A stretch of DNA of 64,000 nt from Gemmatimonadota bacterium (GTDB lineage Bacteria; Latescibacterota; UBA2968), in assembly GCA_009838845.1 (NCBI GenBank), contig VXRD01000022.1, positions 32,964 to 96,963 of the forward strand, written 5' to 3'. The position numbers and the translations under genes were made by a program. Under the pieces are notes generated by a model. That model ran no database searches. It had not been told where the DNA came from and saw only the letters and a program-made list of their open reading frames with translations. Below are positions 1-64,000 of this stretch, piece after piece (position 1 is the stretch's first letter; each line of letters opens with the position of its first letter).

Positions 1-222
1 CACTGCTGCGCGAATATCTTCCCTCGACGTATCCGACGCTTTCAACCCTTCAATCAACGTCGTAAGTTCTGCTTCCTGCTCATCGGTAAGCAACTTCGCC
101 AGACCAGGCGAAATGGCAGAACGTTCGGGAAATTCAACACCCCATTCTTCCAATTTGGCCTTCACTGCTGCGCGAATATCTTCCCTCGACGTATCCGATT
201 CTTTCAAGCCATCAACCAGAGT
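1..222. repeat. 162-bp in-gene tandem repeat
   Basis: Two copies offset by exactly 162 bp (54 codons) begin at 1 and 163. The first 36 bases are identical and similarity continues for about 60 bases. The array may extend beyond the left edge. Confidence 0.85.
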
Positions 223-438
223 TTTCAATTCTGCGCGTTGCTCTTTGGTCAGTTGCGAAGATGTGCCGCGTTGTCCCAAAACACCTTTGCGCCCGCGATG
301 ATACGATATTCGCACATTATCATCAATACCGTCGGCATTTTCATCCACAAATACAGGTCCTGCCGCCTGCGCGTCCTGACCGCCCCACAGGGCACATGTC
401 AGTGCCAACGCAATACTATAGGTCATCCACTTTTTCAT
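1..438 (-). CDS. Exported protein with 54-residue tandem repeats (3' end outside window)
   Basis: This reading frame is open from the ATG at 438 to the left edge, so the C-terminus is missing. An AGGAG ribosome site sits 7 bases upstream of the ATG. The first ~24 residues (MKKWMTYSIALALTCALWGG...) form a signal peptide, so the product is exported. A short calcium-loop-like segment, DENADGIDDN, follows. The rest is a tandem repeat of period 54 residues: LTKEQRAELKTLVDGLK and LTDEQEAELTTLIEGLK begin successive units, and each continues into SDTSREDIRAAV. The first 36 bases of each copy are identical at 1-36 and 163-198, which points to recent duplication. The family is not recognised. The helical, charged repeats suggest a periplasmic or surface-bound structural or binding protein. 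It is divergent from the gene starting at 905. Confidence 0.75.
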   Translation of the reverse strand, partial: MKKWMTYSIALALTCALWGGQDAQAAGPVFVDENADGIDDNVRISYHRGRKGVLGQRGTSSQLTKEQRAELKTLVDGLKESDTSREDIRAAVKAKLEEWGVEFPERSAISPGLAKLLTDEQEAELTTLIEGLKASDTSREDIRAAV

Positions 439-592
439 GGCCTTGCTCCTCACTGTTGAACTTCTATGAACCGCTCTCAAGCACCGATCTCATTTTGTCC
501 GGCCGGAACCAAAATCCGATCAGCACTATCAACCTGCCGCACTTTGCGGCTACAGTATTTTAAACAATCAGCAGGTCACTTCGTTCCCTTGA

Positions 593-628
593 AAATTGTA
601 ATAAATTGTTAAAATTGTTATAGTTTGT
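593..628. promoter_or_regulatory. Helically phased AAATTGT repeats
   Basis: AAATTGT occurs at 593-599, 603-609 and 612-618, with a degenerate AGTTTGT at 622-628. Spacing is 9-10 bp, close to one helical turn. It lies between the small-RNA hairpin and the repeat-protein gene, so it could be an operator or a bent-DNA element. The regulator is unknown. Confidence 0.4.
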
Positions 629-632
629 ACAC

Positions 633-735
633 ATAAAAAAGACCGATACTGCTCGCTCCGCTACGCCCTGGAATGTGGCTACATCTGTACAGCGATACCC
701 CCACATTCAGGCACAAGCGAACCCCGGTCTTGTAT
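633..735 (-). ncRNA. Candidate ~100-nt hairpin small RNA with terminator
   Basis: Read on the minus strand, a 7-bp stem AAGACCG/CGGTCTT (725-731 with 639-645) closes a long imperfect rod. An inner stem CCTGAATGTGG/CCACATTCCAGG surrounds a loop of about 20 nt. The 3' arm is followed directly by a run of T, as in an intrinsic terminator. A TATGAT box at 742-747 would place a transcription start near 735, just before the hairpin, but the -35 region is poor. It could be a free small RNA or a leader of the repeat-protein gene. It does not fold as a tRNA and is shorter than usual 6S RNA. Confidence 0.45.
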
Positions 736-904
736 TCTTAGATCATAAAATGGCCTCGCGCGTTCCATACAGGGAAAAAAAACTGACCTATTATTGGTTG
801 GCTCATATCAATTGATCCCTTTTCCGCTTGCGATAGTGGGAGTATGGCATTAGGTTAAGCACCGATATTTCGAGAACAACACTGGAATAGGAAAGGAGCA
901 GATG

Positions 905-1723
905 ATGATTCGGTTGGGAACGATGACGAGTGTGTGTCCAGATTGGTCTATCGAGCAGATTATCGATGGGATGCAGCGCCATGGGTTCGAAGGATTGGAA
1001 CCTCGCGCGGGATGGGGACACGCCTCGGGCTTTGAACTGGACATGCCTGCGGCTGATCGAGATGCAGCGCGAGCGAAAATAGAAGATGCCGGACTAAAAA
1101 TATCCTGTGTAGCTACCGGGGCAAAATTTGCTGCAGAAGACCCAGCAGATTTGGACAAATCCATCGCCGAGGCCAACGCTGCAATAGACCTCGCGGCTGA
1201 TCTGGGGTCCGGATTGATTCGCACATTTGGCGGCGCACGCGGTAAGGGCGAAGTATTCTGGATGGTGAACCGCACGGCTGAGGCATACAAGCGCGTAATG
1301 GATCACGCAGCCGAGCGTGGCGTCATTGTCATGATGGAAACGCACGACGAGTGGTGTGTCTCGACGCAAGTACGCGCAGTGATTGAAAAAGTAAATCACC
1401 CCAATCTCGGCGTATTGTGGGACCTGATGCACACCCAGCGCTATATGGAGCGACCCGAAGAAACCATGCAGACAATTGGTGCGATGGCCAAACACCTGCA
1501 CGCACACGACGGGCGTTATGACACCGAAAATGGAAAAATTACAACAGTCGGTCTGGGCCAAGGCGACCTGGACTATGTCACGCCCCTAAAATTATTGCAC
1601 GATGCCGAATTTGATGGCTTCTTTTCCGTGGAAGTAATCCACAAGTCCGGCAGCGATCACGATGCAGATGCAACCTTAAAAGCGTATGGCGATGGATTCA
1701 GAAAAATTGTCGCAAATTTTTAA
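905..1723 (+). CDS. Sugar phosphate isomerase/epimerase (TIM barrel, AP-endonuclease-2 fold)
   Basis: This 272-residue protein belongs to the xylose-isomerase-like TIM-barrel superfamily, whose members isomerise or epimerise sugars and related polyols in the cytoplasm with a divalent metal. Typical strand-end motifs carry the metal ligands: VIVMMETHDEW, GVLWDLMHT, HLHAHDG and FFSVEVIHK. ATG codons occur at 902 and 905; 905 gives a better 6-nt spacing from GGAG at 895-898. It is the first gene of the long plus-strand run to 14486, with the sulfatase-like gene starting 12 nt after its stop. The exact substrate cannot be told from sequence. Confidence 0.85.
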   Translation: MIRLGTMTSVCPDWSIEQIIDGMQRHGFEGLEPRAGWGHASGFELDMPAADRDAARAKIEDAGLKISCVATGAKFAAEDPADLDKSIAEANAAIDLAADLGSGLIRTFGGARGKGEVFWMVNRTAEAYKRVMDHAAERGVIVMMETHDEWCVSTQVRAVIEKVNHPNLGVLWDLMHTQRYMERPEETMQTIGAMAKHLHAHDGRYDTENGKITTVGLGQGDLDYVTPLKLLHDAEFDGFFSVEVIHKSGSDHDADATLKAYGDGFRKIVANF

Positions 1724-1735
1724 TTGGAGAATAGC

Positions 1736-3151
1736 ATGGCAAAACAAAATTTAATTTTATTTGGAATCGACAGTTTGTGGTCCGATCACATGAGTTGTTA
1801 TGGCTATAATCGGCTCACAACACCGCATATCGACAAATTTGCCACACAGGGCGTCTTGTTCGAAAACACATTCAGCGCGCATATACCCACCACACCGGCT
1901 TATGCGTCAATGCTGACGGGCATGGATTGTTTTTCGACCGATGTCGTGGCACTGCGCCACCGCGGCGGATTGACAGAAGATGTCACTACCTTGCCCGAAA
2001 TTTTGAGTGGAGAAGGCTATGAAACCGTATGTGTGGGCTTTACGGGAAATCCGAGTTCTCGCGGCTTTGATGAATATGTGAACTTCAGAGCGTGGGGAAG
2101 TTGGGACGAGCGACCGCTGCGCAAAGCCGAATTGCTCAACGAAGTGACATTGCCCGAACTGGAACGCCTGGCCGCGGGTGACAAACCGTTTTTCCTTTTT
2201 TTGCGACACATGGATCCGCACGCACCCTATTTGCCGCCGCCACCGTACGATTCGATGTTCTACAGCAAAGACCCGTGCGACCCGTCCAAAACCACCATGG
2301 AACCGGTAAAAGCATTTAAGCCGTTTCGAGATTTCCATTTGAGCTGGATGCCGCCGGGCATTACCGATGCCGATTTTGTAGTGGCGCAATACGACGGTGA
2401 AATCGCCTATATGGACGCGTGTATCCAGCGCCTGCTCACCCGTGTTGATGAACTGGGCCTGAGGGATAATACCCTGGTCGTAATCAACGGCGACCACGGC
2501 GAGACCCTCGACGAGCACGATTGCTATTTTGATCACCACGGGATGTATGAATGCACCTTGAAAGTACCCCTCGCGATGCGCCTACCCGGACAGTTGCCCG
2601 AAGGCGTGCGCGTAAAGGGCTACAATCAGCACAAAGATCTGACACCGACGATCCTGGAGCTCCTGAATATAGAAACAGACATCGCGTTTGACGGACGCAG
2701 CTTGATCCCGATGGTTGAGGGAAAACGCCACACCCACGAATCGGAATTTTATATCACCGAGTGTACCTGGATGCGAAAACACGGCTGGCGCACCCCCGAA
2801 TGGAAATTGATCGTGGCATTGGAGCCCGACTTCCATTTTAAGCCCGAAGTGGAGCTTTACAATCTGATTCAGGATCCGGGCGAAACCACGAATCTTGCGG
2901 ACAAAGAACCCGAAATGGTCGCCCTGTTGCGCGGGCGCATGGAAGCCTATATTGCAAAACGCGAAAAAGAAGTGGGCCATACCAATCCCATGTACACAAA
3001 CCTGAACTGGCACGGCCGCAAGAATTACGACGGACCTTTCAAATCCTCAGAAGATGCATATAACTACATGCACATCGGTTCTGCCAGCCAGGCCGCGCGG
3101 CTACAGGCGGGAAATAAAAAGGTGGAAGGAACAGTTGCCGAAAAGAAATAA
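1736..3151 (+). CDS. Sulfatase-family (alkaline phosphatase superfamily) hydrolase with Thr at the nucleophile position
   Basis: This 471-residue protein has the overall sulfatase layout: an N-terminal strand FGIDSL, then TTPHIDKFATQGVLFENTFS, and the late metal motif INGDHGETLDEHD. The formylglycine signature (C/S)xPxR should fall at residues 52-56 but reads TTPAY, so both the Cys/Ser and the Arg are replaced. A classical formylglycine sulfatase is therefore unlikely. Thr is the nucleophile in related phosphodiesterases and phosphoethanolamine transferases of the same superfamily, so a phosphoester or phosphonate substrate is possible. The ATG at 1736 is preferred over a TTG at 1724 because GGAGA lies at 1726-1730. 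No clear signal peptide is seen. Confidence 0.85.
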   Translation: MAKQNLILFGIDSLWSDHMSCYGYNRLTTPHIDKFATQGVLFENTFSAHIPTTPAYASMLTGMDCFSTDVVALRHRGGLTEDVTTLPEILSGEGYETVCVGFTGNPSSRGFDEYVNFRAWGSWDERPLRKAELLNEVTLPELERLAAGDKPFFLFLRHMDPHAPYLPPPPYDSMFYSKDPCDPSKTTMEPVKAFKPFRDFHLSWMPPGITDADFVVAQYDGEIAYMDACIQRLLTRVDELGLRDNTLVVINGDHGETLDEHDCYFDHHGMYECTLKVPLAMRLPGQLPEGVRVKGYNQHKDLTPTILELLNIETDIAFDGRSLIPMVEGKRHTHESEFYITECTWMRKHGWRTPEWKLIVALEPDFHFKPEVELYNLIQDPGETTNLADKEPEMVALLRGRMEAYIAKREKEVGHTNPMYTNLNWHGRKNYDGPFKSSEDAYNYMHIGSASQAARLQAGNKKVEGTVAEKK

Positions 3152-3161
3152 GAGAAAGCAT

Positions 3162-4553
3162 ATGAGAATAATCACATTGGCATTGCAAAGTCTTCTGACG
3201 CTGTTGATGCTAGCCAGTTGTTCCACCCTTGGGAACATGCGGTCGCACTGGCCTGAATACCCCGTAAATCCATTCGTCATCCAATTGGATATTCCCGGCC
3301 CTACGGATTCCGCCGGTGGCCTCATTGTCGCCGATCTGAATGGAGATGGACGCATGGATTACTTGGTCACCGTTCCCAATTATCTCACGGCTCATGCCCA
3401 CGATGGCCGCAAACTCTGGGTAATCGAAACCGACCTCTGGGTAGGCGGCTCCTCAGAGCGCGTCGGCCTACCCGGCCATCACGGTCCAGGTGTTCAGGTT
3501 ACAGACGTCGATGGCGATGAACAGATCGAAGTGCTGTTCCTTACCCGGGATGGCACGCTCCACGTAATTGATGGCGCTACAGGACGCGAGCAGTGGACCG
3601 CAAAGCCGCCCATCCCCAAAGGCGCCCAACGCTGGGAGCACCTGGTCGTAGCCAATTTCCGCGGCGCAGGAGATCGAGATTTACTCCTCCAAGCCACCAA
3701 TGCCAAAGGTTACCGCATGGGGCGCTTTCTAGCAGCCTATGCGCTGGCCGATCTCCGGCGCAGACATTTTGTCCCCCTGTGGGAACGCGACGATTTCGTT
3801 GCCTGCGCCCACAACGGCGCACGGCTGGCGGATCTGAATAGAGATGGGCAAGACGAAGTGATCGGCGCTACGGTCGTCTCTGCCGATGGCAAAATTTTAC
3901 TGCGGATTCCCCTAAAAGGTCACATCGACTCGATCTTCATCTACGACGTGCTGCCCGATATACCGGGCTTGGAAATCGTCGCCTTAGAAGAAGGGGGTGG
4001 CAATCGCATTTTTCTCTACAACCACGAACAACTCTTCTGGGAAACGCACTTTCGCCACCAAGAACCCCAGAATGCGGCGGTCGGCGAGTTTGACCTGGAG
4101 CGACCGGGCCTGGAGATATGGTGTCGGAGCCGCTATAACGAACATCAGAAACCTTTTGTTTTTGACGCACAGGGAGAGAAAATCGCGGATTACCAGATGG
4201 ACGATGTAGCACCCGAGGGCTGGACCACAAGAGGGGTCGAGGTCATCCACAAGATCGATTGGACGGGTGACCGCAAACAGCTTGCCGCAGCCAAAGAGCG
4301 CCATATCTCCGGGGATATTGGCATCTTCGATCCGCTTAGCGGGCACTTTCTCCACCGGTTTGAGGAAAAGGCCGACCGGCTCTATGTGGGCGATGTGGCT
4401 GGAGATTGGCGCGAAGAACTGATCGTCTTGCACGGCAACCAACTCCACATCTACTTCAACGACTCTGAGAATCGGGGTTCTGACCGTCAGCGCCTGTGGT
4501 CGCAAGACCACTACCGCCGCAGTAAGATGACCTGGAACTATTACAGCCCGTGA
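3162..4553 (+). CDS. FG-GAP/VCBS-repeat lipoprotein
   Basis: This 463-residue protein begins with a lipoprotein signal, LLTLLMLASC, with the lipidated Cys near residue 19. The body has repeated DLNGDGRMDYLV-like and DVDGDEQIEVLFL-like segments, together with DLNRDGQDEVIGA. These are the calcium-binding FG-GAP/VCBS blades of a beta-propeller like those of integrin-alpha-type bacterial surface proteins. It is probably anchored in the outer membrane and may bind glycans or display substrates for the surrounding hydrolases. The frame is open upstream to 3054 inside the previous gene, but the ATG at 3162 starts the signal peptide 10 nt after the previous stop. A likely terminator follows. Confidence 0.8.
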   Translation: MRIITLALQSLLTLLMLASCSTLGNMRSHWPEYPVNPFVIQLDIPGPTDSAGGLIVADLNGDGRMDYLVTVPNYLTAHAHDGRKLWVIETDLWVGGSSERVGLPGHHGPGVQVTDVDGDEQIEVLFLTRDGTLHVIDGATGREQWTAKPPIPKGAQRWEHLVVANFRGAGDRDLLLQATNAKGYRMGRFLAAYALADLRRRHFVPLWERDDFVACAHNGARLADLNRDGQDEVIGATVVSADGKILLRIPLKGHIDSIFIYDVLPDIPGLEIVALEEGGGNRIFLYNHEQLFWETHFRHQEPQNAAVGEFDLERPGLEIWCRSRYNEHQKPFVFDAQGEKIADYQMDDVAPEGWTTRGVEVIHKIDWTGDRKQLAAAKERHISGDIGIFDPLSGHFLHRFEEKADRLYVGDVAGDWREELIVLHGNQLHIYFNDSENRGSDRQRLWSQDHYRRSKMTWNYYSP

Positions 4554-4567
4554 CTACTCCCAACGCT

Positions 4568-4592
4568 AAAGCTCTCTGCGAGTGGGCTTTTT
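4568..4592 (+). terminator. Rho-independent terminator
   Basis: AAAGCTC pairs with GGGCTTT (one G-U pair) around a 9-nt loop and is followed by TT. It lies 14 nt after the lipoprotein stop. The U tract is short, so termination may be partial. Confidence 0.5.
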
Positions 4593-4633
4593 GATAAGGT
4601 CAGGTAACAATGTCGATATTGGAGGGATATAAC

Positions 4634-5767
4634 ATGGCAATTGATACCATAACGTCCGAAGCTATTGAGGTGATAAATCCGACTGGAAGACTCGTATTAC
4701 AACTGACGACAAATACGCGGCGATCGGTGCATGGGTATTACGATCTACCCCCGTGGTCGCCTGTGGATGGGCGCATTGCATTTAGCCGCATGAATGCACC
4801 GGATTCAAAAACAGGCGATATTTGCGTCATGGATGCCGATGGGGGCAATTTGTACAAAGTGGCCGAATCCCGCGCGATGTCCGCCAATGGCGGTGCATTG
4901 GCGCAATGGGCGTCGGATGGATCGCGAGTGTACTTCAAGGACCGAGACCGCGAAACCCGTCTGATCGGATGGGTCGATCCAGACACCGGTATATCGGGTA
5001 CGCATCCTGGAGACCTGCGGATGATTTCACCCGCTGGGCACTTACATGCCTATCACACGATGCACGGAGATTACGCCGAGGACGACGTGCCCAAAATGAA
5101 GGATGTACACGGTGTCTTCGCGCAGGATTTAGAAACAGGGGAATCCAAACAACTCGCAACCCTCTCCGATTGCCTGACACTCCATCCCCGTCGGGATGAA
5201 ATTGCCGACTGGCATTTGTTTGTCAAGCACACCAAATGGTCGCCCGATGGATCGCGGATGATGTTTGTATTCACCAACGAAATCCATTTTGATCGGAAAT
5301 ACGGCGAACTCCCCAGAGTAAAAGATGTGTACGTAATCAATGCCGACGGCTCAAATCTCAAGCGCGTAGGTGAATTTGGCAACCACCCCCTGTGGCATCC
5401 CAATGGTCGAGAAATACTGACCAACAGCCCGTTTGAAGGCTCACCGGGTAATAAACTGGTACTGACCGATGTGGAAACGGGTGAAGAGCGTCTGGCTGTG
5501 ACCTGTGCAAAAGGATCGGGACATCCCTCCTTTTCACCAGACGGCAAATACATTGTCATAGATGTCGTGAATAACACGACAAAAGAAGCCAAATTCCTGC
5601 TCGTAGATGTCGAAACCGATACCGCTGAAACGCTATTGGAACTCCCGGTCTTCGACCACTCTCATGCCGGAACGCATCTGCACCCGGTATGGCGGCAAGA
5701 CAGCTCTCAGATTTTATACGCCAGCGACGCATCTGAAATTTGCCAGTTATGTGTGTGTGACGTGTAA
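4634..5767 (+). CDS. TolB/oligogalacturonate-lyase-like beta-propeller protein
   Basis: This 377-residue protein has repeated blades with WSPDGSRMMFV, HPSFSPDGKYIVIDV and DVYVINADGSNLKRV, typical of the WD40-like PD40/TolB propeller. The spaced His residues (DHSHAGTHLHPVWRQD near the C-terminus) resemble the metal site of oligogalacturonate lyases (Ogl family). No signal peptide is seen, so it is probably cytoplasmic, as Ogl is. The ATG at 4634 has GGAGGGA at 4621-4627; an upstream ATG at 4610 has none. Carbohydrate-active lyase is the attractive reading given the sugar genes around it, but a non-catalytic TolB-like role is equally possible. Confidence 0.7.
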   Translation: MAIDTITSEAIEVINPTGRLVLQLTTNTRRSVHGYYDLPPWSPVDGRIAFSRMNAPDSKTGDICVMDADGGNLYKVAESRAMSANGGALAQWASDGSRVYFKDRDRETRLIGWVDPDTGISGTHPGDLRMISPAGHLHAYHTMHGDYAEDDVPKMKDVHGVFAQDLETGESKQLATLSDCLTLHPRRDEIADWHLFVKHTKWSPDGSRMMFVFTNEIHFDRKYGELPRVKDVYVINADGSNLKRVGEFGNHPLWHPNGREILTNSPFEGSPGNKLVLTDVETGEERLAVTCAKGSGHPSFSPDGKYIVIDVVNNTTKEAKFLLVDVETDTAETLLELPVFDHSHAGTHLHPVWRQDSSQILYASDASEICQLCVCDV

Positions 5768-5778
5768 AGGAGAACCTC

Positions 5779-6612
5779 ATGCCCGTAAAATCCGTTTACA
5801 TGATGACCGATTTGGAAGGCTCAGCCGGAGTAGATGACTGGGACCCGAGACACCGGGAAGATGCGACAACGGCAAAAGGCGTGTACGACCGCGCAGAGAT
5901 GCAGCGATTGTTGACAGGTGAAGTCAACGCCGCAGCCGAAGGATTATTTGCAGCAGGTGTAGAAGAAATAATCATCAATGACGCACATGGAGCGGGGCGC
6001 ACAATATTGTCAGAAGAATTGATCTCCGGCGTAAAACTCGTACAGGGTGTCAACCGCCCCTGCTGGCTGCCGGGACTATCCCCCAGATTTGATGCATTGA
6101 TCCAATTGGGCATGCATGCGATGACCAACACGCCCAACGGATGTCTCGCACATTCAATGAGCCGCAGGATGATCTATCGCGTCAATGGTGCCGAAGTCGG
6201 CGAGATGGAAATGGCGGCTTATTTGTGTGGCCATCTGGGTATTCCCTGGGTCTTTACATCGGGCGATCTGCACGCATGTACCGAATCCCAACGCTGGGTC
6301 AATGACATTGTCACAGCACCTGTAAAAGAAGGCCTGGGAGAATTATGTGCGCTCCACCTGGCGCCAATAGATGCCCGCGCCCTCATCAAAACGCGCGTTC
6401 AAGAAGCAATGGAGATCGTCGAAAATATCGAACCGCTCGTTGCAAAAAGCCCTGTGGTCATGGAAGTCACGCGCCCCGAACCCGGTCGTCTTTCCGTGCC
6501 AGAAGGGGTTGAGCGTGTAGATGACTTTACAATTCGGTGTGAAGGCGAATCCTTCTGGCAGGTGTTTCACAACGTGGTTTATGGCAAACCCAATTTTCCT
6601 GTTCCCGCGTAA
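5779..6612 (+). CDS. M55 family D-aminopeptidase (DppA-like)
   Basis: This 277-residue protein matches the zinc D-aminopeptidase DppA family. Metal ligands are visible in MTDLEGSAGV (Asp11, Glu13), IINDAHGAG (His), IQLGMHAM (His) and GEMEMAAY (Glu). Known members release D-amino acids from short peptides in the cytoplasm, so it could handle cell-wall-derived or D-residue-containing peptides. A strong AAGGAG site precedes the ATG, 11 nt after the TolB-like gene stop, so the two genes are probably co-transcribed. Length is normal for the family. Confidence 0.9.
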   Translation: MPVKSVYMMTDLEGSAGVDDWDPRHREDATTAKGVYDRAEMQRLLTGEVNAAAEGLFAAGVEEIIINDAHGAGRTILSEELISGVKLVQGVNRPCWLPGLSPRFDALIQLGMHAMTNTPNGCLAHSMSRRMIYRVNGAEVGEMEMAAYLCGHLGIPWVFTSGDLHACTESQRWVNDIVTAPVKEGLGELCALHLAPIDARALIKTRVQEAMEIVENIEPLVAKSPVVMEVTRPEPGRLSVPEGVERVDDFTIRCEGESFWQVFHNVVYGKPNFPVPA

Positions 6613-6636
6613 TTTCTTCGCATTATAGGAGGACGT

Positions 6637-7344
6637 ATGAAAGTCAAAATAGAGAATCAATTTCGAGCGCCTTATGGCGTACCAAACGGTTTGCAACTCA
6701 CAGACGATGGTTTGTGGATTGTAGATCAGATGACTGACCGGGTAGCGTTGATGAGCATGAAAGATGAGGACAAAGACGATTATTACGGCAATCGCCGCCT
6801 GTTGAGAGATATCCCATCAGAATCCTCCAACACCAGTGGCATGGCCGCAGGCGATGGATCGCTGTGGTTGGCGGCCAATGGACCGGGGCAACGCTGGCGG
6901 CTGCCGCGCGAGACCGATGCGCCCCAGGGTGAAATATTGCGCGTAGATCCCTGTAACGGAGAAACACAGGGCCGCTGGGCACTGCCCACGGGCGGCGGCA
7001 CGCACGGCGTGGAATACGACGCAATTGAACCGGGTACATTGTGGCTGACCACGTTAAAAGAACAGACCATTACGCAGATGCGCATTGAAGATTGGTCCGT
7101 CATCCGCACATTAAAACTGCCCTTGCATCGCGCACACGGCGTCGTGCGAACGGAAGAAGATTCGATCTGGGTCGTTCATACAGGTGATCGGGTAATTGTA
7201 AACCTGGACCTGGCGACAAATGCAGAACTCGATCGCATAGAAGTGCCCGAACCCCATCCCGAACCACACGGATTATCCATCTGCAACGGTGGGTTTTTGT
7301 ATTGCGATGCCACATCGGGGTGGGTTGCCAAAATTTCGTGGTGA
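6637..7344 (+). CDS. Vgb/NHL-like beta-propeller protein
   Basis: This 235-residue protein is built of short propeller blades: NGLQLTDDGLWIVDQMTD, GSLWLAANGPG, GTLWLTTLKEQTI and DSIWVVHTGDRVI. The pattern (DGLW.VD / GTLW.TT) resembles streptogramin lyase Vgb, SMP-30 and NHL proteins. Those families include lactonases and lyases, but no catalytic residue can be assigned with certainty here. There is no signal peptide. A strong AGGAGG site lies 6 nt before the ATG. It is the last gene before a strong terminator, which suggests that the unit from 4634 ends here. Confidence 0.65.
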   Translation: MKVKIENQFRAPYGVPNGLQLTDDGLWIVDQMTDRVALMSMKDEDKDDYYGNRRLLRDIPSESSNTSGMAAGDGSLWLAANGPGQRWRLPRETDAPQGEILRVDPCNGETQGRWALPTGGGTHGVEYDAIEPGTLWLTTLKEQTITQMRIEDWSVIRTLKLPLHRAHGVVRTEEDSIWVVHTGDRVIVNLDLATNAELDRIEVPEPHPEPHGLSICNGGFLYCDATSGWVAKISW

Positions 7345-7370
7345 TGGGACACGCCTATTATCTTCCAATT

Positions 7371-7397
7371 AGCCCCGGTCCTCCGGGGCTTTTCTTT
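7371..7397 (+). terminator. Rho-independent terminator
   Basis: A GC-rich hairpin, AGCCCCGG-tcct-CCGGGGCT, is followed by TTTCTTTC. It separates the propeller gene from the kinase gene. Confidence 0.85.
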
Positions 7398-7416
7398 CTC
7401 ACAACTGAGGTACGTG

Positions 7417-9003
7417 ATGCGTGATCGAGCAGTAATCGGAGTCGATGTGGGCACAGGCAGCGTGCGGGCAGGCGTATTTGACTTAGACGGCACCATGTTG
7501 GGCACAGCATCCTCGCCCATCCTGGAATTCAATCCCAAACCCGATTTTTACGAACAATCCTCGGAGAATATCTGGGCAGAAACCGGAAAAGTCGTTCGCC
7601 AGGCCATCTCCCAATCTGGCCTCTCACCCAATGCAATAATCGGCATGAGCTTTGACGCAACCTGTTCTCTCGTCGTCCTGGACACTGCTGGACAGCCCCT
7701 GACCGTATCTGAAACGGGCGAAACCGAGCGCAACATCATCGTGTGGCGCGATCACCGCGCAATAAACCAGGTAAATCGCATCAATGCGGGTGGATATGAT
7801 GTGTTGCAATACGTCGGGGGCACGATGTCGCCCGAGCAAGAACCGCCAAAACTATTGTGGATCAAAGAAAACCTGCCCAAAACATGGCAAAAAGCGGGCA
7901 AATTTTTTGACCTGGCGGATTTTATGGTCTATAAAGCAACGGGAGCCGACCGCCGCAGTTTGTGTACCAACGTGTGCAAATGGACCTACCTGGGCCATGA
8001 ATCGCGCTGGGATCGCAACTTCTTTGGTGCCATTGGTCTGGGCGATTTATTCGACGGCGGAAAAGTGACAGAAGATGTCGCACCCATGGGCGAAAACTCG
8101 GGCACACTGAGTGCAGAAGCCGCCGATTTGATGGGATTGACAACGCAAACCGCCGTAGGGGTAGGCATTATCGATGCACATGCAGGGGGCATTGGCGTTG
8201 GGGTCAGCGAACCGATTTTGGCATTGATCGGCGGCACCTCGTCGTGCCACATGGCAGTATCAAAAGACGCGCGATTTATCCCCGGCGTGTGGGGACCTTA
8301 CTTCGGAGCGATGCTACCGGGTTTGTGGCTCAGCGAAGGCGGACAGAGTGCCACGGGCGCGTTATTGGACCATACCATCGAGCGATTTGGCATGGTCAAA
8401 GAAGAAGATCACTACTGGCATGTACTCACCGGAAAAGAAATCAATGCCGTGTACGCAGAACTCAACGCGTACATCGCCGCAAAAGGCATGCGTTCAGATT
8501 GGACAGAACGGCTGCATATTTTGCCCGATCACCACGGCAACCGCTCTCCCAAAGCCGACCCCAACGCACGGGGAATGATGGATGGCTTGACCCTGGATAT
8601 GTCCTACAATACACTGGCGCAAATTTATCACGCAACCATCCAGGCAGTAGCTTATGGCACGCGCAATATCATCGACGAAATGGAAAAACAAGGCTACGCA
8701 ATCGAGCAGATCAATGCGTGCGGAGGCGGCACAAAAAACGAACTGTGGATACGCGAACACGCCGACGCCACACAGCGTCCCATTCATCTACCCAAAGAAC
8801 CCGAAGCCGTACTGTTGGGATCAGCAATCCTCGGTGCCGTCGCCGCAGGTGCCTATGCATCAATTCAGGAAGCGATGGGCGCAATGTGTCACGCGGGCGA
8901 AGTCATCGAACCCAATCGAGACACCGCAGATTATCACGCCTGGAAATACGAAAAACAATTGACCATGTACGACCAGCATGTGAACCGACGCAACATCGAC
9001 TAA
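7417..9003 (+). CDS. FGGY-family carbohydrate kinase, ribulokinase type
   Basis: This 528-residue protein phosphorylates a sugar or polyol with ATP. The actin-like ATPase phosphate-1 motif GVDVGTGSVRAGVFD is at the N-terminus. Further family motifs are FDATCSLVVLD, VWRDHRA, IGGTSSCHMAV, GLWLSEGGQSATGALLDH and NACGGGTKNELW. The length and the ...EGGQSATGALLD... signature match the D-ribulokinase/YDR109C-like branch rather than xylulokinase or glycerol kinase. The ATG at 7417 is 6 nt from CTGAGG; a GTG at 7414 is also possible. With the flanking TIM-barrel isomerases it fits an isomerase-kinase step in pentose or pentitol use. Confidence 0.88.
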   Translation: MRDRAVIGVDVGTGSVRAGVFDLDGTMLGTASSPILEFNPKPDFYEQSSENIWAETGKVVRQAISQSGLSPNAIIGMSFDATCSLVVLDTAGQPLTVSETGETERNIIVWRDHRAINQVNRINAGGYDVLQYVGGTMSPEQEPPKLLWIKENLPKTWQKAGKFFDLADFMVYKATGADRRSLCTNVCKWTYLGHESRWDRNFFGAIGLGDLFDGGKVTEDVAPMGENSGTLSAEAADLMGLTTQTAVGVGIIDAHAGGIGVGVSEPILALIGGTSSCHMAVSKDARFIPGVWGPYFGAMLPGLWLSEGGQSATGALLDHTIERFGMVKEEDHYWHVLTGKEINAVYAELNAYIAAKGMRSDWTERLHILPDHHGNRSPKADPNARGMMDGLTLDMSYNTLAQIYHATIQAVAYGTRNIIDEMEKQGYAIEQINACGGGTKNELWIREHADATQRPIHLPKEPEAVLLGSAILGAVAAGAYASIQEAMGAMCHAGEVIEPNRDTADYHAWKYEKQLTMYDQHVNRRNID

Positions 9004-9078
9004 TCAGAAATTCGGTTGTGTTTCGCGCGATATCGCATTAGCATGGAATTGTTAATTATCAACTGAAGGAGATAAACC

Positions 9079-9912
9079 GTGAAAATCGGATACGGCACTT
9101 ATGCAATGCAAACGGAAAATATCTTCGACGCGCTTCCTCGCCTGCGCGACATAGGTTACGAAGCCCTCGAAATCAACACAGGTGACGACTGGCCCACTGC
9201 CCCGCACAAACTCGACACCGCTACCCGCGAAACACTCGCCAAAACCATCCAGGACCTCGGCTTTGAATCCCCCGTCACCATGGCCTTGATGCCCATCTGC
9301 ACACAGGGTGATAGCCGTCCCGCCATCCTCGAAAAATTTGACGACGCCTGTATCCTCGCCAGTGACCTCGCCTTCGGTGATAGCCCCGGCATCATCGTCA
9401 GCACACTCGGCGGACTGCACGGCACATGGGACGAAGTCAAACACACCTATTGCGATCAACTCCTCGAATTGGGCGACTGCGCCGCCAAACACAACGTCAT
9501 CCTCGCAACCGAACCCCATGCGGGCCACCCACTCGACACACCCCAAAAAGTCGATTGGCTCATGCGGCAAACCAATCACGACAACGTCAAAGTCAATTTC
9601 GACATGAGCCACTTTTACGTTGACGGTATCGCCCTCCAGCCGAGCGTTGACCTGTGCGCCCCCTATACCGTCTCCACCCACATCAAAGACGGTCATCGCG
9701 TCAACGGACAGGTGCGCTATCTCCTGCCCGGCGAAGGCGACTTCGACCTCGTCACTTACTTCAAAGCCGTCGCAGCCGCAGGCATCACCGTCCCAATCAC
9801 CGTCGAAGTCACCGCGCAAATCTGGAGACAACCCGAATACGACCCCTGGCCCGTCGCCGAACAATGCTTCAGTGCACTCGACAACGCGCGCACAGAAGCA
9901 GGTATTACATAA
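9079..9912 (+). CDS. Sugar phosphate isomerase/epimerase (TIM barrel)
   Basis: This 277-residue protein is a second member of the xylose-isomerase-like superfamily, only distantly similar to the one at 905. Ligand-bearing motifs are ATEPHAGH, VNFDMSHFYV, VSTHIKDGH and ITVEVTAQ. It starts with GTG at 9079, 8 nt after GAAGGAG, giving MKIGYGTYAMQT. From this gene to the E1beta gene the coding sequence is noticeably richer in C-ending codons than the genes just before. It is followed 20 nt later by the sulfatase, suggesting a separate transcription unit that starts here. Confidence 0.83.
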   Translation: MKIGYGTYAMQTENIFDALPRLRDIGYEALEINTGDDWPTAPHKLDTATRETLAKTIQDLGFESPVTMALMPICTQGDSRPAILEKFDDACILASDLAFGDSPGIIVSTLGGLHGTWDEVKHTYCDQLLELGDCAAKHNVILATEPHAGHPLDTPQKVDWLMRQTNHDNVKVNFDMSHFYVDGIALQPSVDLCAPYTVSTHIKDGHRVNGQVRYLLPGEGDFDLVTYFKAVAAAGITVPITVEVTAQIWRQPEYDPWPVAEQCFSALDNARTEAGIT

Positions 9913-9932
9913 GATAAATCAAAAATTCAATC

Positions 9933-11354
9933 ATGCCCTACAACATCCTCCTCATCCTGACCGATCAACAGCGCTGGGACTCGCTCGGTTGTTGCGGTGT
10001 AAGCGGCGTACACACCCCCAACCTCGACCGCCTCGCCAGTGAAGGCACGCGCTACGACCAGTGCTATGTCAACAACCCGATATGCACGCCCAGTCGCGCC
10101 AGTCTCTGGACCGGTAAACACCTGCCCGGTCACGGCGTCTATCGCCTGCACGATGTTCTACCCCAGGACGAAATCCTCTTTCCCTATCATCTGCGCGAAG
10201 CCGGCTACGACACTGCGCTCTTTGGCAAACTCCACGTTGCCGGTCACATGTGGGAAATGCAATACCGCCACCGCTTCGACGGCTTCAACACCTATGAATG
10301 GGCACCTGACCCCAATGGGTATCGGGGATGCGACACCGCGTACTTCCGCTGGCTTGCAGTACATCATCCCGACATTCTCCAGCGCTGGAAACGCGACGGC
10401 AACAGCATTGGCCATGTACGCGCCGAAGCCCACTTCACCACCTGGGCCGCCGACCGCACCATCGACTATCTCCACCGCATGCAGGGCACACACCAGCCCT
10501 TCTTCTGTTGCATGAGCGTCTTTGATCCGCACAGCCCCTATACAAATTATCCCAAAGAATACGCCGACTACCTCGACATCGATGCCTTGCCCGAACCCTT
10601 TGCCGTAGATGAATCCTTTGACCACCGTCCAATTGCACACAGGCGAGAGCACAACGGGCGATCTTTCCCCTCAACGGACACCCTGCGCGAAAGCCGCATC
10701 GGCTACCACGCGGCCATCACCCTCATCGACGAACAAATCGGGCGCGTCTTGCAAACACTCAACGATACAAATTTTGCGGACAACACCATCGTCATCTTTG
10801 CCAGCGACCACGGCGACATGCTCGGCGATCACGGCCTCACCGTCAAAGGCGCATACATGTACGACGCCTGCACACGGGTGCCCATGATCATCCGCGCACC
10901 AGACACATCCGGCGGTCAAATCATCGACGCCCCCTGCCAACTTCACGACATTGCCGCAACCGCACTCGCCATCGCCGGATGCGAACAAACCGACCTCATG
11001 CCCGATGCGTGCGATCTCCTGGACACCAACGCCTTGCAACAACGCGGCCATGCCGTCTGCATGCACCGCAACTCGAGCACCACGCGCGGAGGCTATCACA
11101 ACCCGGAATTGCACATTACCATGTGGCGAGAAAACCGCTACAAACTCAGCATCTACCACGCGCCACAACCCGGACCCGACGATTGCCCCGGCGAACTCTT
11201 TGACATGGAAACAGACCCCGACGAAATGAACAACCTCTGGTTCGACGCCGACATGTCCGACACGCGCGACCAACTCATCCACAAACTCACGACTTTTCTC
11301 GTGCAACAAGATGCACAGGGACGCGCGAGAGGTAGCGAAGCCCTGCCACCGTGA
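9933..11354 (+). CDS. Sulfatase (formylglycine type)
   Basis: This 473-residue protein is an arylsulfatase-family enzyme. The signature CTPSRASLWTG is intact, with Cys51 the residue normally oxidised to formylglycine. Metal ligands are LTDQQRWD at the N-terminus and ASDHGDMLGDHG later; the C-terminal subdomain has the ELFDMETDPDEMNNL motif common in the family. No signal peptide is apparent, so it may act on imported sulfated sugars or monoesters. No clear Shine-Dalgarno precedes the ATG. A sulfatase-maturing enzyme (FGE or anSME) is not in the window. Confidence 0.9.
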   Translation: MPYNILLILTDQQRWDSLGCCGVSGVHTPNLDRLASEGTRYDQCYVNNPICTPSRASLWTGKHLPGHGVYRLHDVLPQDEILFPYHLREAGYDTALFGKLHVAGHMWEMQYRHRFDGFNTYEWAPDPNGYRGCDTAYFRWLAVHHPDILQRWKRDGNSIGHVRAEAHFTTWAADRTIDYLHRMQGTHQPFFCCMSVFDPHSPYTNYPKEYADYLDIDALPEPFAVDESFDHRPIAHRREHNGRSFPSTDTLRESRIGYHAAITLIDEQIGRVLQTLNDTNFADNTIVIFASDHGDMLGDHGLTVKGAYMYDACTRVPMIIRAPDTSGGQIIDAPCQLHDIAATALAIAGCEQTDLMPDACDLLDTNALQQRGHAVCMHRNSSTTRGGYHNPELHITMWRENRYKLSIYHAPQPGPDDCPGELFDMETDPDEMNNLWFDADMSDTRDQLIHKLTTFLVQQDAQGRARGSEALPP

Positions 11355-11371
11355 TTTTGGAAAGATAGATC

Positions 11372-12538
11372 ATGACAAAAACCATCATCATGCCCAAATA
11401 CGGGCTTCAGCAAGACAATGGCACCGTCGTTGAATGGCGCGTCAAAGAAGGCGACCACGTCAACAAGGGCGACATCCTCCTCGACCTGGAAACAGACAAA
11501 GCACTCTTTGAATACGAATCGCCCGAAAGCGGTTACGTCCGCAAACTCGTCGCCCAAAACGGCGAAGAAGTGCCAGTGCTCTCTGTCATTGCCATCATCA
11601 CCGACGAAGCCGACGAAACCATTGAAAATTTAACACCTGCCAGCACGGACTCCCCCACAGAGGAACCGCGCCAGATAACGGACGACACCGCAGAGCGAGA
11701 ACCCACTCTGGAAGCCTCTACCCAGCGCATCAAAAGATCTCCTGCCGCCCGTCGCCGCGCCCGCGAACTCAACATTGACCTCGCCAACATCGCAGGCACT
11801 GGTCCCGGTGACCGCATCGTACTCGCCGATGTCGAACTCGCAGCATCTGCGGCACCATCCTCCACCACACTATCGCGCATGCGCCAGGCCATTGGCAGAA
11901 CCATGGCCTATAGCAAAAGCACCATTCCGCACTTCTACGTTGCCACTGAAATAGACATGACCGACGCGGAAACCTGGCGCAAAAACCTCGCAGAAACCGA
12001 CGCCATCAAGCTCTCTGTCACCGACCTCTTTGTCAAAGCCGCCGCCGATGCCCTCACCCAATACCCGGCGCTCAACGCCAGCCTCGACGGAGATACCGCC
12101 GTTATCGTACACGACACAGTCGATATCGGCCTTGCCGTTGGCACCGACGACGGCCTCGTCGTCCCGGTCATCCCAAATGCCGATCAGGCATTCCTCACTG
12201 ACCTCGCCGACGAACGCGGCCAGCGCGTCGAAGAAGCCAGGCAGGGCAGATTGCGCGGCGATGCCAGTGCCACCTTCACCATCTCAAATCTGGGAATGTA
12301 CGGCATCACATCCTTCACTGCCATTGTCAATCCCCCCGAAGCCGCCATCTTAGCTGTCGGCGCAGCCATCGCGCGCGTTGTCCCCATCGGCGATACCATG
12401 ACCATCGCCGTTCGCCAAATCGCAGAAGTCACACTCTCCGCCGACCACCGCCTCGTCGATGGCGTGGTCGCGGCTCAATTTTTACAGGCACTAAAACAAA
12501 ACCTGGAAGACACGAACAAATTGGAAAGCTGGTTGTGA
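11372..12538 (+). CDS. Dihydrolipoamide acyltransferase, E2 subunit of a 2-oxoacid dehydrogenase
   Basis: This 388-residue protein has one N-terminal lipoyl domain (residues 1-80; lipoylated Lys43 in LETDKALFEYES), an acidic/Thr linker, a peripheral subunit-binding domain (about 121-155, SPAARRRARELNIDL) and a C-terminal acyltransferase domain. The catalytic motif ADHRLVDG is present, with His359 and Asp363. It transfers the acyl group from E1 to CoA. A single lipoyl domain and the gene order E2, E1alpha, E1beta occur in pyruvate, acetoin and branched-chain complexes, so the substrate is open. E3 is not encoded nearby and must come from elsewhere in the genome. Confidence 0.92.
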   Translation: MTKTIIMPKYGLQQDNGTVVEWRVKEGDHVNKGDILLDLETDKALFEYESPESGYVRKLVAQNGEEVPVLSVIAIITDEADETIENLTPASTDSPTEEPRQITDDTAEREPTLEASTQRIKRSPAARRRARELNIDLANIAGTGPGDRIVLADVELAASAAPSSTTLSRMRQAIGRTMAYSKSTIPHFYVATEIDMTDAETWRKNLAETDAIKLSVTDLFVKAAADALTQYPALNASLDGDTAVIVHDTVDIGLAVGTDDGLVVPVIPNADQAFLTDLADERGQRVEEARQGRLRGDASATFTISNLGMYGITSFTAIVNPPEAAILAVGAAIARVVPIGDTMTIAVRQIAEVTLSADHRLVDGVVAAQFLQALKQNLEDTNKLESWL

Positions 12539-12550
12539 AAAGGAGCCTTT

Positions 12551-13513
12551 ATGTCCCTACCCTCTGAAATCCTGATCAAAATGTACCGCGCCATGCTCCG
12601 CATCCGCCGTTTTGAAGAACAAATCTGGGAAGTCTATACCGGCGGACTCATGCACGGACTGGCGCACCTCTACATCGGCGAAGAAGCCGTTGCCGTGGGC
12701 GTTTGCGCTGCACTGCGCGACGACGACTTCATCACCAGCACCCACCGCGGGCACGGGCACTGCGTTGCCAAAGGCGGGAACCTCGAAGCCATGATGGCCG
12801 AAGTGATGGGCCGCGTCACGGGCCACTGCCGCGGCAAAGGCGGCTCCATGCACATCGCCGACATGTCCGTTGGCATCCTCGGCGCAAATGGCATTGTCGG
12901 CGGCGGATTTGGCATCGCCACAGGCGCAGCACTCTCAGCCCAAAAACGCGGCACCGACCAGGTTGCCGTCTGCTTCTTTGGCGACGGTGCCTCCAATCAG
13001 GGCATCTTCTTCGAAGTCATGAACTTCGCCGCAATATGGAAACTCCCGGTCATCTACGTCTGCGAAAACAACCACTACGGCGAATACACCCCCACCGGAA
13101 ACGTCACCGCAGGTAAAAGCATCGCCGATCGCTCCCTCCCCTTCGGCATTCCCAGCACAACCGTAGATGGCAGCGACGCCATTGCCGTGTACGAAGCCAC
13201 TGCCCAGGCCGTTGAACGCGCGAGAAAGGGCGATGGCGCCACACTCATCGAATGCGACACATACCGCTATCGCGGGCACCACGTTGGCGACCCCGGGGAA
13301 GGCTATCGCTCAAAAGAAGAAATTGAATCATGGATGGCCAAAGACCCCATCCAGCAGCTTCGCACAAAAATCTTAGACGACAACATCGCCTCCGGAGCCG
13401 AACTCGATGCGGAAGAGCGCGAAGTTGAAAAAGAAATGGAAAACGCGCTCGAAGCTGCCAAAGCCGCGCCTTATCCCGATGTTGAGGAGGTCAATCAACA
13501 TGTCTATGCGTGA
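12551..13513 (+). CDS. 2-Oxoacid dehydrogenase E1 component, alpha subunit
   Basis: This 320-residue protein is the thiamine-diphosphate subunit of the E1 decarboxylase. The ThDP/Mg motif is clear: FFGDGASNQGIFFE followed by VCENNHYGEYT (the GDG...NN pattern). THRGHGH and GRGKGGSMH-like segments (CRGKGGSMHIAD) also fit PdhA/AcoA proteins. AAGGAG precedes the ATG, 12 nt after the E2 stop. Its last 14 nt overlap the start of the beta-subunit gene, so their translation is coupled. Similarity to acetoin-dehydrogenase E1 is possible; the motifs do not separate acetoin from pyruvate. Confidence 0.92.
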   Translation: MSLPSEILIKMYRAMLRIRRFEEQIWEVYTGGLMHGLAHLYIGEEAVAVGVCAALRDDDFITSTHRGHGHCVAKGGNLEAMMAEVMGRVTGHCRGKGGSMHIADMSVGILGANGIVGGGFGIATGAALSAQKRGTDQVAVCFFGDGASNQGIFFEVMNFAAIWKLPVIYVCENNHYGEYTPTGNVTAGKSIADRSLPFGIPSTTVDGSDAIAVYEATAQAVERARKGDGATLIECDTYRYRGHHVGDPGEGYRSKEEIESWMAKDPIQQLRTKILDDNIASGAELDAEEREVEKEMENALEAAKAAPYPDVEEVNQHVYA

Positions 13514-14486
13514 AATGACTTATGGCGAAGCCGTCAAAGAAGCCATGGCCGAAGAAATGCGCCGCGATCCCACGGTCTTTCTCATGGGCGAAGATGTCGG
13601 CAAAGCCGGCACGGTCTTCAAAGTACTCCTCGGTTTGCACGACGAATTTGGCGACGACCGCGTCATCGACACGCCCATTGCAGAAGCGGGTCTCGTCGGC
13701 CTTGGCGTTGGTGCTGCACTTACCGGCTCGCGCCCCATTGTCGATATCATGTTTGGCGACTTCATCACCCTGGCAATGGACCAGATCGTAAACCAGGCTG
13801 CCAAACTGCGCTACATGTCCGGTGGTCAGGCCATCGTGCCCATCACCATCCGCTCCACAATGGGCGCAGGGCGCTCCTCTGCCGCGCAGCATTCGCAAAG
13901 CTTGCACGCCTGGCTCGCGCACATCCCCGGCCTCAAAGTCGCCATTCCCTCCACACCCGCCGACGCCAAGGGCCTCTTCAAAACCGCCGTTAGAGACGAC
14001 AACCCCGTCGTCATTTACGAAGACAAAATGATGTACGCCCTCAAAGGCATGGTGCCCACAGAAGAAGACTACACCATACCCTTTGGACAGGCCGACATCA
14101 AACGCGAAGGCGACGACATCACCCTCATCGCCACATCGAGCATGGTTCACGTCGCCCTCGAAGCTGCCGATGCACTTGCCGAACAGGGCATCAGTGCCGA
14201 AGTTGTTGACCCGCGCACCCTCGTTCCGCTCGACAGAGAAACCCTCATCGAATCCGTGGTCAAAACCACCCGTGCCGTCATCATCGACGAAGGCTATAAA
14301 AATTTTGGTATCACAGGGGAAATCGCCTCCATCGTCTATAACGGCGCCTTTGACTACATCGACGCACCCATCGTTCGCCTCGGCGCAATGGACGTACCCG
14401 TACCGTTTAGCAAACCCCTCGAAGACGCCACAATCCCCACGCCCGGAGATGTGGTCAAAGCCGTGCAGGCCATGAAAATCAAATAG
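13500..14486 (+). CDS. 2-Oxoacid dehydrogenase E1 component, beta subunit
   Basis: This 328-residue protein is the beta partner of E1 (transketolase-like pyrimidine-binding plus C-terminal domain). Family motifs include FLMGEDVGKAGTVF, DTPIAEAGLVGLGVGAAL, FGDFITLAMDQIVNQAAK and VVDPRTLVPLD. The frame is open to 13407, but the ATG at 13500 is the start: GAGGAGG lies 9 nt upstream and MREMTYGEAV is the usual N-terminus. It overlaps the alpha-subunit gene by 14 nt. It closes the E2-E1alpha-E1beta operon and is followed 14 nt later by a strong terminator. Confidence 0.92.
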   Translation: MSMREMTYGEAVKEAMAEEMRRDPTVFLMGEDVGKAGTVFKVLLGLHDEFGDDRVIDTPIAEAGLVGLGVGAALTGSRPIVDIMFGDFITLAMDQIVNQAAKLRYMSGGQAIVPITIRSTMGAGRSSAAQHSQSLHAWLAHIPGLKVAIPSTPADAKGLFKTAVRDDNPVVIYEDKMMYALKGMVPTEEDYTIPFGQADIKREGDDITLIATSSMVHVALEAADALAEQGISAEVVDPRTLVPLDRETLIESVVKTTRAVIIDEGYKNFGITGEIASIVYNGAFDYIDAPIVRLGAMDVPVPFSKPLEDATIPTPGDVVKAVQAMKIK

Positions 14487-14500
14487 CACTCACAAAAAAA

Positions 14501-14524
14501 GCCCGGCAATCTGCCGGGCTTTTG
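14501..14524 (+). terminator. Rho-independent terminator of the E1/E2 operon
   Basis: GCCCGGCA-atc-TGCCGGGC is followed by TTTTGC and preceded by a run of A. It could work on both strands and so also insulate the tRNA-Leu gene that reads towards it. Confidence 0.85.
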
Positions 14525-14542
14525 CATTGTACAATAAAAAAA

Positions 14543-14628
14543 TGCCGAGGACGGGACTCGAACCCGTACGGGCGATTAGCCCAAGGGATTTTAAGTCCCT
14601 CGTGTCTACCAGTTCCACCACCTCGGCA
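14543..14628 (-). tRNA. tRNA-Leu (UAA)
   Basis: This 86-nt class II tRNA has a 7-bp acceptor stem, a long variable arm and a GGTTCGAGTCC T-loop. The anticodon loop CTTAAAA gives anticodon UAA. CCA is not encoded. A canonical promoter lies just upstream. Confidence 0.95.
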
Positions 14629-14639
14629 CAGTATGGCAA

Positions 14640-14668
14640 AAAATAGACAAAGAGGCCGTGCTTGTCAA
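14640..14668 (-). promoter_or_regulatory. Sigma-70-type promoter of tRNA-Leu (UAA)
   Basis: On the minus strand TTGACA (14663-14668), a 17-nt spacer and TATTTT (14640-14645) lie just upstream of the tRNA 5' end. Confidence 0.8.
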
Positions 14669-14710
14669 ACGCACAATTCTCTCTTTACCTCCAAAAATCT
14701 CATCTCAGAA

Positions 14711-15616
14711 TTATCCATCCAACCGTTCGGCCAGCGCACAGGTGGCTGGCGTGCCATCTACTTCTGCAAACACTCTCCCAAATTCCTCCCGAGAAACCTG
14801 CCGCGTATTCTCTCCGCGATACTGAAATTGCAATGCCCTGCGGCGGTGCGGACTGCGGTTTGGAGGCGTCTGATGGGGTAGCATCGCCGAAAAGATCATC
14901 GCCCCTCCCGCCTTCATTTCCAGTGGAACCGCATCGCTATAATCCAACCGACCTTCCACAATCTGACAGTCAATCGTATGTACGTGTTTGAATGCCTCGC
15001 CCTTATGTCTGCCGGGCAACACATGCATGCACCCATTCTCCACCGTTGCGTCGTCCAGCGTAATCCACGCTGTAGCAACCGCCTCTAAAGGCAACCAGTC
15101 AAAATAGGCATTGTCCTGATGCCAGGGCTTTTCCGACCCGATAAATGGCGGCTTGGAAAGGGCCATCTCGTTTTTCAAAACTACCCTCTGCCCCAGAACG
15201 CGTTCCACAAATCCCTTGATACGCGGATGTTCGACCAATGCTCGAAACGTGGGATGCGCCTGATGATACCCGTGCAGTTTGCGAAATTTAAGCTCGGCTT
15301 CGGTATTTGCCAATGAAAGAGGGTCCGCAACACCTGACTCAAAGTGGATACCGAACTCGCCATCCAATTCCTGCACCTGAACGCCAGCATAGTTCCCCCT
15401 TGTCCCGGGATTTTCTTCCCGCACCCGTGCCCGGCCCGCGCGTGCCTCGTCCATCAGCCATCCCGTGATCTCGCTCAAAGCTGTCTGAGCGGCCTCGACC
15501 TCTTCGGCAGTCAACACATTTTCAAATGCGAGATACCCATCCCGGTGAAATTGCGCCACCAGGCCATCGTCCAGGGCCTCTGGACAATCCGGTAAACGCG
15601 CTATCGACACAGACAT
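14711..15616 (-). CDS. Phytanoyl-CoA dioxygenase (PhyH) family oxygenase
   Basis: This 301-residue protein is an Fe(II)/2-oxoglutarate-dependent oxygenase. The iron site is seen as PWHQDNAYFDW (HxD) and the distal His in MLPHQTPPN; an Arg in RRRALQFQYR is placed to bind 2-oxoglutarate. The N-terminal FHRDGYLAFENVLTAEEV is typical of the family. PhyH enzymes hydroxylate many small molecules and lipids, so the substrate is not predictable. A GGAGG-like site (reading AGGAGGGCAAG) precedes the ATG at 15616. It sits between two tRNA genes on the same strand. Confidence 0.9.
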   Translation of the reverse strand: MSVSIARLPDCPEALDDGLVAQFHRDGYLAFENVLTAEEVEAAQTALSEITGWLMDEARAGRARVREENPGTRGNYAGVQVQELDGEFGIHFESGVADPLSLANTEAELKFRKLHGYHQAHPTFRALVEHPRIKGFVERVLGQRVVLKNEMALSKPPFIGSEKPWHQDNAYFDWLPLEAVATAWITLDDATVENGCMHVLPGRHKGEAFKHVHTIDCQIVEGRLDYSDAVPLEMKAGGAMIFSAMLPHQTPPNRSPHRRRALQFQYRGENTRQVSREEFGRVFAEVDGTPATCALAERLDG

Positions 15617-15709
15617 CTTGCCCTCCTGCGTTATACGGCAATACCAAACACTGTTTCCAAATAAATCTAAAGCATTTCAACACACTTGACAAGAACATCG
15701 AAACAAATA

Positions 15710-15741
15710 ACCGGTCAATCTCATCATCGAAATTGACCGGT
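15710..15741 (-). terminator. Terminator after tRNA-Cys
   Basis: On the minus strand a perfect 10-bp stem, ACCGGTCAAT/ATTGACCGGT, with a 12-nt loop is followed by TATTTGTTT. The 5' arm is also part of a 16-bp palindrome AATTGACCGGTCAATT at 15731-15746. Confidence 0.7.
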
Positions 15742-15748
15742 CAATTTT

Positions 15749-15822
15749 TGGAGGTGCCGGGCGGATTCGAACCGCCGATAAAGGCTTTGCAGGCCTCTGC
15801 CTTACCGCTTGGCCACGGCACC
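15749..15822 (-). tRNA. tRNA-Cys (GCA)
   Basis: This is a 74-nt gene including an encoded CCA (plus-strand TGG at 15749-15751). It has acceptor GGTGCCG/CGGCACC, anticodon loop CCTGCAAAG with anticodon GCA, and T-loop GGTTCGAATCC. The discriminator base is U, as expected for tRNA-Cys. It has its own promoter and terminator. Confidence 0.95.
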
Positions 15823-15852
15823 CAATACGCTGTGTTTGATCCGCGAAGCGTT

Positions 15853-15881
15853 AAAATACCGTACTTTATATCGAATGTCAA
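15853..15881 (-). promoter_or_regulatory. Sigma-70-type promoter of tRNA-Cys
   Basis: Minus strand TTGACA (15876-15881), a 17-nt spacer and TATTTT (15853-15858), about 30 nt from the tRNA 5' end. The spacer region is AT-rich. Confidence 0.8.
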
Positions 15882-15890
15882 GGGGTGGCG

Positions 15891-16544
15891 TCAACGCGCA
15901 GCCCAGTTAATACCGCGTCGCTGGATCTCTTTCGCCTCTGGCACATCAAAATCCACGGCTTTGTGCCCCAGGGAAGAGTAAAACACCCGTCCTGCACCCC
16001 ACATGCGTTTCCAAACTACCGGCATCACACAACCATTGACCCAGGGGGCCACATCGGTCTCAAACGTCGTTGTCACCAGCACTTCATTTCCCGGATCAGT
16101 ATGCATATAATACTGCTCGGAATGCATCGCAAAATCGCTCAGCCCCGCCACAATCGGATCATCTGCTTTTTCCGGCACAATATTGACCTCATAATCGATC
16201 ACCCCACCCGGGTGCGACACCCACTGCCCGCCCGTCATCCACTGATAGCCCGTATTATTGCGAAATGCATCGCACATCCCACCGTGCCATCCCGCCAATC
16301 CAACGCCACTCTTAACCGCCCCTTGAAGCCCCTGTTCCTGTCCTTTTTCAATGCTACCCATCGTCCAGCACGGCACAACCACGCTCAGTTCCGACATGTA
16401 ATCCGCATCCGTATAAACATCCATTGAATCGCGAACATCTACATCAAACCCATCTGCTTCCAGTAACGGCGCAAAAATATCCACACATTCCTTTGGCTCG
16501 TGCCCTTGCCAACCACCCCATACCATCAGAGCTTTCTTACTCAT
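15891..16544 (-). CDS. ThuA-domain protein (trehalose-utilisation family)
   Basis: This 217-residue protein has the class-I glutamine-amidotransferase-like ThuA fold. Visible motifs are [15 protein letters not shown] at the N-terminus, [26 protein letters not shown] and [13 protein letters not shown]. ThuA proteins are linked to disaccharide catabolism (3-keto sugars), but their reaction is poorly defined. ATG at 16544 is chosen because AAGGAG lies 6 nt upstream; an in-frame ATG at 16550 directly abuts that site. It is the last gene of the PhyH-Ldh2-ThuA trio, 25 nt after the Ldh2 stop. Confidence 0.85.
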
Positions 16545-16569
16545 CTTCATCTCCTTATTTGAAAATCTG

Positions 16570-17625
16570 TCAACTGCCCAGCGCAAAAGCCAGGCCCCTA
16601 TCTTCTGCTGTCTTCTTCAGATCATTTAACGTAACGGCATTCAACGGTATGCCCTGTTTGCGATACGCATTCCGCCGCAGGGCTTCGGGTTCACCAGGGG
16701 CAAATAGCCGATCCACCCCAGGCGCCCTTTTACAGGCGTGAATCTGCTGAATCGCATTGTCAACCCGCGCCTTGAATCGCGCCACATCTTCAAAAGCACC
16801 CACCCGAATAGCCGCCACAAAATGACCATCTTCGCCTGCCTGTGGTCCATCTTCCATATTGCCCAATTCGGTGCCATAGCTCGCGCCGGACAACATAGAA
16901 GACAAAATCCCCATCACCATGGCCAGTGCCACACCCTTAAATTGCCCAATCGGCATCAACAAACCATCTATCGCCCTTACGGGATCGGTCGTCGGCACCC
17001 CATCCGCATCCATAGCCCACCCTTCTGGCAGGGTCAGTCCTTTTTGTTCATATACACGGATTTTCCCATGCGCAGAGCCTGAAAATGCCGCGTCAAAAAC
17101 AATGGGAAATTCCCCACCAGCGGGAATCGCCACACTCAAGGGATTAATACCCAGGATACGCTCAGCACCTCCCCACGGAGCCATTGTGGGCAGGGCATTG
17201 GTCGTCGCAACCCCAATCATATCGCAATCCAGAGCCATACGCGCAAAATACCCCACGGCACCGCAGTGATTACTGCCCCGAATACCCGCAGCCGCTATAC
17301 CAATATCCCGAGCGCGAGCAATCACCTGCTGCATCGCAAACCCCATCCCAATCTGCCCCATAGAATTGCCCCCATCCACCACCAGACACGCCCCATTATC
17401 CTTCACCACCTCGGGTTTGCCATTTGGATCCACGCCATCAACCGTCAACTGCCTCACGTATTCGGGAACGCGCAATACCCCGTGCGAATGCACCCCACCG
17501 AGATCCGCATCCACCAGCGAATCCGCCAACAGATGTGCATCCCCTGCACCCATCCCACACGTCTCAAAAATTGCCTGCACCAAATCCAATAGCGCCCCAG
17601 CAGCCACACGCCTTTCATTCTCCAT
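16570..17625 (-). CDS. Malate/L-lactate/ureidoglycolate dehydrogenase (Ldh2 family)
   Basis: This 351-residue protein is an NAD(P)-dependent oxidoreductase of the Ldh2/MDH2 family, unrelated to classical Rossmann-fold malate dehydrogenase. Conserved elements are [17 protein letters not shown] (catalytic His region), [31 protein letters not shown] and [10 protein letters not shown]. Members oxidise 2-hydroxyacids such as malate, lactate, sulfolactate or 2,3-diketo-gulonate. The frame is open to 17721, but [10 protein letters not shown] at 17625 is the standard N-terminus. It begins 11 nt after the upstream PhyH gene, so it is probably co-transcribed. Confidence 0.9.
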
Positions 17626-17636
17626 TGCACTATCCC

Positions 17637-18374
17637 TCAATGCTTGCACGCCACATGTCGATCTTTGTATATCCCCTTTAGAAACTTTTCTGGATTGAGT
17701 TCCTCCGGCAAATAATGCCATGCTGTGCTATAGCGCGTGCGATTGCTGTGGTTATCATAAGCACCGTGCAGGAGATTGGCGGAAAAAAGAACAACCGTAC
17801 CAGCGGGAATGACCAGATCCACAGCCTGCGATTCATCGACCTTTGTCCAACGGCCGTGCCTGCCTATATTTTTTTGGTGTTCGGCAATCTCACCCATCCG
17901 GTGGCTACCGGGCACCACCCGCAAACACCCATTCTCCAGATCGGAATCTTCCAGATAAATCCCGCAACTGATAATGCGATCCGTATCGGTCCCAAAATAA
18001 TAATTGTCCTGATGCCAGCCCGTTGACGTGCCGCCATTGGGCAACTTGGGAAAAAACTTGGTGCCAAACAAATCGATATTTTCACCAATCAATACTGCCA
18101 CGCGGTCTAAAATCGCCGGTTCTCGCGCCAGTTCCAACACGCGGGAATCAACCACGCAAACACCCTGAATTTTGTGCAACAAGCCCGCCCGGGGTTCCCC
18201 GCGATCGTCTAACTCGAGCGTCCAGTGCGGCACTTCCTCGGTCAGTTTGCTACCCTCTGCGACCAGTTCATCAAACACCTGCTTGTAATAGGCCAATCGC
18301 TCGCCTTGAATCAGGCTCTCAAAAACGAGATACCCATCTTCTCGAAACTGCTGCACCTGTTCGTCTGTCAACAT
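17637..18374 (-). CDS. Phytanoyl-CoA dioxygenase (PhyH) family oxygenase
   Basis: This 245-residue Fe(II)/2-oxoglutarate oxygenase has the iron ligands in GWHQDNYYFG (HxD) and SANLLHGAYDNHS (distal His), with Arg in NRTRYSTAWHY for 2-oxoglutarate. LTDEQVQQFREDGYLVFESL is the usual N-terminal helix. The ATG at 18374 has GGGAGG 6 nt upstream; the frame extends to 18401 inside the preceding gene without another good start. It shares only the fold with the PhyH genes at 14711 and 50603, so these are separate paralogues rather than recent copies. Substrate unknown. Confidence 0.9.
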   Translation of the reverse strand: MLTDEQVQQFREDGYLVFESLIQGERLAYYKQVFDELVAEGSKLTEEVPHWTLELDDRGEPRAGLLHKIQGVCVVDSRVLELAREPAILDRVAVLIGENIDLFGTKFFPKLPNGGTSTGWHQDNYYFGTDTDRIISCGIYLEDSDLENGCLRVVPGSHRMGEIAEHQKNIGRHGRWTKVDESQAVDLVIPAGTVVLFSANLLHGAYDNHSNRTRYSTAWHYLPEELNPEKFLKGIYKDRHVACKH

Positions 18375-18390
18375 GAAAAACCTCCCTGTC

Positions 18391-19335
18391 TCATTTCTCA
18401 CTGCGGATTTCCCGATTCAACTTCGCAGCCTTCACCAACCCGCGCTCCAGCAATTGGTAATAGGCTGCAGAATCCATCGTCGCTTTTTTCTTTACCAGAG
18501 CCTGAACCTCGTCAATCGCCTTGCCATAAGCTGCGACAAGCGCGGGCGAAGCACCTTTGGGAACGCGAAAATTGAGCAAAAAACAACGGTCTGCCAACAA
18601 CCCATCGCCCGCGTCGATATCGGACAGACGCGTCCCCAACCCATCGCCATTATCGTCCAAAATCGCATTCTCTGTCGCAATCAGGCCCTCACTCAAAAAC
18701 CAGGCATCTGTCAGTGAAGATGCCTGGGTGCAAATCTCCAGAACCGAAATGCGGTCATCGCGATTTTGATCGGCACTACCATCCTCCAATGCCTGCACAA
18801 AAAAACGCGTAAATTGCGTGGCATTGCGCTGATCCATACTGCGCGTACTCGCGCATATAATACGTCCATCTCGACTCAGTGCATTGACAAAAGGCGCACT
18901 CATCGACGCACCATTGACAACAATAATGCGCCGCGTAGATAACATCTTCAAAAATCTATCCAGATCTTCAGCTGTCAAATCCGCACCGGGAATATTCAAC
19001 TTGGCAACCTGGCGACGATAGCTTCCGTGCCCAATTAAAAAAATGAACACATCGTCACCCGACGTTACCCGCTCCGACAAACCGCGGAATACATTGCGGA
19101 TGCCTGCTATTGACGATGCTCCGTCAGCATTCTCACCCGTCTCATTTACCAGTTGCACATTTGCCGCGGGATGATCACATCGCTCAATCAGCACCCGGCG
19201 CAAACGCTGCCCCCAATCGTCAAACCGCTCGGAATACTCGTCCTCTCCACCGCTACCGCTGATGATCACATCAAAAACAGCGGCATTTGCCTGCGCCAGC
19301 ATCAACACCCAAATTGGGAAAATCCATAATCTCAT
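18391..19335 (-). CDS. Caspase/legumain-like (C13-type) protein with Ser at the Cys position
   Basis: This 314-residue secreted or periplasmic protein begins with a signal peptide, MRLWIFPIWVLMLAQANA. The central domain has the caspase-hemoglobinase layout: VFIFLIGHGS carries the catalytic His-Gly, and RRIIVVNGASMSAPF occupies the place where xxDxCxSG normally supplies Cys. By alignment the Cys is Ser (ASMS for ACxS). CASTRSMDQ and FTRFFVQAL match the next conserved blocks. A helical C-terminal segment (about 235-314) follows. It may be an inactive scaffold or an unusual hydrolase. The start overlaps the VWA/GATase gene by ATGA, placing it at the end of the MoxR/Bat-type operon. Confidence 0.75.
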   Translation of the reverse strand: MRLWIFPIWVLMLAQANAAVFDVIISGSGGEDEYSERFDDWGQRLRRVLIERCDHPAANVQLVNETGENADGASSIAGIRNVFRGLSERVTSGDDVFIFLIGHGSYRRQVAKLNIPGADLTAEDLDRFLKMLSTRRIIVVNGASMSAPFVNALSRDGRIICASTRSMDQRNATQFTRFFVQALEDGSADQNRDDRISVLEICTQASSLTDAWFLSEGLIATENAILDDNGDGLGTRLSDIDAGDGLLADRCFLLNFRVPKGASPALVAAYGKAIDEVQALVKKKATMDSAAYYQLLERGLVKAAKLNREIRSEK

Positions 19336-21689
19336 GGCTCTCCCCGCTTCCGTCTCAAATACCATTCAACGCAAAGCAACAACACGAGTAGAATATAAAA
19401 AGGCGGAAAATGCCACAACGGAAAACGATCCAATCGCGCATGAGCCTGGTCGGTATATGGAATCTGCTCAGCCAATTCGTCAAGCGCGTCCAACTCGATA
19501 AATTTGCCACCCGTGTGTGCAGACAGGCGTTTCAAAAAATCGGGATTATAACGCGCAGACAAAAACTCGAGATGATCCGGTCGCGCCAGCACAGCCGCGT
19601 CCAACTGCCCAATATCTACGCCATCGGAATCGCGCGCCGTGAGCTTCACTCGGTGCAATCCCGCTTCTGTAGCCTCAAAAATCGCAGAATACGCACCCAC
19701 CTCGGCGATCGATTCAGAAATCGGCAATCTAACCGTCCCACCATTCGGTATCTCGACCTGCACATCGACGGACAGCCCTTCGCGGGGTTCGAAAAGAGAA
19801 TCGCGCACCACAAACTTCAAATCGCGCATGTCTCCTACGACAACATCCTCGCCGCTATCGATCATCGTCACAGGCTCTGGCACCCGCATTGCCAGCAAAC
19901 GCGCCAACTGCCGCCAAAAGCGTTCGTGAGCGGCATCTTCAACATTCTGCATCATCTGCCACTGCCACGTCTCGCCCGTACCCAACGCAGCACTCAAACC
20001 CTCTCCATACCGCTGCCAGGCAAACAGCGGCTGTGCATCCACAGCTTCAGACTCGGCATCCACCGTCGCCATCACCGTTGCACCAGCGCGCACAGACGCA
20101 AACGCATTGACCCCGTAAAGCGCGGACAAATTCGCCCACTGCTCGGCATTGACTTCGGCATCTTCGCTCAAAGACCAGACCCCGGACAATACGCCTTCAA
20201 TCGTCGGCTTAGCGCGAAAAGCCACATCGTCGTAATCACCCGCAGGGCCCAACACAACGGGCAACATCGGTTCAATAGTAGAATGCGCCCACCCGCCCTC
20301 TGAGTACGCGCGGGGACCGCCCAGCATCAAAAAACTGCCCCCGCGTTTGGACACAAATTCCCGCGTCAAATTGAGTTGGGCAAGAGAAAAGAAATCGCGC
20401 TCAATATCCCCCCAGATCATCACATGGTAGCGAAAAAGCTCTGACACATCTGAAGGATACCCTCCCGCCAACTCCGACTCTGACACGCCAATGCGGATAA
20501 AAACCGCTTCGTCATAACGCGGCGCATTCAGCGCCTGATCGTCAAAACCCTCAAACAGGGGATTCGCCATTGTCGCATCGCGCCCACGGAAAACAAACTT
20601 GCGCTCGGCACCAGAAATGCGAACCAGACTCGACAAAACGAGTTGCGGCGCTCCATCTAAGGCACGCCGCAAAAACTTGCCCTCCCAATTGGGACGCCCG
20701 CTAAAATACAAAATGCGAAAAACGCGCTCGCGATTATCCACCAGAATATCTCGCGCATTATTCTCAGCAATGCGGTCTTTGGTCGCAACGTCCGTGGTAT
20801 CTGCCAAACGCACCCGCACGCGGTGTGATACCCAGCCATCTCTTTGCGGATCAAAAGCGAGCCGGACATAATTCTCTTCTTCTGGTCCCACAATCGAAAG
20901 CGGTGACGACACCACCACCCGCTTGCCATCCAGCACATCGACCACCACATCTTCACCGCCCAACCCCTCGGCCACCACCCGCGCGGTAACCGCCACCTCA
21001 TCGGATCGCACGCGCGACACCGATACATCGGTCAATGCCAGATCGCGCCAGAGATCATCGCGTCCTATTCCTACTGTAAAAACGGGCACATCGCGGGACA
21101 AATCCGTTATCTGAACAGGCGAGGCACTTTGCTGCACCCCATCGCTAAACACCACCACAGCCGACACCGCAGCTCCCGACATTTGCTTGAGCACCCCGCG
21201 AACTGCACCGACAATATCTGTTCGCCCCTGATCAAACGCGAGATCCTCAACCTCATTAACGCGCGCTGTCGTGCTGCCAAACCGAAACCGCGCCACCTGA
21301 TGGGATTGCGTCAAAACGCGCTCAAAATCCGATCCCTGATACACCTGCACAAATCTTTCTGCCCGCGCCCGCCCATCGTATTCGGGCACCGTCATACTGC
21401 GAGAATCATCAAACAGAACAGGCACAAAATGCGTACCAGGCTCCAATTTCCGCGCCACCAGCGCAGGTCCCAATAACAAAAATAGCGCCAGCGTCAACGC
21501 CACTGCGCGCAACCCAATTAACGCCTTTGAAAGCGCGGGTCGCCGCCTGTGCCAGAATCCCACACTCGCACAAAAAACAACGCCGAGAAGGACCAGCGCC
21601 ACAGGCCATGCGACATCCAGTACAAACCGCACATCCCGATATACAGCGGCGCGATCCCCGGCCAACAAGTGTAATAACCAGTCAGTCAC
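19332..21689 (-). CDS. Membrane VWA / GATase-like protein (Bat-type operon)
   Basis: This 785-residue protein has two N-terminal membrane segments (about 27-48 and 60-80), a von Willebrand factor A domain (VPVLFDDSRSMTVPE as MIDAS, then VVVFSDGVQQSAS), and a class-I GATase-like domain with FRILYFSGRPNWEGKFLRRAL and GGSFLMLGGPRAYSEGGW. A beta-rich segment and a C-terminal membrane helix (PPFYILLVLLLCVEWYLRR) complete it. The architecture is that of large envelope proteins encoded in MoxR/BatA operons, facing the periplasm. Both ends overlap neighbouring genes by ATGA. The glutaminase active site is not evident, so the GATase-like domain is probably non-catalytic. Confidence 0.8.
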   Translation of the reverse strand: MTDWLLHLLAGDRAAVYRDVRFVLDVAWPVALVLLGVVFCASVGFWHRRRPALSKALIGLRAVALTLALFLLLGPALVARKLEPGTHFVPVLFDDSRSMTVPEYDGRARAERFVQVYQGSDFERVLTQSHQVARFRFGSTTARVNEVEDLAFDQGRTDIVGAVRGVLKQMSGAAVSAVVVFSDGVQQSASPVQITDLSRDVPVFTVGIGRDDLWRDLALTDVSVSRVRSDEVAVTARVVAEGLGGEDVVVDVLDGKRVVVSSPLSIVGPEEENYVRLAFDPQRDGWVSHRVRVRLADTTDVATKDRIAENNARDILVDNRERVFRILYFSGRPNWEGKFLRRALDGAPQLVLSSLVRISGAERKFVFRGRDATMANPLFEGFDDQALNAPRYDEAVFIRIGVSESELAGGYPSDVSELFRYHVMIWGDIERDFFSLAQLNLTREFVSKRGGSFLMLGGPRAYSEGGWAHSTIEPMLPVVLGPAGDYDDVAFRAKPTIEGVLSGVWSLSEDAEVNAEQWANLSALYGVNAFASVRAGATVMATVDAESEAVDAQPLFAWQRYGEGLSAALGTGETWQWQMMQNVEDAAHERFWRQLARLLAMRVPEPVTMIDSGEDVVVGDMRDLKFVVRDSLFEPREGLSVDVQVEIPNGGTVRLPISESIAEVGAYSAIFEATEAGLHRVKLTARDSDGVDIGQLDAAVLARPDHLEFLSARYNPDFLKRLSAHTGGKFIELDALDELAEQIPYTDQAHARLDRFPLWHFPPFYILLVLLLCVEWYLRRKRGEP

Positions 21690-24600
21690 TTCTCATTTTC
21701 CGTCAACGCTTTAAAATACTCGGCAACGCGGGCGCGGTATTGCTCGGGAATTTCGTCTGCCTTGCCAGCGGAAAGACCATAGTCTCCTTTTCGCTCGCGA
21801 ATCAACACCGACAATTCTTCTGCAGACAGCGTCAAAGGCTTGATTGCACGCTCAAAAATCAAATCGTACTGCGGCACCGCTCCCTTGCGATAATAATCGC
21901 GCCCAATGCCCGCCAGATCTTCGCGGATACCCGTCAAACGCTGTCGCACACCCAAATCAGCTGGCAAAAGCGACTCGGCCTCGCGCAAGCGATCCATCCA
22001 ATCGCGAAAACCGCCTTCGGCAAATCGGCGCAACGCATCGGGATCTTGCGGACCCCACCCAAATCGCCCATCGCGGCCATCCGATCCTCCTCCCATCACA
22101 CGCTCCAGACGCTCCTGCGCCCGCTCCAGCGCCTCCAGGTCGTCGCGCACCAGAAGTTGCGCGACACCATCGAGGTTTTCAGCCGCCTGATCCAACTTCT
22201 CCGCCACAGCGCGCTCGTGTGTTTCCGATGCTCGCCACGCCCCCAGTCTCACCAATCGCTCGCCCGCTTGCATATCTTCAAAAATGCCCTCTCGGCTCGT
22301 CTCGCGCAGCCAGTCATTGAGTTTTTGCGCCATCAAACCCTGGCTTTCAGCGGCCTTTTCAGCCAACGCACTCGCCTCCTCCATCATATCGCGGAACTGA
22401 TCGGTCGTGCGTTGCTTGCCCTCGAGCATCTCGCTCAATGCGCGCTCCGAATCAGACAGCGTTCCGCGCTGCGTCTGCTGCTCCTGAGCCTGTGCGACCA
22501 AACCGCGCTGTTGGGCCCGCAAACTATCCATATTTTCTTGTAACATTCTCATGCGCTCAGCCGCAGCCCCGCGCGACAAATTGCCCAATTGCTCCTGCAC
22601 ATCGCGCAATGCGTCCAAAGCGCGATTGCCCGCAGCCCGCGCCCGTTGCAACTGATCGTTATTCAGATTTTGCGCGCTGCGATTCATCTGCCGCCGCGCA
22701 CCTTCCAATTGTTCCCGCGCCCGCCGCGCCTGTTGTGGGTCCATATCCCCAGACGCAATCTCGCCATTGACTGCATCGAGCGCGTCCATCGTCTGACGCT
22801 GCGCTTCGCGCAACTGCTCCAGGCGCCGTTCGGCTTCTTCGCGCGCTTCGCGCTCCAGCTTTTCCGTCTCTGAAATCAACTGCGCCACATCTTCGTTAAT
22901 CGCCGCCTGCCGCCTGGTCAATTCCTCAATTTTATTTTGTGCCTCTGCCGTCTCAGCCAGTTGCTGTTGCAATGTAGATGCCTCTTCCCGAAAATCTCGC
23001 CGTTGCGCCAACTCCAGACCATCTAACTCGCGCTGCTGTGCCTGACCCCCACCACCTCCGCGCTGTCGCTGCCTGCCTTGCACCACCTCAGATTCTCTCG
23101 GTCTTCTCTGCAAAAGATATCGATACGCGCGCTGAGCGTGCCCCCATGCCCTTGCCAATGCCGCATCCGGATCGTCAAAAGACGCCTCGTGCAATGCCTC
23201 TACAACACCCGCAAACTCAGCTTCCAAATCCGCTGCTGGATTCCTCACAGAACCCCGAACATTCTCCTGCGCCTCAATAATGGCGTGCTTCTGCTCATCG
23301 TATTCTTCCCAATCCATTCCCGACGCACCTTTGCGCAAATTCCAGATCGCGATAATCACCTGCTTCTGGCCCTCAGCACCACCCCGCTGCCCCCTGCCCT
23401 GCCCCTGTTGACCACCCTCGTTGCTCACAGCCTGGCGATAGAGTCTTTCAAAAGGCCGAATCTCCAAAAAATAGGGATCGCCCAGAGTCTCAATCTCAGA
23501 CCGTCCCGGCTTGCCATCTTCTGCCCAGACCGTCCAGGTAATAAAATCACCCGCCGCGAGTTCCAGATCTTCCAGTGCCATCGGATACTCACCCTCTGCG
23601 CTCTCTATCCGCGCTGTCTCCGTCTTAAGAGAAATCCGCACGGGATCGCGCCCTGCAACCTCGTATTGCAAACCGTAATCCGTGAGCCTGTAATCGTCTT
23701 TTATCGAAAACCCAAAAGCCACTTCCTCAATTGCCGTAGCTTCGTCATCCCCGCGTGGAAAACGAACCTGAATACGCGGCGGCTGATCGACCTTCGCCGT
23801 AATTTTATACGCGCGCGCATACTCATTTCCCTCGCCATCGGCATCTCGCAACGCCACCTCGTATGTCCCGTTCTCTGTAATCGACAGCGCGCCTTCCCAC
23901 AAGGCATCATCTGACTTTTTCAACGCCATTTCTTTTTCACCATCCAATACCAGCGATGCCTTCTCCAACTCTTTATTAACCGTCACTGATACAACCACCT
24001 CCGTGCCCTCAGGCGCCGTAATATCACCGCCATAAGGCACATCGCGGTCCTCCATTTCCAAATAATCGGGATAGCGATATAGAAGTCCAATCGATACGAC
24101 CTCGGGCGGCGTCCACACCGAAAGAGTATAGACATCGGAACGATAAGCCCCAACCTGCACCTGGTACTCTGTATCGGCATACAAATCGCGCAATTGATGG
24201 GCAAACACATCGCCAGCCTCACCAGGCTCTAAAGGCGCGGTTTGCCAGTCCCCGCCCGATGGTCGCCACTGAATTGCCTTGCTCGCACCCATAAGATCTG
24301 TCGTCACCCAAACCATCTGATGCGCCCCGCGGCGCACCCGCGCATCACCCGGTTCAACCGTATAGGGCAAAGGCAAAGCTGGTGCAAAAAACAACCGTCC
24401 CGCAATATCGCCCAGATTAACCTGCCACAATGCCACGAGCAACACAACAGCACCCAATCCCCAAACCCCAAAAACCGCGCGGCGCACGCGCTTCAAAACG
24501 CGCAAATCAATCACAGGTGGCGCCTGTATCGCCGACAATTCGCGCACCTGCTGGAACACCTGCTCGGTCATCCACTCGGAAACCGGCGTTGACCCGTGCA

Positions 24601-24922
24601 GCGACACAGTACTCACAATCAGATCCTCAAGCTCGGGATGATGTACATCGAGAAAAAGCGCGATCTGCTCTCGTGTCACCACCGTCCGCTGCGGAACGTA
24701 CAACCACTTATACCCCGCCCCAAAGACCAGAAGGAGAAATGCTATCACCGGCACAATCACAGGCACGCGATCGGCAAAAGCCACCACAGCGCACAACCCA
24801 ATCAGCAAACCCAAAAACACCGCACCAAACATCAACCGACCCTGCAAACGCCGCCGCCGCTCAAACTGCGCGGCAACTTCGCGGATCGCGTGTTCCAATT
24901 TAAGCGGTAGCAATGGTATCAT
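21686..24922 (-). CDS. Large DUF4175-like membrane protein with coiled coil
   Basis: This 1078-residue protein has two N-terminal membrane helices (about 30-50 and 54-75) and a third near 155-175. A beta-rich periplasmic region has repeated Ig-like segments (VVSVTVNKELEKASLVLDG, NGTYEVALRDADG). A long Gln/Arg/Glu-rich coiled coil runs from about residue 540 to 930. The form matches DUF4175-family proteins encoded next to BatA/VWA genes. The coiled coil suggests an assembly scaffold in the periplasm. Function is not established. It overlaps both neighbours by 4 nt (ATGA). Confidence 0.7.
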   Translation of the reverse strand: MIPLLPLKLEHAIREVAAQFERRRRLQGRLMFGAVFLGLLIGLCAVVAFADRVPVIVPVIAFLLLVFGAGYKWLYVPQRTVVTREQIALFLDVHHPELEDLIVSTVSLHGSTPVSEWMTEQVFQQVRELSAIQAPPVIDLRVLKRVRRAVFGVWGLGAVVLLVALWQVNLGDIAGRLFFAPALPLPYTVEPGDARVRRGAHQMVWVTTDLMGASKAIQWRPSGGDWQTAPLEPGEAGDVFAHQLRDLYADTEYQVQVGAYRSDVYTLSVWTPPEVVSIGLLYRYPDYLEMEDRDVPYGGDITAPEGTEVVVSVTVNKELEKASLVLDGEKEMALKKSDDALWEGALSITENGTYEVALRDADGEGNEYARAYKITAKVDQPPRIQVRFPRGDDEATAIEEVAFGFSIKDDYRLTDYGLQYEVAGRDPVRISLKTETARIESAEGEYPMALEDLELAAGDFITWTVWAEDGKPGRSEIETLGDPYFLEIRPFERLYRQAVSNEGGQQGQGRGQRGGAEGQKQVIIAIWNLRKGASGMDWEEYDEQKHAIIEAQENVRGSVRNPAADLEAEFAGVVEALHEASFDDPDAALARAWGHAQRAYRYLLQRRPRESEVVQGRQRQRGGGGGQAQQRELDGLELAQRRDFREEASTLQQQLAETAEAQNKIEELTRRQAAINEDVAQLISETEKLEREAREEAERRLEQLREAQRQTMDALDAVNGEIASGDMDPQQARRAREQLEGARRQMNRSAQNLNNDQLQRARAAGNRALDALRDVQEQLGNLSRGAAAERMRMLQENMDSLRAQQRGLVAQAQEQQTQRGTLSDSERALSEMLEGKQRTTDQFRDMMEEASALAEKAAESQGLMAQKLNDWLRETSREGIFEDMQAGERLVRLGAWRASETHERAVAEKLDQAAENLDGVAQLLVRDDLEALERAQERLERVMGGGSDGRDGRFGWGPQDPDALRRFAEGGFRDWMDRLREAESLLPADLGVRQRLTGIREDLAGIGRDYYRKGAVPQYDLIFERAIKPLTLSAEELSVLIRERKGDYGLSAGKADEIPEQYRARVAEYFKALTENEK

Positions 24923-26838
24923 GTCCGTACCTCCCGCGCACTCAAATACGCGGCGTAAAAATGTTCAATCAAAAGCAAAGCGAGCAAAAATCCGAGTATC
25001 CAGCGGCCGTATTCATACACAATTGAAAGATCAGTCGATGGTTTGCCATCTCGCTGAAATAACACGGGCGCATCGCACAGCCGAATCTCAAATTCCGCGG
25101 GCGTTATCCGCGCCAAATCGCTCTCTCGGTCTGCGACATTGACCGATGCGATTTGCGTTCCCCATTGATATACGCCGGGCACCTGGAATATACGCGCATC
25201 GCCAACGGCAGAATCCAATCCCTCTGGTCCCATAACTCGTTCCACCGCATCAGACGTGCTTATGGCATCGCCCACCAGATAATCTGTCTCGATCTCCCGA
25301 TCACCCGATAAATAGCGCAACGTCTCGTGCAACAAAGGCACAAACCGCGGCGTCCGCGCCAGATTTGACCGATCAAACCCCATCCCACCGGCCCAGACCA
25401 CGATGCGACCTTCTCCTATTCTGCCTTCGACAATAGCGGGCATCAAATCGTCGTATTTTGCCAGCACCGCGGCTGAACTGTCGGCGGTAATAACGTGGTA
25501 ATTCTCATAACGCACAGATGAAAAATCGTTAAATCGCGCTCCCCTGAAAGGACGAAAAATGGGATGTTCCAAATCGACCCACGCCAGCGCGGCATAACCC
25601 GCATCCTCCACCCCAGAAATCCTTATATTTGCGTACGCGAGCAAGGCATTCACAGACTGAATATCGGCATCCCTGCGAAGCGGCAAAAACAGCGCCCCTC
25701 CATTCTCAACATACTCTCTAAACTCACTCACAGCAGTCACATCTTCGGCAATCACCGCCGATCCCATAAGGTCCCCAGACCATGTCAATCGCCAATCCGC
25801 ACCCTCGGGCACAGCAGCCTTGAGCATAAACCGCGAGGACTCCGAAGCATTCAACACCGCAATGGGATGTTGCGGTTTGGCAAGCCAGGCAAAAAAACGG
25901 CGATCATCTCGCTGCAACCCATCGCCTCCCGCGAGCGCGACATATCCGTTTATCCCATCCTCCAAAGGCACGGAGAAAGCTACCTGCGTCGCATTGCCCT
26001 GCAACACCGTTACATCGCGCGTTTCTATCACCTCTCCACTGACCATTAGCTGCGCGGCAAGTCCCCCTTGCCCAGACCAATTTCTCACCCGAGCGCGAAC
26101 CCGCAATACATCGTCCTTTAAAGCCCGCACAGCGAGCGCGTCAACCGACGCATTGGACACCTGCGCGGTACCCACATCCACCACTTGAAGCGCAATCGCA
26201 CCCGGCAACCGCCATCCCATATCGGATAGCGGCATGCCACTCGCCTGAAAATCGCTGATCACGTGAACCACGCGCTTCACCTGCGCAGTATCAGCCGCAA
26301 AAACATGCTCAACGGCCTGAAGTGCCGAAACATAATCGGTATGTGCCCACGTCACATCGGCGATCTCAATAGCGCGTCGAACATCTGCCACATCACCCGA
26401 AAGCGGCACATCGACCACAGCCTGCTGTGCAAATCGCACAAATCCAACCCGATCCCCCGGTCCCACAGTCTCCAACACGGCCTTTGCCCCTGTTTTCGCG
26501 CGCTCCCACACCCCATCATATCCCATACTCAGCGAAACATCCATCGCAATCACATGATCTGTTCGCCCCGAAGGTGCTGCTTCAGCATCCAATATCATCT
26601 CTTGAAAAGGCCGCGCAAACGCAAGAGCCAGGGCAACCAGCACCGCCATTCGCAACAACATCAACACAACGTGTTGAACGCGTCTGCGCTCGATCACCTC
26701 GCGCTTGATATCGGGCACAAACATCAAACTGCTAAACCGCACGGTCTCGCGCTCCGGACGGCGAATGCGATGCACAAAATAGGGAATGCCAATCAGCGCA
26801 ACACCAAATGCAAATAGCGGGACCAGCAATCCCATCAA
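24919..26838 (-). CDS. BatA-like VWA membrane protein
   Basis: This 639-residue protein starts with the BatA N-terminal membrane module: MGLLVPLFAFGVALIGIPYF, RRPERETVRFSSLMFVPD, then a second helix. A VWA domain follows with an intact MIDAS (AMDVSLSMGYDG) and VVHVISDFQASGMP. A GATase-like beta/alpha region (residues ~310-490, ENGGALFLPLRRD) and a C-terminal membrane helix (WILGFLLALLLIEHFYAAYL) complete it. Bat proteins bind metal through the VWA domain and partner MoxR ATPases in envelope stress tolerance or complex assembly. The start at 26838 is part of an ATGA overlap with the DUF58 gene. Confidence 0.87.
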   Translation of the reverse strand: MMGLLVPLFAFGVALIGIPYFVHRIRRPERETVRFSSLMFVPDIKREVIERRRVQHVVLMLLRMAVLVALALAFARPFQEMILDAEAAPSGRTDHVIAMDVSLSMGYDGVWERAKTGAKAVLETVGPGDRVGFVRFAQQAVVDVPLSGDVADVRRAIEIADVTWAHTDYVSALQAVEHVFAADTAQVKRVVHVISDFQASGMPLSDMGWRLPGAIALQVVDVGTAQVSNASVDALAVRALKDDVLRVRARVRNWSGQGGLAAQLMVSGEVIETRDVTVLQGNATQVAFSVPLEDGINGYVALAGGDGLQRDDRRFFAWLAKPQHPIAVLNASESSRFMLKAAVPEGADWRLTWSGDLMGSAVIAEDVTAVSEFREYVENGGALFLPLRRDADIQSVNALLAYANIRISGVEDAGYAALAWVDLEHPIFRPFRGARFNDFSSVRYENYHVITADSSAAVLAKYDDLMPAIVEGRIGEGRIVVWAGGMGFDRSNLARTPRFVPLLHETLRYLSGDREIETDYLVGDAISTSDAVERVMGPEGLDSAVGDARIFQVPGVYQWGTQIASVNVADRESDLARITPAEFEIRLCDAPVLFQRDGKPSTDLSIVYEYGRWILGFLLALLLIEHFYAAYLSAREVRT

Positions 26839-27782
26839 ACACCTCCCTGCGACCGCCTGCTCGGCGCGATCAGCCCATCGTTGCGCCGATGTAAAAACCG
26901 ATGCAACGCCATATCCAGAGGTTCAGAACACGCGAACTCTTCAATATCGATTTCCGCTGCCAAACACGCTTCTCTTATCGCGTCAAAATGTCGCCTGCGA
27001 TTTTCCAAATAGGCCTCTCGCACCTCCTCTGGCACGGCAAATTGCTCGCGATTGTCCTCGGCATCCACCAGCGTCACCGACCGATCAAAGGGAAACGTCT
27101 GCTCAGCTGGATCGCTCACCTGCAACACCAGCACATCGTGACGCTGCGCCCTCAGAGAACGCAAATGCACAATCATCTCATCTGCCGGATGCAACAAATC
27201 GCCGATCAGCACCACCATGCCCCGCGCAGGCAACACATCGCCCATCACGCGCAATGTCCCCGCCGTATCCGTCTCTTCACCCGCGGGCCTCAAATTGTCG
27301 ATCTCCATCAAAATACGATGGCGTTGCCCATCTCGACGACGCGCTGGCACATGCGCAATCAACTCCCGATGATAAGCGGCAAAACCCACAGCATCCCCCT
27401 GACCAGAAGCCAGCATCACCAGACACGCCGCCAGCATCTGTGCATACCGAAACTTGCTCACTTCTCCCGAACCATAGTCCATAGACGCGCTGCAATCCAG
27501 CAAAATAGTAGAACGCAAATTGCGCTCATCCTGAAACTGCTTCACGTGCAACCGATCACTCCGCCCGTACAGCCGCCAATCCACAAAGCGCAAATCATCG
27601 CCCCACGCATAGGGACGATATTGGGCAAACTCGACCGACGCCCCGTGGTGAATACTGCGATGCGCTCCGCCCTGTAGCCCGGAAATAACCGTACGCGCCA
27701 GAAGCTCCAGATCGGCAATACGCGCCAACTCAGCCGGATCGAGATATGTGTAAATGGAGTTTTGCATAGCGGTCAGTCTCAT
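26835..27782 (-). CDS. DUF58 protein (MoxR partner)
   Basis: This 315-residue protein contains the DUF58 signature GDDLRFVDWRLYGRSDRLHVKQF, followed by a VWA-like fold with TILLDCSASMDYGSG as MIDAS and MVVLIGDLLHP. DUF58 proteins are nearly always encoded beside MoxR ATPases and are thought to be adaptors between the ATPase and membrane VWA partners. It is cytoplasmic, with no membrane helix seen. The ATG at 27782 overlaps the MoxR stop by ATGA; an internal ATG at 27767 is also possible. Confidence 0.9.
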   Translation of the reverse strand: MRLTAMQNSIYTYLDPAELARIADLELLARTVISGLQGGAHRSIHHGASVEFAQYRPYAWGDDLRFVDWRLYGRSDRLHVKQFQDERNLRSTILLDCSASMDYGSGEVSKFRYAQMLAACLVMLASGQGDAVGFAAYHRELIAHVPARRRDGQRHRILMEIDNLRPAGEETDTAGTLRVMGDVLPARGMVVLIGDLLHPADEMIVHLRSLRAQRHDVLVLQVSDPAEQTFPFDRSVTLVDAEDNREQFAVPEEVREAYLENRRRHFDAIREACLAAEIDIEEFACSEPLDMALHRFLHRRNDGLIAPSRRSQGGV

Positions 27783-28807
27783 ACCAGATCCGCTTCTGGC
27801 GGCTGAATAGTCTCCAACAACCGATTGATGACATCCTCGGCATTTACGCGATCGGCTTCGGCTCTAAAATTGGTCAAAATGCGATGGCGCAGCACATTGG
27901 GCGCAACCGCCTGAACATCGCCAAAAGAAACGTGATATCGCCCCTTGAGCAGTGCCCGCGCCTTCGCCCCCAGCAACAACCCCTGCACGCCGCGTGTGCC
28001 AGCCCCCCAACTCACCCATGAAGTCACAAAATCCGGCGCTGTATCGCCAGGGCGGCTCGCCTGCACCAGTTGCACCGCATAACGCGCCACAGGCTCGGCA
28101 ACCGGAACCATCCGCACCAGCCTGGCAAAATCGAGCATATCTACACCCGAAAACACAGCCTCAACCTCTTCGGCCTCAATCGACGTCGTGCGCGTCGCCA
28201 CGTCCAACTCTTCATCCTCCGCCAAATAATCAATCCAGATATTCATCATAAAACGGTCCAACTGCGCCTCGGGCAGTGGATAAGTACCCTCCAACTCAAT
28301 GGGATTCTGCGTCGCCAGAACAAAAAACGGTTGCTCCAGCGCGTGCAAATTACCCCCTATTGTCACCTGCTTCTCCTCCATCGCCTCCAGCAGTGCAGCC
28401 TGCGTCTTGGGCGGCGTGCGGTTAATCTCATCAGCCAACAAAATATGCGTAAAAATAGGACCTGGAATAAACCGCAACTCACGGTGCCCGCCCACGCGAT
28501 CCTCATCGATAATCTCTGTACCCGTTATATCCGAAGGCATCAGATCCGGCGTAAACTGCACGCGCTTAAAATCCAAATCCAGAATCTTCGCAATCGTACG
28601 CACCAGCAGCGTCTTTGCCAAACCCGGCGCCCCCGTCAACAAACAATGACCGCCGCTAAACAACACAATCAGCAGCGACTCAATAACCTCATCCTGCCCG
28701 ACGATCACCTTGCGAATCTGCTCCATCATCCGCGCTCGACCATCGCGCAACTTGTCTATCGCCTCAGCTTCAAATGGCGTTTCTCGAACTTGAATAGTTT
28801 CTCCCAA
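27779..28807 (-). CDS. moxR: MoxR-family AAA+ ATPase
   Basis: This 342-residue ATPase has Walker A GAPGLAKT, Walker B HILLADEINRTPPKTQ, sensor 1 FVLATQNPIELEGTYPLPEAQLDRF and the C-terminal lid. MoxR ATPases act as chaperones that insert cofactors or assemble protein complexes with DUF58/VWA partners. The best start is TTG at 28807, 8 nt after GAGGTGA; no ATG occurs until MMEQ at residue 27. It is the first gene of six joined by ATGA overlaps. The iteron element lies between its start and the upstream DUF4159 gene. Confidence 0.93.
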   Translation of the reverse strand: MGETIQVRETPFEAEAIDKLRDGRARMMEQIRKVIVGQDEVIESLLIVLFSGGHCLLTGAPGLAKTLLVRTIAKILDLDFKRVQFTPDLMPSDITGTEIIDEDRVGGHRELRFIPGPIFTHILLADEINRTPPKTQAALLEAMEEKQVTIGGNLHALEQPFFVLATQNPIELEGTYPLPEAQLDRFMMNIWIDYLAEDEELDVATRTTSIEAEEVEAVFSGVDMLDFARLVRMVPVAEPVARYAVQLVQASRPGDTAPDFVTSWVSWGAGTRGVQGLLLGAKARALLKGRYHVSFGDVQAVAPNVLRHRILTNFRAEADRVNAEDVINRLLETIQPPEADLV

Positions 28808-28824
28808 AAGTCACCTCAAATGTT

Positions 28825-28927
28825 ACGAATCAACGAATCTGCGAATCAACGAATCTGCGAATCGAAGCTCGCACTAAATTTGGGTGGCGGGGTGGGATTC
28901 GTCTATTCGTCTATTCGTCTATTCGTC
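28825..28927 (-). repeat. Iteron element A (GACGAATA type)
   Basis: Read on the minus strand, this ~103-bp element has three GACGAATA iterons, a CCCACCCCGCCACCCAAA core and then 8-nt iterons of GATTCGTT/GATTCGCA type that are complementary to the first arm. It starts 1 nt after the DUF4159 stop codon and ends before MoxR. It is a relative of element B (51363-51464), in the same orientation with respect to the upstream gene. Confidence 0.85.
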
Positions 28928-28928
28928 C

Positions 28929-29783
28929 TCAATGCGTCATCGCATACACCACGATATTAATACCCATCGGATACGCCTTGGGCGCGGAAAAATTGCGAAA
29001 ATACTCGTAATTCTCGCCCTCGCGCTCCCAACCATCGCCCAAATCTGTATTGTGCATCACCACGACCATCAACCGTCCATCCCGATCAAAAATGCCCTTG
29101 CAATGCGCCTCAGAACCGTATTGGTCATAACGCCCAGCCCAGCCCTCATAAGTAATCCCCGTCGATTGCCAGTCCCAGAAACTCCCCAGACCCGGCACCT
29201 GCGGCACCTCCTTGATATCAAACACAATGTGAAACAACTCGTGATCCAGCGGAATATCCACCAGAGGAAATTCATCGGGTGGCAACACCTGAGAAATCTC
29301 GTACTCCCAATTTCGCCACGCATCATCTCCCCAGAAATCATCCACCAGCAAAAAACCACCGCGCAACAAATAATCGCGCAACCCCTCCTGCTCGGACACA
29401 CTCAGCGCCATCCGTCCCACCTCGAGCATATAAATAAACGGATACTTAAACACCTCGGGATCATCGAGACGCACGACCACATGCTTAAACTGCCCATCTT
29501 CTGTGCGATTCACATTGAGCGTTGTAATTTGAGACAACCGCAGTGAAAAATTCTCATCCGACTCGGGATAATCCACCGACCAACTGCCCCGCCGCCGCCG
29601 ATACCCCCAATCATCATCGCCCGTATAATTCGAATACTCGATACGACAAAACGTAAACGTATTACCCGGAAAAATATCGCGCTCCATCCGCTCAATAGGA
29701 CCTCGCCGTCTGCGACCGAACTGTGCATCGACATCCCACTCGGGCATCAACAGCACCAACAAACACGCCAACAAAATTCGCAT
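28929..29783 (-). CDS. DUF4159 domain protein, exported
   Basis: This 284-residue protein begins with signal peptide MRILLACLLVLLMPEWDVDA, then an Arg-rich stretch (FGRRRRGP). The DUF4159 domain follows: FTFCRIEYSNYTGDDDWG, YPFIYMLEVGRMALS, LRDYLLRGGFLLVDDFWG and LDHELFHIVFDIKEVPQVPG. DUF4159 resembles the GATase-like fold and is frequently encoded with MoxR/Bat genes. The frame extends to 29966 within the preceding gene, but the ATG at 29783 has GGAGG at 9 nt and starts the signal peptide. It overlaps the TPR gene stop by one base (TGATG). Confidence 0.85.
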   Translation of the reverse strand: MRILLACLLVLLMPEWDVDAQFGRRRRGPIERMERDIFPGNTFTFCRIEYSNYTGDDDWGYRRRRGSWSVDYPESDENFSLRLSQITTLNVNRTEDGQFKHVVVRLDDPEVFKYPFIYMLEVGRMALSVSEQEGLRDYLLRGGFLLVDDFWGDDAWRNWEYEISQVLPPDEFPLVDIPLDHELFHIVFDIKEVPQVPGLGSFWDWQSTGITYEGWAGRYDQYGSEAHCKGIFDRDGRLMVVVMHNTDLGDGWEREGENYEYFRNFSAPKAYPMGINIVVYAMTH

Positions 29784-32218
29784 CACGGCACCTCCACCAA
29801 TTCCAACAACAACTGTTGTGCATCCCAAAAATGCGGCATGGTTTCCAACAGCGCGAGCACCTCGGCTTTTGCAGCCTTGACCTCGCCCTTTTTTGCGAGC
29901 GCCTCCGCCAGATTGAGCCGATGCTCGGCGCGTCCTGGTACATCCAGATAAATAAGCCGACGCCAATCCGCGATAGCCGCATTCCAGTCTTCCAGCATCT
30001 CGTAAACCTCGGCACTTCGCGTCAGTATCTCAACCTGAAAAGGACGAACAGCCAATGCCCGATCCAGCACGGCACGCGCAGCCGTCCAGTCTTTATCCTC
30101 CACATAAAATCCACTCAATAACAGACAGGCTTCATGCGCCATCGCATCCCATCCAACGAGCTTTTTTAATGCTTTGCGATACCACTCCGGATCACCGCGC
30201 ACAGCACCGGCATCTGCCCATAGCCGCAAAGGCGCATCTTCCGCAGCATAGTCCGGATACAAAGCGTACGCCTCCAGGAAAAACCGCTCGGCATCCGCCC
30301 AGTTTTCTGTCTCAACTGCCTCTTTTCCGGCATCCACCGCCTTGCGAAACTCCGAATTTTTGGACAGCGCCTTGAGGGGCGCGCATCGATTCCCCAGATA
30401 TTCCATAAACCGCTCATCCACAATACGAGCAGAAACACCACTGGCCGAAATCAACGCCTCAACAGCCTCCATGCCATCGCCAATGCGGTCGAGTGCTGTC
30501 ACCAGTGCATCGTGGCCGTAGTGATTCACATAAAAAGCCACAAACTCGCCCGATACAAAATACCCATACATCAGATGCATCGGCGTTTCTGGATCGGTAA
30601 AAAACCGCCCGAGATCGCCTACAGCGGGAAACCCCTCGCCATCTACAATATGTTTAAATTCCGGCCCCAGTCGCTGCCCCCACGACACATCCTTTTGCGT
30701 CTCTTCATAGACCGAAATCCCCTCCGACAACCAGCGCGGCATGCGATTGTGGGTCTTTTGCAGCGTAATCACATGCACAAACTCGTGCCACAACACCTGT
30801 TGCCAGTTCATCGTACCGGGTGGTCGTGCCCGGGGAGAATCCATCGTAACCAACCGCCCAAAACAAATACCCAAATGCCCCGCATTGCCCGGCAGTCCAA
30901 CCGACCGCACCATAAACACATCGTGATCGTCAAACACCTGCACCACCACGGGCGTGTGCAATGCAATATTGTATTTTCTCTGATAGTATAAAGCCGCTTC
31001 ATTGAGCAACTTCAACAACTCATCGGACATCACCTCGGCTTCTTGCCTGGGCAATTGCAACTTAAAAATACCGCGCGATATCGTCACAAAACCATCGATC
31101 GCATCGGCAGCTTCGAGTAAGTTATACGCCCGCACGCTATATGGGTCGGCAGCAAAAACTTGCTCCAACTCGCTCCGAGCCTCGGCATCTTTGCCCAACC
31201 GCAACAAATCATACGCCAACAGCAAACGCGCCTCGACATCTTTTGCATCAATTTCCAATGCACGCGCTTGAAAAGCACGCCCTTCTTCAAACCGGTATTG
31301 CCGCGACGCAATGCGCCCGGGAATGCGAAAAGCCCCTGAAAAATACCCATTAAAAGCCAATACTCGTTCCTGCGTCTTTTGCATCGCCGCAGAATCGTCC
31401 AATAAAAAAAACGCCGCCGCCTTTAACCCCAGCGCTTTCAGGTGATTTGGATTAACAGAAAGGATAGAATCCAACACCTCAAGCGCATCATGTGGCGCAT
31501 TGCGATCCAGCAATTGCTCGGCTTGCAACCGCTGGACCTCTAAATGATTCGGATTGAGGGCGAGAAGTTGCGCCATCACTTCCGAAACCCGCTCGTCGCC
31601 CGCGCGGTAATAACACCACATCAACCCCGCCAGAGCCTCCTGGTTCTCGGGGTCCAACGCGAACGCTGCACCGTATTTTTCTGACGCCACGTCAAAAGCG
31701 CGTTTGTCCAGCGCCAGATTGCCCGCCGCAACCAGCACAGACGCGCTATTGGGAAAAACCTCAGCCATCAAATTGTAAAACCGCAACAGCGATTTTGGAT
31801 CTTCGCCCTTTAACTCGCGCAGACGCGCAATTGCGATTAAATCATCGACATCATGGCGATATTCCGACAACAAGCGCACCTGATCCTCGGCCTTCATCAA
31901 TGCCAGGCCATAATCGCCCATCCGACCGCGCAGGCGATACAATTCGGCCAATCGCACGGTCGCATCGAGCGCACTTCCAATCCCTTCCAGTTGCTCAATC
32001 GCTTCGTCAACGCGTCCCGTCAACGCCAGCAACTCGGCATAATCCCGCCGCGTTGACCACGGGTGATAAGACGCGCGATCGAGCACTTTCACCGCCTCGG
32101 CATAATCACCCCGCGCCCACAGCACGCGATAATCCGTCTCCTGAGCAGAAACGCTGTCCGAGCTAAAGAGTATTGCGAAGATTAAAGATGTGGTTTTGGC
32201 TATTCGCAACATAATCAT
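29783..32218 (-). CDS. Secreted TPR protein with gluzincin metallopeptidase motif
   Basis: This 811-residue protein has an N-terminal signal (MLRIAKTTSLIFAILFSSDSVSA) and about ten tetratricopeptide repeats over residues 30-390. A peptidase-MA-like domain with LWHEFVHVITLQ (HExxH) is followed by RWLSEGISVYEE, where Glu is the third zinc ligand. More TPRs run to the C-terminus. This layout fits the DUF1570/peptidase MA-like group, extracytoplasmic. It could process or dock partners of the downstream MoxR/VWA membrane proteins. ATG 32218 or 32212 could start it; both lack a strong ribosome site. Confidence 0.82.
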   Translation of the reverse strand: MIMLRIAKTTSLIFAILFSSDSVSAQETDYRVLWARGDYAEAVKVLDRASYHPWSTRRDYAELLALTGRVDEAIEQLEGIGSALDATVRLAELYRLRGRMGDYGLALMKAEDQVRLLSEYRHDVDDLIAIARLRELKGEDPKSLLRFYNLMAEVFPNSASVLVAAGNLALDKRAFDVASEKYGAAFALDPENQEALAGLMWCYYRAGDERVSEVMAQLLALNPNHLEVQRLQAEQLLDRNAPHDALEVLDSILSVNPNHLKALGLKAAAFFLLDDSAAMQKTQERVLAFNGYFSGAFRIPGRIASRQYRFEEGRAFQARALEIDAKDVEARLLLAYDLLRLGKDAEARSELEQVFAADPYSVRAYNLLEAADAIDGFVTISRGIFKLQLPRQEAEVMSDELLKLLNEAALYYQRKYNIALHTPVVVQVFDDHDVFMVRSVGLPGNAGHLGICFGRLVTMDSPRARPPGTMNWQQVLWHEFVHVITLQKTHNRMPRWLSEGISVYEETQKDVSWGQRLGPEFKHIVDGEGFPAVGDLGRFFTDPETPMHLMYGYFVSGEFVAFYVNHYGHDALVTALDRIGDGMEAVEALISASGVSARIVDERFMEYLGNRCAPLKALSKNSEFRKAVDAGKEAVETENWADAERFFLEAYALYPDYAAEDAPLRLWADAGAVRGDPEWYRKALKKLVGWDAMAHEACLLLSGFYVEDKDWTAARAVLDRALAVRPFQVEILTRSAEVYEMLEDWNAAIADWRRLIYLDVPGRAEHRLNLAEALAKKGEVKAAKAEVLALLETMPHFWDAQQLLLELVEVP

Positions 32219-32300
32219 AAATCCCGACCAACCTGCATACACTTGCCCGCGCTTTCAAAATTTCGACACCAATACCATCTGGTTTGTTCCCATTCACCTC

Positions 32301-33272
32301 TCACCTATTATACGGAAAATGCCCCCCGCGCACATTGCGCCATACCGCGTCACAAGCCTCTAACACATCCTCATCCAAACGCCCATCTGCCGCCTGAATA
32401 TTGTGCGTCAGGTGTTCCAACTTGCTCGCACCCAAAATCATCGAATCGACAATCGACTGAGACATCAACCATTGCAAAGACAATTCAATCATCGTCTTGC
32501 CAGCAGAATGTGCAATCTGCTTCAATTCATCGAGCGCATCAAAATTGCGATCATACCAGAACCGGCCGTAATAATCCCGGTTCAAATCGAAACGCGTGCC
32601 CGCTGCGGGTTCGGTATCCCGTGTGTGTTTGCCCGTCAGCATGCCCGCTGCAAGCGGATTATATACCGCCATCCCAATATTCATTTCACGGCTAAACGCA
32701 ACACACTCCTCATCGATACTCCGCGTAATCAAATTATAGGGTACCTGCAACACCACAGGCGGTGCCCAATTGTTTACATCGCATTTCCAAAGTGCTTTCA
32801 TCACCTGCCACGAAGCGAAATTCGACATCCCCACATATATGACCTTCCCCTGTTGTACCAAAGTGTCAAACGCCGCCATTGTCTCTTCAAGAGGCGTATT
32901 CCAATCGGGCTTGTGCAAATAGAGAATATCCAGACAATCGGTCTGCAACCGCTTCAAACACGCTTCCACTCCCCGAATCACGTGCCAGCGGTGCAAGCCC
33001 TGATCCTTAATCTCATCCTGTCCGACAAAATTGGCGATCTTGCTCGCCAAAATCACCCGATCGCGTTTGCCCTTGAGCGCCTTACCCACAATTTCTTCGG
33101 ACACGCCATTCACATAAGTATCTGCCGTATCGATAAAATTCACACCGGCATCCAGAGCCGTATCCACCATGCGAATAGACGTAGCCTCATCGGCCTGATC
33201 CCCAAATGTCATAGCGCCCAAACATATCCGCGACACGCGAATACCCGTCCCTCTCAAAACGCGATACTCCAT
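32301..33272 (-). CDS. Aldo/keto reductase
   Basis: This 323-residue protein is a TIM-barrel NADPH-dependent oxidoreductase. The catalytic tetrad is visible: Asp in FIDTADTY, Tyr in ADTYVNG, Lys in ILASKIAN and His in ILYLHKPD. The C-terminal IVDSMILGASKLEHLTHNI binds the cofactor phosphate. Members reduce aldehydes and keto sugars. The ATG at 33272 follows AGGAGG by 3-4 nt; an upstream in-frame start at 33299 is less likely. It lies 82 nt upstream of the TPR-peptidase gene and is divergent from the heme A synthase region. Confidence 0.93.
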   Translation of the reverse strand: MEYRVLRGTGIRVSRICLGAMTFGDQADEATSIRMVDTALDAGVNFIDTADTYVNGVSEEIVGKALKGKRDRVILASKIANFVGQDEIKDQGLHRWHVIRGVEACLKRLQTDCLDILYLHKPDWNTPLEETMAAFDTLVQQGKVIYVGMSNFASWQVMKALWKCDVNNWAPPVVLQVPYNLITRSIDEECVAFSREMNIGMAVYNPLAAGMLTGKHTRDTEPAAGTRFDLNRDYYGRFWYDRNFDALDELKQIAHSAGKTMIELSLQWLMSQSIVDSMILGASKLEHLTHNIQAADGRLDEDVLEACDAVWRNVRGGHFPYNR

Positions 33273-33362
33273 CTCTCCTCCTAACTGTTGCTTGTGCAAT
33301 CTTTTTTCTTATCTTTAACTATCGCTATAACATAACACTGTCTCGCGACTTCGCAATATACT

Positions 33363-33536
33363 ATGATCTGGCTCTTCATCTTTATTTTTCTCGCATTTTG
33401 GGTCTATATGGGCATTGAACTCTACCTGTATTTCCGAAAACCCAAAAATACCGACAACTGGGACGACCTGTCCGAATGGGCGTGGCGGCGCACAGTGCGC
33501 AAAGCCATTGACGAGATGTTAAAAGAGAAACGGTAG
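33363..33536 (+). CDS. Small single-pass membrane protein (57 aa)
   Basis: This short frame encodes MIWLFIFIFLAFWVYMGIEL, a single membrane helix, followed by a polar tail with YFRKPKNTDNWDDLSEWAW and a basic end (EMLKEKR). No family is recognised. No clear ribosome-binding site precedes it. It ends 12 nt before the heme A synthase gene and is likely co-transcribed, so a role in cytochrome oxidase assembly or heme delivery is conceivable but unproven. Reality as a gene is supported by position and by its coherent membrane-protein composition. Confidence 0.55.
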   Translation: MIWLFIFIFLAFWVYMGIELYLYFRKPKNTDNWDDLSEWAWRRTVRKAIDEMLKEKR

Positions 33537-33548
33537 TCAGCAGGTTTT

Positions 33549-34490
33549 ATGAACGCATTCCAAAAAACCGCCATCACCACCCTCGTTGCGATCCTCTTGC
33601 TCATCGGCGTTGGCAGTCTCGTGCGCGTATCAGGCGCGGGCCTGGGGTGTCCCGACTGGCCCCGGTGCTGGGGCTGCTGGTTCCCGCCCTCGAGTATCGA
33701 CGACATCAACCGGGCCTATCTCGCAGAACGCGGGCTAAACATCGAAGACTTCAACCCTGTCAAAATGTGGATCGAATACATCAACCGCCTCATCGGCATG
33801 ATCATCGGCATGCTGGTCATCGCCACCTTCTTGCGCGCCATCCCATATCGAAAAACACACCCTGCCATCTTCTATGGATCGCTAATAGCCGTCTTCCTGG
33901 TTGGCTTTGAAGGCTGGCTCGGCGGTCAAGTCGTAAAATCCGGTCTCAAACCCGGCATGATCACATTGCACATGGCAGGCGCAATGGTACTCTTATGCCT
34001 GTTGCTCTACGTCACATTTCGCGCCGTTGACATCCGCCTTCCCGCCACATTGCCTACCCCCAAATTACTCGCCCACCTCTCTGCCCTGCTCTTCATCATC
34101 GTATGTATTCAAATGCTACTCGGCACACAGGTGCGCGAAGCCATCGATCCCTACATCAAAAATAGCGCGGGCGTCGCTCGCAGTGCGTGGATCGCCAATA
34201 TTGGCCTTATGGATCACATCCACCGCTCTTTCACCTGGGTGGTAATTGCCGTTGCCGCTTATCTCGTCTATATCATACGCAAAAATGCAATAAGAGGCTT
34301 GCTCAAAGTGAGCAGCTACCTCGCATTCGCACTCATTCTGTTTCAAGCAGCCAATGGCATAGCTCTGGCGTATGGCGGGCTACCCCGCGTATTTCAAGTA
34401 CTCCATCTCGTGACCGCGGCCCTGCTAATCTGCGCGGTCTATGCCCTGTGGCTCGCACTGAGAACCATCAACACAAGGAGGTCTTCATGA
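33549..34490 (+). CDS. ctaA: Heme A synthase (COX15/CtaA)
   Basis: This 313-residue integral membrane protein has eight predicted helices. It converts heme O to heme A for aa3-type cytochrome oxidase. Signature elements are GAGLGCPDWPRCWGCW near the N-terminus (with the Cys pair), WIEYINRLIG with the catalytic Glu, and the heme-ligand His residues in TLHMAGA, DHIHRSF and QVLHLV. It implies an aerobic respiratory chain. No ctaB or oxidase subunits are in the window. Its stop overlaps the next gene's start by ATGA (34487-34490). Confidence 0.93.
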   Translation: MNAFQKTAITTLVAILLLIGVGSLVRVSGAGLGCPDWPRCWGCWFPPSSIDDINRAYLAERGLNIEDFNPVKMWIEYINRLIGMIIGMLVIATFLRAIPYRKTHPAIFYGSLIAVFLVGFEGWLGGQVVKSGLKPGMITLHMAGAMVLLCLLLYVTFRAVDIRLPATLPTPKLLAHLSALLFIIVCIQMLLGTQVREAIDPYIKNSAGVARSAWIANIGLMDHIHRSFTWVVIAVAAYLVYIIRKNAIRGLLKVSSYLAFALILFQAANGIALAYGGLPRVFQVLHLVTAALLICAVYALWLALRTINTRRSS

Positions 34491-35446
34491 AAGTTTCCGT
34501 CTGGCACCGCGAACTCTCCGATTCGTATCTGCGATTTGTCACCCAACTCGGCGCTGACGCCCTCGATTTTGGGACTGATACGGACATTCCTGGCGTTGCA
34601 GAACAGGGGTATCCCGACCTGGACGAACTTCTAAAAGTAAAGAAAAAAATCCATTCCTGGGGCCTGTCGATCAACCGCGTCAGCCTGCCGAATATCACGG
34701 AAAAATTTATGACCGATCAACCCGGCGGCGAAAAAGAACTCGAAAATACATGTACGGCACTGCGCATACTTGCCGAAGCAGGCGTACCCATTGCACGACA
34801 GCGATTCTGGGGCGACACCTTTAACGAACTCATGTTTCGCTACCGATCTGAACACCGCGGCGGATACCTCTCGCGAGGCGAAAGTCAGGCACTGACCAAT
34901 CCCGTGCCCGAAACCCCCGATTACGAAGCCCTGCAAGACTGGTGGAAACACTTCTGCATCGTCTATGAAAACCTCGTGCCCATAGCCGAAGAAACCGGGA
35001 TTAAGCTCGCCATTCACCCGTCGGACACCCCCAATCCGGACACCCCGTTGGGCGGCCTGGGGTTTCACCGCGTCATCGACGCCTTTCCCAGCGCGCAAGT
35101 CGGCTATCTCTACTGCTGTGGCACCCGCGCCGAAGCTGGTGGCTCACCGCTCGTCCTCGACGAAATTAACAACTACGGCCGCAAAGATCGCATCTTCATG
35201 ATACACTTCCGCAACGTGCGCGGCTCACTCGCCACGGCGCGCGGTTTTGAAGAAACTTTGCTCGATGACGGCGACATGAACATGTTTAAGCTCTTGCTGG
35301 AACTCAATCGCGTGGGCTTTGATGGCTGTCTGAATCCCGACCACATTCCCGGGCTCGAAGGCGACAACGATCCCATCACTGGTGGGCTGGCTTACTCCGT
35401 GGGCTACATCAAAGCACTATTTGCCGCCCTTGCCGCCCTGCCATAA
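34487..35446 (+). CDS. Mannonate dehydratase (UxuA)-family TIM-barrel protein
   Basis: This 319-residue protein is UxuA-like. LAIHPSDTPNPD matches the HPDDPP block, MIHFRNVRG...GFEETLLDDGDMNM matches the metal-site region, and LNPDHIPGLEGDND matches the end block with His. UxuA dehydrates D-mannonate to 2-keto-3-deoxygluconate with Mn or Fe, in hexuronate breakdown. It is shorter than most UxuA (350-400 residues), so a relative with another sugar acid is possible. GGAGG lies 7 nt before the ATG, and the start overlaps ctaA by 4 nt. The pairing with ctaA has no obvious metabolic logic. Confidence 0.75.
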   Translation: MKVSVWHRELSDSYLRFVTQLGADALDFGTDTDIPGVAEQGYPDLDELLKVKKKIHSWGLSINRVSLPNITEKFMTDQPGGEKELENTCTALRILAEAGVPIARQRFWGDTFNELMFRYRSEHRGGYLSRGESQALTNPVPETPDYEALQDWWKHFCIVYENLVPIAEETGIKLAIHPSDTPNPDTPLGGLGFHRVIDAFPSAQVGYLYCCGTRAEAGGSPLVLDEINNYGRKDRIFMIHFRNVRGSLATARGFEETLLDDGDMNMFKLLLELNRVGFDGCLNPDHIPGLEGDNDPITGGLAYSVGYIKALFAALAALP

Positions 35447-35473
35447 TGCGGCGACTGCGACGCGCTCACCATC

Positions 35474-35502
35474 TTGACAACCCATAAGCGATTTGATATA
35501 TT
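35474..35502 (+). promoter_or_regulatory. Sigma-70-type promoter of tRNA-Leu (CAG)
   Basis: TTGACA (35474-35479), a 17-nt spacer and TATATT (35497-35502), about 21 nt before the tRNA 5' end. Confidence 0.85.
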
Positions 35503-35523
35503 TGCCTTCGCACTGGATCAGGT

Positions 35524-35610
35524 GCCGAAGTGATGGAACTGGTAGACGTGCGGCGTTCAGGGCGCCGTGGGCTTAGGCCCGTGTGGGTTCGAATCCCACC
35601 TTCGGCACCA
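35524..35610 (+). tRNA. tRNA-Leu (CAG)
   Basis: This 87-nt class II tRNA has an encoded CCA. Acceptor stem GCCGAAG/CTTCGGC, anticodon loop TTCAGGG with anticodon CAG, a long variable arm and T arm GTGGG-TTCGAAT-CCCAC are all clear. Confidence 0.95.
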
Positions 35611-35632
35611 TAAATTCTCACATAGAACACAG

Positions 35633-35665
35633 AAAGGGTTATGCCGCTCGGCATAACCCTTTTTT
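35633..35665 (+). terminator. Terminator of tRNA-Leu
   Basis: AAAGGGTTATGCCG pairs perfectly with CGGCATAACCCTTT across a tiny loop and is followed by TTT. A related hairpin (AAAGGGTTACG) ends the nitrile hydratase operon. Confidence 0.85.
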
Positions 35666-35685
35666 ATACACAACGGAGCGCGAGG

Positions 35686-36573
35686 GTGATCAATTACGGC
35701 GAAGGAGTTGCACTTGGGGCGTCACTGGTTTGGGCATCCACCAGCCTCGTCTTAAGAACGCTATCCCAGCACCAGCCATCGGCACTCATCACAGCTATCC
35801 GCTGTGGGATTTCTGGACCATTTTTCTGGATGCTATTGCCTTTCGGTCCCCCCCTATCCACACTCGTCAACGTACCACTGCACGAATGGGGGCTGTTGAT
35901 CGGCTCCGTATTCATCGGCATAGTCATTGGCGACCAACTCTATTTGCACGCCATGAAAGAAATTGGCGTATCGCGCACAATGGCTCTGGTTGGCACGCTT
36001 CCAATAACCACGCTCATTTGGGAACAACTGCTACTCGATGTACCCGTCACCCACACCTTTATTTTTGGATGCGTGTTGGCGGCATCCGGCGTTATCTTAC
36101 TCTCTCAACGACCACGCAAAAAACGCCAGGACACGCAAGAACACCCCATCCGCCTCAAACGCGGGATAATCTTCGCCCTTCTTACAGCCTTGCTCTGGGG
36201 TTTGAGTACCACCATGCTCAAACCTGCAATGACCCATCTCACCAGCATTCAGGCCAACAGCGTGCGAATGCCGCTCGTAGCCATGGCATTATTTGGTATT
36301 TGGCGGCTCAATCAGGGGCGCGGCAACCTGCGCGACATCGGATGGCGGACATTTGCTCTGATTGCCCTGACAGGACTTTTGGGCATGGGCTTCGGATCAT
36401 TCTTCTATGTCGAAGCCGTACTGTTTATCGGACCAGCCAAAACAGCAACACTAACAACTGCAACACCCGTCCTCTCACTTATTCTGGCCGTGATCTTTCT
36501 CAAAGAACAAATTACGCTCCGCCTTCTCGCAGGGGTTGCTCTCTGCGTGGCCGGCGTTCTGCTCGTACTTTGA
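35686..36573 (+). CDS. EamA/DMT-superfamily transporter
   Basis: This 295-residue protein has ten membrane helices in two EamA repeats (about 5-130 and 160-295). Motifs include SLVWASTSLVLRTLS, AMKEIGVSRTMALVGTLPI and GPAKTATLTTATPVLSLILAVIFLKE. Such transporters export or import metabolites. The start is GTG at 35686, with GGAG 7 nt upstream; the frame extends to 35641, but that part is the tRNA terminator. A promoter for the next operon lies after its stop, so it need not be part of the nitrile hydratase operon. Confidence 0.88.
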   Translation: MINYGEGVALGASLVWASTSLVLRTLSQHQPSALITAIRCGISGPFFWMLLPFGPPLSTLVNVPLHEWGLLIGSVFIGIVIGDQLYLHAMKEIGVSRTMALVGTLPITTLIWEQLLLDVPVTHTFIFGCVLAASGVILLSQRPRKKRQDTQEHPIRLKRGIIFALLTALLWGLSTTMLKPAMTHLTSIQANSVRMPLVAMALFGIWRLNQGRGNLRDIGWRTFALIALTGLLGMGFGSFFYVEAVLFIGPAKTATLTTATPVLSLILAVIFLKEQITLRLLAGVALCVAGVLLVL

Positions 36574-36588
36574 TCCTTGATTGCACAG

Positions 36589-36617
36589 TTGACAAAGTCT
36601 TAAGTACAAATTAAACT
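36589..36617 (+). promoter_or_regulatory. Promoter of the nitrile hydratase operon
   Basis: TTGACA (36589-36594), a 17-nt spacer and TAAACT (36612-36617), 56 nt upstream of the beta-subunit start. Confidence 0.7.
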
Positions 36618-36672
36618 ATGTCCCCTTCAGAAACCCAGTGAATATACACGACAGCTAAAAACAGGAGCAAAC

Positions 36673-37344
36673 ATGGACGGCATTCACGACATGGGCGGGA
36701 TGCATGGATTTGGTCCCATAGAGCGCGAAGAAAACGAACCCTTATTTCACCACCCCTGGGAAAGCCGGGTACTCGCCATATCCGTAGCCACACCTGTGCC
36801 GATCCCCGGAGGCTCTCGCAACAACATCGAAAACATGGATCCGGCACACTACCTCTCGTCCAGCTATTACGAAAAATGGCTATACTCCCGTATCAAAGGA
36901 CTGATCGACGCTGGCGTCCTGACCCCAGAGGAGATGGAAACGCGGATGGCGCTCTTCCGCAACAATCCCAATGCCGAAACGCCTGCACACCCCGATCCCG
37001 ATGCCGTCAGAGCAGAACTCAAACGACCGCGTCCCGCTAATCCACCCCAACAAAAAATGGACATCCAGCCGCAATTTTCCAATGGCGACCGCGTAAAAGC
37101 GCGCAATATCCACCCCGAGGGCCACACCCGGCTTCCCCGATACGTACGGGGCAAATACGGCACAATCATCAATTACTACGGCATCGATAACCTCCAGGAC
37201 ACCGAACTGCCCACAGGGTGTACAAATCGCCAGCAACCTTTATATGCCGTGCGCTTTGAAGCCTCGGAACTGTGGGATAGTGCCGCCGAAACAAAAAGTG
37301 CCGTCTATCTGGACATGTGGGAAAGCTATCTGGAATCAGCCTAA
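36673..37344 (+). CDS. nthB: Nitrile hydratase, beta subunit
   Basis: This 223-residue protein begins [17 protein letters not shown], the classical beta-subunit N-terminus. The [21 protein letters not shown] segment and the SH3-like C-terminal domain ([29 protein letters not shown]) are also clear. With the alpha subunit it hydrates nitriles to amides in the cytoplasm. Beta-before-alpha gene order matches cobalt-type enzymes. AGGAG precedes the ATG by 6-8 nt. The alpha gene starts 28 nt downstream. Confidence 0.96.
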
Positions 37345-37372
37345 TCGTCCCCAGACACAAAAGGATATTTTT

Positions 37373-37972
37373 ATGAACACAGTTACCCAAACCGAGACCG
37401 ATGTAGCCCTGCGCACCAGGGCACTCGAATCGCTCCTGATCGAAAAGGGATTGATCACAACAGAAATTATAGACGAAGTCGTGGAAAAATACGAAAAATA
37501 CGTAGGTCCCCTCAACGGTGCCAGAGTGGTTGCCCGCGCCTGGACAGATCCGGACTACAAGCGACGGCTAATAGAAGATGGTAGAGCGGCAATTGCCGAA
37601 CTGGGGTTTGACAGCGCGCAGGGTGCCAAAATCGTCGTACTGGAAAACACCCCAGATGTTCACCACCTCGTCGTCTGCACCCTTTGCTCTTGTTATCCCT
37701 GGTCCGTACTCGGCTTGCCTCCGAACTGGTACAAATCCTACGCGTACCGCTCGCGAGCTGTACGAGAGCCAAGAGCTGTCTTGCGGGAATTTGACCTCGA
37801 CCTGCCCGACACCGTAGAAATCCGCGTCTGGGACAGCAACTCGGATCTCCGCTACATGGTCCTGCCCGAACGCCCTACCGGCACGGAAGACTACACCGAA
37901 GAACAACTCATCTCACTTGTCACACGCGACTCAATGATCGGCGTCGCCAAAATCGAATCGCCCTCAAAGTGA
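37373..37972 (+). CDS. nthA: Nitrile hydratase, alpha subunit (cobalt type)
   Basis: This 199-residue catalytic subunit carries the metal-claw motif [10 protein letters not shown] at residues 101-110 (Cys102, Cys105, Ser106, Cys107). Thr103 in CTLCSC is typical of the cobalt enzymes; iron enzymes usually have Ser there. [12 protein letters not shown] and AELGF further match the family. In active enzyme two Cys residues are oxidised. The frame opens upstream at 37244 in the beta gene, but ATG at 37373 with AAGGA gives the expected N-terminus. No amidase gene follows. Confidence 0.96.
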
Positions 37973-37979
37973 AGCCAGA

Positions 37980-38324
37980 ATGACTCAAAAAACCGACAAA
38001 AAAATCGCTACCCTGGACACGAAAATTGCCCTGCCCAGAGAAAATGGAGAACTCGTTTTTCAGGATACCTGGGAAGCGCGCGCTTTTGGCCTTGCCGTTG
38101 CACTCAACGAAAAAGACCTCTACGAATGGCGTGAGTTCAGTTCTCAATTGGCTTCGGAAATCGCCGATGCAGAACAAAACAACAACCCATCGAGCTACTA
38201 TGCCCGATGGGTCGCTTCCCTCGAAGAACTGCTTATTGATAGAGGCTTGATCAGCCGGGAACAACTGGACGCCAGAACAGCGGAATACGCCTCTGGCATT
38301 CACGACCATCATCACGACCACTAA
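37980..38324 (+). CDS. Nitrile hydratase activator/accessory protein
   Basis: This 114-residue protein resembles the N-terminal half of the beta subunit: LPRENGELVFQDTWEARAFGLAVAL and YYARWVASLEELLIDRGLIS are the standard motifs of the nitrile hydratase accessory (activator) family. These proteins deliver cobalt to the alpha subunit by subunit swapping. The C-terminus HDHHHDH is a probable metal-binding tail. It begins 7 nt after the alpha stop and closes the operon. Confidence 0.9.
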   Translation: MTQKTDKKIATLDTKIALPRENGELVFQDTWEARAFGLAVALNEKDLYEWREFSSQLASEIADAEQNNNPSSYYARWVASLEELLIDRGLISREQLDARTAEYASGIHDHHHDH

Positions 38325-38345
38325 AATTTACAACCAGCAAACCAG

Positions 38346-38378
38346 AAAGGGTTACGCCATCTCGACGTAACCCTTTTT
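38346..38378 (+). terminator. Terminator of the nitrile hydratase operon
   Basis: AAAGGGTTACG and CGTAACCCTTT form a stem around a 9-10-nt loop, followed by TTT. It resembles the tRNA-Leu terminator. Confidence 0.85.
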
Positions 38379-38460
38379 TACTATTAACTTTACTGGCGTT
38401 GTGCCCAGCGTATGCCTATGCTGTGAGCCTTCTCAAATTACGCGCTCTTCTTTTGATTTT

Positions 38461-38494
38461 TCCATCTGCGTTCATCTGCGTTCATCTGTGGATG
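38461..38494 (-). repeat. Iteron element C (GATGAACGCA type)
   Basis: On the minus strand, CATCCACAGATGAACGCA, then a second GATGAACGCA and GATGG, form 10-nt iterons. The element starts 6 nt after the stop of the sulfatase gene, between it and the terminator of the converging nitrile hydratase operon. Confidence 0.7.
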
Positions 38495-38500
38495 CTTTTT

Positions 38501-39937
38501 TCAACGCTCTCGCCCAGACACAAACAAATCGTAAGAATTTGACTGCCAGCCGCCATCATTTACAATTCCATCGTTGGTATCCCTCAACCATTTGACCATC
38601 CGATCCTTCATGCGTCTGAGCACGTGTTTGTACCCCAGCTTAGGCGCTAAATTGTGCAACTCCCCGGGATCACTCTCCAGGTCGTAGAGTTCATCTTCAC
38701 TACACGGATTGTAGATATACTTCCACTTTTGGGTCTGCACCATTCGAATCGTACACAGCGCAGGCTCGTACCCGTGATGCTCTGCAAAAATATCCTCTCG
38801 CCAATCCGACGGCGTCTCCCCGCGCAGCAAGGGCAATAAAGAACACCCATCGACCTTATCGGGAATATCCACGCCCGCCATCTCGAGAAACGTCGGCATC
38901 ATATCGACCAAACTCACAAAATCATCGCAAACACGATTGGGTTCAACAACACCCGGCCAACGGATCGCCAATGGAATCTGGTGCGTCTCATTGTACATAT
39001 TCATCATCTTATTAAACAAACGGTGACTGCCCAGCATATCGCCGTGATCCGAACTGTACACAATCATCGTATTATCCAGCTGACCCGCTTCTTCCAGAGC
39101 ATCCAAAACGCGCTGCACCTGATCATCGATAAACGTACAGTATCCCCAATAGGTCGCGATCACCTTCTGCCAATCTTGCCAGGTCAAATGACTGGCATTC
39201 CACCTGAGCATCTCCTTTTGCTGAACACTCGGTTTATCGACAAACTGCTCGTCGAAATTGATCCAGCGTTCCACAGTATTGGGATCGTACATCTCATCGT
39301 AAGGTTCTGGCACACAATAGGGAAAATGTGGACCAAAAAAACTGCTACAAATCATAAAGGGTTTATCAACCTCACAAAATCCTTCAATCAGATCAATCGT
39401 CCTATTGGCAGTCCAGTGCTCCTGCATATACTCGGCGGGCAACTGAGACCGACCGCAAAAAGGCGCGTCACCCCCCCATTCCATGCGTTGAACCTCCTGT
39501 GCATATCCCCAATCAAAACCCGCATCGCGCACACTCTGGTTCCAATCACGCGTCGTATGCCACGGATCAAACCCCCAAAATTCGCTATCCCCCTCCCTGG
39601 GCAAATGCCATTTGCCCACATAACCGACATTATAACCCGCGTCAGATAAAATCTGCGGATAGGCGGGCTTATCCAGAATATTCAAATCAAAAGCCCGATT
39701 AAAATTGCCCATATTCGACATCTGTCCGTGATTATGTGGAAACATGCCGGTAAGCAATGACCCGCGCGCAGGAGAGCAAAGGGCAATGGGCGTATAAGCC
39801 CGGCAAAAACGCATGCCCTCTCTGGCAATGCGATCAATCGCCGGCGTCTTGCACACCGCATTGCCATTAAATCCCAGCGCATCATAGCGCTGCATATCGG
39901 TAAGCAAAAAAAGGATATTGGGTCTCTCCGTGTTCAT
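38501..39937 (-). CDS. Sulfatase (formylglycine type)
   Basis: This 478-residue arylsulfatase-family protein has an intact signature, CSPARGSLLTG, with Cys54 as the formylglycine precursor. Other motifs are ILFLLTDMQRYDALGF (metal Asp), YVGKWHLPREG and VYSSDHGDMLGSH. The C-terminal DELYDLESDPGELHNLAP is the common sulfatase tail. No signal peptide is seen. The ATG at 39937 has AGGAGG 6 nt upstream; the frame extends to 39961. It lies 27 nt after the MFS transporter stop, which suggests import of a sulfated compound and desulfation inside the cell. Confidence 0.92.
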   Translation of the reverse strand: MNTERPNILFLLTDMQRYDALGFNGNAVCKTPAIDRIAREGMRFCRAYTPIALCSPARGSLLTGMFPHNHGQMSNMGNFNRAFDLNILDKPAYPQILSDAGYNVGYVGKWHLPREGDSEFWGFDPWHTTRDWNQSVRDAGFDWGYAQEVQRMEWGGDAPFCGRSQLPAEYMQEHWTANRTIDLIEGFCEVDKPFMICSSFFGPHFPYCVPEPYDEMYDPNTVERWINFDEQFVDKPSVQQKEMLRWNASHLTWQDWQKVIATYWGYCTFIDDQVQRVLDALEEAGQLDNTMIVYSSDHGDMLGSHRLFNKMMNMYNETHQIPLAIRWPGVVEPNRVCDDFVSLVDMMPTFLEMAGVDIPDKVDGCSLLPLLRGETPSDWREDIFAEHHGYEPALCTIRMVQTQKWKYIYNPCSEDELYDLESDPGELHNLAPKLGYKHVLRRMKDRMVKWLRDTNDGIVNDGGWQSNSYDLFVSGRER

Positions 39938-39964
39938 ATCAACCTCCTGATCATTTATCACTAA

Positions 39965-41206
39965 TTAATTTTTACCCCTCTGAAAACAAATCCAAAACAA
40001 AAACGCCCCTATTCCCGTGAGCACAGCCCCAGTCAAAAAAAGGCTCGAATATCCCGCAACCGGGATCATATACCCACCGCCCAGAGCCATTGCCGAATAG
40101 CCCACCCCCGACATCATAGCAGTCGCACCCGACATGGCAGTACGCCAGCGCACGGGCACCAATTCCTGATGAAAAATGGCAAAAGCCGAGCGGCGTATCG
40201 AAGCCATCGCCATAATCCCCATCAGACAAACCCCCGCAACAATCCAATTTGAAACCAGCGCCATAAAAAAAAGAAAAATAGCTGTAAAAATCGTTACCAG
40301 AACCACCGTCCGACGAATGCCCAAACGCGCAGAGAAAAACGGAAGAGACAGCGCAGCCGGAACAGCGAGCAACTGCCCCGCGGCGAGTTGTACACTGATA
40401 AGAGAAAGACTGATATTGAGCCCTTCATCCATATAAACATTAAAAAATGTTCGCGCAGCCGCTTCGCCGGCAACGTGGAGAACGGAAATCAGTGCGGTAA
40501 TAACAATGGCCGCAAGAGGAAGCACAGGCGCATTGGACACATCGCTATTATCCCCCTCTTCCCGCTTGCGTTCAACCTGAACATCCTGCGTGGCAAGCAG
40601 TGCGAAAACCGCCGGAATCAAACAAAGTACTCCGATGAACAGCGTATAGCGGTAAACAACCGGCTGCGCGAGTGACACATCGAGCACACCTGCCAAATAA
40701 TCCGGAACAACGCCCCCCAACATACTCCCGACAAATCCCGAAAATGGCATCAGCGCGGCCTGCACGGCAAAAACCGGATCGCGCTCAACCGGACTCGTAA
40801 TGCCCATCAAATAAGGCGTACCATTCACAATAAACAGCGCAATACCAATCACACCGAGCGAATAAGATATTAAAATAAAATAATCGCGCGTGCCGGAAGA
40901 AATCAACTCTGCCTGTGAAAGCAATCCAAAACCCGCCACAGACACACAAATCCCAACAACCATCGTAAACCGACTGCCCCAGCGTCCACCCAGCATCCCA
41001 CTGGGCAAACTGGACAGGGCAAAACAAAGTGCCCCCGTCGCATTGGCCAACCCCACAAATTCGGTATTATACCCCAGGCGCAACAAATAGAGATTGTACA
41101 AAAGGGGATAAATACCACCAAAAAGGACAAAACCAAACAGCGCATTAGCCATTAAATAGAGGCGCACATCGCGGGAAAAATGCACATTTGAAAAGAGAAT
41201 AGGCAT
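39965..41206 (-). CDS. Major facilitator superfamily transporter
   Basis: This 413-residue protein has about twelve membrane helices in two halves separated by a charged loop (DVQVERKREEGDNSD). Loop motif SGMLGGRWGSRF between helices 2 and 3 is the MFS A-motif. It probably imports the substrate of the co-encoded sulfatase. The frame runs to a GTG at 41233, but that segment lies inside iteron element D, so ATG at 41206 or a later codon is preferred. No ribosome-binding site is obvious at either, so the start is uncertain. Confidence 0.85.
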   Translation of the reverse strand: MPILFSNVHFSRDVRLYLMANALFGFVLFGGIYPLLYNLYLLRLGYNTEFVGLANATGALCFALSSLPSGMLGGRWGSRFTMVVGICVSVAGFGLLSQAELISSGTRDYFILISYSLGVIGIALFIVNGTPYLMGITSPVERDPVFAVQAALMPFSGFVGSMLGGVVPDYLAGVLDVSLAQPVVYRYTLFIGVLCLIPAVFALLATQDVQVERKREEGDNSDVSNAPVLPLAAIVITALISVLHVAGEAAARTFFNVYMDEGLNISLSLISVQLAAGQLLAVPAALSLPFFSARLGIRRTVVLVTIFTAIFLFFMALVSNWIVAGVCLMGIMAMASIRRSAFAIFHQELVPVRWRTAMSGATAMMSGVGYSAMALGGGYMIPVAGYSSLFLTGAVLTGIGAFLFWICFQRGKN

Positions 41207-41277
41207 CTGGATCAGGATGTTCAGAGCTTGCACTGGAGTGGTTCTATCCAGTGATGAAAGGATGTTCAGGATGACCG
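41207..41277 (-). repeat. Iteron element D (CTGAACATCCT type)
   Basis: On the minus strand, CATCCTGAACATCCT is followed by a hairpin CACTGGA/TCCAGTG and then CTGAACATCCTGATCCAG. It starts 1 nt after the CarboxypepD_reg gene stop and reaches the MFS start. Confidence 0.7.
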
Positions 41278-41278
41278 G

Positions 41279-42496
41279 CTACTGATTTCTACCCGAACCG
41301 AGCTTTTGCCATGCCGCGGGTAGATTGCCTTGCAGGAGTTCGCTTTTCATGCGGATATGTGCGGTATCTCGGTCCGCTGTATGTGCAGCCCAAAAAGTGC
41401 TATCTCGCGTGGTTGCCTCCGGCAGAATCACAATTTCCGGCGCCTCAAAAATTGCGGGTGGCAAATCCGTATTGAGATCATAGCGATAGCAACGCGTTGT
41501 CGCTTGCGCGGTATAATCGCGTGTCTTAATCGTACAAATTTGGCGCGCGGGCAACCAGTACTCGTTGAGATATCGCGTATTTTGCTGATAAACCTGCCAG
41601 TGATCTATGCCGCGCAATTGCAAGAGCGCGGGAAAATTGAGACGCAGGTCATAGCCTACAAGTGAAAAGTCATCGCGGGCGATCCATAAATCGCCGAGCA
41701 AGCCCGGCTTGTGCCCGTGCCGCGGCGACACACCAATGCGCGAAACGTGAAGATCGCCCACTTGCACTGTGGAAATGCGTTCATAATGGTAGTGTTCAAG
41801 CGCGTCGGACGATAGGGGATGCGGCGCGATTTCAAAGGATTTATCATCTACAATACCCCGTGCAGGGCTTTGCGTGAGACCCGGGGAAACACTCAACCGC
41901 CACTTGCCCCAATTGCGTATGCCCGTAATATGCTGCGCGAGACTATCGGGGGGTTGGTAATAGCCTTTAATCGTATATTCAATACCCGCAACGACTTCTT
42001 CTGTTTTGCGGTTGATCACCTTCTGGCTACTATACGCATCAAATGCATAAGTATCCATATTTGCGTAACCAGTGTGGAGATATTCGAAGCGGGTATTCGC
42101 GATCAGGAGGCGGATCAGATCGGGTGCTGAGATGTCCTGCACTGTGGTTTCCTCGCGCAGGAGTATAGGGATGGGTAAAAGTGAAAGTTCCAGCGTGGAG
42201 ATCAAACCGCGCGAAAGCACTAGGGTCGTATCTGATGGGGCATACCCCTGGCGACGCGCCTGAACGTGTGCGATCCCCGGCACGAGTCCGTCTATCTCAA
42301 TGCGCCCGTGCAGATCGGTAATGTGAACGCGGGGGAACTCACCCGCTCGGCGGATAACAACAGTGGCATAAGGCAGGCTTGCACCGGTATCGGCATCGCG
42401 ACACTGCGCGTCGAGAACAGATGTTGAATCAGTCTGGGCAAGTGAGATTGAAGGCCAGAGGAAAACAGAAAAAAAAAGAGGCAAAAAGCGAATCAT
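41279..42496 (-). CDS. Exported CarboxypepD_reg-domain protein
   Basis: This 405-residue protein begins with signal peptide MIRFLPLFFSVFLWPSISLA. A carboxypeptidase-regulatory-like beta-sandwich follows (residues 25-105, GASLPYATVVIRRAGEFPRVHITDLHGRIEI). The remaining 300 residues resemble outer-membrane-associated DUF5686-like or TonB-receptor-adjacent proteins: KVINRKTEEVVAGIEYTIKG, FSLVGYDLRLNFPALL, LNEYWLPARQICTIKT. It probably sits in the periplasm or outer membrane. ATG at 42496 is in an ATGA overlap with the upstream PLP-enzyme gene. Exact role unknown. Confidence 0.7.
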   Translation of the reverse strand: MIRFLPLFFSVFLWPSISLAQTDSTSVLDAQCRDADTGASLPYATVVIRRAGEFPRVHITDLHGRIEIDGLVPGIAHVQARRQGYAPSDTTLVLSRGLISTLELSLLPIPILLREETTVQDISAPDLIRLLIANTRFEYLHTGYANMDTYAFDAYSSQKVINRKTEEVVAGIEYTIKGYYQPPDSLAQHITGIRNWGKWRLSVSPGLTQSPARGIVDDKSFEIAPHPLSSDALEHYHYERISTVQVGDLHVSRIGVSPRHGHKPGLLGDLWIARDDFSLVGYDLRLNFPALLQLRGIDHWQVYQQNTRYLNEYWLPARQICTIKTRDYTAQATTRCYRYDLNTDLPPAIFEAPEIVILPEATTRDSTFWAAHTADRDTAHIRMKSELLQGNLPAAWQKLGSGRNQ

Positions 42497-43584
42497 TGTT
42501 TTTTGCCGCGCGCGAGAATATCCCACACGACTTCGACGCGGTCATCGCGCGTGCCGTAGATCTGATCGTGCAAAAATACGGTCATGTCGGAATACCCGGA
42601 AATAAATTGAATTTTATCGCCAATTTTTAGATCGCTATTCGTCAGGCTGAGTAAGGCGTGTTCTGCCGCCAGACCAGTTACGACAACATCTGTTCGGTCT
42701 TTGACCTCGGGCAATGAAGGATGGCTACTCGTCGTCTTGCGCCCAGCATCGGCAACTGCGCGGTCGGGAGCCGCGCGACTGATAACCGTGGTCAGCACGG
42801 AAAGCGCGTGTTCCAAACCGCGAACATGGAGGCCATCGCGATAATAAGTATCCATAAAAATGCCCCCGCCGGCCTGTATCTCAGTAATACCGGGAAAATC
42901 GGGAGTAAATGCGAGCGTACCCGTACCGCCCGCACTGACAATACCGACGCATAACCCCGCATTCTCGATAAGATTGCGCGTCTTTGACAACTCTCCCGCA
43001 GCCTTCTTGCAGGCGGCTTCTTTGGCGGCATCATCCAGAGACATCGCGTGCCCTTCGTAACCCATAATCCCCGCAAAAACCACACCGGGCGCGGCATCAG
43101 CCTGCTGTGCCAGCGCAAGGGTTGGGGCTCCCGGCGGCACACCACAGCGTTTCATGCCAACATCTACTTCAACAAGCACGCGCACGTTGACCCCAACATC
43201 TGTGGCCGCGTCACTTATCGCGTGGATATGAACGGGATCGTCAACCGCCACCATAACATCTGCGCGGCGGCGCAGGTTGACCAGACGCGCGACTTTTTCC
43301 CGTCCAACAACTTGATTGGCGACGAGTATATCCGAAATACCGCCATCTGCCAGCACTTCGGCTTCACCGAGTTTGGCACAGGTAATGCCAATAGCACCTG
43401 CACACAGTTGTTTGTGGGCAATAGCGGGCGTTTTGTGGCCCTTGGCATGGGGCCGCCAGTGCAACCCGCTATCTCGACATCGAGCCGCCATCTTCTGGAT
43501 ATTATTTTCCATCTTATCCAGATCAATGAGCAGCGCGGGCGTATCGAGCACCTGTATGGATTGACCAATTGGAGAATAGGGCAT
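42493..43584 (-). CDS. D-threonine aldolase / D-serine dehydratase-like PLP enzyme
   Basis: This 363-residue fold-III PLP enzyme belongs to the DSD1/D-threonine aldolase group. The PLP Lys lies in RPHAKGHKTPAIAHKQ. EVDVGMKRCGV and IMGYEGHA are barrel motifs. The C-terminal SGYSDMTVFLHDQIYG...DRVEVVW carries the expected metal-binding residues. It would cleave or dehydrate D-hydroxy amino acids. The start at 43584 is 8 nt after AAGG. It lies between malate dehydrogenase and the CarboxypepD_reg gene, with iteron element E just upstream. Confidence 0.88.
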   Translation of the reverse strand: MPYSPIGQSIQVLDTPALLIDLDKMENNIQKMAARCRDSGLHWRPHAKGHKTPAIAHKQLCAGAIGITCAKLGEAEVLADGGISDILVANQVVGREKVARLVNLRRRADVMVAVDDPVHIHAISDAATDVGVNVRVLVEVDVGMKRCGVPPGAPTLALAQQADAAPGVVFAGIMGYEGHAMSLDDAAKEAACKKAAGELSKTRNLIENAGLCVGIVSAGGTGTLAFTPDFPGITEIQAGGGIFMDTYYRDGLHVRGLEHALSVLTTVISRAAPDRAVADAGRKTTSSHPSLPEVKDRTDVVVTGLAAEHALLSLTNSDLKIGDKIQFISGYSDMTVFLHDQIYGTRDDRVEVVWDILARGKKQ

Positions 43585-43592
43585 AATAAACC

Positions 43593-43690
43593 TTACAAGT
43601 TAGAAGTGGGAAGTAAGAAGTTAGAAGACCTCCCAACACCGCCCCAAAGCGGCTACCTTTTCACACTTCACATTTCACACTTCACACTTC
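43593..43690 (-). repeat. Iteron element E (GAAGTGTGAAG type)
   Basis: On the minus strand, GAAGTGTGAAGTGTGAAATG and further GAAGTGTGAA iterons are followed by a GC-rich core (GCCGCTTTGGGGCGG) and then by complementary CTTCTAACTTCTTACTTCCC iterons. The element begins directly after the malate dehydrogenase stop and ends 8 nt before the PLP-enzyme start. Confidence 0.8.
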
Positions 43691-44701
43691 TTAAAGATGA
43701 ACATTGCTACCGCCCCACTCAGAAAGCGGAGGCAAGATGCCATCGTCAATAGTCTGGTCTCGCAACGCAGTCAGATGGGCGTAGGATTCGCGCAGAGCAT
43801 TGATATCGTCTTGAGTGCCTTCGGGCAGGGACCAGTTCACACCCGAAGCAGACAGGGTCACAGGCATAGCCATCATAATACGATCAAATTCTCCATCATT
43901 GAGATATGCACCGCAGGGCCAATCATAGGACTCGCCCGCCAGAACGCCGCGCAGCATAAAAACGCTTTGTTGTGCCGGCGATTGAAACGAAGAACGGCCA
44001 CGCAGATCGATAATGCGAGCGCCTCCCCCGCGCACGTGATCTTGAACACCGGTCCATTCATCGGCACTCATGCCAACGCCATTGACGGTCTCTCCATTGA
44101 GAATATCGGTAAGAGGCGTGCCGTCAATCTGAATACCACCAATAAATACGGCCATCTGTTCTCCGTGCCCCCCGTACGTGCGGCAACCAGTGACTTTGCT
44201 TTGTAAAATGTCGAAATGTTGTGCCAGTCGAGTTTGTAAGCGCGTGCTATCGAGCGCGGCGAGAGTCGTCACGCGCCCGGGTTCGAGTCCCGAATGTACC
44301 AATGTAGTCAACCCCGTAATGTCGGCGGGATTAAAAATAATGATGACAAACTTACAGTTGGAACAATACTGTTTGATATCGAGGCCGAGTTGTTTGGCAA
44401 TTTCTGCATTATCGCGCCGCAAGTCTTCTCGGGTCATGCCCTCTTTGCGCGGCGCGCCTCCCGAACTGATAACATAAGAAGCGCCTTCAAGTGCTTCGGC
44501 AACATCGGTTGTCCACGTAACATCGGCATTGGGAAAACCGCAGTGATAAACCTCCTCGGCCGCACCTTCAAGCCCAGGCGCAAAAGGATCGTACATAGAT
44601 ACGCGAGACGCCGTGCCCGAAGACAGGAGCGTTTGCGCAAGGTTAGAACCAATGGCGCCTGCTGCGCCCATTACTGCAACTTTTTCATCTGTCAGGTACA
44701 T
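43691..44701 (-). CDS. mdh: Malate dehydrogenase (lactate/malate dehydrogenase family)
   Basis: This 336-residue protein has the Rossmann motif VAVMGAAGAIGSNLA and the substrate loop GGAPRKEGMTREDLRRDN, where Arg favours malate over lactate. NPADI follows, and catalytic His lies in YGGHGEQMA. It interconverts malate and oxaloacetate with NAD. ATG at 44701 has AGGAG 5-6 nt upstream. It heads a minus-strand group of five genes. The C-terminal part after residue 200 is somewhat divergent from well-known Mdh, so another 2-hydroxyacid substrate is possible. Confidence 0.82.
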   Translation of the reverse strand: MYLTDEKVAVMGAAGAIGSNLAQTLLSSGTASRVSMYDPFAPGLEGAAEEVYHCGFPNADVTWTTDVAEALEGASYVISSGGAPRKEGMTREDLRRDNAEIAKQLGLDIKQYCSNCKFVIIIFNPADITGLTTLVHSGLEPGRVTTLAALDSTRLQTRLAQHFDILQSKVTGCRTYGGHGEQMAVFIGGIQIDGTPLTDILNGETVNGVGMSADEWTGVQDHVRGGGARIIDLRGRSSFQSPAQQSVFMLRGVLAGESYDWPCGAYLNDGEFDRIMMAMPVTLSASGVNWSLPEGTQDDINALRESYAHLTALRDQTIDDGILPPLSEWGGSNVHL

Positions 44702-44731
44702 CGATACTCCTCTTTCAGGTGAACGATTGAG

Positions 44732-44759
44732 AAAACCCCGCACTTTTGTACGGGGTTTT
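44732..44759 (-). terminator. Terminator of the TPR gene
   Basis: AAAACCCCG pairs with CGGGGTTTT around a 10-nt loop; T-runs flank both sides, so it may work in either direction. It lies between the TPR gene at 44819 and malate dehydrogenase. Confidence 0.8.
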
Positions 44760-44818
44760 GATGGTTGAATTGTTGATCTAAATACCCACTGTGGTTAGAA
44801 CGAAACGCGATTGATCAT

Positions 44819-46000
44819 CTACTCCTGATTTTGAAGCGCCTCGTACATCTGAAATGCCTCAGTTGCTTTTTTCACACATTCTGCGGCAACTTCGCCTTCC
44901 GAGACTTCGGATTTGCGCGCATAAACGCGAGACAACGCAGCCCATGCTCTGGCATTATTCGCTTGCAGTTCGGTTACTTTTGAAAAAGCTTCAATAGCCC
45001 TGTCGTAAGCATCTACTTTGTCTGCGAGCAAGCCAAGCTGGTACCACGCATCGGCGTCAGTCGGATTTGCGTCAACGCTTTTTGCAAACAGATCGAGAGC
45101 CTTATCACCCTTGTCGAGTTGCTTATACGCAATAGCGAGATTGAACAGCGCGTCCATATTATCGGGTTGTATCTCAACTACTTTTTCGAGAATCGCAGCG
45201 GACTTTTCGTAGTTCTCTGCCTGCAAATAAATGGTTGCGGCAATATTTAAAATTTTTGGATCATCACCCGCAATAGCCAGCGCCTTCTCCGCTGATTCCG
45301 CCGCACCTTCTTTATCGCCCAGTCGATATTGGGCAATCGACATGTGCTGCAAAATATTGATTTCTTCGGGATCAATCGCATGGCCCTTTTTGAACATTTC
45401 AAGAGCTTCTTCAATCCGTTCGACATTCATAAGCGCGCCGCCCAAATTGAAAAAAGACTGCGCTTTTTTGGGATTGAGTTCAATCGCCTTTTGGTACATC
45501 TCAATACCCGCTTCTGAACTGCCCATATTGAGATGCGTAATAGCCAGCCCTTCATAAGCGTCGGCTTCATTGGGATTAATCGTAATGGCGAGATCGAATT
45601 GCTCAATGGCAAAATCGAACCTCTGGGCATTCATCCCCTTGACGGCCATGTTGTAATACCGCGTCCAGAGTTCTTTGCGATCGGCATCGACTTTCCTTTT
45701 CCACTTTCTGTCCGTTGCCAGATTATAGTGCTCATTCATCTCTTCAAAAAGCTCTTTCTGGCCGTAGAGCCAGCCCAAATAATACTGCACCTCGGAATCG
45801 TCGGGGCGTCCTTCCGCCGCGATTATATATTGTTCCATCGCCTTGTCGTATTGGCGCTGGTTGATATACAATTTGCCCGAGCGTTTGGCTACTGAAGCCT
45901 GTCCTTTGGTCACTTTTGCCTCTGCGGTCTGTACGAACAATGGTGTCGCAGCAAAGGCCAGTGCAAGGGCAACAATAAATCCGCGCTTAAAAAATGTCAT
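44819..46000 (-). CDS. Exported TPR protein
   Basis: This 393-residue protein has a signal peptide (FIVALALAFAATPLFVQTAEA) followed by about nine tetratricopeptide repeats over residues 45-390, for example AEGRPDDSEVQYYLGWLYGQ, ITINPNEADAYEGLAITHLN and QPDNMDALFNLAIAYKQ. It is likely a periplasmic scaffold. It has AAGGAAG before the ATG, its own promoter and a terminator, so it is probably monocistronic. Confidence 0.85.
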   Translation of the reverse strand: MTFFKRGFIVALALAFAATPLFVQTAEAKVTKGQASVAKRSGKLYINQRQYDKAMEQYIIAAEGRPDDSEVQYYLGWLYGQKELFEEMNEHYNLATDRKWKRKVDADRKELWTRYYNMAVKGMNAQRFDFAIEQFDLAITINPNEADAYEGLAITHLNMGSSEAGIEMYQKAIELNPKKAQSFFNLGGALMNVERIEEALEMFKKGHAIDPEEINILQHMSIAQYRLGDKEGAAESAEKALAIAGDDPKILNIAATIYLQAENYEKSAAILEKVVEIQPDNMDALFNLAIAYKQLDKGDKALDLFAKSVDANPTDADAWYQLGLLADKVDAYDRAIEAFSKVTELQANNARAWAALSRVYARKSEVSEGEVAAECVKKATEAFQMYEALQNQE

Positions 46001-46067
46001 GGGAATCTTCCTTTCTCAACGCAACCGGCGCGTTCCGGCAGCAGGTTAAATGACAATGCATACCGCC

Positions 46068-46096
46068 AATATATGCAGTGTGTAAAATCCTGTCAA
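46068..46096 (-). promoter_or_regulatory. Sigma-70-type promoter of the TPR gene
   Basis: Minus strand TTGACA (46091-46096), a 17-nt spacer and TATATT (46068-46073), about 68 nt upstream of the start codon. It lies just downstream of the tautomerase gene. Confidence 0.85.
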
Positions 46097-46136
46097 GTCT
46101 CTGCGCGAAGGCGCAAACTGCACGCCGCTATTACCC

Positions 46137-46322
46137 TTATTGTTCCGATAGAAGCGTGCCGCCTCGCGCCCAGTGATCGCGGGAAATATCTTCGATAACG
46201 ACCATCGTGCCATCGGCTTTGGCATCGCAAATATTGACCATCGCATCGGTAATAGCTCTGGCGAGTTCGCGTTTTTGCTCGTGCGTGCGGCCTTCGAGCA
46301 TTTTAACATTAATGAAAGGCAT
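46137..46322 (-). CDS. 4-Oxalocrotonate tautomerase family protein
   Basis: This 61-residue protein begins MPFINVKMLEGRT, giving the catalytic N-terminal Pro after Met removal. QKRELARAITDAMVNI and the conserved VVIEDISRDHWARGG complete the family pattern. Such enzymes tautomerise 2-hydroxymuconate or act on related keto-enols as hexamers. AAAAGGAGGT precedes the ATG. It follows the dockerin/propeller gene by 11 nt and is probably co-transcribed with it. Confidence 0.92.
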   Translation of the reverse strand: MPFINVKMLEGRTHEQKRELARAITDAMVNICDAKADGTMVVIEDISRDHWARGGTLLSEQ

Positions 46323-46333
46323 AGTACCTCCTT

Positions 46334-47665
46334 TTAAAAAATAATCAGTTCTGGACTCTGCAACCTGGGAACCGCGGGTTTGGACGCGCCAAAGGAAAAA
46401 GCAACCGGCAAGCTAAAGCCGCGGATAGTACCCAGGGTTCTATTATCTTCGAGATCGACAATATAGACCTGTAAATTGCCCGTTGAAGCCAAACTTTCAA
46501 GGCTTTCGACACCAGCGACATAGACCGTCTTACCGTCGGGTTTAAGGCCGATATTGCCCACGATTACACCGACAAAAATTTCGGCGGTTTGTCTCCATGT
46601 TTGTGTATCGATAACCACAATACCTCCCCAGAACGCGGGCACGGAATTGCCCAACGCATCAAAGCCCAAAAAAATTCGGTAGAGAGATACGACAAGGCGC
46701 GTGCCATCTGCGGAAAGCGCGATATCGCGAACTTCAATGTCCAGATCATTGGCCTGACCGAGTGTGAGGCTATCGGCAATCGCTTTGGTGCTGGTATTGA
46801 CTTTGAGCACGCGGCCTGCACGAGTGTTGTTGAGATAAAGGCTTTGTCCATCGGGCGAGACGGCCAATCGACTGACGGTTTGGCCCACAGAGATACTGTC
46901 GATCAGTGCTGGAATACCCGTATCAATAACAGACACGGCATTTGTAGCATTGCCGTGCCCAACATAGAGACGCGCCCCATCGGGCGAGATAGCAATGCCA
47001 CGGGGCGTGGGCGGAACATCGATGATGTCCAGGGGCTGACCTGCAAGTACATCAAAAACTTCGACTGTAGCCCCCTCTTCTTCGGTCACGTATGCAAACT
47101 GGTGATTGGGTGAAAGCGCAATGTGAAAACCGCCCCGACTCGTAAATCCTCCGCCAGGTGCGACTGGCATTTCGAGTGAGAGTTGAAAATCGGGGATCCC
47201 ATCTTCAGTAAATGCGTGGAAGGTATCTCTACCTGCCACATAAAGTCGCTTGTTGATATTAGAAAACGCGATACCCCGCGGAAAATCGGCGGAAAACGTT
47301 CGGCTGGAATCGAGCAAATTAGTCGAAGTATCGATAACCCGGATATTGGCACCTAGAACATCGCTAATATAAAGAAATCGAGGCTCGGGTCCTGCCGGTG
47401 GAGTCGTCGGACTTGAAGACCCGCCAAAAGCATTGACAAAAAGCAGAAAGTCCGAAAAGTCGATTGTGCCATTGCCGTCGAGGTCGAGTTTTTCATTGAA
47501 ATCATCCTGACCGGCAGACTTGCCAAAACCCTGAGCAAACGCCAGAAAATCAGTAAAATCAACGGTGCCATTGCCATCAAAATCAGCGGATTTTGTTTCC
47601 TGGGCATCGAGCAGTGGAGCTATCAAAATTAGTGTGAGAGACAATACAATCGCGGTATATTTCAT
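46334..47665 (-). CDS. Secreted dockerin-like/EF-hand and YVTN beta-propeller protein
   Basis: This 443-residue protein begins with signal peptide MKYTAIVLSLTLILIAPLLDA. Two dockerin-like calcium loops follow, DFDGNGTVDFTDFLAFAQGF and DLDGNGTIDFSDFLLFVNAF (about residues 27-80). A Thr/Pro linker leads to a seven-bladed YVTN-type propeller with SPDGARLYVGHG, SPDGQSLYLNN and KPDGKTVYVAGV. It is probably surface-attached or secreted. The frame extends to 47752, but ATG at 47665 has AAGGAA and starts the signal peptide. No cohesin partner is in the window. Confidence 0.85.
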   Translation of the reverse strand: MKYTAIVLSLTLILIAPLLDAQETKSADFDGNGTVDFTDFLAFAQGFGKSAGQDDFNEKLDLDGNGTIDFSDFLLFVNAFGGSSSPTTPPAGPEPRFLYISDVLGANIRVIDTSTNLLDSSRTFSADFPRGIAFSNINKRLYVAGRDTFHAFTEDGIPDFQLSLEMPVAPGGGFTSRGGFHIALSPNHQFAYVTEEEGATVEVFDVLAGQPLDIIDVPPTPRGIAISPDGARLYVGHGNATNAVSVIDTGIPALIDSISVGQTVSRLAVSPDGQSLYLNNTRAGRVLKVNTSTKAIADSLTLGQANDLDIEVRDIALSADGTRLVVSLYRIFLGFDALGNSVPAFWGGIVVIDTQTWRQTAEIFVGVIVGNIGLKPDGKTVYVAGVESLESLASTGNLQVYIVDLEDNRTLGTIRGFSLPVAFSFGASKPAVPRLQSPELIIF

Positions 47666-47690
47666 AATATTTCCTTTTTGAAGGGTACTT

Positions 47691-47719
47691 ATGATACATT
47701 TGACCGTTGAGGCTGTCAA
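47691..47719 (-). promoter_or_regulatory. Sigma-70-type promoter of the dockerin/propeller gene
   Basis: Minus strand TTGACA (47714-47719), a 17-nt spacer and TATCAT (47691-47696), 25 nt upstream of the start. Confidence 0.85.
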
Positions 47720-47790
47720 TCTGAATTGATTACATTTTGGGACGTTTCCCATTTGCTTATAGTTCCCGGTTCTAAATAAAAGGAGATATT

Positions 47791-48576
47791 GTGTTACCCG
47801 ATTATCCGACGATTTTCTGGATTCTGGCTGTCATCTCTGTAATTTTTGTCGGTATAGCCAAAGCCGGGTTTGGCGGAGGTGTTGGCATTTTGGCAACGCC
47901 ACTCATGGCACTTGTCATTCCAGTGGCAGACTCGGCAGCGATTTTGTTACCACTCTTAATGGTTTGCGATGTATTTGCCGTTGCACACTACCGCAAGCAT
48001 TTTCATCGGCGCAGTGTAAAATTGCTCTTGCCCGGTGCGGCAATCGGGATCGGTATAGGAGCATTATTCTTTGGATATTTCAGCGCGAATGAGCGCGTAT
48101 TGCAACTCGGTTTGGGGATTTTGAGTTTGTTTTTTGTGGTATTCCAGGCTTTGCGCGCAGTGATTACGGGCGCACTTACAAAGCGACACCCACACAGTGC
48201 AGAAGGCGTTTTCATGGGCGCAATAGCGGGCTTTACGTCAACCATCGCACATGCTGGCGGTCCCCCTACAACCATCTATTTGCTTCCCCAACAATTGCCC
48301 CGCAACCTCTTTGTGGGAACGACCGTAATTCTTTTTGCCGCGATCAATCAGATGAAATTAATTCCCTATTTGGGATTGGATATTTTGCGAGCCGAACATC
48401 TCGTCACAATCGCAATCCTATCCCCATTGGGCTACGCAGGCGTGAGGTTGGGCATTTTTTTTAATAAGCGTTTCACAGACCACTGGTTTAATATAGTCGT
48501 CTATTCAATTCTATTTATCGCAGGCGTACAGTTGATTTCGGGCAAAAACTTAATTCAATTGTTAGGCATTGTGTAA
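47791..48576 (+). CDS. TauE/SafE-family sulfite exporter
   Basis: This 261-residue protein has about eight membrane helices and the family motifs GIAKAGFGGGVGILATPLMAL and IAGFTSTIAHAGGPPTTIYLLPQ. TauE/SafE proteins export sulfite, sulfoacetate or related organosulfur anions. That would suit a genome using sulfated or sulfonated compounds. The start is GTG at 47791, with AAGGAG 7-8 nt upstream. It is divergent from the dockerin/propeller gene. Confidence 0.9.
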   Translation: MLPDYPTIFWILAVISVIFVGIAKAGFGGGVGILATPLMALVIPVADSAAILLPLLMVCDVFAVAHYRKHFHRRSVKLLLPGAAIGIGIGALFFGYFSANERVLQLGLGILSLFFVVFQALRAVITGALTKRHPHSAEGVFMGAIAGFTSTIAHAGGPPTTIYLLPQQLPRNLFVGTTVILFAAINQMKLIPYLGLDILRAEHLVTIAILSPLGYAGVRLGIFFNKRFTDHWFNIVVYSILFIAGVQLISGKNLIQLLGIV

Positions 48577-48655
48577 ACTGTAAAATTGTCCTATTTTTTA
48601 GAAAAAGGGCCGGGGACTGGTGTGATCCTTTCACGTCTCACTCTGGAGGTTGGCC

Positions 48656-49309
48656 ATGGCATCGCGCATCTGCTTTATACTGACCTGTATCATCGCTTTT
48701 TCCGGGTGTTATACGCAACTTCGGGCACCGCGCGTTCATCGTGAACAACGCGCTGAATCCCCTGTCAAGCCTTCCGAGAATTCTGTACAGCGATTTGAAT
48801 ATTACTACTACAATTATTGCAATCCATCTCCTCTGCCATTTTACGAATCATACCATCCATATCGCCCGTACCGTCCATATCGGCGATATCCGCGCTGGAA
48901 CCGGCACCGCCTCATCTGGAAATATTCGAGCTGGGCAAGCGTGTACGACCCGTGGTGGCGGGGGTGGTCGCCGAGGATTTTGGTGCCTCATATTGTATAT
49001 GCGCCAGCGCCAACAGTAAGACCTCAAATAGAACGCGAGCAAGTCAATCCGCGTCCCCGTATCAGATACACAGGCGTGCGTGGAGAACCCGCCTCGGCCA
49101 GCACAATTCGGTCGGGCAACACCACAACTGAAAGCACACCTACAGCACAGCGGGAGAACTCGCGCAGCACCAAAACGAAAAGCACACAGCAAACGGAGAA
49201 CTCGCGTAGTACCAAAACACAATCATCAGAAAAATCAAAAAAAGAAGAAAAGTCTGAAAAGCGCGAAGAGAAACGCTCAACGCAGCGCCGCAGAGGAGGG
49301 ATGAGATAA
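48656..49309 (+). CDS. Lipoprotein of low complexity (PYR-rich, Lys/Ser tail)
   Basis: This 217-residue protein has a lipoprotein signal, FILTCIIAFSGC, with lipidated Cys near residue 18. A Tyr/Pro/Arg-rich stretch follows (YHPYRPYRPYRRYPRW), then WWRGWSP, and a C-terminal Ser/Thr/Lys/Glu tail with two copies of ENSRSTKT. No family is recognised. GGAGG is 6 nt before the ATG at 48656. Its stop overlaps the start of the outer-membrane protein gene by one base (TAATG), so the two are likely made together and may form an outer-membrane pair. Confidence 0.75.
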   Translation: MASRICFILTCIIAFSGCYTQLRAPRVHREQRAESPVKPSENSVQRFEYYYYNYCNPSPLPFYESYHPYRPYRPYRRYPRWNRHRLIWKYSSWASVYDPWWRGWSPRILVPHIVYAPAPTVRPQIEREQVNPRPRIRYTGVRGEPASASTIRSGNTTTESTPTAQRENSRSTKTKSTQQTENSRSTKTQSSEKSKKEEKSEKREEKRSTQRRRGGMR

Positions 49310-50583
49310 TGACCAAACATCTCTGTATCCCGACATTTGTGATTTGCGTCTTCGCGGTATCTATCCCTGCACAAGAAGTCGCTCTCGATAGCTTTTCTGG
49401 CATTGGTGCCCGAGCCATGGGCATGGGCGGTGCTTATATTTCCGTATCCGATGATTTTTCTGGCCTGTTCTGGAACCCCGCGGGATTGGCGCGGATCGAG
49501 CGCGGAACCGTAAATTGGGGCGTTTCGCACGACCGATTTCGCAACATATCGCAATTTTTTGACCGTTCTTCAACCCTCGAATTGCGCAGTACGCGCATTG
49601 CATCCCTGGGTTTTGTCTATCCCGTTCCCGTGTATCGCGGGAGTCTGGTCTTTGCCGGAGGCTTTGGGCGCAATCAAAATTTTGATGGAGGATTACAGAT
49701 TGATGCGTATGATACCATCGCCAATTTTGATAAAGCGGGAATTTCAGAAGACAAAGGCGCTCTCGGCGCGTGGACATTTGGGGCTGCAATAGATCTGATG
49801 CCGCGTTTGTCGGCGGGAATCTCGCTGTTTCGTTGGGGGGGAACCAATCGCTTTTTACAGGAATTGACCCTTGAAGATGTGCAACGGGTACACGCCGACA
49901 CCATCCGCATCTTCCAGCGTTTTGAATCTGAGGAACGCTATTCTGCCTGGGGCATCCAGGGCGGCATTCGGTATTGGCATCCCACGGGATTTCAATTTGG
50001 CATTGTGGCAACAGCGGCCACGCCATTGCGCGTATCGGCTGAGCTGGCGGATGAATTTGAAGACGAGTTTGAAGACCGCACAGATACCTATCCACGCGAA
50101 TCTTTTTCGGACGCATATGAAATTCGTCAACCCCTGACTTTTGGGATGGGAATTGGATGGTCGTCGGGAGGATTGACGGTGAGCGGCGACGTACATTACG
50201 GCGATTTGCAAGAAATAACTTACGAGATTTTGCCACTCAATATTGCACCCAATGTCGATGATTTCCGGCGGCAATATCGCAGTGCGGCGCGGCTGCATTT
50301 GGGATGTGAATATGTCATTTCGCATTGGGGCATCGCGTTCAGAGGTGGTTACTACCGCGACCCGGTTCGCTATGTGGGGGGCGGCAGTGTCCCAGAAATA
50401 CAAATTGAGACAGACCGCGATGCATGGACACTCGGTTTTGGCACCGAATTGGAAAAGGCTGTAACCCTGGATTTTGCCGCAGTGATTGGTGGCTACAAAG
50501 CCATTGAAGGTAATCGCGCAGATCGCGTACGTGCAGTGCGGGTACTCGCCTCCGCGCGTTTTTATTTTTTTACAGGACTTTAG
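49309..50583 (+). CDS. Outer-membrane beta-barrel protein (OMPP1/FadL- or PorV-like)
   Basis: This 424-residue protein has a signal peptide (CIPTFVICVFAVSIPA) and the diagnostic SGIGARAMGMGGAYISVSDDFSGLFWNPAGLARI block of FadL/TodX/PorV-type barrels. The rest alternates hydrophobic and polar residues, as expected for a barrel. It ends in an aromatic strand (VRVLASARFYFFTGL). It may import hydrophobic compounds or act as an outer-membrane assembly protein. It is coupled with the upstream lipoprotein gene. Confidence 0.85.
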   Translation: MTKHLCIPTFVICVFAVSIPAQEVALDSFSGIGARAMGMGGAYISVSDDFSGLFWNPAGLARIERGTVNWGVSHDRFRNISQFFDRSSTLELRSTRIASLGFVYPVPVYRGSLVFAGGFGRNQNFDGGLQIDAYDTIANFDKAGISEDKGALGAWTFGAAIDLMPRLSAGISLFRWGGTNRFLQELTLEDVQRVHADTIRIFQRFESEERYSAWGIQGGIRYWHPTGFQFGIVATAATPLRVSAELADEFEDEFEDRTDTYPRESFSDAYEIRQPLTFGMGIGWSSGGLTVSGDVHYGDLQEITYEILPLNIAPNVDDFRRQYRSAARLHLGCEYVISHWGIAFRGGYYRDPVRYVGGGSVPEIQIETDRDAWTLGFGTELEKAVTLDFAAVIGGYKAIEGNRADRVRAVRVLASARFYFFTGL

Positions 50584-50602
50584 AAAGCACAAAGGAGTTA
50601 GC

Positions 50603-51367
50603 ATGGATCAGTATATTTCTGAAACACAGTGGGCAACATTTGAAGCGCAAGGGTATCTTCATTTGGGCAAAGTAATGGACGATGGGGAACTGGAGGCATT
50701 ACAGCAGCGAATTGATGAGATCATGCTCGGCACGGCGTCCATCGACTACGATCATGTAATGATGCAACTGGATTCTGACCCCGAGAACAATGGAAAACCC
50801 GGCCCGCAGAGCAAAGGACATAAATACGCGACACTCGGATATCGCAAAATTCAAAATTTGGAATTGGATCCCCTCTTTCTCTCATTTTTACAAAAACCAC
50901 AGTTTCGAGAAATCTGCGAACACATCTATGGCAAAAATACGCCCGTAGATTGTTTTAGGGCGATGTTTATGAACAAACCCGCACACGACGGCACCCCGCT
51001 GGTATGGCATCAGGACCGCTGGACCGATCTAACCCTCGATCCCCAAATCACGATATGGACGGCTCTGGATCCCACATCAGTTGAAAACGGCTGTGTGAAA
51101 ATTATTCCGAAATCGCATCACAGGCTGATAAATCCCGAGCAAGGCTCCGGATTTTTGACCGAAGAACACATCGAGACCATTGTATCCCAATACGAGCCAA
51201 TAGATTTAATATTAGAAGCCGGCGACTCTGTTCTGCTCCACAACTGGATGCTGCACAGTTCGGGCGTAAACACCACAGATATTGCGCGCCGCGCATTCAG
51301 CGTGTGTTATATGCACGGTGACACGCGCTCATTGCGCGGCAGCACCTTCACCCGTGTCTTTGAATAG
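50603..51367 (+). CDS. Phytanoyl-CoA dioxygenase (PhyH) family oxygenase
   Basis: This 254-residue Fe(II)/2-oxoglutarate oxygenase has the HxD in VWHQDRWTD, the distal His in LLHNWMLHSSGVN and Arg in ARRAFSVCYMHG. WATFEAQGYLHLGKVMDD is the usual N-terminus. ATG at 50603 follows AAGGAG; the frame extends upstream to 50486 inside the previous gene. The stop codon TAG at 51365-51367 is formed by the first iteron of element B. Confidence 0.9.
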   Translation: MDQYISETQWATFEAQGYLHLGKVMDDGELEALQQRIDEIMLGTASIDYDHVMMQLDSDPENNGKPGPQSKGHKYATLGYRKIQNLELDPLFLSFLQKPQFREICEHIYGKNTPVDCFRAMFMNKPAHDGTPLVWHQDRWTDLTLDPQITIWTALDPTSVENGCVKIIPKSHHRLINPEQGSGFLTEEHIETIVSQYEPIDLILEAGDSVLLHNWMLHSSGVNTTDIARRAFSVCYMHGDTRSLRGSTFTRVFE

Positions 51368-51464
51368 ACGAATAGACGAATAGACGAATAGACGAACCCC
51401 ACCCTGCCACCCAAAGTTGCACCAAACTCCGTCGTTAATTCGCCGATTCGTTGATTCGTTGATT
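51363..51464 (+). repeat. Iteron element B (GACGAATA type)
   Basis: Four GAATAGAC/GACGAATA iterons (51363-51396) precede a CCCCACCCTGCCACCCAAA core. They are followed by complementary iterons CGATTCGTTGATTCGTTGAT. The element overlaps the PhyH stop codon and ends 3 nt before the PabB start. It is the counterpart of element A, with the same orientation relative to the upstream gene. Confidence 0.85.
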
Positions 51465-51467
51465 TAT

Positions 51468-53201
51468 ATGTCAGAACCCATCGTTTTATTTGAATCGCAT
51501 CGCAAAGGTGCGAGTTATCGTTTTTGCGACCTGTGCGATACCATTTGCGTTTCGCATCCCAAAGATGTTGCTCCCGCACTCGAACGCATTGAACAGGCTG
51601 TCCATTCGGGATTACACGCAGCGGGATTTTTGTCTTATGAAGCCGCATCGGGTCTGGATCCCGTTTTAAAAACGCACGTACCGGGAGATTTTCCACTCAT
51701 GTGGTTCGGCCTGTTTCGGCATCGAGAACATATCCCTGTCGGAACACCGAATCATAGAAACTACGATCTGGACTCATGGCGCCCCTCTGTTTCGCGCGCT
51801 GCTTACGATACCGCCCTGAATCGCATTCGAGACCTCATCATTGCCGGCGATACCTATCAGGTTAATTATTCCTTCCGAATGCGGGCAAATTTTTCGGGCA
51901 ATAGCCTGAGTTTTTATCGCGATCTATGTCGGGCGCAGCGCACGGATTATGCGGCGTATCTGGATATCGGGCGATTTCAAATCCTATCGGCTTCGCCCGA
52001 ATTGTTTTTTTCGTTAAAAAATAACACGTTAATCGCGCGTCCGATGAAAGGCACTGCACCTCGGGGACGATGGTGGGAAGAAGATGAAGCGCGTACAAAA
52101 CAGCTTCAAAAATCCGAGAAAGACCGCGCGGAAAATGTGATGATCGTCGATTTGATGCGCAGCGATTTGGGGCGCGTTTCAAGTGGTGTGAAAGTGCCAT
52201 CACTATGGCAGGTCGAACGTTATGAAACCGTATTGCAGATGACCTCAACCGTGACATCGCGCATGCGTTGTGGCGTGGGGTTGCGCGAACTGGTGACAGC
52301 GCTCTTTCCGTGCGGCTCCGTAACCGGTGCGCCCAAAGTGCGTACCATGGAAATTATCAAAGAAGTAGAGCGAACTGCGCGGGGAATTTATACTGGAAGC
52401 ATTGGCTACCTGTCGCCGGGAGGGGACATAGCCTTTAATGTGGCGATTCGCACAGTCTGTATTGACCGCAAAACGGGTATTGCAGAATTTGGTGTGGGCA
52501 GTGGCATAACCTGTGATTCCTCAAATGATGGCGAGTATGAAGAGTGTTTGACCAAAGCGCGCATGCTCGCAGAACGACAACCTGTTTTTGACCTGTTTGA
52601 AACCCTGCGATACGATGGCAAAAACGGGTTCTTTTTGTTAAATCGTCACATAGATCGGATAGAAGCGTCCTCGCGGTATTTTGGATTTGCTTTTGATCGG
52701 TTAAACGTCCTATCTGAGCTCGAAAAGGCAGTATCGGGTCTGGATACACCACAACGGGTGCGCCTTGTCCTATCGCGCAGGGGCTGTGTACAGGTCGAAA
52801 CCGCACCACTTAAAAATGCATCGCAAGATCGCGTACTTTCCGCCCGTATCTCACCACTACCGGTTGACAGCCGCGATCCCCTATTATTTCACAAAACAAC
52901 GCGCCGCGAACCCTATACCTCTCGATTGAACATGTATCCCCTATGTGAAGAAATCATTCTCATCAACGAACGCGGCGAAGCTACAGAATGCAGCATTGGC
53001 AATCTCGTCGCCAAATGGGACGACCTGTATGTAACACCTCCCATTTCCTGTGGCCTGTTGGGCGGTACCTTTCGCGCCGAATTATTATCGCGAGGCAAAG
53101 TTACGGAGCAAGTGTTAAAAATAGATGACCTGAAACGCGCGGAGGTACTCTACATGATCAATTCTGTGCGAAAATGGACAAGGCTTAAACTTATTGAATA
53201 G
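51468..53201 (+). CDS. pabB: Aminodeoxychorismate synthase PabB fused to PabC-like lyase
   Basis: This 577-residue protein joins an N-terminal chorismate-binding PabB domain (about 1-360) to a C-terminal class-IV aminotransferase/aminodeoxychorismate lyase domain (about 370-577). PabB motifs are RPMKGTAPRG with the catalytic Lys, ENVMIVDLMRSDLGRV and FPCGSVTGAPKVRTMEII. The lyase part has FETLRYDGKNGFFLLNRH, FHKTTRREPY with the PLP Lys, and NERGEATECSIGNL. Together they make 4-aminobenzoate for folate. No PabA/TrpG glutaminase is nearby. No ribosome-binding site precedes the ATG because element B abuts it. Confidence 0.92.
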   Translation: MSEPIVLFESHRKGASYRFCDLCDTICVSHPKDVAPALERIEQAVHSGLHAAGFLSYEAASGLDPVLKTHVPGDFPLMWFGLFRHREHIPVGTPNHRNYDLDSWRPSVSRAAYDTALNRIRDLIIAGDTYQVNYSFRMRANFSGNSLSFYRDLCRAQRTDYAAYLDIGRFQILSASPELFFSLKNNTLIARPMKGTAPRGRWWEEDEARTKQLQKSEKDRAENVMIVDLMRSDLGRVSSGVKVPSLWQVERYETVLQMTSTVTSRMRCGVGLRELVTALFPCGSVTGAPKVRTMEIIKEVERTARGIYTGSIGYLSPGGDIAFNVAIRTVCIDRKTGIAEFGVGSGITCDSSNDGEYEECLTKARMLAERQPVFDLFETLRYDGKNGFFLLNRHIDRIEASSRYFGFAFDRLNVLSELEKAVSGLDTPQRVRLVLSRRGCVQVETAPLKNASQDRVLSARISPLPVDSRDPLLFHKTTRREPYTSRLNMYPLCEEIILINERGEATECSIGNLVAKWDDLYVTPPISCGLLGGTFRAELLSRGKVTEQVLKIDDLKRAEVLYMINSVRKWTRLKLIE

Positions 53202-53210
53202 GAGATATTT

Positions 53211-54413
53211 ATGTACCGCATCGGACAACCCGAAGCCAAGCGCGTGGAAACCCTCCTGGAAAGCGGTGAAATTTTTCGCTATGGCAAGGCCGGCGAATGC
53301 GACCAATTTGAAGCAGACTGGGGAAAGCGATTGGGCGGTGTTCAGGTCCGCATGACCACCAGCGGCACGGCATCGCTCTATTGCGCCCTCATTGGCCTGA
53401 AAGTTGGACCGGGCGATTCGGTCATTGTGCCATCGTGTACCTATATGGCGACCGCACTCGCCGTTGTTGCCGCAGGAGCCATGCCCATTATTGCCGAAGT
53501 AGATGAATCGATCACCCTCTCGCCCGAAGATGTCGAGCGAAAAATTGCCCCGCACACAAAAGCCATCATTCCCGTGCATATGTGGGGATTGCCCTGTAAT
53601 ATGGACGCACTGATGGATATAGCAGAAAAACGCGGGGTAAAAGTATTAGAAGATGCCTGCCAGGCCGTGGGTGGTGGATACAAAGGGCGCGAACTCGGGT
53701 CCATCGGACATGCCGGGGCATTCAGCTTTAACTATTTCAAAAACATGACCAGCGGCGAAGGCGGCGCGTTTGTCTCTGCTGATGACTCTGTATTTCGTCG
53801 CGGATCAGTAGCAGCAGATTGTTGTTCTTATTACTGGAATCCCGACGAGCACCGCCCAGATGAACAATTTGCCGGATTGAATTTCAGAGCCACTGAAATC
53901 TCGGGCGCCATTCTCAACGCACAACTCGAGCGCATCGACGAAATGTTGGATCGCATGCGCGGACACAAACGAACCCTGACAAAAGTGGGCGAAGACGCGG
54001 GCCTGACATCCATTACAAACAACAGTCTGGATTGCGAATGCGGGACCCATGTCGGCTTTATTTTTAATTCCGAGGAAAACGCTCGCGCCTTTGCCAAACA
54101 GATATCGGAATTGAAAGGACGCGCTTTTTTGCCCATCGACACCGGGCGACACGTTTACACGCGATGGGATCCCATTATGCGAAAGCAGGGGGCACACCAT
54201 CCCGCGCTCGACCCATTTAATCTGCCGCAAAACAAGGCATTGAATATCGAATATTCAATGGACATGTGCCCCAGGTCGCTGGATATCTTGAGCCGCGCAG
54301 TACTCATTGGCATGCACCCGGACAACGACCGAGAAAAGATAGATGAACTTGCAGACGCCATTCGGGAATCTGCACATGTGGTAAAACATCAAAAAAAGGA
54401 GATTTTGACATGA
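53211..54413 (+). CDS. DegT/DnrJ/EryC1-family aminotransferase
   Basis: This 400-residue PLP enzyme belongs to the sugar aminotransferase (AHBA synthase-like) family. Motifs are TTSGTASLYCALIGLKVGPGD, VIVPSCTYMATA, VLEDACQAVGGGYKG and FSFNYFKNMTSGEGG with the Schiff-base Lys. Members transfer amino groups to keto-sugars of surface polysaccharides or antibiotics. GGAG lies 8 nt before the ATG, 9 nt after the PabB-C stop. Its stop overlaps the next gene by ATGA. Confidence 0.9.
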   Translation: MYRIGQPEAKRVETLLESGEIFRYGKAGECDQFEADWGKRLGGVQVRMTTSGTASLYCALIGLKVGPGDSVIVPSCTYMATALAVVAAGAMPIIAEVDESITLSPEDVERKIAPHTKAIIPVHMWGLPCNMDALMDIAEKRGVKVLEDACQAVGGGYKGRELGSIGHAGAFSFNYFKNMTSGEGGAFVSADDSVFRRGSVAADCCSYYWNPDEHRPDEQFAGLNFRATEISGAILNAQLERIDEMLDRMRGHKRTLTKVGEDAGLTSITNNSLDCECGTHVGFIFNSEENARAFAKQISELKGRAFLPIDTGRHVYTRWDPIMRKQGAHHPALDPFNLPQNKALNIEYSMDMCPRSLDILSRAVLIGMHPDNDREKIDELADAIRESAHVVKHQKKEILT

Positions 54414-55033
54414 AAATGCAATGGATGCTGATTCTAATTTTGACCCTGAGCAACAGTGTATTGGCTGCGCCGAGCAAACCAGCACCTCGCAAACCCAAGG
54501 AAGGCCAAAACGAAATCGCGATCCGCCACCATAAAGAAGGCTTGCGCCACCGGGATGCGGCCTGGGTCTATGAAGAAAAAATGTCGGGCACAGAAGGAGA
54601 AGAGCGAGAAACGTACGCGCGGTTTATCCAGGACCTGTACAATCGCGCACTGGGAGAATTTGCGAAAGCGACCGAGCAGGACTCGACGTATTACCAGGCA
54701 TTTAGCAGTTTGGGATACGTCAAGCGCAAAACCGGAGATATGGACGGAGCAATGGCAGCGTACAATCGTGCTTTGACATTAAATCCAAACTACGCAGAAG
54801 CCATTGAATATCGCGCAGAAGCGTATTTGATCGTGGGACAGGTGGAAAAAATGAAAAAAGCGTATGGGGTATTGGCCGCACTGAATCGCCCTCACGCAGC
54901 GCGATTGTTGACCTTTGTAACACAATGGGCAGATGGCGCAACCGATGCAGATATGGCGACCTCTTTGCGGACATGGGCATCTGAACAAAAAGAAAAACTC
55001 GGCGAGGTAAAAACATTTGTTGAGAAATGGTGA
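54410..55033 (+). CDS. Exported TPR protein
   Basis: This 207-residue protein has a signal peptide (MLILILTLSNSVLA), a Lys/Pro-rich segment and two or three TPRs (residues 75-140, TYYQAFSSLGYVKRKTGD and LNPNYAEAIEYRAEAYLI). A helical C-terminus follows. The start lies in an ATGA overlap with the aminotransferase gene. The role is unknown; it is probably a periplasmic scaffold. Confidence 0.75.
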   Translation: MKMQWMLILILTLSNSVLAAPSKPAPRKPKEGQNEIAIRHHKEGLRHRDAAWVYEEKMSGTEGEERETYARFIQDLYNRALGEFAKATEQDSTYYQAFSSLGYVKRKTGDMDGAMAAYNRALTLNPNYAEAIEYRAEAYLIVGQVEKMKKAYGVLAALNRPHAARLLTFVTQWADGATDADMATSLRTWASEQKEKLGEVKTFVEKW

Positions 55034-55036
55034 TAT

Positions 55037-55100
55037 GTAGGAGTGGGTTTCGAGCGGGGTACAACTGGCCGTCTCTCAGGCCAGTTCAACCCGCTCCTAC
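55037..55100. repeat. 64-bp palindrome (REP-like) between converging genes
   Basis: An outer stem GTAGGAGTGGGTT/AACCCGCTCCTAC (13 bp, one G-U) encloses an inner stem AACTGGCC/GGCCAGTT with an 8-nt loop. It fills the gap between the TPR stop and the converging DUF445 stop, which its last base helps to form. No U-run follows, but it may still act as a bidirectional terminator. Confidence 0.85.
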
Positions 55101-55810
55101 TAACGACTAACCACTGAAACAATCAAACCAATAAAACCACCAAAAGCCCCGCCCCAAACGACCAGCCAGCCCAGATGTTTGTGAATCATCTCCTGGACAA
55201 TGGTCTTAACCATTTCGGGCGTCAACTCGTTTAGACGCTGCATAACAATGGCGTCAACCTTGTCAATCATTTCTTCCGTATAACTCGCGGTATTCAACCC
55301 TCTCTGGATGGCATCGAGAAATTTGGGTGAGGATAGCAAGAGGCGGATTTCTACTCGGATTTTTTTTACAAAAGGATCTCTGAGAGGCTGTAATGCCGCT
55401 GTACCGCCGAACATATTGATTACGCTGCCAAAAGGAGAGGACATAACAGCCTCCATCAGGCGGCTGAAGATGCGGTCGCAGTCAACGGCCTCAATAACGG
55501 GGTCGGCATCGAACTCATCTGGAATTTTTTGTTCGGCGAGAAATTTTTTAACATTTTCAGCGGTAAAAAACTGATTCATAATCAAAGCGTGGATACCCGT
55601 CTTAAATTCTTCAAACCGACTCGGCACAACGCCTGAACCATATAGTCCCGGCACTTTCTCAAAAAGCATGTGAACCGCCAACCAGTTGGTCAGGGCACCC
55701 GAAGTTGCAAAAAGCCCAACCGCGAGCAAATGATCGGAATAAACAGGACTGACATAACCTGCACCGATCACGCCGACCGCGAGCAGATTTGTCACAAGGC
55801 TTTTATTCAT
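55100..55810 (-). CDS. DUF445-family membrane protein
   Basis: This 236-residue protein has an N-terminal membrane segment, then SGALTNWLAVHMLFEKVPGLYGSGVVPSRFEEFK, the diagnostic DUF445 (YheB-like) block. A long helical soluble region and a C-terminal membrane helix (WLVVWGGAFGGFIGLIVSVV) follow. Function is unknown; relatives are thought to be envelope proteins. The stop codon overlaps the 64-bp palindrome. It starts 35 nt after the M42 peptidase gene end, so the two may be co-transcribed. Confidence 0.85.
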   Translation of the reverse strand: MNKSLVTNLLAVGVIGAGYVSPVYSDHLLAVGLFATSGALTNWLAVHMLFEKVPGLYGSGVVPSRFEEFKTGIHALIMNQFFTAENVKKFLAEQKIPDEFDADPVIEAVDCDRIFSRLMEAVMSSPFGSVINMFGGTAALQPLRDPFVKKIRVEIRLLLSSPKFLDAIQRGLNTASYTEEMIDKVDAIVMQRLNELTPEMVKTIVQEMIHKHLGWLVVWGGAFGGFIGLIVSVVSR

Positions 55811-55845
55811 ACCGGAGTCCTTACAGGGAAATAGCGAAAAAAATC

Positions 55846-56916
55846 TCAGAGATAGCAGAACAACGTGGCAATCAGATTGTCAAAAACGCTCAGACGGCAG
55901 ACCTCATAACCGTGGGAATTTTCTCTCGGATACCCAATAGTTGCAGCCCGAGGTACGTGACCCGCCTGAAGAACGCCCGAGGCATCGGACGCCGCGCGAT
56001 CGTAAACAGCGTATTGCAATTGTGTACCCGCGCGTTGCGCTGCTGCTGCGAGATCGGCAATCAAGCCCTGATCGAAATGCATCTGGCTATCTCTTGACCA
56101 GACCGCTGGGCGACCATCGAGTTGAAGTTGTTGGTTCCTCGGCATAGGAGCAGAATCAACCGCGATAAAAATTTCGACCGGGTTTCGCGCGGTCCAGCCA
56201 CGTGCCCCAATCAATCCGGTTTCTTCTTGAACGAGAAAACACAGGCAGGTGGTGCGATTGGGTATTGTCTTTTCTTCCGAAATGCGCTGAAGCAGGCGCA
56301 GAAGGGTGAGACTCCCGCCCCGGTTGTCAAATAACCACGCGGAAACGAGCGGATCGTCGGGTGGCCCAAAAAAATGAGGCCCGCGCACACCTGCCACTGG
56401 TACAGCAGTCGATCCAACGCGCACACCTGCGCGGGAGAGCTGATCGGGTGTCAGACCAGTGAGCAAATGACAATAGGGCCAGGTAATGCCACTTTGCCCC
56501 GTTGCAAATTGCGTGTTGGGATCCGACGGATCAGTCGTATGCGTAGAACCAAAACAGAGATGTGCCGCAACCGTCTCTGCACCATCTGAAACGATTTCAA
56601 CAGGACATTCGCCGAGTTTCCAGGGATGCAACCCACCGCTCGGGCGCACCTGCAGGGTACCATCGGCATTGATGGCGGTAATCACCATGGCGAGTTCGTC
56701 CATATGACTGGCAAGCGCGATATGCCCCAGATCGGGATTTTGCCCGGGCACTTCCACCCAAACATTGCCCTGCTGGTCTTGTTTTGGTGCATGCCCCAAA
56801 TCGGCAATGCGATCCATAATAACCCGGGCCATAAGTTCTTCGCGGCCCGATGGTGCGGGAACGCGCAAAAGGTCTGACAGCAGACGTACATTGGGATCAT
56901 CTTGAGGATAAGACAT
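55846..56916 (-). CDS. M42-family aminopeptidase
   Basis: This 356-residue protein is a glutamyl-aminopeptidase/FrvX-type dinuclear metallopeptidase. Motifs are ALASHMDELAMVITAI (first metal His/Asp), AWLFDNRGG (bridging Asp), LVQEETGLIGARG (catalytic Glu pair), VDSAPMP and GYPRENSHGYEV (last His). It trims peptides in the cytoplasm as a large oligomer. AGGTGA lies 8-9 nt before the ATG. It has its own likely promoter and diverges from the RND pump gene. Confidence 0.92.
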   Translation of the reverse strand: MSYPQDDPNVRLLSDLLRVPAPSGREELMARVIMDRIADLGHAPKQDQQGNVWVEVPGQNPDLGHIALASHMDELAMVITAINADGTLQVRPSGGLHPWKLGECPVEIVSDGAETVAAHLCFGSTHTTDPSDPNTQFATGQSGITWPYCHLLTGLTPDQLSRAGVRVGSTAVPVAGVRGPHFFGPPDDPLVSAWLFDNRGGSLTLLRLLQRISEEKTIPNRTTCLCFLVQEETGLIGARGWTARNPVEIFIAVDSAPMPRNQQLQLDGRPAVWSRDSQMHFDQGLIADLAAAAQRAGTQLQYAVYDRAASDASGVLQAGHVPRAATIGYPRENSHGYEVCRLSVFDNLIATLFCYL

Positions 56917-56957
56917 AAAATGTCACCTTTTCGTTTCAGGATTATTATCGACCACTA

Positions 56958-56986
56958 AGAATACGCTGGCGCGTGCAATTTATCAA
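56958..56986 (-). promoter_or_regulatory. Likely promoter of the M42 peptidase gene
   Basis: Minus strand TTGATA (56981-56986), a 17-nt spacer and TATTCT (56958-56963), about 42 nt upstream of the start. Confidence 0.65.
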
Positions 56987-57062
56987 GTGCTTTCAAAATT
57001 CATGAAGCCTTTTGGTGTGTTATCCGTCCAATGATTTGACATAAAGCCTTATACCCTTCCAT

Positions 57063-60000
57063 GTGAGAAAAATGATGGACCGTCAGTCTTCCTTATTGCC
57101 GCGCATTTCAGTGAATCGCCCCGTTACGGTTGCGATGTGTCTGGTCGCGTTATTACTGGTGGGTATTATGGCCTATTTCCGCGTACCGGTGAAATTTTTT
57201 CCCTCGGGATTTACACCGGCTTTTTTGTATGTGGATATTGAATACAATCACCGCAACGCCTCGCCCCAGGAAGCCGAACAACAAATCGCCCGCCCACTGG
57301 AAGAACAGTTGCGCGCGGTAAAGGGCATAAAGAAAATTCGCACGTACAGCGCGTCTTATGGCGTGGATGCGCCCATTGAGTTTCAGCCCGATACAGATAT
57401 GGTCCTGGCTTATAATCAGGTGGTAGATCGCCTTGAGCGTCTCAAATTAGAATTGCCAGAAGATGTTCGCGATCAAGTCTATGTGTATAAATTTAATACA
57501 GATAGCTGGTCCATTATGTGGGCGGGCGTCTCTCTGGCCCCATCGGTTGTCGATCCCTATAAGTTCTTAAACCTGCATGTGAAACGGCACTTAGAACGAA
57601 TCGAGGGCGTGGGCAGAGTCAGCTTTTGGGGCGTGGATGAAAAAGAAGTTATGATTGAACTCAATCACGAGCGATTGATGGCCCGGGGAGTGGATTTGGG
57701 AACGATGGTGCAATCGCTGCGATCGGACAACTTCGCGCTTTCGGTCGGGCATGTGCGCGAAGGCGGCAAGCGATTTTTTGTGCGCTCACTCGCCAAATAT
57801 CAAAGTGTAGATGAAATCAAAAATATTCTCATTCGCACCCCCCGGAGCGAAGTGCGCCTTGGAGATGTATCAGACATAGTTTACGACATCCCCGGACGGT
57901 CATGGTATCAGCGCATTGATGGACGAGAAGCCGTATCAATAGCGATTTATCAAGAATCGGGCGCCAATATTGTAGAAGTATGCGAGCGCGTGGTGGCGGC
58001 TTTTCAGGAGATTGAAAGCGATCCGTCGATGGAAAAAAAGATCGCTTTTAATGTATTTTTTAATCAGGGCGAATACATCAGCGATTCAATTCGCAATTTG
58101 GAAACCACAGGACTTTGGGGCGGGTTATTTGCCGCGATGGTTCTGCTATTCTTTTTGAAAACATTGCGCATGACAGCGATTATCACCCTATCTATTCCCC
58201 TGTGTGTGATGATTACGATTACAGCACTTTATTTTCTCGGCTGGTCGCTCAATGTGCTGACCATGATGGGCCTGATGGTAGGCGTGGGGATGGTGGTCGA
58301 TAATGCCATTGTGATCCTGGAAAATATCTATCGCATGCGCGGCAAAGGACTACCCGCCAAAGAAGCGGCCATCGCAGGTGCCGGCGAAGTCGGGTTGGCA
58401 ATCACCATGGCAACGCTGACAACCGTTGTCGTGTTTTTGCCGCTAATGCTGATGAGCGGCAGTGTAGAACTGACCTTTTTCCTCGCGCGCATTGGTGTAC
58501 CGGTTGTGGTCGCGCTTGTGGGATCGCTATTTGTGGCACTCATTTTTATTCCACAGGCATCATTGCGTTTTGGAGGTTCCCAGATCAAAGCCGACCCATC
58601 GATCATTCAGCGCATGCGCCATTATTACGCGCGCATGCTGAACTGGACACTCACCCATCGGCGCGATGCATTTTTGATCGCTCTCGCCCTGCTCGGAAGC
58701 ATCAGCTATCCAATGAACGAACTCAAGCGCGGCGATTCAGACGGCAGCATGCTCAATGATTTTCGCATCGAGTTTAGTTTTCCAAAGGATTTTGGCATTC
58801 GAGATGCCAGCGACACAATCGCAGAAGTCGAGGGTTTTTTAGATGCCCGCCGCGAGAAATACGGCATAGAGACCATGCGCGTGTGGTTCAGATCTACGTA
58901 TGGCTCTATTCACGTCTTTCTGAAAAAGACCAATGAAGCCTGGTGGCAGACAACCTATAAATCCGTACGCGCATTGATCGGTATTCCCATACAACAGCAC
59001 TTACCCCGCAACGCCGTGATCGAAGACCTGAAAAAACACGCCCCCCAATTTGTAGGTGTCAAAGTGGCTGTACAGGGGCAAGGCAGGAGCGGTGGTGAAG
59101 GCGGTGATTCTGCCGTTTCACTGGCTCTCTATGGGGATAATGTCGATGTACTCGCGAATCTGGTGCAAGAGGTTGACCGACGGCTAAAAGAAATCCCCTC
59201 GGTCATAAGCGTAGATTCAGACCTGGAACGCGCCAATGATGAAGTACAGGTCATTATCGACCGGGAACGCGCACAAAAATTTGGACTCGTAGCTCGAGAC
59301 GTGGGACGCAGCATTGGTTTCGCGCTCCAGGGCGTACAATTGCCCTATCTCCAGTCTGACAACCACGAAATCAGGGTGCGGCTGTATTTGGAAAAATTGA
59401 ACCAGCAAACACTGCAACGCCTGAAGCGTTTGACTTTTCCGGCTGAAACGGGCGCACAGGTTTCATTGCTGGACTTTGCCACCCTGCGCGTAGATCAAGG
59501 ACGCGGCACCATCAGGCGAGAAGATGGCAAAACGCGGTTGCGGGTGCGGGCTTTTACGACCAAAGAAGATATCAAAGAACTGTATGGAGAAATTGACCGC
59601 GCAATGGAAGGATTTGAAATGCCGCGCGGTTATACCTGGGACAAAGGGGAAAGATATTCCAAGCTGCGGGAAGAAGATTATACCATGTATTTCGCCGCGA
59701 TTATGGCCGTGACCTGTGTCTTCCTGTTGATGGGCGTTTTGTTCGAATCTTTTATACTGCCATTTTCTGTTTTGTTTTCCATCCCTTTTGCCTTTCTGGG
59801 CGTTTATTGGACGCTATTTGCGACCCAAACACCTATGGCAGGGTTGGCCATGGTAGGTATAATTGTGCTCATCGGTGTGGTCGTCAACAACGCGATTGTA
59901 CTGGTCGATATGGTAAATCGCCTGCGCGCAGAAGGCATGCATCGAACCGCTGCGATTATGGAGGCGGGCGCAAATCGTTTCCGCCCCATTATGATGACGA

Positions 60001-60248
60001 CATTTACAACCGTCTGCGGCCTTTTGCCGATGGCTCTGGGAAGCAGTAAAGTTCTGGGCCAGCCCTATGCACCTATGGGATTCACCATGATCGGCGGCCT
60101 GCTCTCTTCGACCCTGCTTACCCTGCTGCTCGTCCCCTTGTTTTACACATTTTTGGATGACCTTCGCTCAGCCCTCAAAAGATTGACAAATAGTGCCTTC
60201 AACGCACTAAAAATTAGCGACACACAGGCGGCGGACATGGCGGATTAA
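57063..60248 (+). CDS. RND-superfamily efflux permease
   Basis: This 1061-residue inner-membrane pump has twelve helices, one at residues ~20-40 and clusters at ~350-480, ~535, ~875-1030, with two large periplasmic loops. It resembles AcrB/SwrC-type permeases. Helix 4 reads GMVVDNAIVILEN: AcrB Asp407 is kept and Asp408 is Asn. Helix 10 reads VVVNNAIVLVDMVN, so the Lys940 position is Asn, as in the SwrC-like subgroup. GTG at 57063 or ATG at 57072/57075 may start it. No membrane-fusion protein or outer channel gene is adjacent, which is unusual. Confidence 0.9.
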   Translation: MRKMMDRQSSLLPRISVNRPVTVAMCLVALLLVGIMAYFRVPVKFFPSGFTPAFLYVDIEYNHRNASPQEAEQQIARPLEEQLRAVKGIKKIRTYSASYGVDAPIEFQPDTDMVLAYNQVVDRLERLKLELPEDVRDQVYVYKFNTDSWSIMWAGVSLAPSVVDPYKFLNLHVKRHLERIEGVGRVSFWGVDEKEVMIELNHERLMARGVDLGTMVQSLRSDNFALSVGHVREGGKRFFVRSLAKYQSVDEIKNILIRTPRSEVRLGDVSDIVYDIPGRSWYQRIDGREAVSIAIYQESGANIVEVCERVVAAFQEIESDPSMEKKIAFNVFFNQGEYISDSIRNLETTGLWGGLFAAMVLLFFLKTLRMTAIITLSIPLCVMITITALYFLGWSLNVLTMMGLMVGVGMVVDNAIVILENIYRMRGKGLPAKEAAIAGAGEVGLAITMATLTTVVVFLPLMLMSGSVELTFFLARIGVPVVVALVGSLFVALIFIPQASLRFGGSQIKADPSIIQRMRHYYARMLNWTLTHRRDAFLIALALLGSISYPMNELKRGDSDGSMLNDFRIEFSFPKDFGIRDASDTIAEVEGFLDARREKYGIETMRVWFRSTYGSIHVFLKKTNEAWWQTTYKSVRALIGIPIQQHLPRNAVIEDLKKHAPQFVGVKVAVQGQGRSGGEGGDSAVSLALYGDNVDVLANLVQEVDRRLKEIPSVISVDSDLERANDEVQVIIDRERAQKFGLVARDVGRSIGFALQGVQLPYLQSDNHEIRVRLYLEKLNQQTLQRLKRLTFPAETGAQVSLLDFATLRVDQGRGTIRREDGKTRLRVRAFTTKEDIKELYGEIDRAMEGFEMPRGYTWDKGERYSKLREEDYTMYFAAIMAVTCVFLLMGVLFESFILPFSVLFSIPFAFLGVYWTLFATQTPMAGLAMVGIIVLIGVVVNNAIVLVDMVNRLRAEGMHRTAAIMEAGANRFRPIMMTTFTTVCGLLPMALGSSKVLGQPYAPMGFTMIGGLLSSTLLTLLLVPLFYTFLDDLRSALKRLTNSAFNALKISDTQAADMAD

Positions 60249-60351
60249 TTTTATATATACTTCGCTACATTGTCGAGCCTCACTGGTAGTTGTAAGCCAG
60301 TGCTGTATCTACGCCGCCCCTTCCACGCATCCCATCCCGATCCTGGTAGTT

Positions 60352-61677
60352 TCACTCAATCACACTCCGCAAACTCTGCTCATGCACCTCAGCTTCCGGC
60401 CAGTGTGTATTCAGAATATCTTTAATATTATCCTTTGGTCCGCGAAAGACCATGATCATGTTATCCGAGACAAAAAATTTTTCGAGAAAGGAACGCACAT
60501 CCTCATCAGTAACCGAATCATAACCGCCTTCGCGTCTTGGCGTGTTGTAAATGGCTCTATATACCTCACGGTTCAGGCTCCTCTGTGGTGTCTGGTTGTG
60601 GACATCTGACACCTTGAGAATTTCACGCCGCTCTTTGAGTGCTTCCCAAAAGCGCGGATTGTCGGGCAACTCTCGGATAAAGTCTGACATTTTCTGTATC
60701 AGTTCTTCGCTATTTTGGAGTTGAGGATCGGCGTAAATTTCAAAATATATAACCTCTTCCGATGCCCTCACCCTACAAGAAGGACTATAGGTCAATCCCA
60801 ATTCTTCTCTAAAATATTTGGGAATTAGACCATGAATATCACCTCTAAGCGCACTCGATATGAGTGCAGGGACATAGGTTTCTTCACCAAGATTTCCAAT
60901 GGGGATCAACCAGTGAGAGAAAACACTCTTTATACTTGAATTAAACACAAAAGCAGTAGGGCCTATTTTAGTATCGGTTGCTAAACCCGCCAATGAATGC
61001 ACAAATCCGCCAGTCTTCCTTCCTTCTGTAATTGGACGAAGCAACTTCGCGACCTCAGTGGAATCGAGGTCTGAGATCACCTTAAAAAACACGACATCTG
61101 TTTTCAGAAGCTGATCATAATATTGTCTGATATCCTCAAGCGAGAGATTCTTAAGCGTTTTTAAGGACCTTTGTTTTTTTATACCCATTGTTTGTGAAAG
61201 AGCAAATGTTTTTCTCATCATAGAGGCATTCCTTCGCACATCATTCTGGTAGATAGTCGTCAGTTGTTTTTTCACCTCTTTCAAATCGAGATCGGAAAAT
61301 TCTAAATTCTGTATCAAATCCGCGACTATTTTTATAGACTCACCGCAGTTCCTGGACAGGGCAGAAATGGATATGGTCTGGTAGTATGTACTGGTACTGG
61401 TATTGAACCTGGCCCCTGATGCAGATAACCGATCCATGTACCCTCGTCTTTTTGCAGCATCCCAAATCATTCTCCAGACTGTTCTTGCAAGCCCAATTTG
61501 AGAAGGCTGGTCCTGATTTCTCCCGGCTCCGAGGAAGACAATATCAATTTTTGTCAGCGGAGCGCGTATGTCATTGCGATAAAAAATATGGTGGTTGGGA
61601 ATTTCGGCAAAAGCAGACAGGACACCAACCACGTAACACAGGGCAAAACTAAGCGTCACTTTTAGAAACATATTCAT
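60352..61677 (-). CDS. M16-like peptidase, non-catalytic partner
   Basis: This 441-residue protein has a signal peptide (FLKVTLSFALCYVVGVLSAFA) and the M16 fold: FLGAGRNQDQPSQIGLARTVWRM corresponds to the zinc-site helix, but HxxEH is absent. The C-terminal half with FREELGLTYSPSCRVRA and LNREVYRAIYNTPRREGGYDSVTDEDVRSFLEKFF is clear. It should pair with the HxxEH-bearing protein encoded just upstream, like the alpha/beta subunits of processing peptidases. ATG at 61677 is preceded by AAAGG; 61671 is an alternative. The region is visibly AT-richer than its neighbours. Confidence 0.82.
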   Translation of the reverse strand: MNMFLKVTLSFALCYVVGVLSAFAEIPNHHIFYRNDIRAPLTKIDIVFLGAGRNQDQPSQIGLARTVWRMIWDAAKRRGYMDRLSASGARFNTSTSTYYQTISISALSRNCGESIKIVADLIQNLEFSDLDLKEVKKQLTTIYQNDVRRNASMMRKTFALSQTMGIKKQRSLKTLKNLSLEDIRQYYDQLLKTDVVFFKVISDLDSTEVAKLLRPITEGRKTGGFVHSLAGLATDTKIGPTAFVFNSSIKSVFSHWLIPIGNLGEETYVPALISSALRGDIHGLIPKYFREELGLTYSPSCRVRASEEVIYFEIYADPQLQNSEELIQKMSDFIRELPDNPRFWEALKERREILKVSDVHNQTPQRSLNREVYRAIYNTPRREGGYDSVTDEDVRSFLEKFFVSDNMIMVFRGPKDNIKDILNTHWPEAEVHEQSLRSVIE

Positions 61678-61804
61678 TGGCCTTTCGGGAAAATTTCTGG
61701 TGCAACTTTCTGATAATCCATATCGACGCAAACAGAACTGTAGCAACAGTCCAAATGGGAATAGCAATCTCCAATACCAACTTGTTTGGAGATTGGTTTA
61801 GATC

Positions 61805-63127
61805 CTATTTTGAAGTTTTTGTATCCTGTCTTAATCTCAAGGACAGGGTTATGGAATTGTCATCTGCCATGTACAGGTCTATGATGCGCCGAATATCTTC
61901 AGTGCTAACAGATTCTATATCCCCGATCAATCTCGGATACAGCAGGGGATCGTTAGTATGGGCGAATGCCTGACCGAATGAATTAGCCATGCTCGAACGG
62001 TTGTAAAATGCGGAATACATGCTGTGCAATTGTTCATTGCGGGCTGCATTGAGTTCATCTTCAGAGATGGATTTTATCTTCTCCAACTCGATACGAATAA
62101 TAGCATGAACAGCATCTGAGGACGTAGAATGGGGCAGATCTGCCGCGCAAGTCATCAGACTGAATCCTTTATAATGGTTGAGTCCCATACTGAAAACCTT
62201 TGCAAGTCCAGAATCAACTATATAAGACCGCAATGAATTTGAGCTTTTATTTAAAATGCGAGCAAGAATGAGCAATCCCGCATAGTCGCGATGACCTAAA
62301 CTGGGCAGGTACCAGCTTTTCCTGAATTTGGCAACACTGAGACCTCTTGAAGTAACCGTAAACTTTTTTCCCAACACTTTGGGCTTAGAAAGTTGAGGAG
62401 ATGACAATTTGTTCGGTGTTTGCTCATTGCCATAAGCTTCGTCCAGTTTGGTCAGAACATAATCAAAATCCACATCGCCGATTATGACAATCAATCTCTT
62501 TTGGCGGCGTAGAAAATTCTCATGATACGCTTTCAAACCAACGGGTTCGAGTTGTTTAATAAAATCCTCAGTACCCAGGCTAATAAAGTTCTTCTTTCCA
62601 TAGATTAAGCTGGAAAAAGAATAAACAAACCTCGATGTTAAACTTGCCAGTCTGCGGCTTCGTTCTGTCAGTACAATTTTCTTTTCCATTTCAACGACTT
62701 CTTCATTAATCACTGTGCTGTAATATCTTTCCGTATCTATCTCAACAGCGAGATCAAATTTGTCTTTTGGAAATCTCAGCATAAAGCGCGTAGAATGATA
62801 AGAAGTAGCAGCACTTTTTTGTCCTCCATTCTTGCTAATGATTTCGTCCTGGCTTCCAGTGCCTGACATGAGATGCTCTAAGAAGTGTATTCGTCCTTGC
62901 TTCCCCTCCTCTTCATCTGCCGATCCAGCACTGTAGTAGGTATGGTATTCAAAGGTCGGGATTGTCCGATCCACGACAATCACGGCGTCGAGATTGGAAT
63001 TGATGGTATAATGCTGTGCAGTGAGTTCTTTGGACAACACCTCTGTCCCAATAAGCTCATAGGCGGGACAGGTACTCGTCGGCAAGACACATACCAGTAA
63101 GAATATGAACGCATAAATTTTCTTCAT
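61805..63127 (-). CDS. M16-family zinc peptidase, catalytic subunit
   Basis: This 440-residue protein has a signal peptide (IYAFIFLLVCVLPTSTCPA; the Cys could be lipidated) and an intact zinc site, HFLEHLMSGT (His81, Glu84, His85). A Glu cluster EEVVEMEKKIVLTE at 142-155 supplies the third ligand. ATSYHSTRFMLRFP and YLPSLGHRDYAGLLILARIL are further family blocks. It likely degrades or processes peptides in the periplasm together with the partner at 60352. GAGGT precedes the ATG, within the stop region of the upstream oxidoreductase gene, 9 nt away. Confidence 0.92.
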   Translation of the reverse strand: MKKIYAFIFLLVCVLPTSTCPAYELIGTEVLSKELTAQHYTINSNLDAVIVVDRTIPTFEYHTYYSAGSADEEEGKQGRIHFLEHLMSGTGSQDEIISKNGGQKSAATSYHSTRFMLRFPKDKFDLAVEIDTERYYSTVINEEVVEMEKKIVLTERSRRLASLTSRFVYSFSSLIYGKKNFISLGTEDFIKQLEPVGLKAYHENFLRRQKRLIVIIGDVDFDYVLTKLDEAYGNEQTPNKLSSPQLSKPKVLGKKFTVTSRGLSVAKFRKSWYLPSLGHRDYAGLLILARILNKSSNSLRSYIVDSGLAKVFSMGLNHYKGFSLMTCAADLPHSTSSDAVHAIIRIELEKIKSISEDELNAARNEQLHSMYSAFYNRSSMANSFGQAFAHTNDPLLYPRLIGDIESVSTEDIRRIIDLYMADDNSITLSLRLRQDTKTSK

Positions 63128-63136
63128 GTTTAAACC

Positions 63137-64000
63137 TCACGAAAGTTCGACATCCACTGGAGCTTTTCGCTCGATACTATCGCAAATCGCCTCGCATACC
63201 ACCATCGCCTGACACGCATCTCGCAGGGTTGGTGAACCTGACTCCCCTTTTTGTACAGCCCGCGCAAAAGCCTGCATTTGCCCCCAGTATCCACCTCGTT
63301 TTTCCGCATTGTCCCGCACTGCGGGCGAATAAGATTGGGATGGAATACCGGGCGAGGGTTGGTATCCCCCTTCGGGCGAATGGGGTTCAAAATCCAACGT
63401 GTGCAAATTCACCAAACGCAAATGCGCCTGTGCATCGCCCGCCGCTTCAATCTTACACGTCCAATTTGGGGTACAACCCGTCAGCGTAATCATTCCGGTT
63501 GCACCGCTATCAAAATGCGCGGTACAGGCAATTGCAAATCGTCCTCCCTCACCAACCGACAAATCCGCGTAAACCCGCTCGATCTCCCCGCCCAAAAAAC
63601 GCGCGAGATCTACCGCGTGCGTTGACTGAAAAATCATATACTGCCAGCCCGCGCGATAGTCTGAATCATCCGGCCACATCGGACCTGGCATAAAATATCG
63701 GCTCTCCAAAAAAAGCAACTTTCCAAACTCGGGCGTCGCCATCAATTCCCGAAATTTCTGCACCCCGGGCGCGTGTCGCATATTGTGACCAATCTGCGTA
63801 ATAAGCCCTCGTCCTTCAGCCATATCAGCCAACTCCTGAGCCTGGGCTGTTAAACGCGCCGGAGGCTTCTCCATCATCAACGGCAACCCCGCTGCCAGCA
63901 CCTGCTTCCCACATTCAAAATGCATATCCGGCGGCCCCACGACCATCACGGCATCCAGGTCTTCCTTCTCTATCATATCAGACAAATCCGTGTACCATCT
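63137..64000 (-). CDS. Gfo/Idh/MocA-family oxidoreductase (5' end outside window)
   Basis: The visible ~287 residues are the C-terminal three quarters of a NAD(P)-dependent oxidoreductase of sugars or inositols; the N-terminal Rossmann GxGxxG lies beyond the right edge. DAVMVVGPPDMHFECGKQVL and MMEKPPARLTAQAQEL carry the EKP dinucleotide motif. MITLTGCTPNWTCKIEAAG and AFARAVQKGESGSPTLRDA belong to the C-terminal domain. Co-directional with, and 9 nt from, the M16 gene. Confidence 0.88.
   Translation of the reverse strand, partial: RWYTDLSDMIEKEDLDAVMVVGPPDMHFECGKQVLAAGLPLMMEKPPARLTAQAQELADMAEGRGLITQIGHNMRHAPGVQKFRELMATPEFGKLLFLESRYFMPGPMWPDDSDYRAGWQYMIFQSTHAVDLARFLGGEIERVYADLSVGEGGRFAIACTAHFDSGATGMITLTGCTPNWTCKIEAAGDAQAHLRLVNLHTLDFEPHSPEGGYQPSPGIPSQSYSPAVRDNAEKRGGYWGQMQAFARAVQKGESGSPTLRDACQAMVVCEAICDSIERKAPVDVELS

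Follow-up and report, generated by a model that had tools for sequence, protein, structure and literature searches.

Cyanobacterial STRR heptanucleotide repeats are short tandem heptamers located in intergenic DNA. TAACTGA repeats are scattered across distant phyla, change by insertions and deletions in 7-nt steps, and, as far as their description goes, have no known mechanism of transfer (MacGregor 2015, PMC4679880). Forward copies of TAACTGA repeats stop translation in all frames and so must sit at the ends of open reading frames, a limit that, according to the same description, probably governs much of their distribution (PMC4679880). The "multicopy nucleotide sequences" of Geobacter are described as intergenic families with direct repeats of 6–42 nt whose insertion is not random (PMC2996986, PMC2700814). 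REP elements close to stop codons have been linked to translation control (PMC12306157), and the 155-bp Correia element is described as a bacterial MITE (PMC2229807). It appears that short intergenic iterons in distant microbes still lack an accepted explanation for their spread and placement, with no mechanism evident for TAACTGA repeats in the account cited here (PMC4679880).

Here we analyzed a window of 64,000 nt, which covers positions 32964-96963 of contig 22 (C22) in a 5.75-Mb draft genome (G000, the source genome). The genus of Latescibacterota to which it belongs comprises 11 genomes, G000 and its congeners G001-G010. A simple dicodon script served for gene calling, and array statistics by period came from sample stretches picked regardless of elements (460 kb of G000 and 400 kb of G007). 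The original prediction named five repeat elements in the window, A to E, each starting within ~7 nt of the stop codon of the upstream gene, and proposed that they are inserted close to stops or have a common part in mRNA 3'-end processing, intercistronic decay control, or ribosome rescue. A comparison of alleles between congeners shows the landing sites of such elements, the sequence lost to them, and their ability to bring stops with them, and the old puzzle of intergenic short repeats becomes testable.

Arms, cores, and their exchange

All five elements exist. Tandem arrays were confirmed by array detection at A, B, C, and E, and D was recognized by eye as short repeat pieces around a hairpin (41207-41275). 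The view that A and B carry different iterons had to be given up because they belong to one dispersed family on opposite strands. Read in gene sense, the layout of this family is (CGAATAGA)n followed by a C-rich core and (ATTCGNNN)n. In A, which lies on the minus strand, the upstream arm (28897-28927) consists of (GAATAGAC)n octamers with TAG in all three frames and is 1 nt from the stop TGA at 28929-28931(-). The C-rich core of A spans 28864-28896, and its downstream arm (28825-28863) consists of GATTCGTT/GATTCGCA octamers that form an imperfect complement of the upstream arm. In B, on the plus strand, the upstream arm (51362-51396, (GAATAGAC)n) provides gene 50603-51367 with its stop TAG (51365-51367), just as predicted. 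The C-rich core of B spans 51397-51431, and 3 nt separate the downstream arm (51432-51464) from the ATG (51468) that starts gene 51468-53201. The spacers within the units, determined in 41 of the 47 family A copies, are nearly constant in the upstream arm (AGA in 109 of 110 units) and varied in the downstream arm (TTG 64, CTG 36, TAG 18, CAG 16, and others 6 among 140 units).

Element E, on the minus strand, has the layout (GAAGTGT)n, core, (ACTTCTN)n, with arms that pair imperfectly. Its upstream arm (43660-43690, GAAGTGT heptamers) carries TGA in all three frames and is 0 nt from the stop TAA at 43691-43693(-), its core spans 43628-43659, and its downstream arm (43593-43627) is made of ACTTCTN heptamers. 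Element C (38461-38490, minus strand; array detected at 38463-38488) is a single decamer array whose minus strand reads CAGATGAACG, with a TGA in the unit that closes two frames in the minus-strand reading. It is separated by 10-12 nt from the stop at 38501-38503 on the minus strand and lies 136 nt past the plus-strand stop at 38324. Element D (41207-41275, minus strand), with CATCCTGAACATCC pieces around its hairpin, is 3 nt from the stop TAG at 41279-41281(-). At its other end, position 41207 abuts an ATG at 41206-41204(-) that is common to the congeners; the gene caller had put the start at 41233. A cassette is made up of repeats of 7, 8, or 10 nt in one array or two, often as imperfectly complementary arms around a short core.

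Does every element start within ~7 nt of an upstream stop? The predicted starts of A, D, and E in fact face start codons, because their genes lie on the minus strand and the elements had been read from the wrong end. Position 28825 of A is 17 nt from the start codon (28807) of gene 27779-28807(-), and position 43593 of E is 8 nt from the start codon (43584) of gene 42493-43584(-). Stop adjacency itself survives at the opposite ends of A, D, and E (1, 3, and 0 nt, respectively), but C, at 10-12 nt, is further away.

In the sample stretches, intergenic arrays have mainly periods of 7, 8, 10, and 14, plus 12 in G000, and arrays within genes have a period of 9 or 12 in 23 of 41 cases. Chance tandem repetition was ruled out as a source of the arrays, the families being dispersed. 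A search of 28000-52500 against Rfam 15 at the gathering score returned a tRNA at 35524-35607 as its sole match and no structured-RNA match for the elements; a sixth candidate element at 35517-35614 was merely this tRNA.

Arms and cores combine in different ways. An exact C-rich core of 17 nt, CCRCCCAACCACCCAAA, occurs 50 times in 10 of the 11 genus genomes, and the backward control occurs 0 times. The left arm is of A type at 43 of the 50 occurrences; an E-type left arm together with an E right arm is found at four, TCAGCNN/GCTGANN arms at two (L384 and L385, classed by eye), and another pair at one. The same 17 nt are thus flanked by three different pairs of matched arms, which shows that arms are exchanged as pairs. 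In 36 genomes of the class outside the genus, the core was found once, without arms, and so was the backward control. Its single occurrence in G014 and those in seven viral contigs, all without arms by eye, were taken as chance, and viral contigs held no match to the A arm. In four A copies, the core is inverted and the arms are unchanged. When reverse-complemented, E-family cores resemble the A core, and the best alignment of an A core with an E core has 25 of 27 columns identical; of the six E cores in this comparison, at least two were wrongly cut, which weakens its mean. A two-tier G-quadruplex motif is possible in 28/38 A cores (30% of shuffled cores) and 11/24 E cores (24% of shuffled cores). 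Adjacent arm pairs from the sample stretches and the window (n = 15) match in ten cases, are hybrid in four, and repeat the same arm in one.

How widely are the parts spread? Family A is present in 15 of 41 genomes, namely every one of the 11 genus genomes, one from another genus of the same family, and three from another family in the order. The C decamer, searched as a 19-mer, was found in at least 120 stretches. Among the 80 matches listed were Cyanobacteria, Proteobacteria, Planctomycetota, Verrucomicrobiota, Acidobacteria, NC10, Gemmatimonadetes, Latescibacterota, Methanoperedens archaea, and others. A C-rich core was not enriched beside this cross-phylum decamer (5/120 on one side and 6/120 on the other).

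Placement at gene ends

For family A, 52 pattern hits yielded 47 copies after removal of one false hit and of four inverted-core copies that had been read twice. One copy inside a called gene was excluded, and the others lie in sense codirectional (25), antisense (11), convergent (5), and divergent (0) contexts or at contig ends (5). The orientation of this family is mixed, a point that weakens the original prediction. Stop-facing sides are at +7 nt or less in 32/50 cases, overlaps included (24/50 within 7 nt either way), and start-facing sides have a median of 19 nt (n = 37) and are never under 5 nt. Is this beyond random placement? It is if positions are drawn uniformly per base of codirectional gaps, where 8% are expected at +7 nt or less, but not if gaps of 0-60 nt are each sampled a single time, where 76% fall within 7 nt. 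The residual gap beside the element (median 27 nt) is the same as that of all codirectional gaps (p 0.95) and differs from length-weighted gaps (p 2e-15). Inside gaps, family A has no preference for stop over start in its own genome, G000 (permutation P 0.99, n 24; P 0.30-0.78, n 22, with other element edges), and a weak one in G001 (P 0.01-0.06, n 14). With no in-gap preference and with residual gaps like ordinary ones, family A mostly represents the filling of gene-to-gene spacers.

Family E behaves differently, and it overturned the view, drawn from family A, that stop proximity is gap filling for all. Parsing of 50 genus loci gave 47 copies. One of them, in a called gene, was excluded, and the 46 others were placed (18 sense, 10 antisense, 14 convergent, and 4 divergent). 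The stop-facing sides have a median of -6.5 nt, with 52/56 at +7 nt or less, and the start-facing sides a median of 65 nt (n 36). Where codirectional gaps leave at least 50 nt to spare (50-335 nt; 13 gaps), the copy hugs the stop in 12 cases and the start in one. The stop preference inside gaps has a permutation P < 1/4000 with n 26, a number that overstates independence because at least two copy pairs share both distances and look orthologous. Of the 14 convergent copies, 12 span from stop to stop, leaving -37 to +4 nt, as against convergent gaps in G000 whose median is 54 nt and whose lower quartile is 7 nt (n 42). Family E has a true stop preference; in other words, the genome-wide indifference to stops that would have spoken against the original prediction is absent for this family. 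The negative distances of family E are partly automatic, because an open reading frame that enters a stop-bearing array ends there, and the comparison of alleles is therefore better evidence.

Among 35 gaps in the regions of A-E and of two A-containing loci, 17 hold arrays in at least one genome, and L423 was added as a convergent E site, so that 18 junctions with differing alleles were read. New sequence begins at the stop in 16 of them (A, B, C, D, E, L020a, L020b, L027a, L027b, w29783, w39937, w35446, w32218, L020_4766, L020_1196, and L423). Relative to the stop, the differing sequence at these 16 junctions begins between ~33 nt upstream and ~4 nt downstream. Eleven of them retain the native position of the stop, and in five the stop lies in or at the element (B, E, L020a, w29783, and L020_1196, the native state of the last being unsure). 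In the contrary case, L020_4018, repeats of G010 lie ~70 nt behind the stop, beyond a terminator-like hairpin; the undecided junction, L027_5850, is a doubtful pattern hit.

The individual alleles illustrate the replacement. A is absent in all eight congeners examined. B is present in G001 and absent in four congeners, whose gene runs ten codons longer. The E site is empty in five congeners, where the gene is one codon longer, and two more congeners hold other elements there with C-type upstream arms. The D site is empty in G002, G004, G006, and G009, holds a shorter D in G003, and has other iterons in G001, G005, G007, and G010, which cut into the gene in G001 and G010. At C, new sequence begins at the minus-strand stop, with other repeats in G002 and G006 and none in G009. 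L020a is found in G000, in G004 with a different core, and as a remnant in G008, with eight congeneric alleles empty; it replaces four nt, among them the end of the stop codon. At L020b, L027a, and L027b, the congeners examined are empty or carry another sequence or family. The w29783 element is present in G003, where G000, G001, G002, G005, and G006 have a stop and a start overlapping by 1 nt. At w35446, G004 and G007 carry different elements that run from the stop to a putative tRNA-gene promoter (by eye), and at L423 different elements occupy the space between the same two convergent stops. New sequence runs from the stop onward at w39937, w32218, L020_4766, and L020_1196, although at w39937 the first repeat unit appears only ~20 nt after its beginning. 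No target-site duplication was seen by eye at the junctions of A, B, E, L020a, and w35446, where ~4-42 nt are replaced instead, nor was a constant flank seen by eye at the joints.

Thus, cassettes are dispersed, differ in presence among congeneric species, and exchange arms and cores. They replace the native spacer from the stop towards the next boundary, which may be a ribosome-binding site, a promoter, or an opposing stop, and where arrays overwrite a gene end, the new stop comes from them.

The arrays can do this because their units of 7, 8, or 10 nt carry stops and are not multiples of three in length, so an array closes two or three frames. In A, the units have a stop in a single direction, and in E they have one in both. 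On reading inward from the 5' end, two or three frames are closed in 37/41 copies of A (within 30 nt) and in 44/47 copies of E. From the 3' end, no frame is closed in 36/41 copies of A, whereas two or three are closed in 42/47 copies of E. This difference predicts that a gene's stop should lie inside the element on the 3' side more often for E than for A, as was found (15/24 vs 2/16, p 0.003); on the 5' side, the counts are 14/32 for E and 12/34 for A. Within family A alone, the difference between the sides (12/34 vs 2/16) is not significant (p 0.18). Arrays beside a gene's stop close three frames in 14/26 cases in the sense reading and in 4/26 in the antisense reading (discordant 11 to 1, p 0.006).

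The evidence that stops within units are selected is mixed. In the 5' arm of E, 150/169 units carry a stop, compared to 140.2 after column shuffling (P 0.0005), and the same shuffle gives no signal in the 3' arm (112 vs 111.3, P 0.45), although it is blind to a base that is missing from a column. The 3'-arm spacers of E, read inward, are TAA 36, TGA 34, TTA (giving TAG) 30, TCA 0, and others 25 among 125 units, a count that may reflect few independent changes. Intergenic arrays overall are not richer in stops than shuffled-unit arrays (27/52 vs 62%), and the A 3' arm gives no sign of selection for stops, its stop-free spacer CAG still making up 16/140. Repeat units and orthologous copies are not independent, which makes these p values too small.

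The C decamer extends the stop association beyond the genus. In the at least 120 loci, judged by crude calls of open reading frames and with 31/120 inside a frame of at least 100 aa excluded, 19/48 TGA-reading ends that face a stop are no more than 15 nt away from it, as are 7/32 of those that face a start. The corresponding figures for the other end are 2/34 and 6/45. The two stop figures differ (19/48 vs 2/34, Fisher p 0.0006), and the TGA end does not face stops significantly more often than starts (48 to 32, p 0.09).

Explanations of the stop association

What keeps the elements at gene ends? Stop-proximal insertion, as first proposed, is borne out to the extent that the stop association is general across families and recurs between alleles, but it sits poorly with family A, which shows no stop-over-start preference inside its own-genome gaps and leaves spacers of ordinary length. 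A simpler cause of the association is at hand, namely that the arrays have stops in several frames and create a stop of their own. The reading we favor, with a probability of roughly 55%, is that the elements are modular, non-coding, spacer-replacing "gene-end cassettes" that are kept at gene ends by supplying their own stops. Their spread would occur through recombination at gene-end spacers or through copying into these, aided by the repeats themselves. They would survive mainly where the cassette begins at or just after a stop codon, because translation then ends at once and the coding sequence and the next start are unharmed, and selection on the units would keep their stop codons. If so, units that lose their stops should vanish from gene ends. 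For annotation, it follows from the alleles that a gene end beside such an array can be set by the element.

Tolerance alone predicts less than is observed for E, which hugs the stop in 12/13 roomy gaps, and this is where targeted insertion gains ground. An enzyme or a replication process might put the elements at the stop codon or at the junction of gene and spacer, which we consider possible if rather unlikely. The stop-facing, start-facing, and permutation figures of family E argue for it, as do the different families found at the same stop in different species (w35446, w32218, and L423) and the indifference of family A to gap length. Gaps with an array in G000 also have an array in relatives in 24/89 cases, compared to 10/154 of other gaps (p 3e-5, a value that ignores descent). 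The joints, however, range from ~-33 nt (B) to ~+4 nt around the stop with neither a constant flank nor a target duplication visible, and family A ignores the stop inside gaps of its own genome. Nor does gene content support mobilization by a retroelement or a Y1 transposase. G000 has one Y1_Tnp transposase, and the gene is absent in five of the ten congeners (G003, G005, G007, G008, and G010), all of which match family A. By the RVT_1 profile, reverse transcriptase is absent in the drafts of G000-G005 and G010. The search for these two enzyme types gave no candidate enzyme, and no donor or intermediate was found. What is at stake between targeting and retention by self-supplied stops is whether fresh insertions are stop-directed or not. 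A bolder version, which we offer tentatively and hold to be rather doubtful, is that a cell process recognizes the border between translated gene and spacer and swaps the spacer for a mosaic cassette with paired arms, the units being kept as stops and the arm alphabet of the C decamer being partly common to bacteria and archaea.

Could the elements instead act in the mRNA? Folded arms after the stop might block exonucleases, insulate translation, terminate transcription, or stall ribosomes near stops as REP elements may do, with selection placing them there. The predicted folds are compatible with such roles. In the 41 of 47 A copies folded (95 nt assumed where the 3' arm was unrecognized), the mean z against shuffled sequence is -2.9, with 32/41 below -2, as against -0.84 and 12/44 for array-free gaps. 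B (-5.9) and E (-2.3) are likewise predicted to fold, so that A, B, and E can form RNA structures by this modeling, and a REP element 15 nt or less from a stop is reported, in a paper citing Liang 2015, to lower translation (PMC12306157). Yet D cannot fold by the same prediction (+0.6), C is a single arm, and 4/15 adjacent pairs are hybrids with non-complementary arms. Presence at one gene also differs between close species, and both orientations are found. We therefore regard a function at the 3' end as unlikely. Plain MITE-like neutral elements, whose stop proximity would be a leftover of sitting in short gaps, are quite improbable, because they would suit the residual gaps and the per-gap null of family A but fail for the in-gap placement of family E and for its convergent copies filled from stop to stop.

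Comparison with known systems

Short tandem heptamers in intergenic DNA are a feature that the arrays share with cyanobacterial STRR. Like MITEs of the Correia type, as these are described, the elements are ~100 bp long, dispersed, foldable, and intergenic, with stops in all frames. They differ from such MITEs in having interchangeable arms and cores, with no target duplication seen. Fixed terminal inverted repeats are likewise missing, as the arms are variable-number arrays of 7-8 nt units that are imperfectly complementary and have unfixed ends. Like REP/BIME elements and REPINs, to the extent that these are characterized in the sources cited here, they are mosaic, intergenic, partly located close after stops, and RNA-folding. 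However, REP elements are palindromic units of 20-40 bp with a GTAG/CGTC tag that come with RAYT transposases, and the elements here have 7-10-nt iterons and no consistent Y1 transposase.

Six repeat strings, searched as text in the papers available, gave no match, and the related literature, in the portions covering these repeats, does not report paired exchangeable arms on one core or a stop-to-boundary replacement demonstrated with alleles. Judged from the available descriptions, the closest systems in print are the TAACTGA heptamer repeats, the Geobacter multicopy sequences, and REP/BIME. The Geobacter sequences share intergenic direct-repeat families and non-random insertion with the elements here, and stop adjacency and modularity set the latter apart from the Geobacter sequences as described (PMC2996986, PMC2700814). 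The TAACTGA repeats are likewise short intergenic direct repeats with a 7-nt unit and stops in one orientation, as in the A and E arms and the C array. They are, according to their description, arrays of one heptamer that in the main genome lie mostly just upstream of starts. In contrast, the units here are CGAATAGA, GAAGTGT, CAGATGAACG, and others, and E lies after stops. Several unit lengths, two arms, a core, and the swapping of parts further distinguish the gene-end cassettes from TAACTGA repeats as described in PMC4679880.

Elements at gene junctions

At the gene junction at window 29783, the stop and start of two genes overlap by 1 nt in the source genome and in four congeners of the same Latescibacterota genus. 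In the orthologue of this junction in a further congener (G003), an element has moved the two genes apart and provides the stop, a spacer, and a putative ribosome-binding site. In two other congeners (G004 and G007), elements are located in the spacer that runs from the upstream stop to the tRNA gene at window 35524-35607.

Variation among A-family copies

The upstream arm of B, a member of the A family (dispersed elements with two octamer-array arms around a C-rich core), differs by two octamers between the source genome (window 51362-51396) and the orthologous copy in G001 (locus L092), a difference that repeat slippage would produce. Four A-family copies (L038:902-1044, L043:2024-2105, L129:1266-1354, and L131:17922-18016, minus strand) have an inverted core with the order of both arms retained. 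Additional small hairpin modules of two types, CTGGATTGCGGC...GCCGCAATGACGG and GAACTGG...CCAGTTGTAC, are nested in the arms or cores of A copies (L036, L037, L040, L354, and others). Copy counts of the family in the draft source genome are lower bounds because contigs terminate within or next to A-family copies (C23:1, C91:1, and C161:46).

Repeats within a gene

The gene at window 46334-47665 (minus strand) contains two 70-nt repeats (window 47410-47578) that are 70% alike and presumably resemble dockerin-type repeats.
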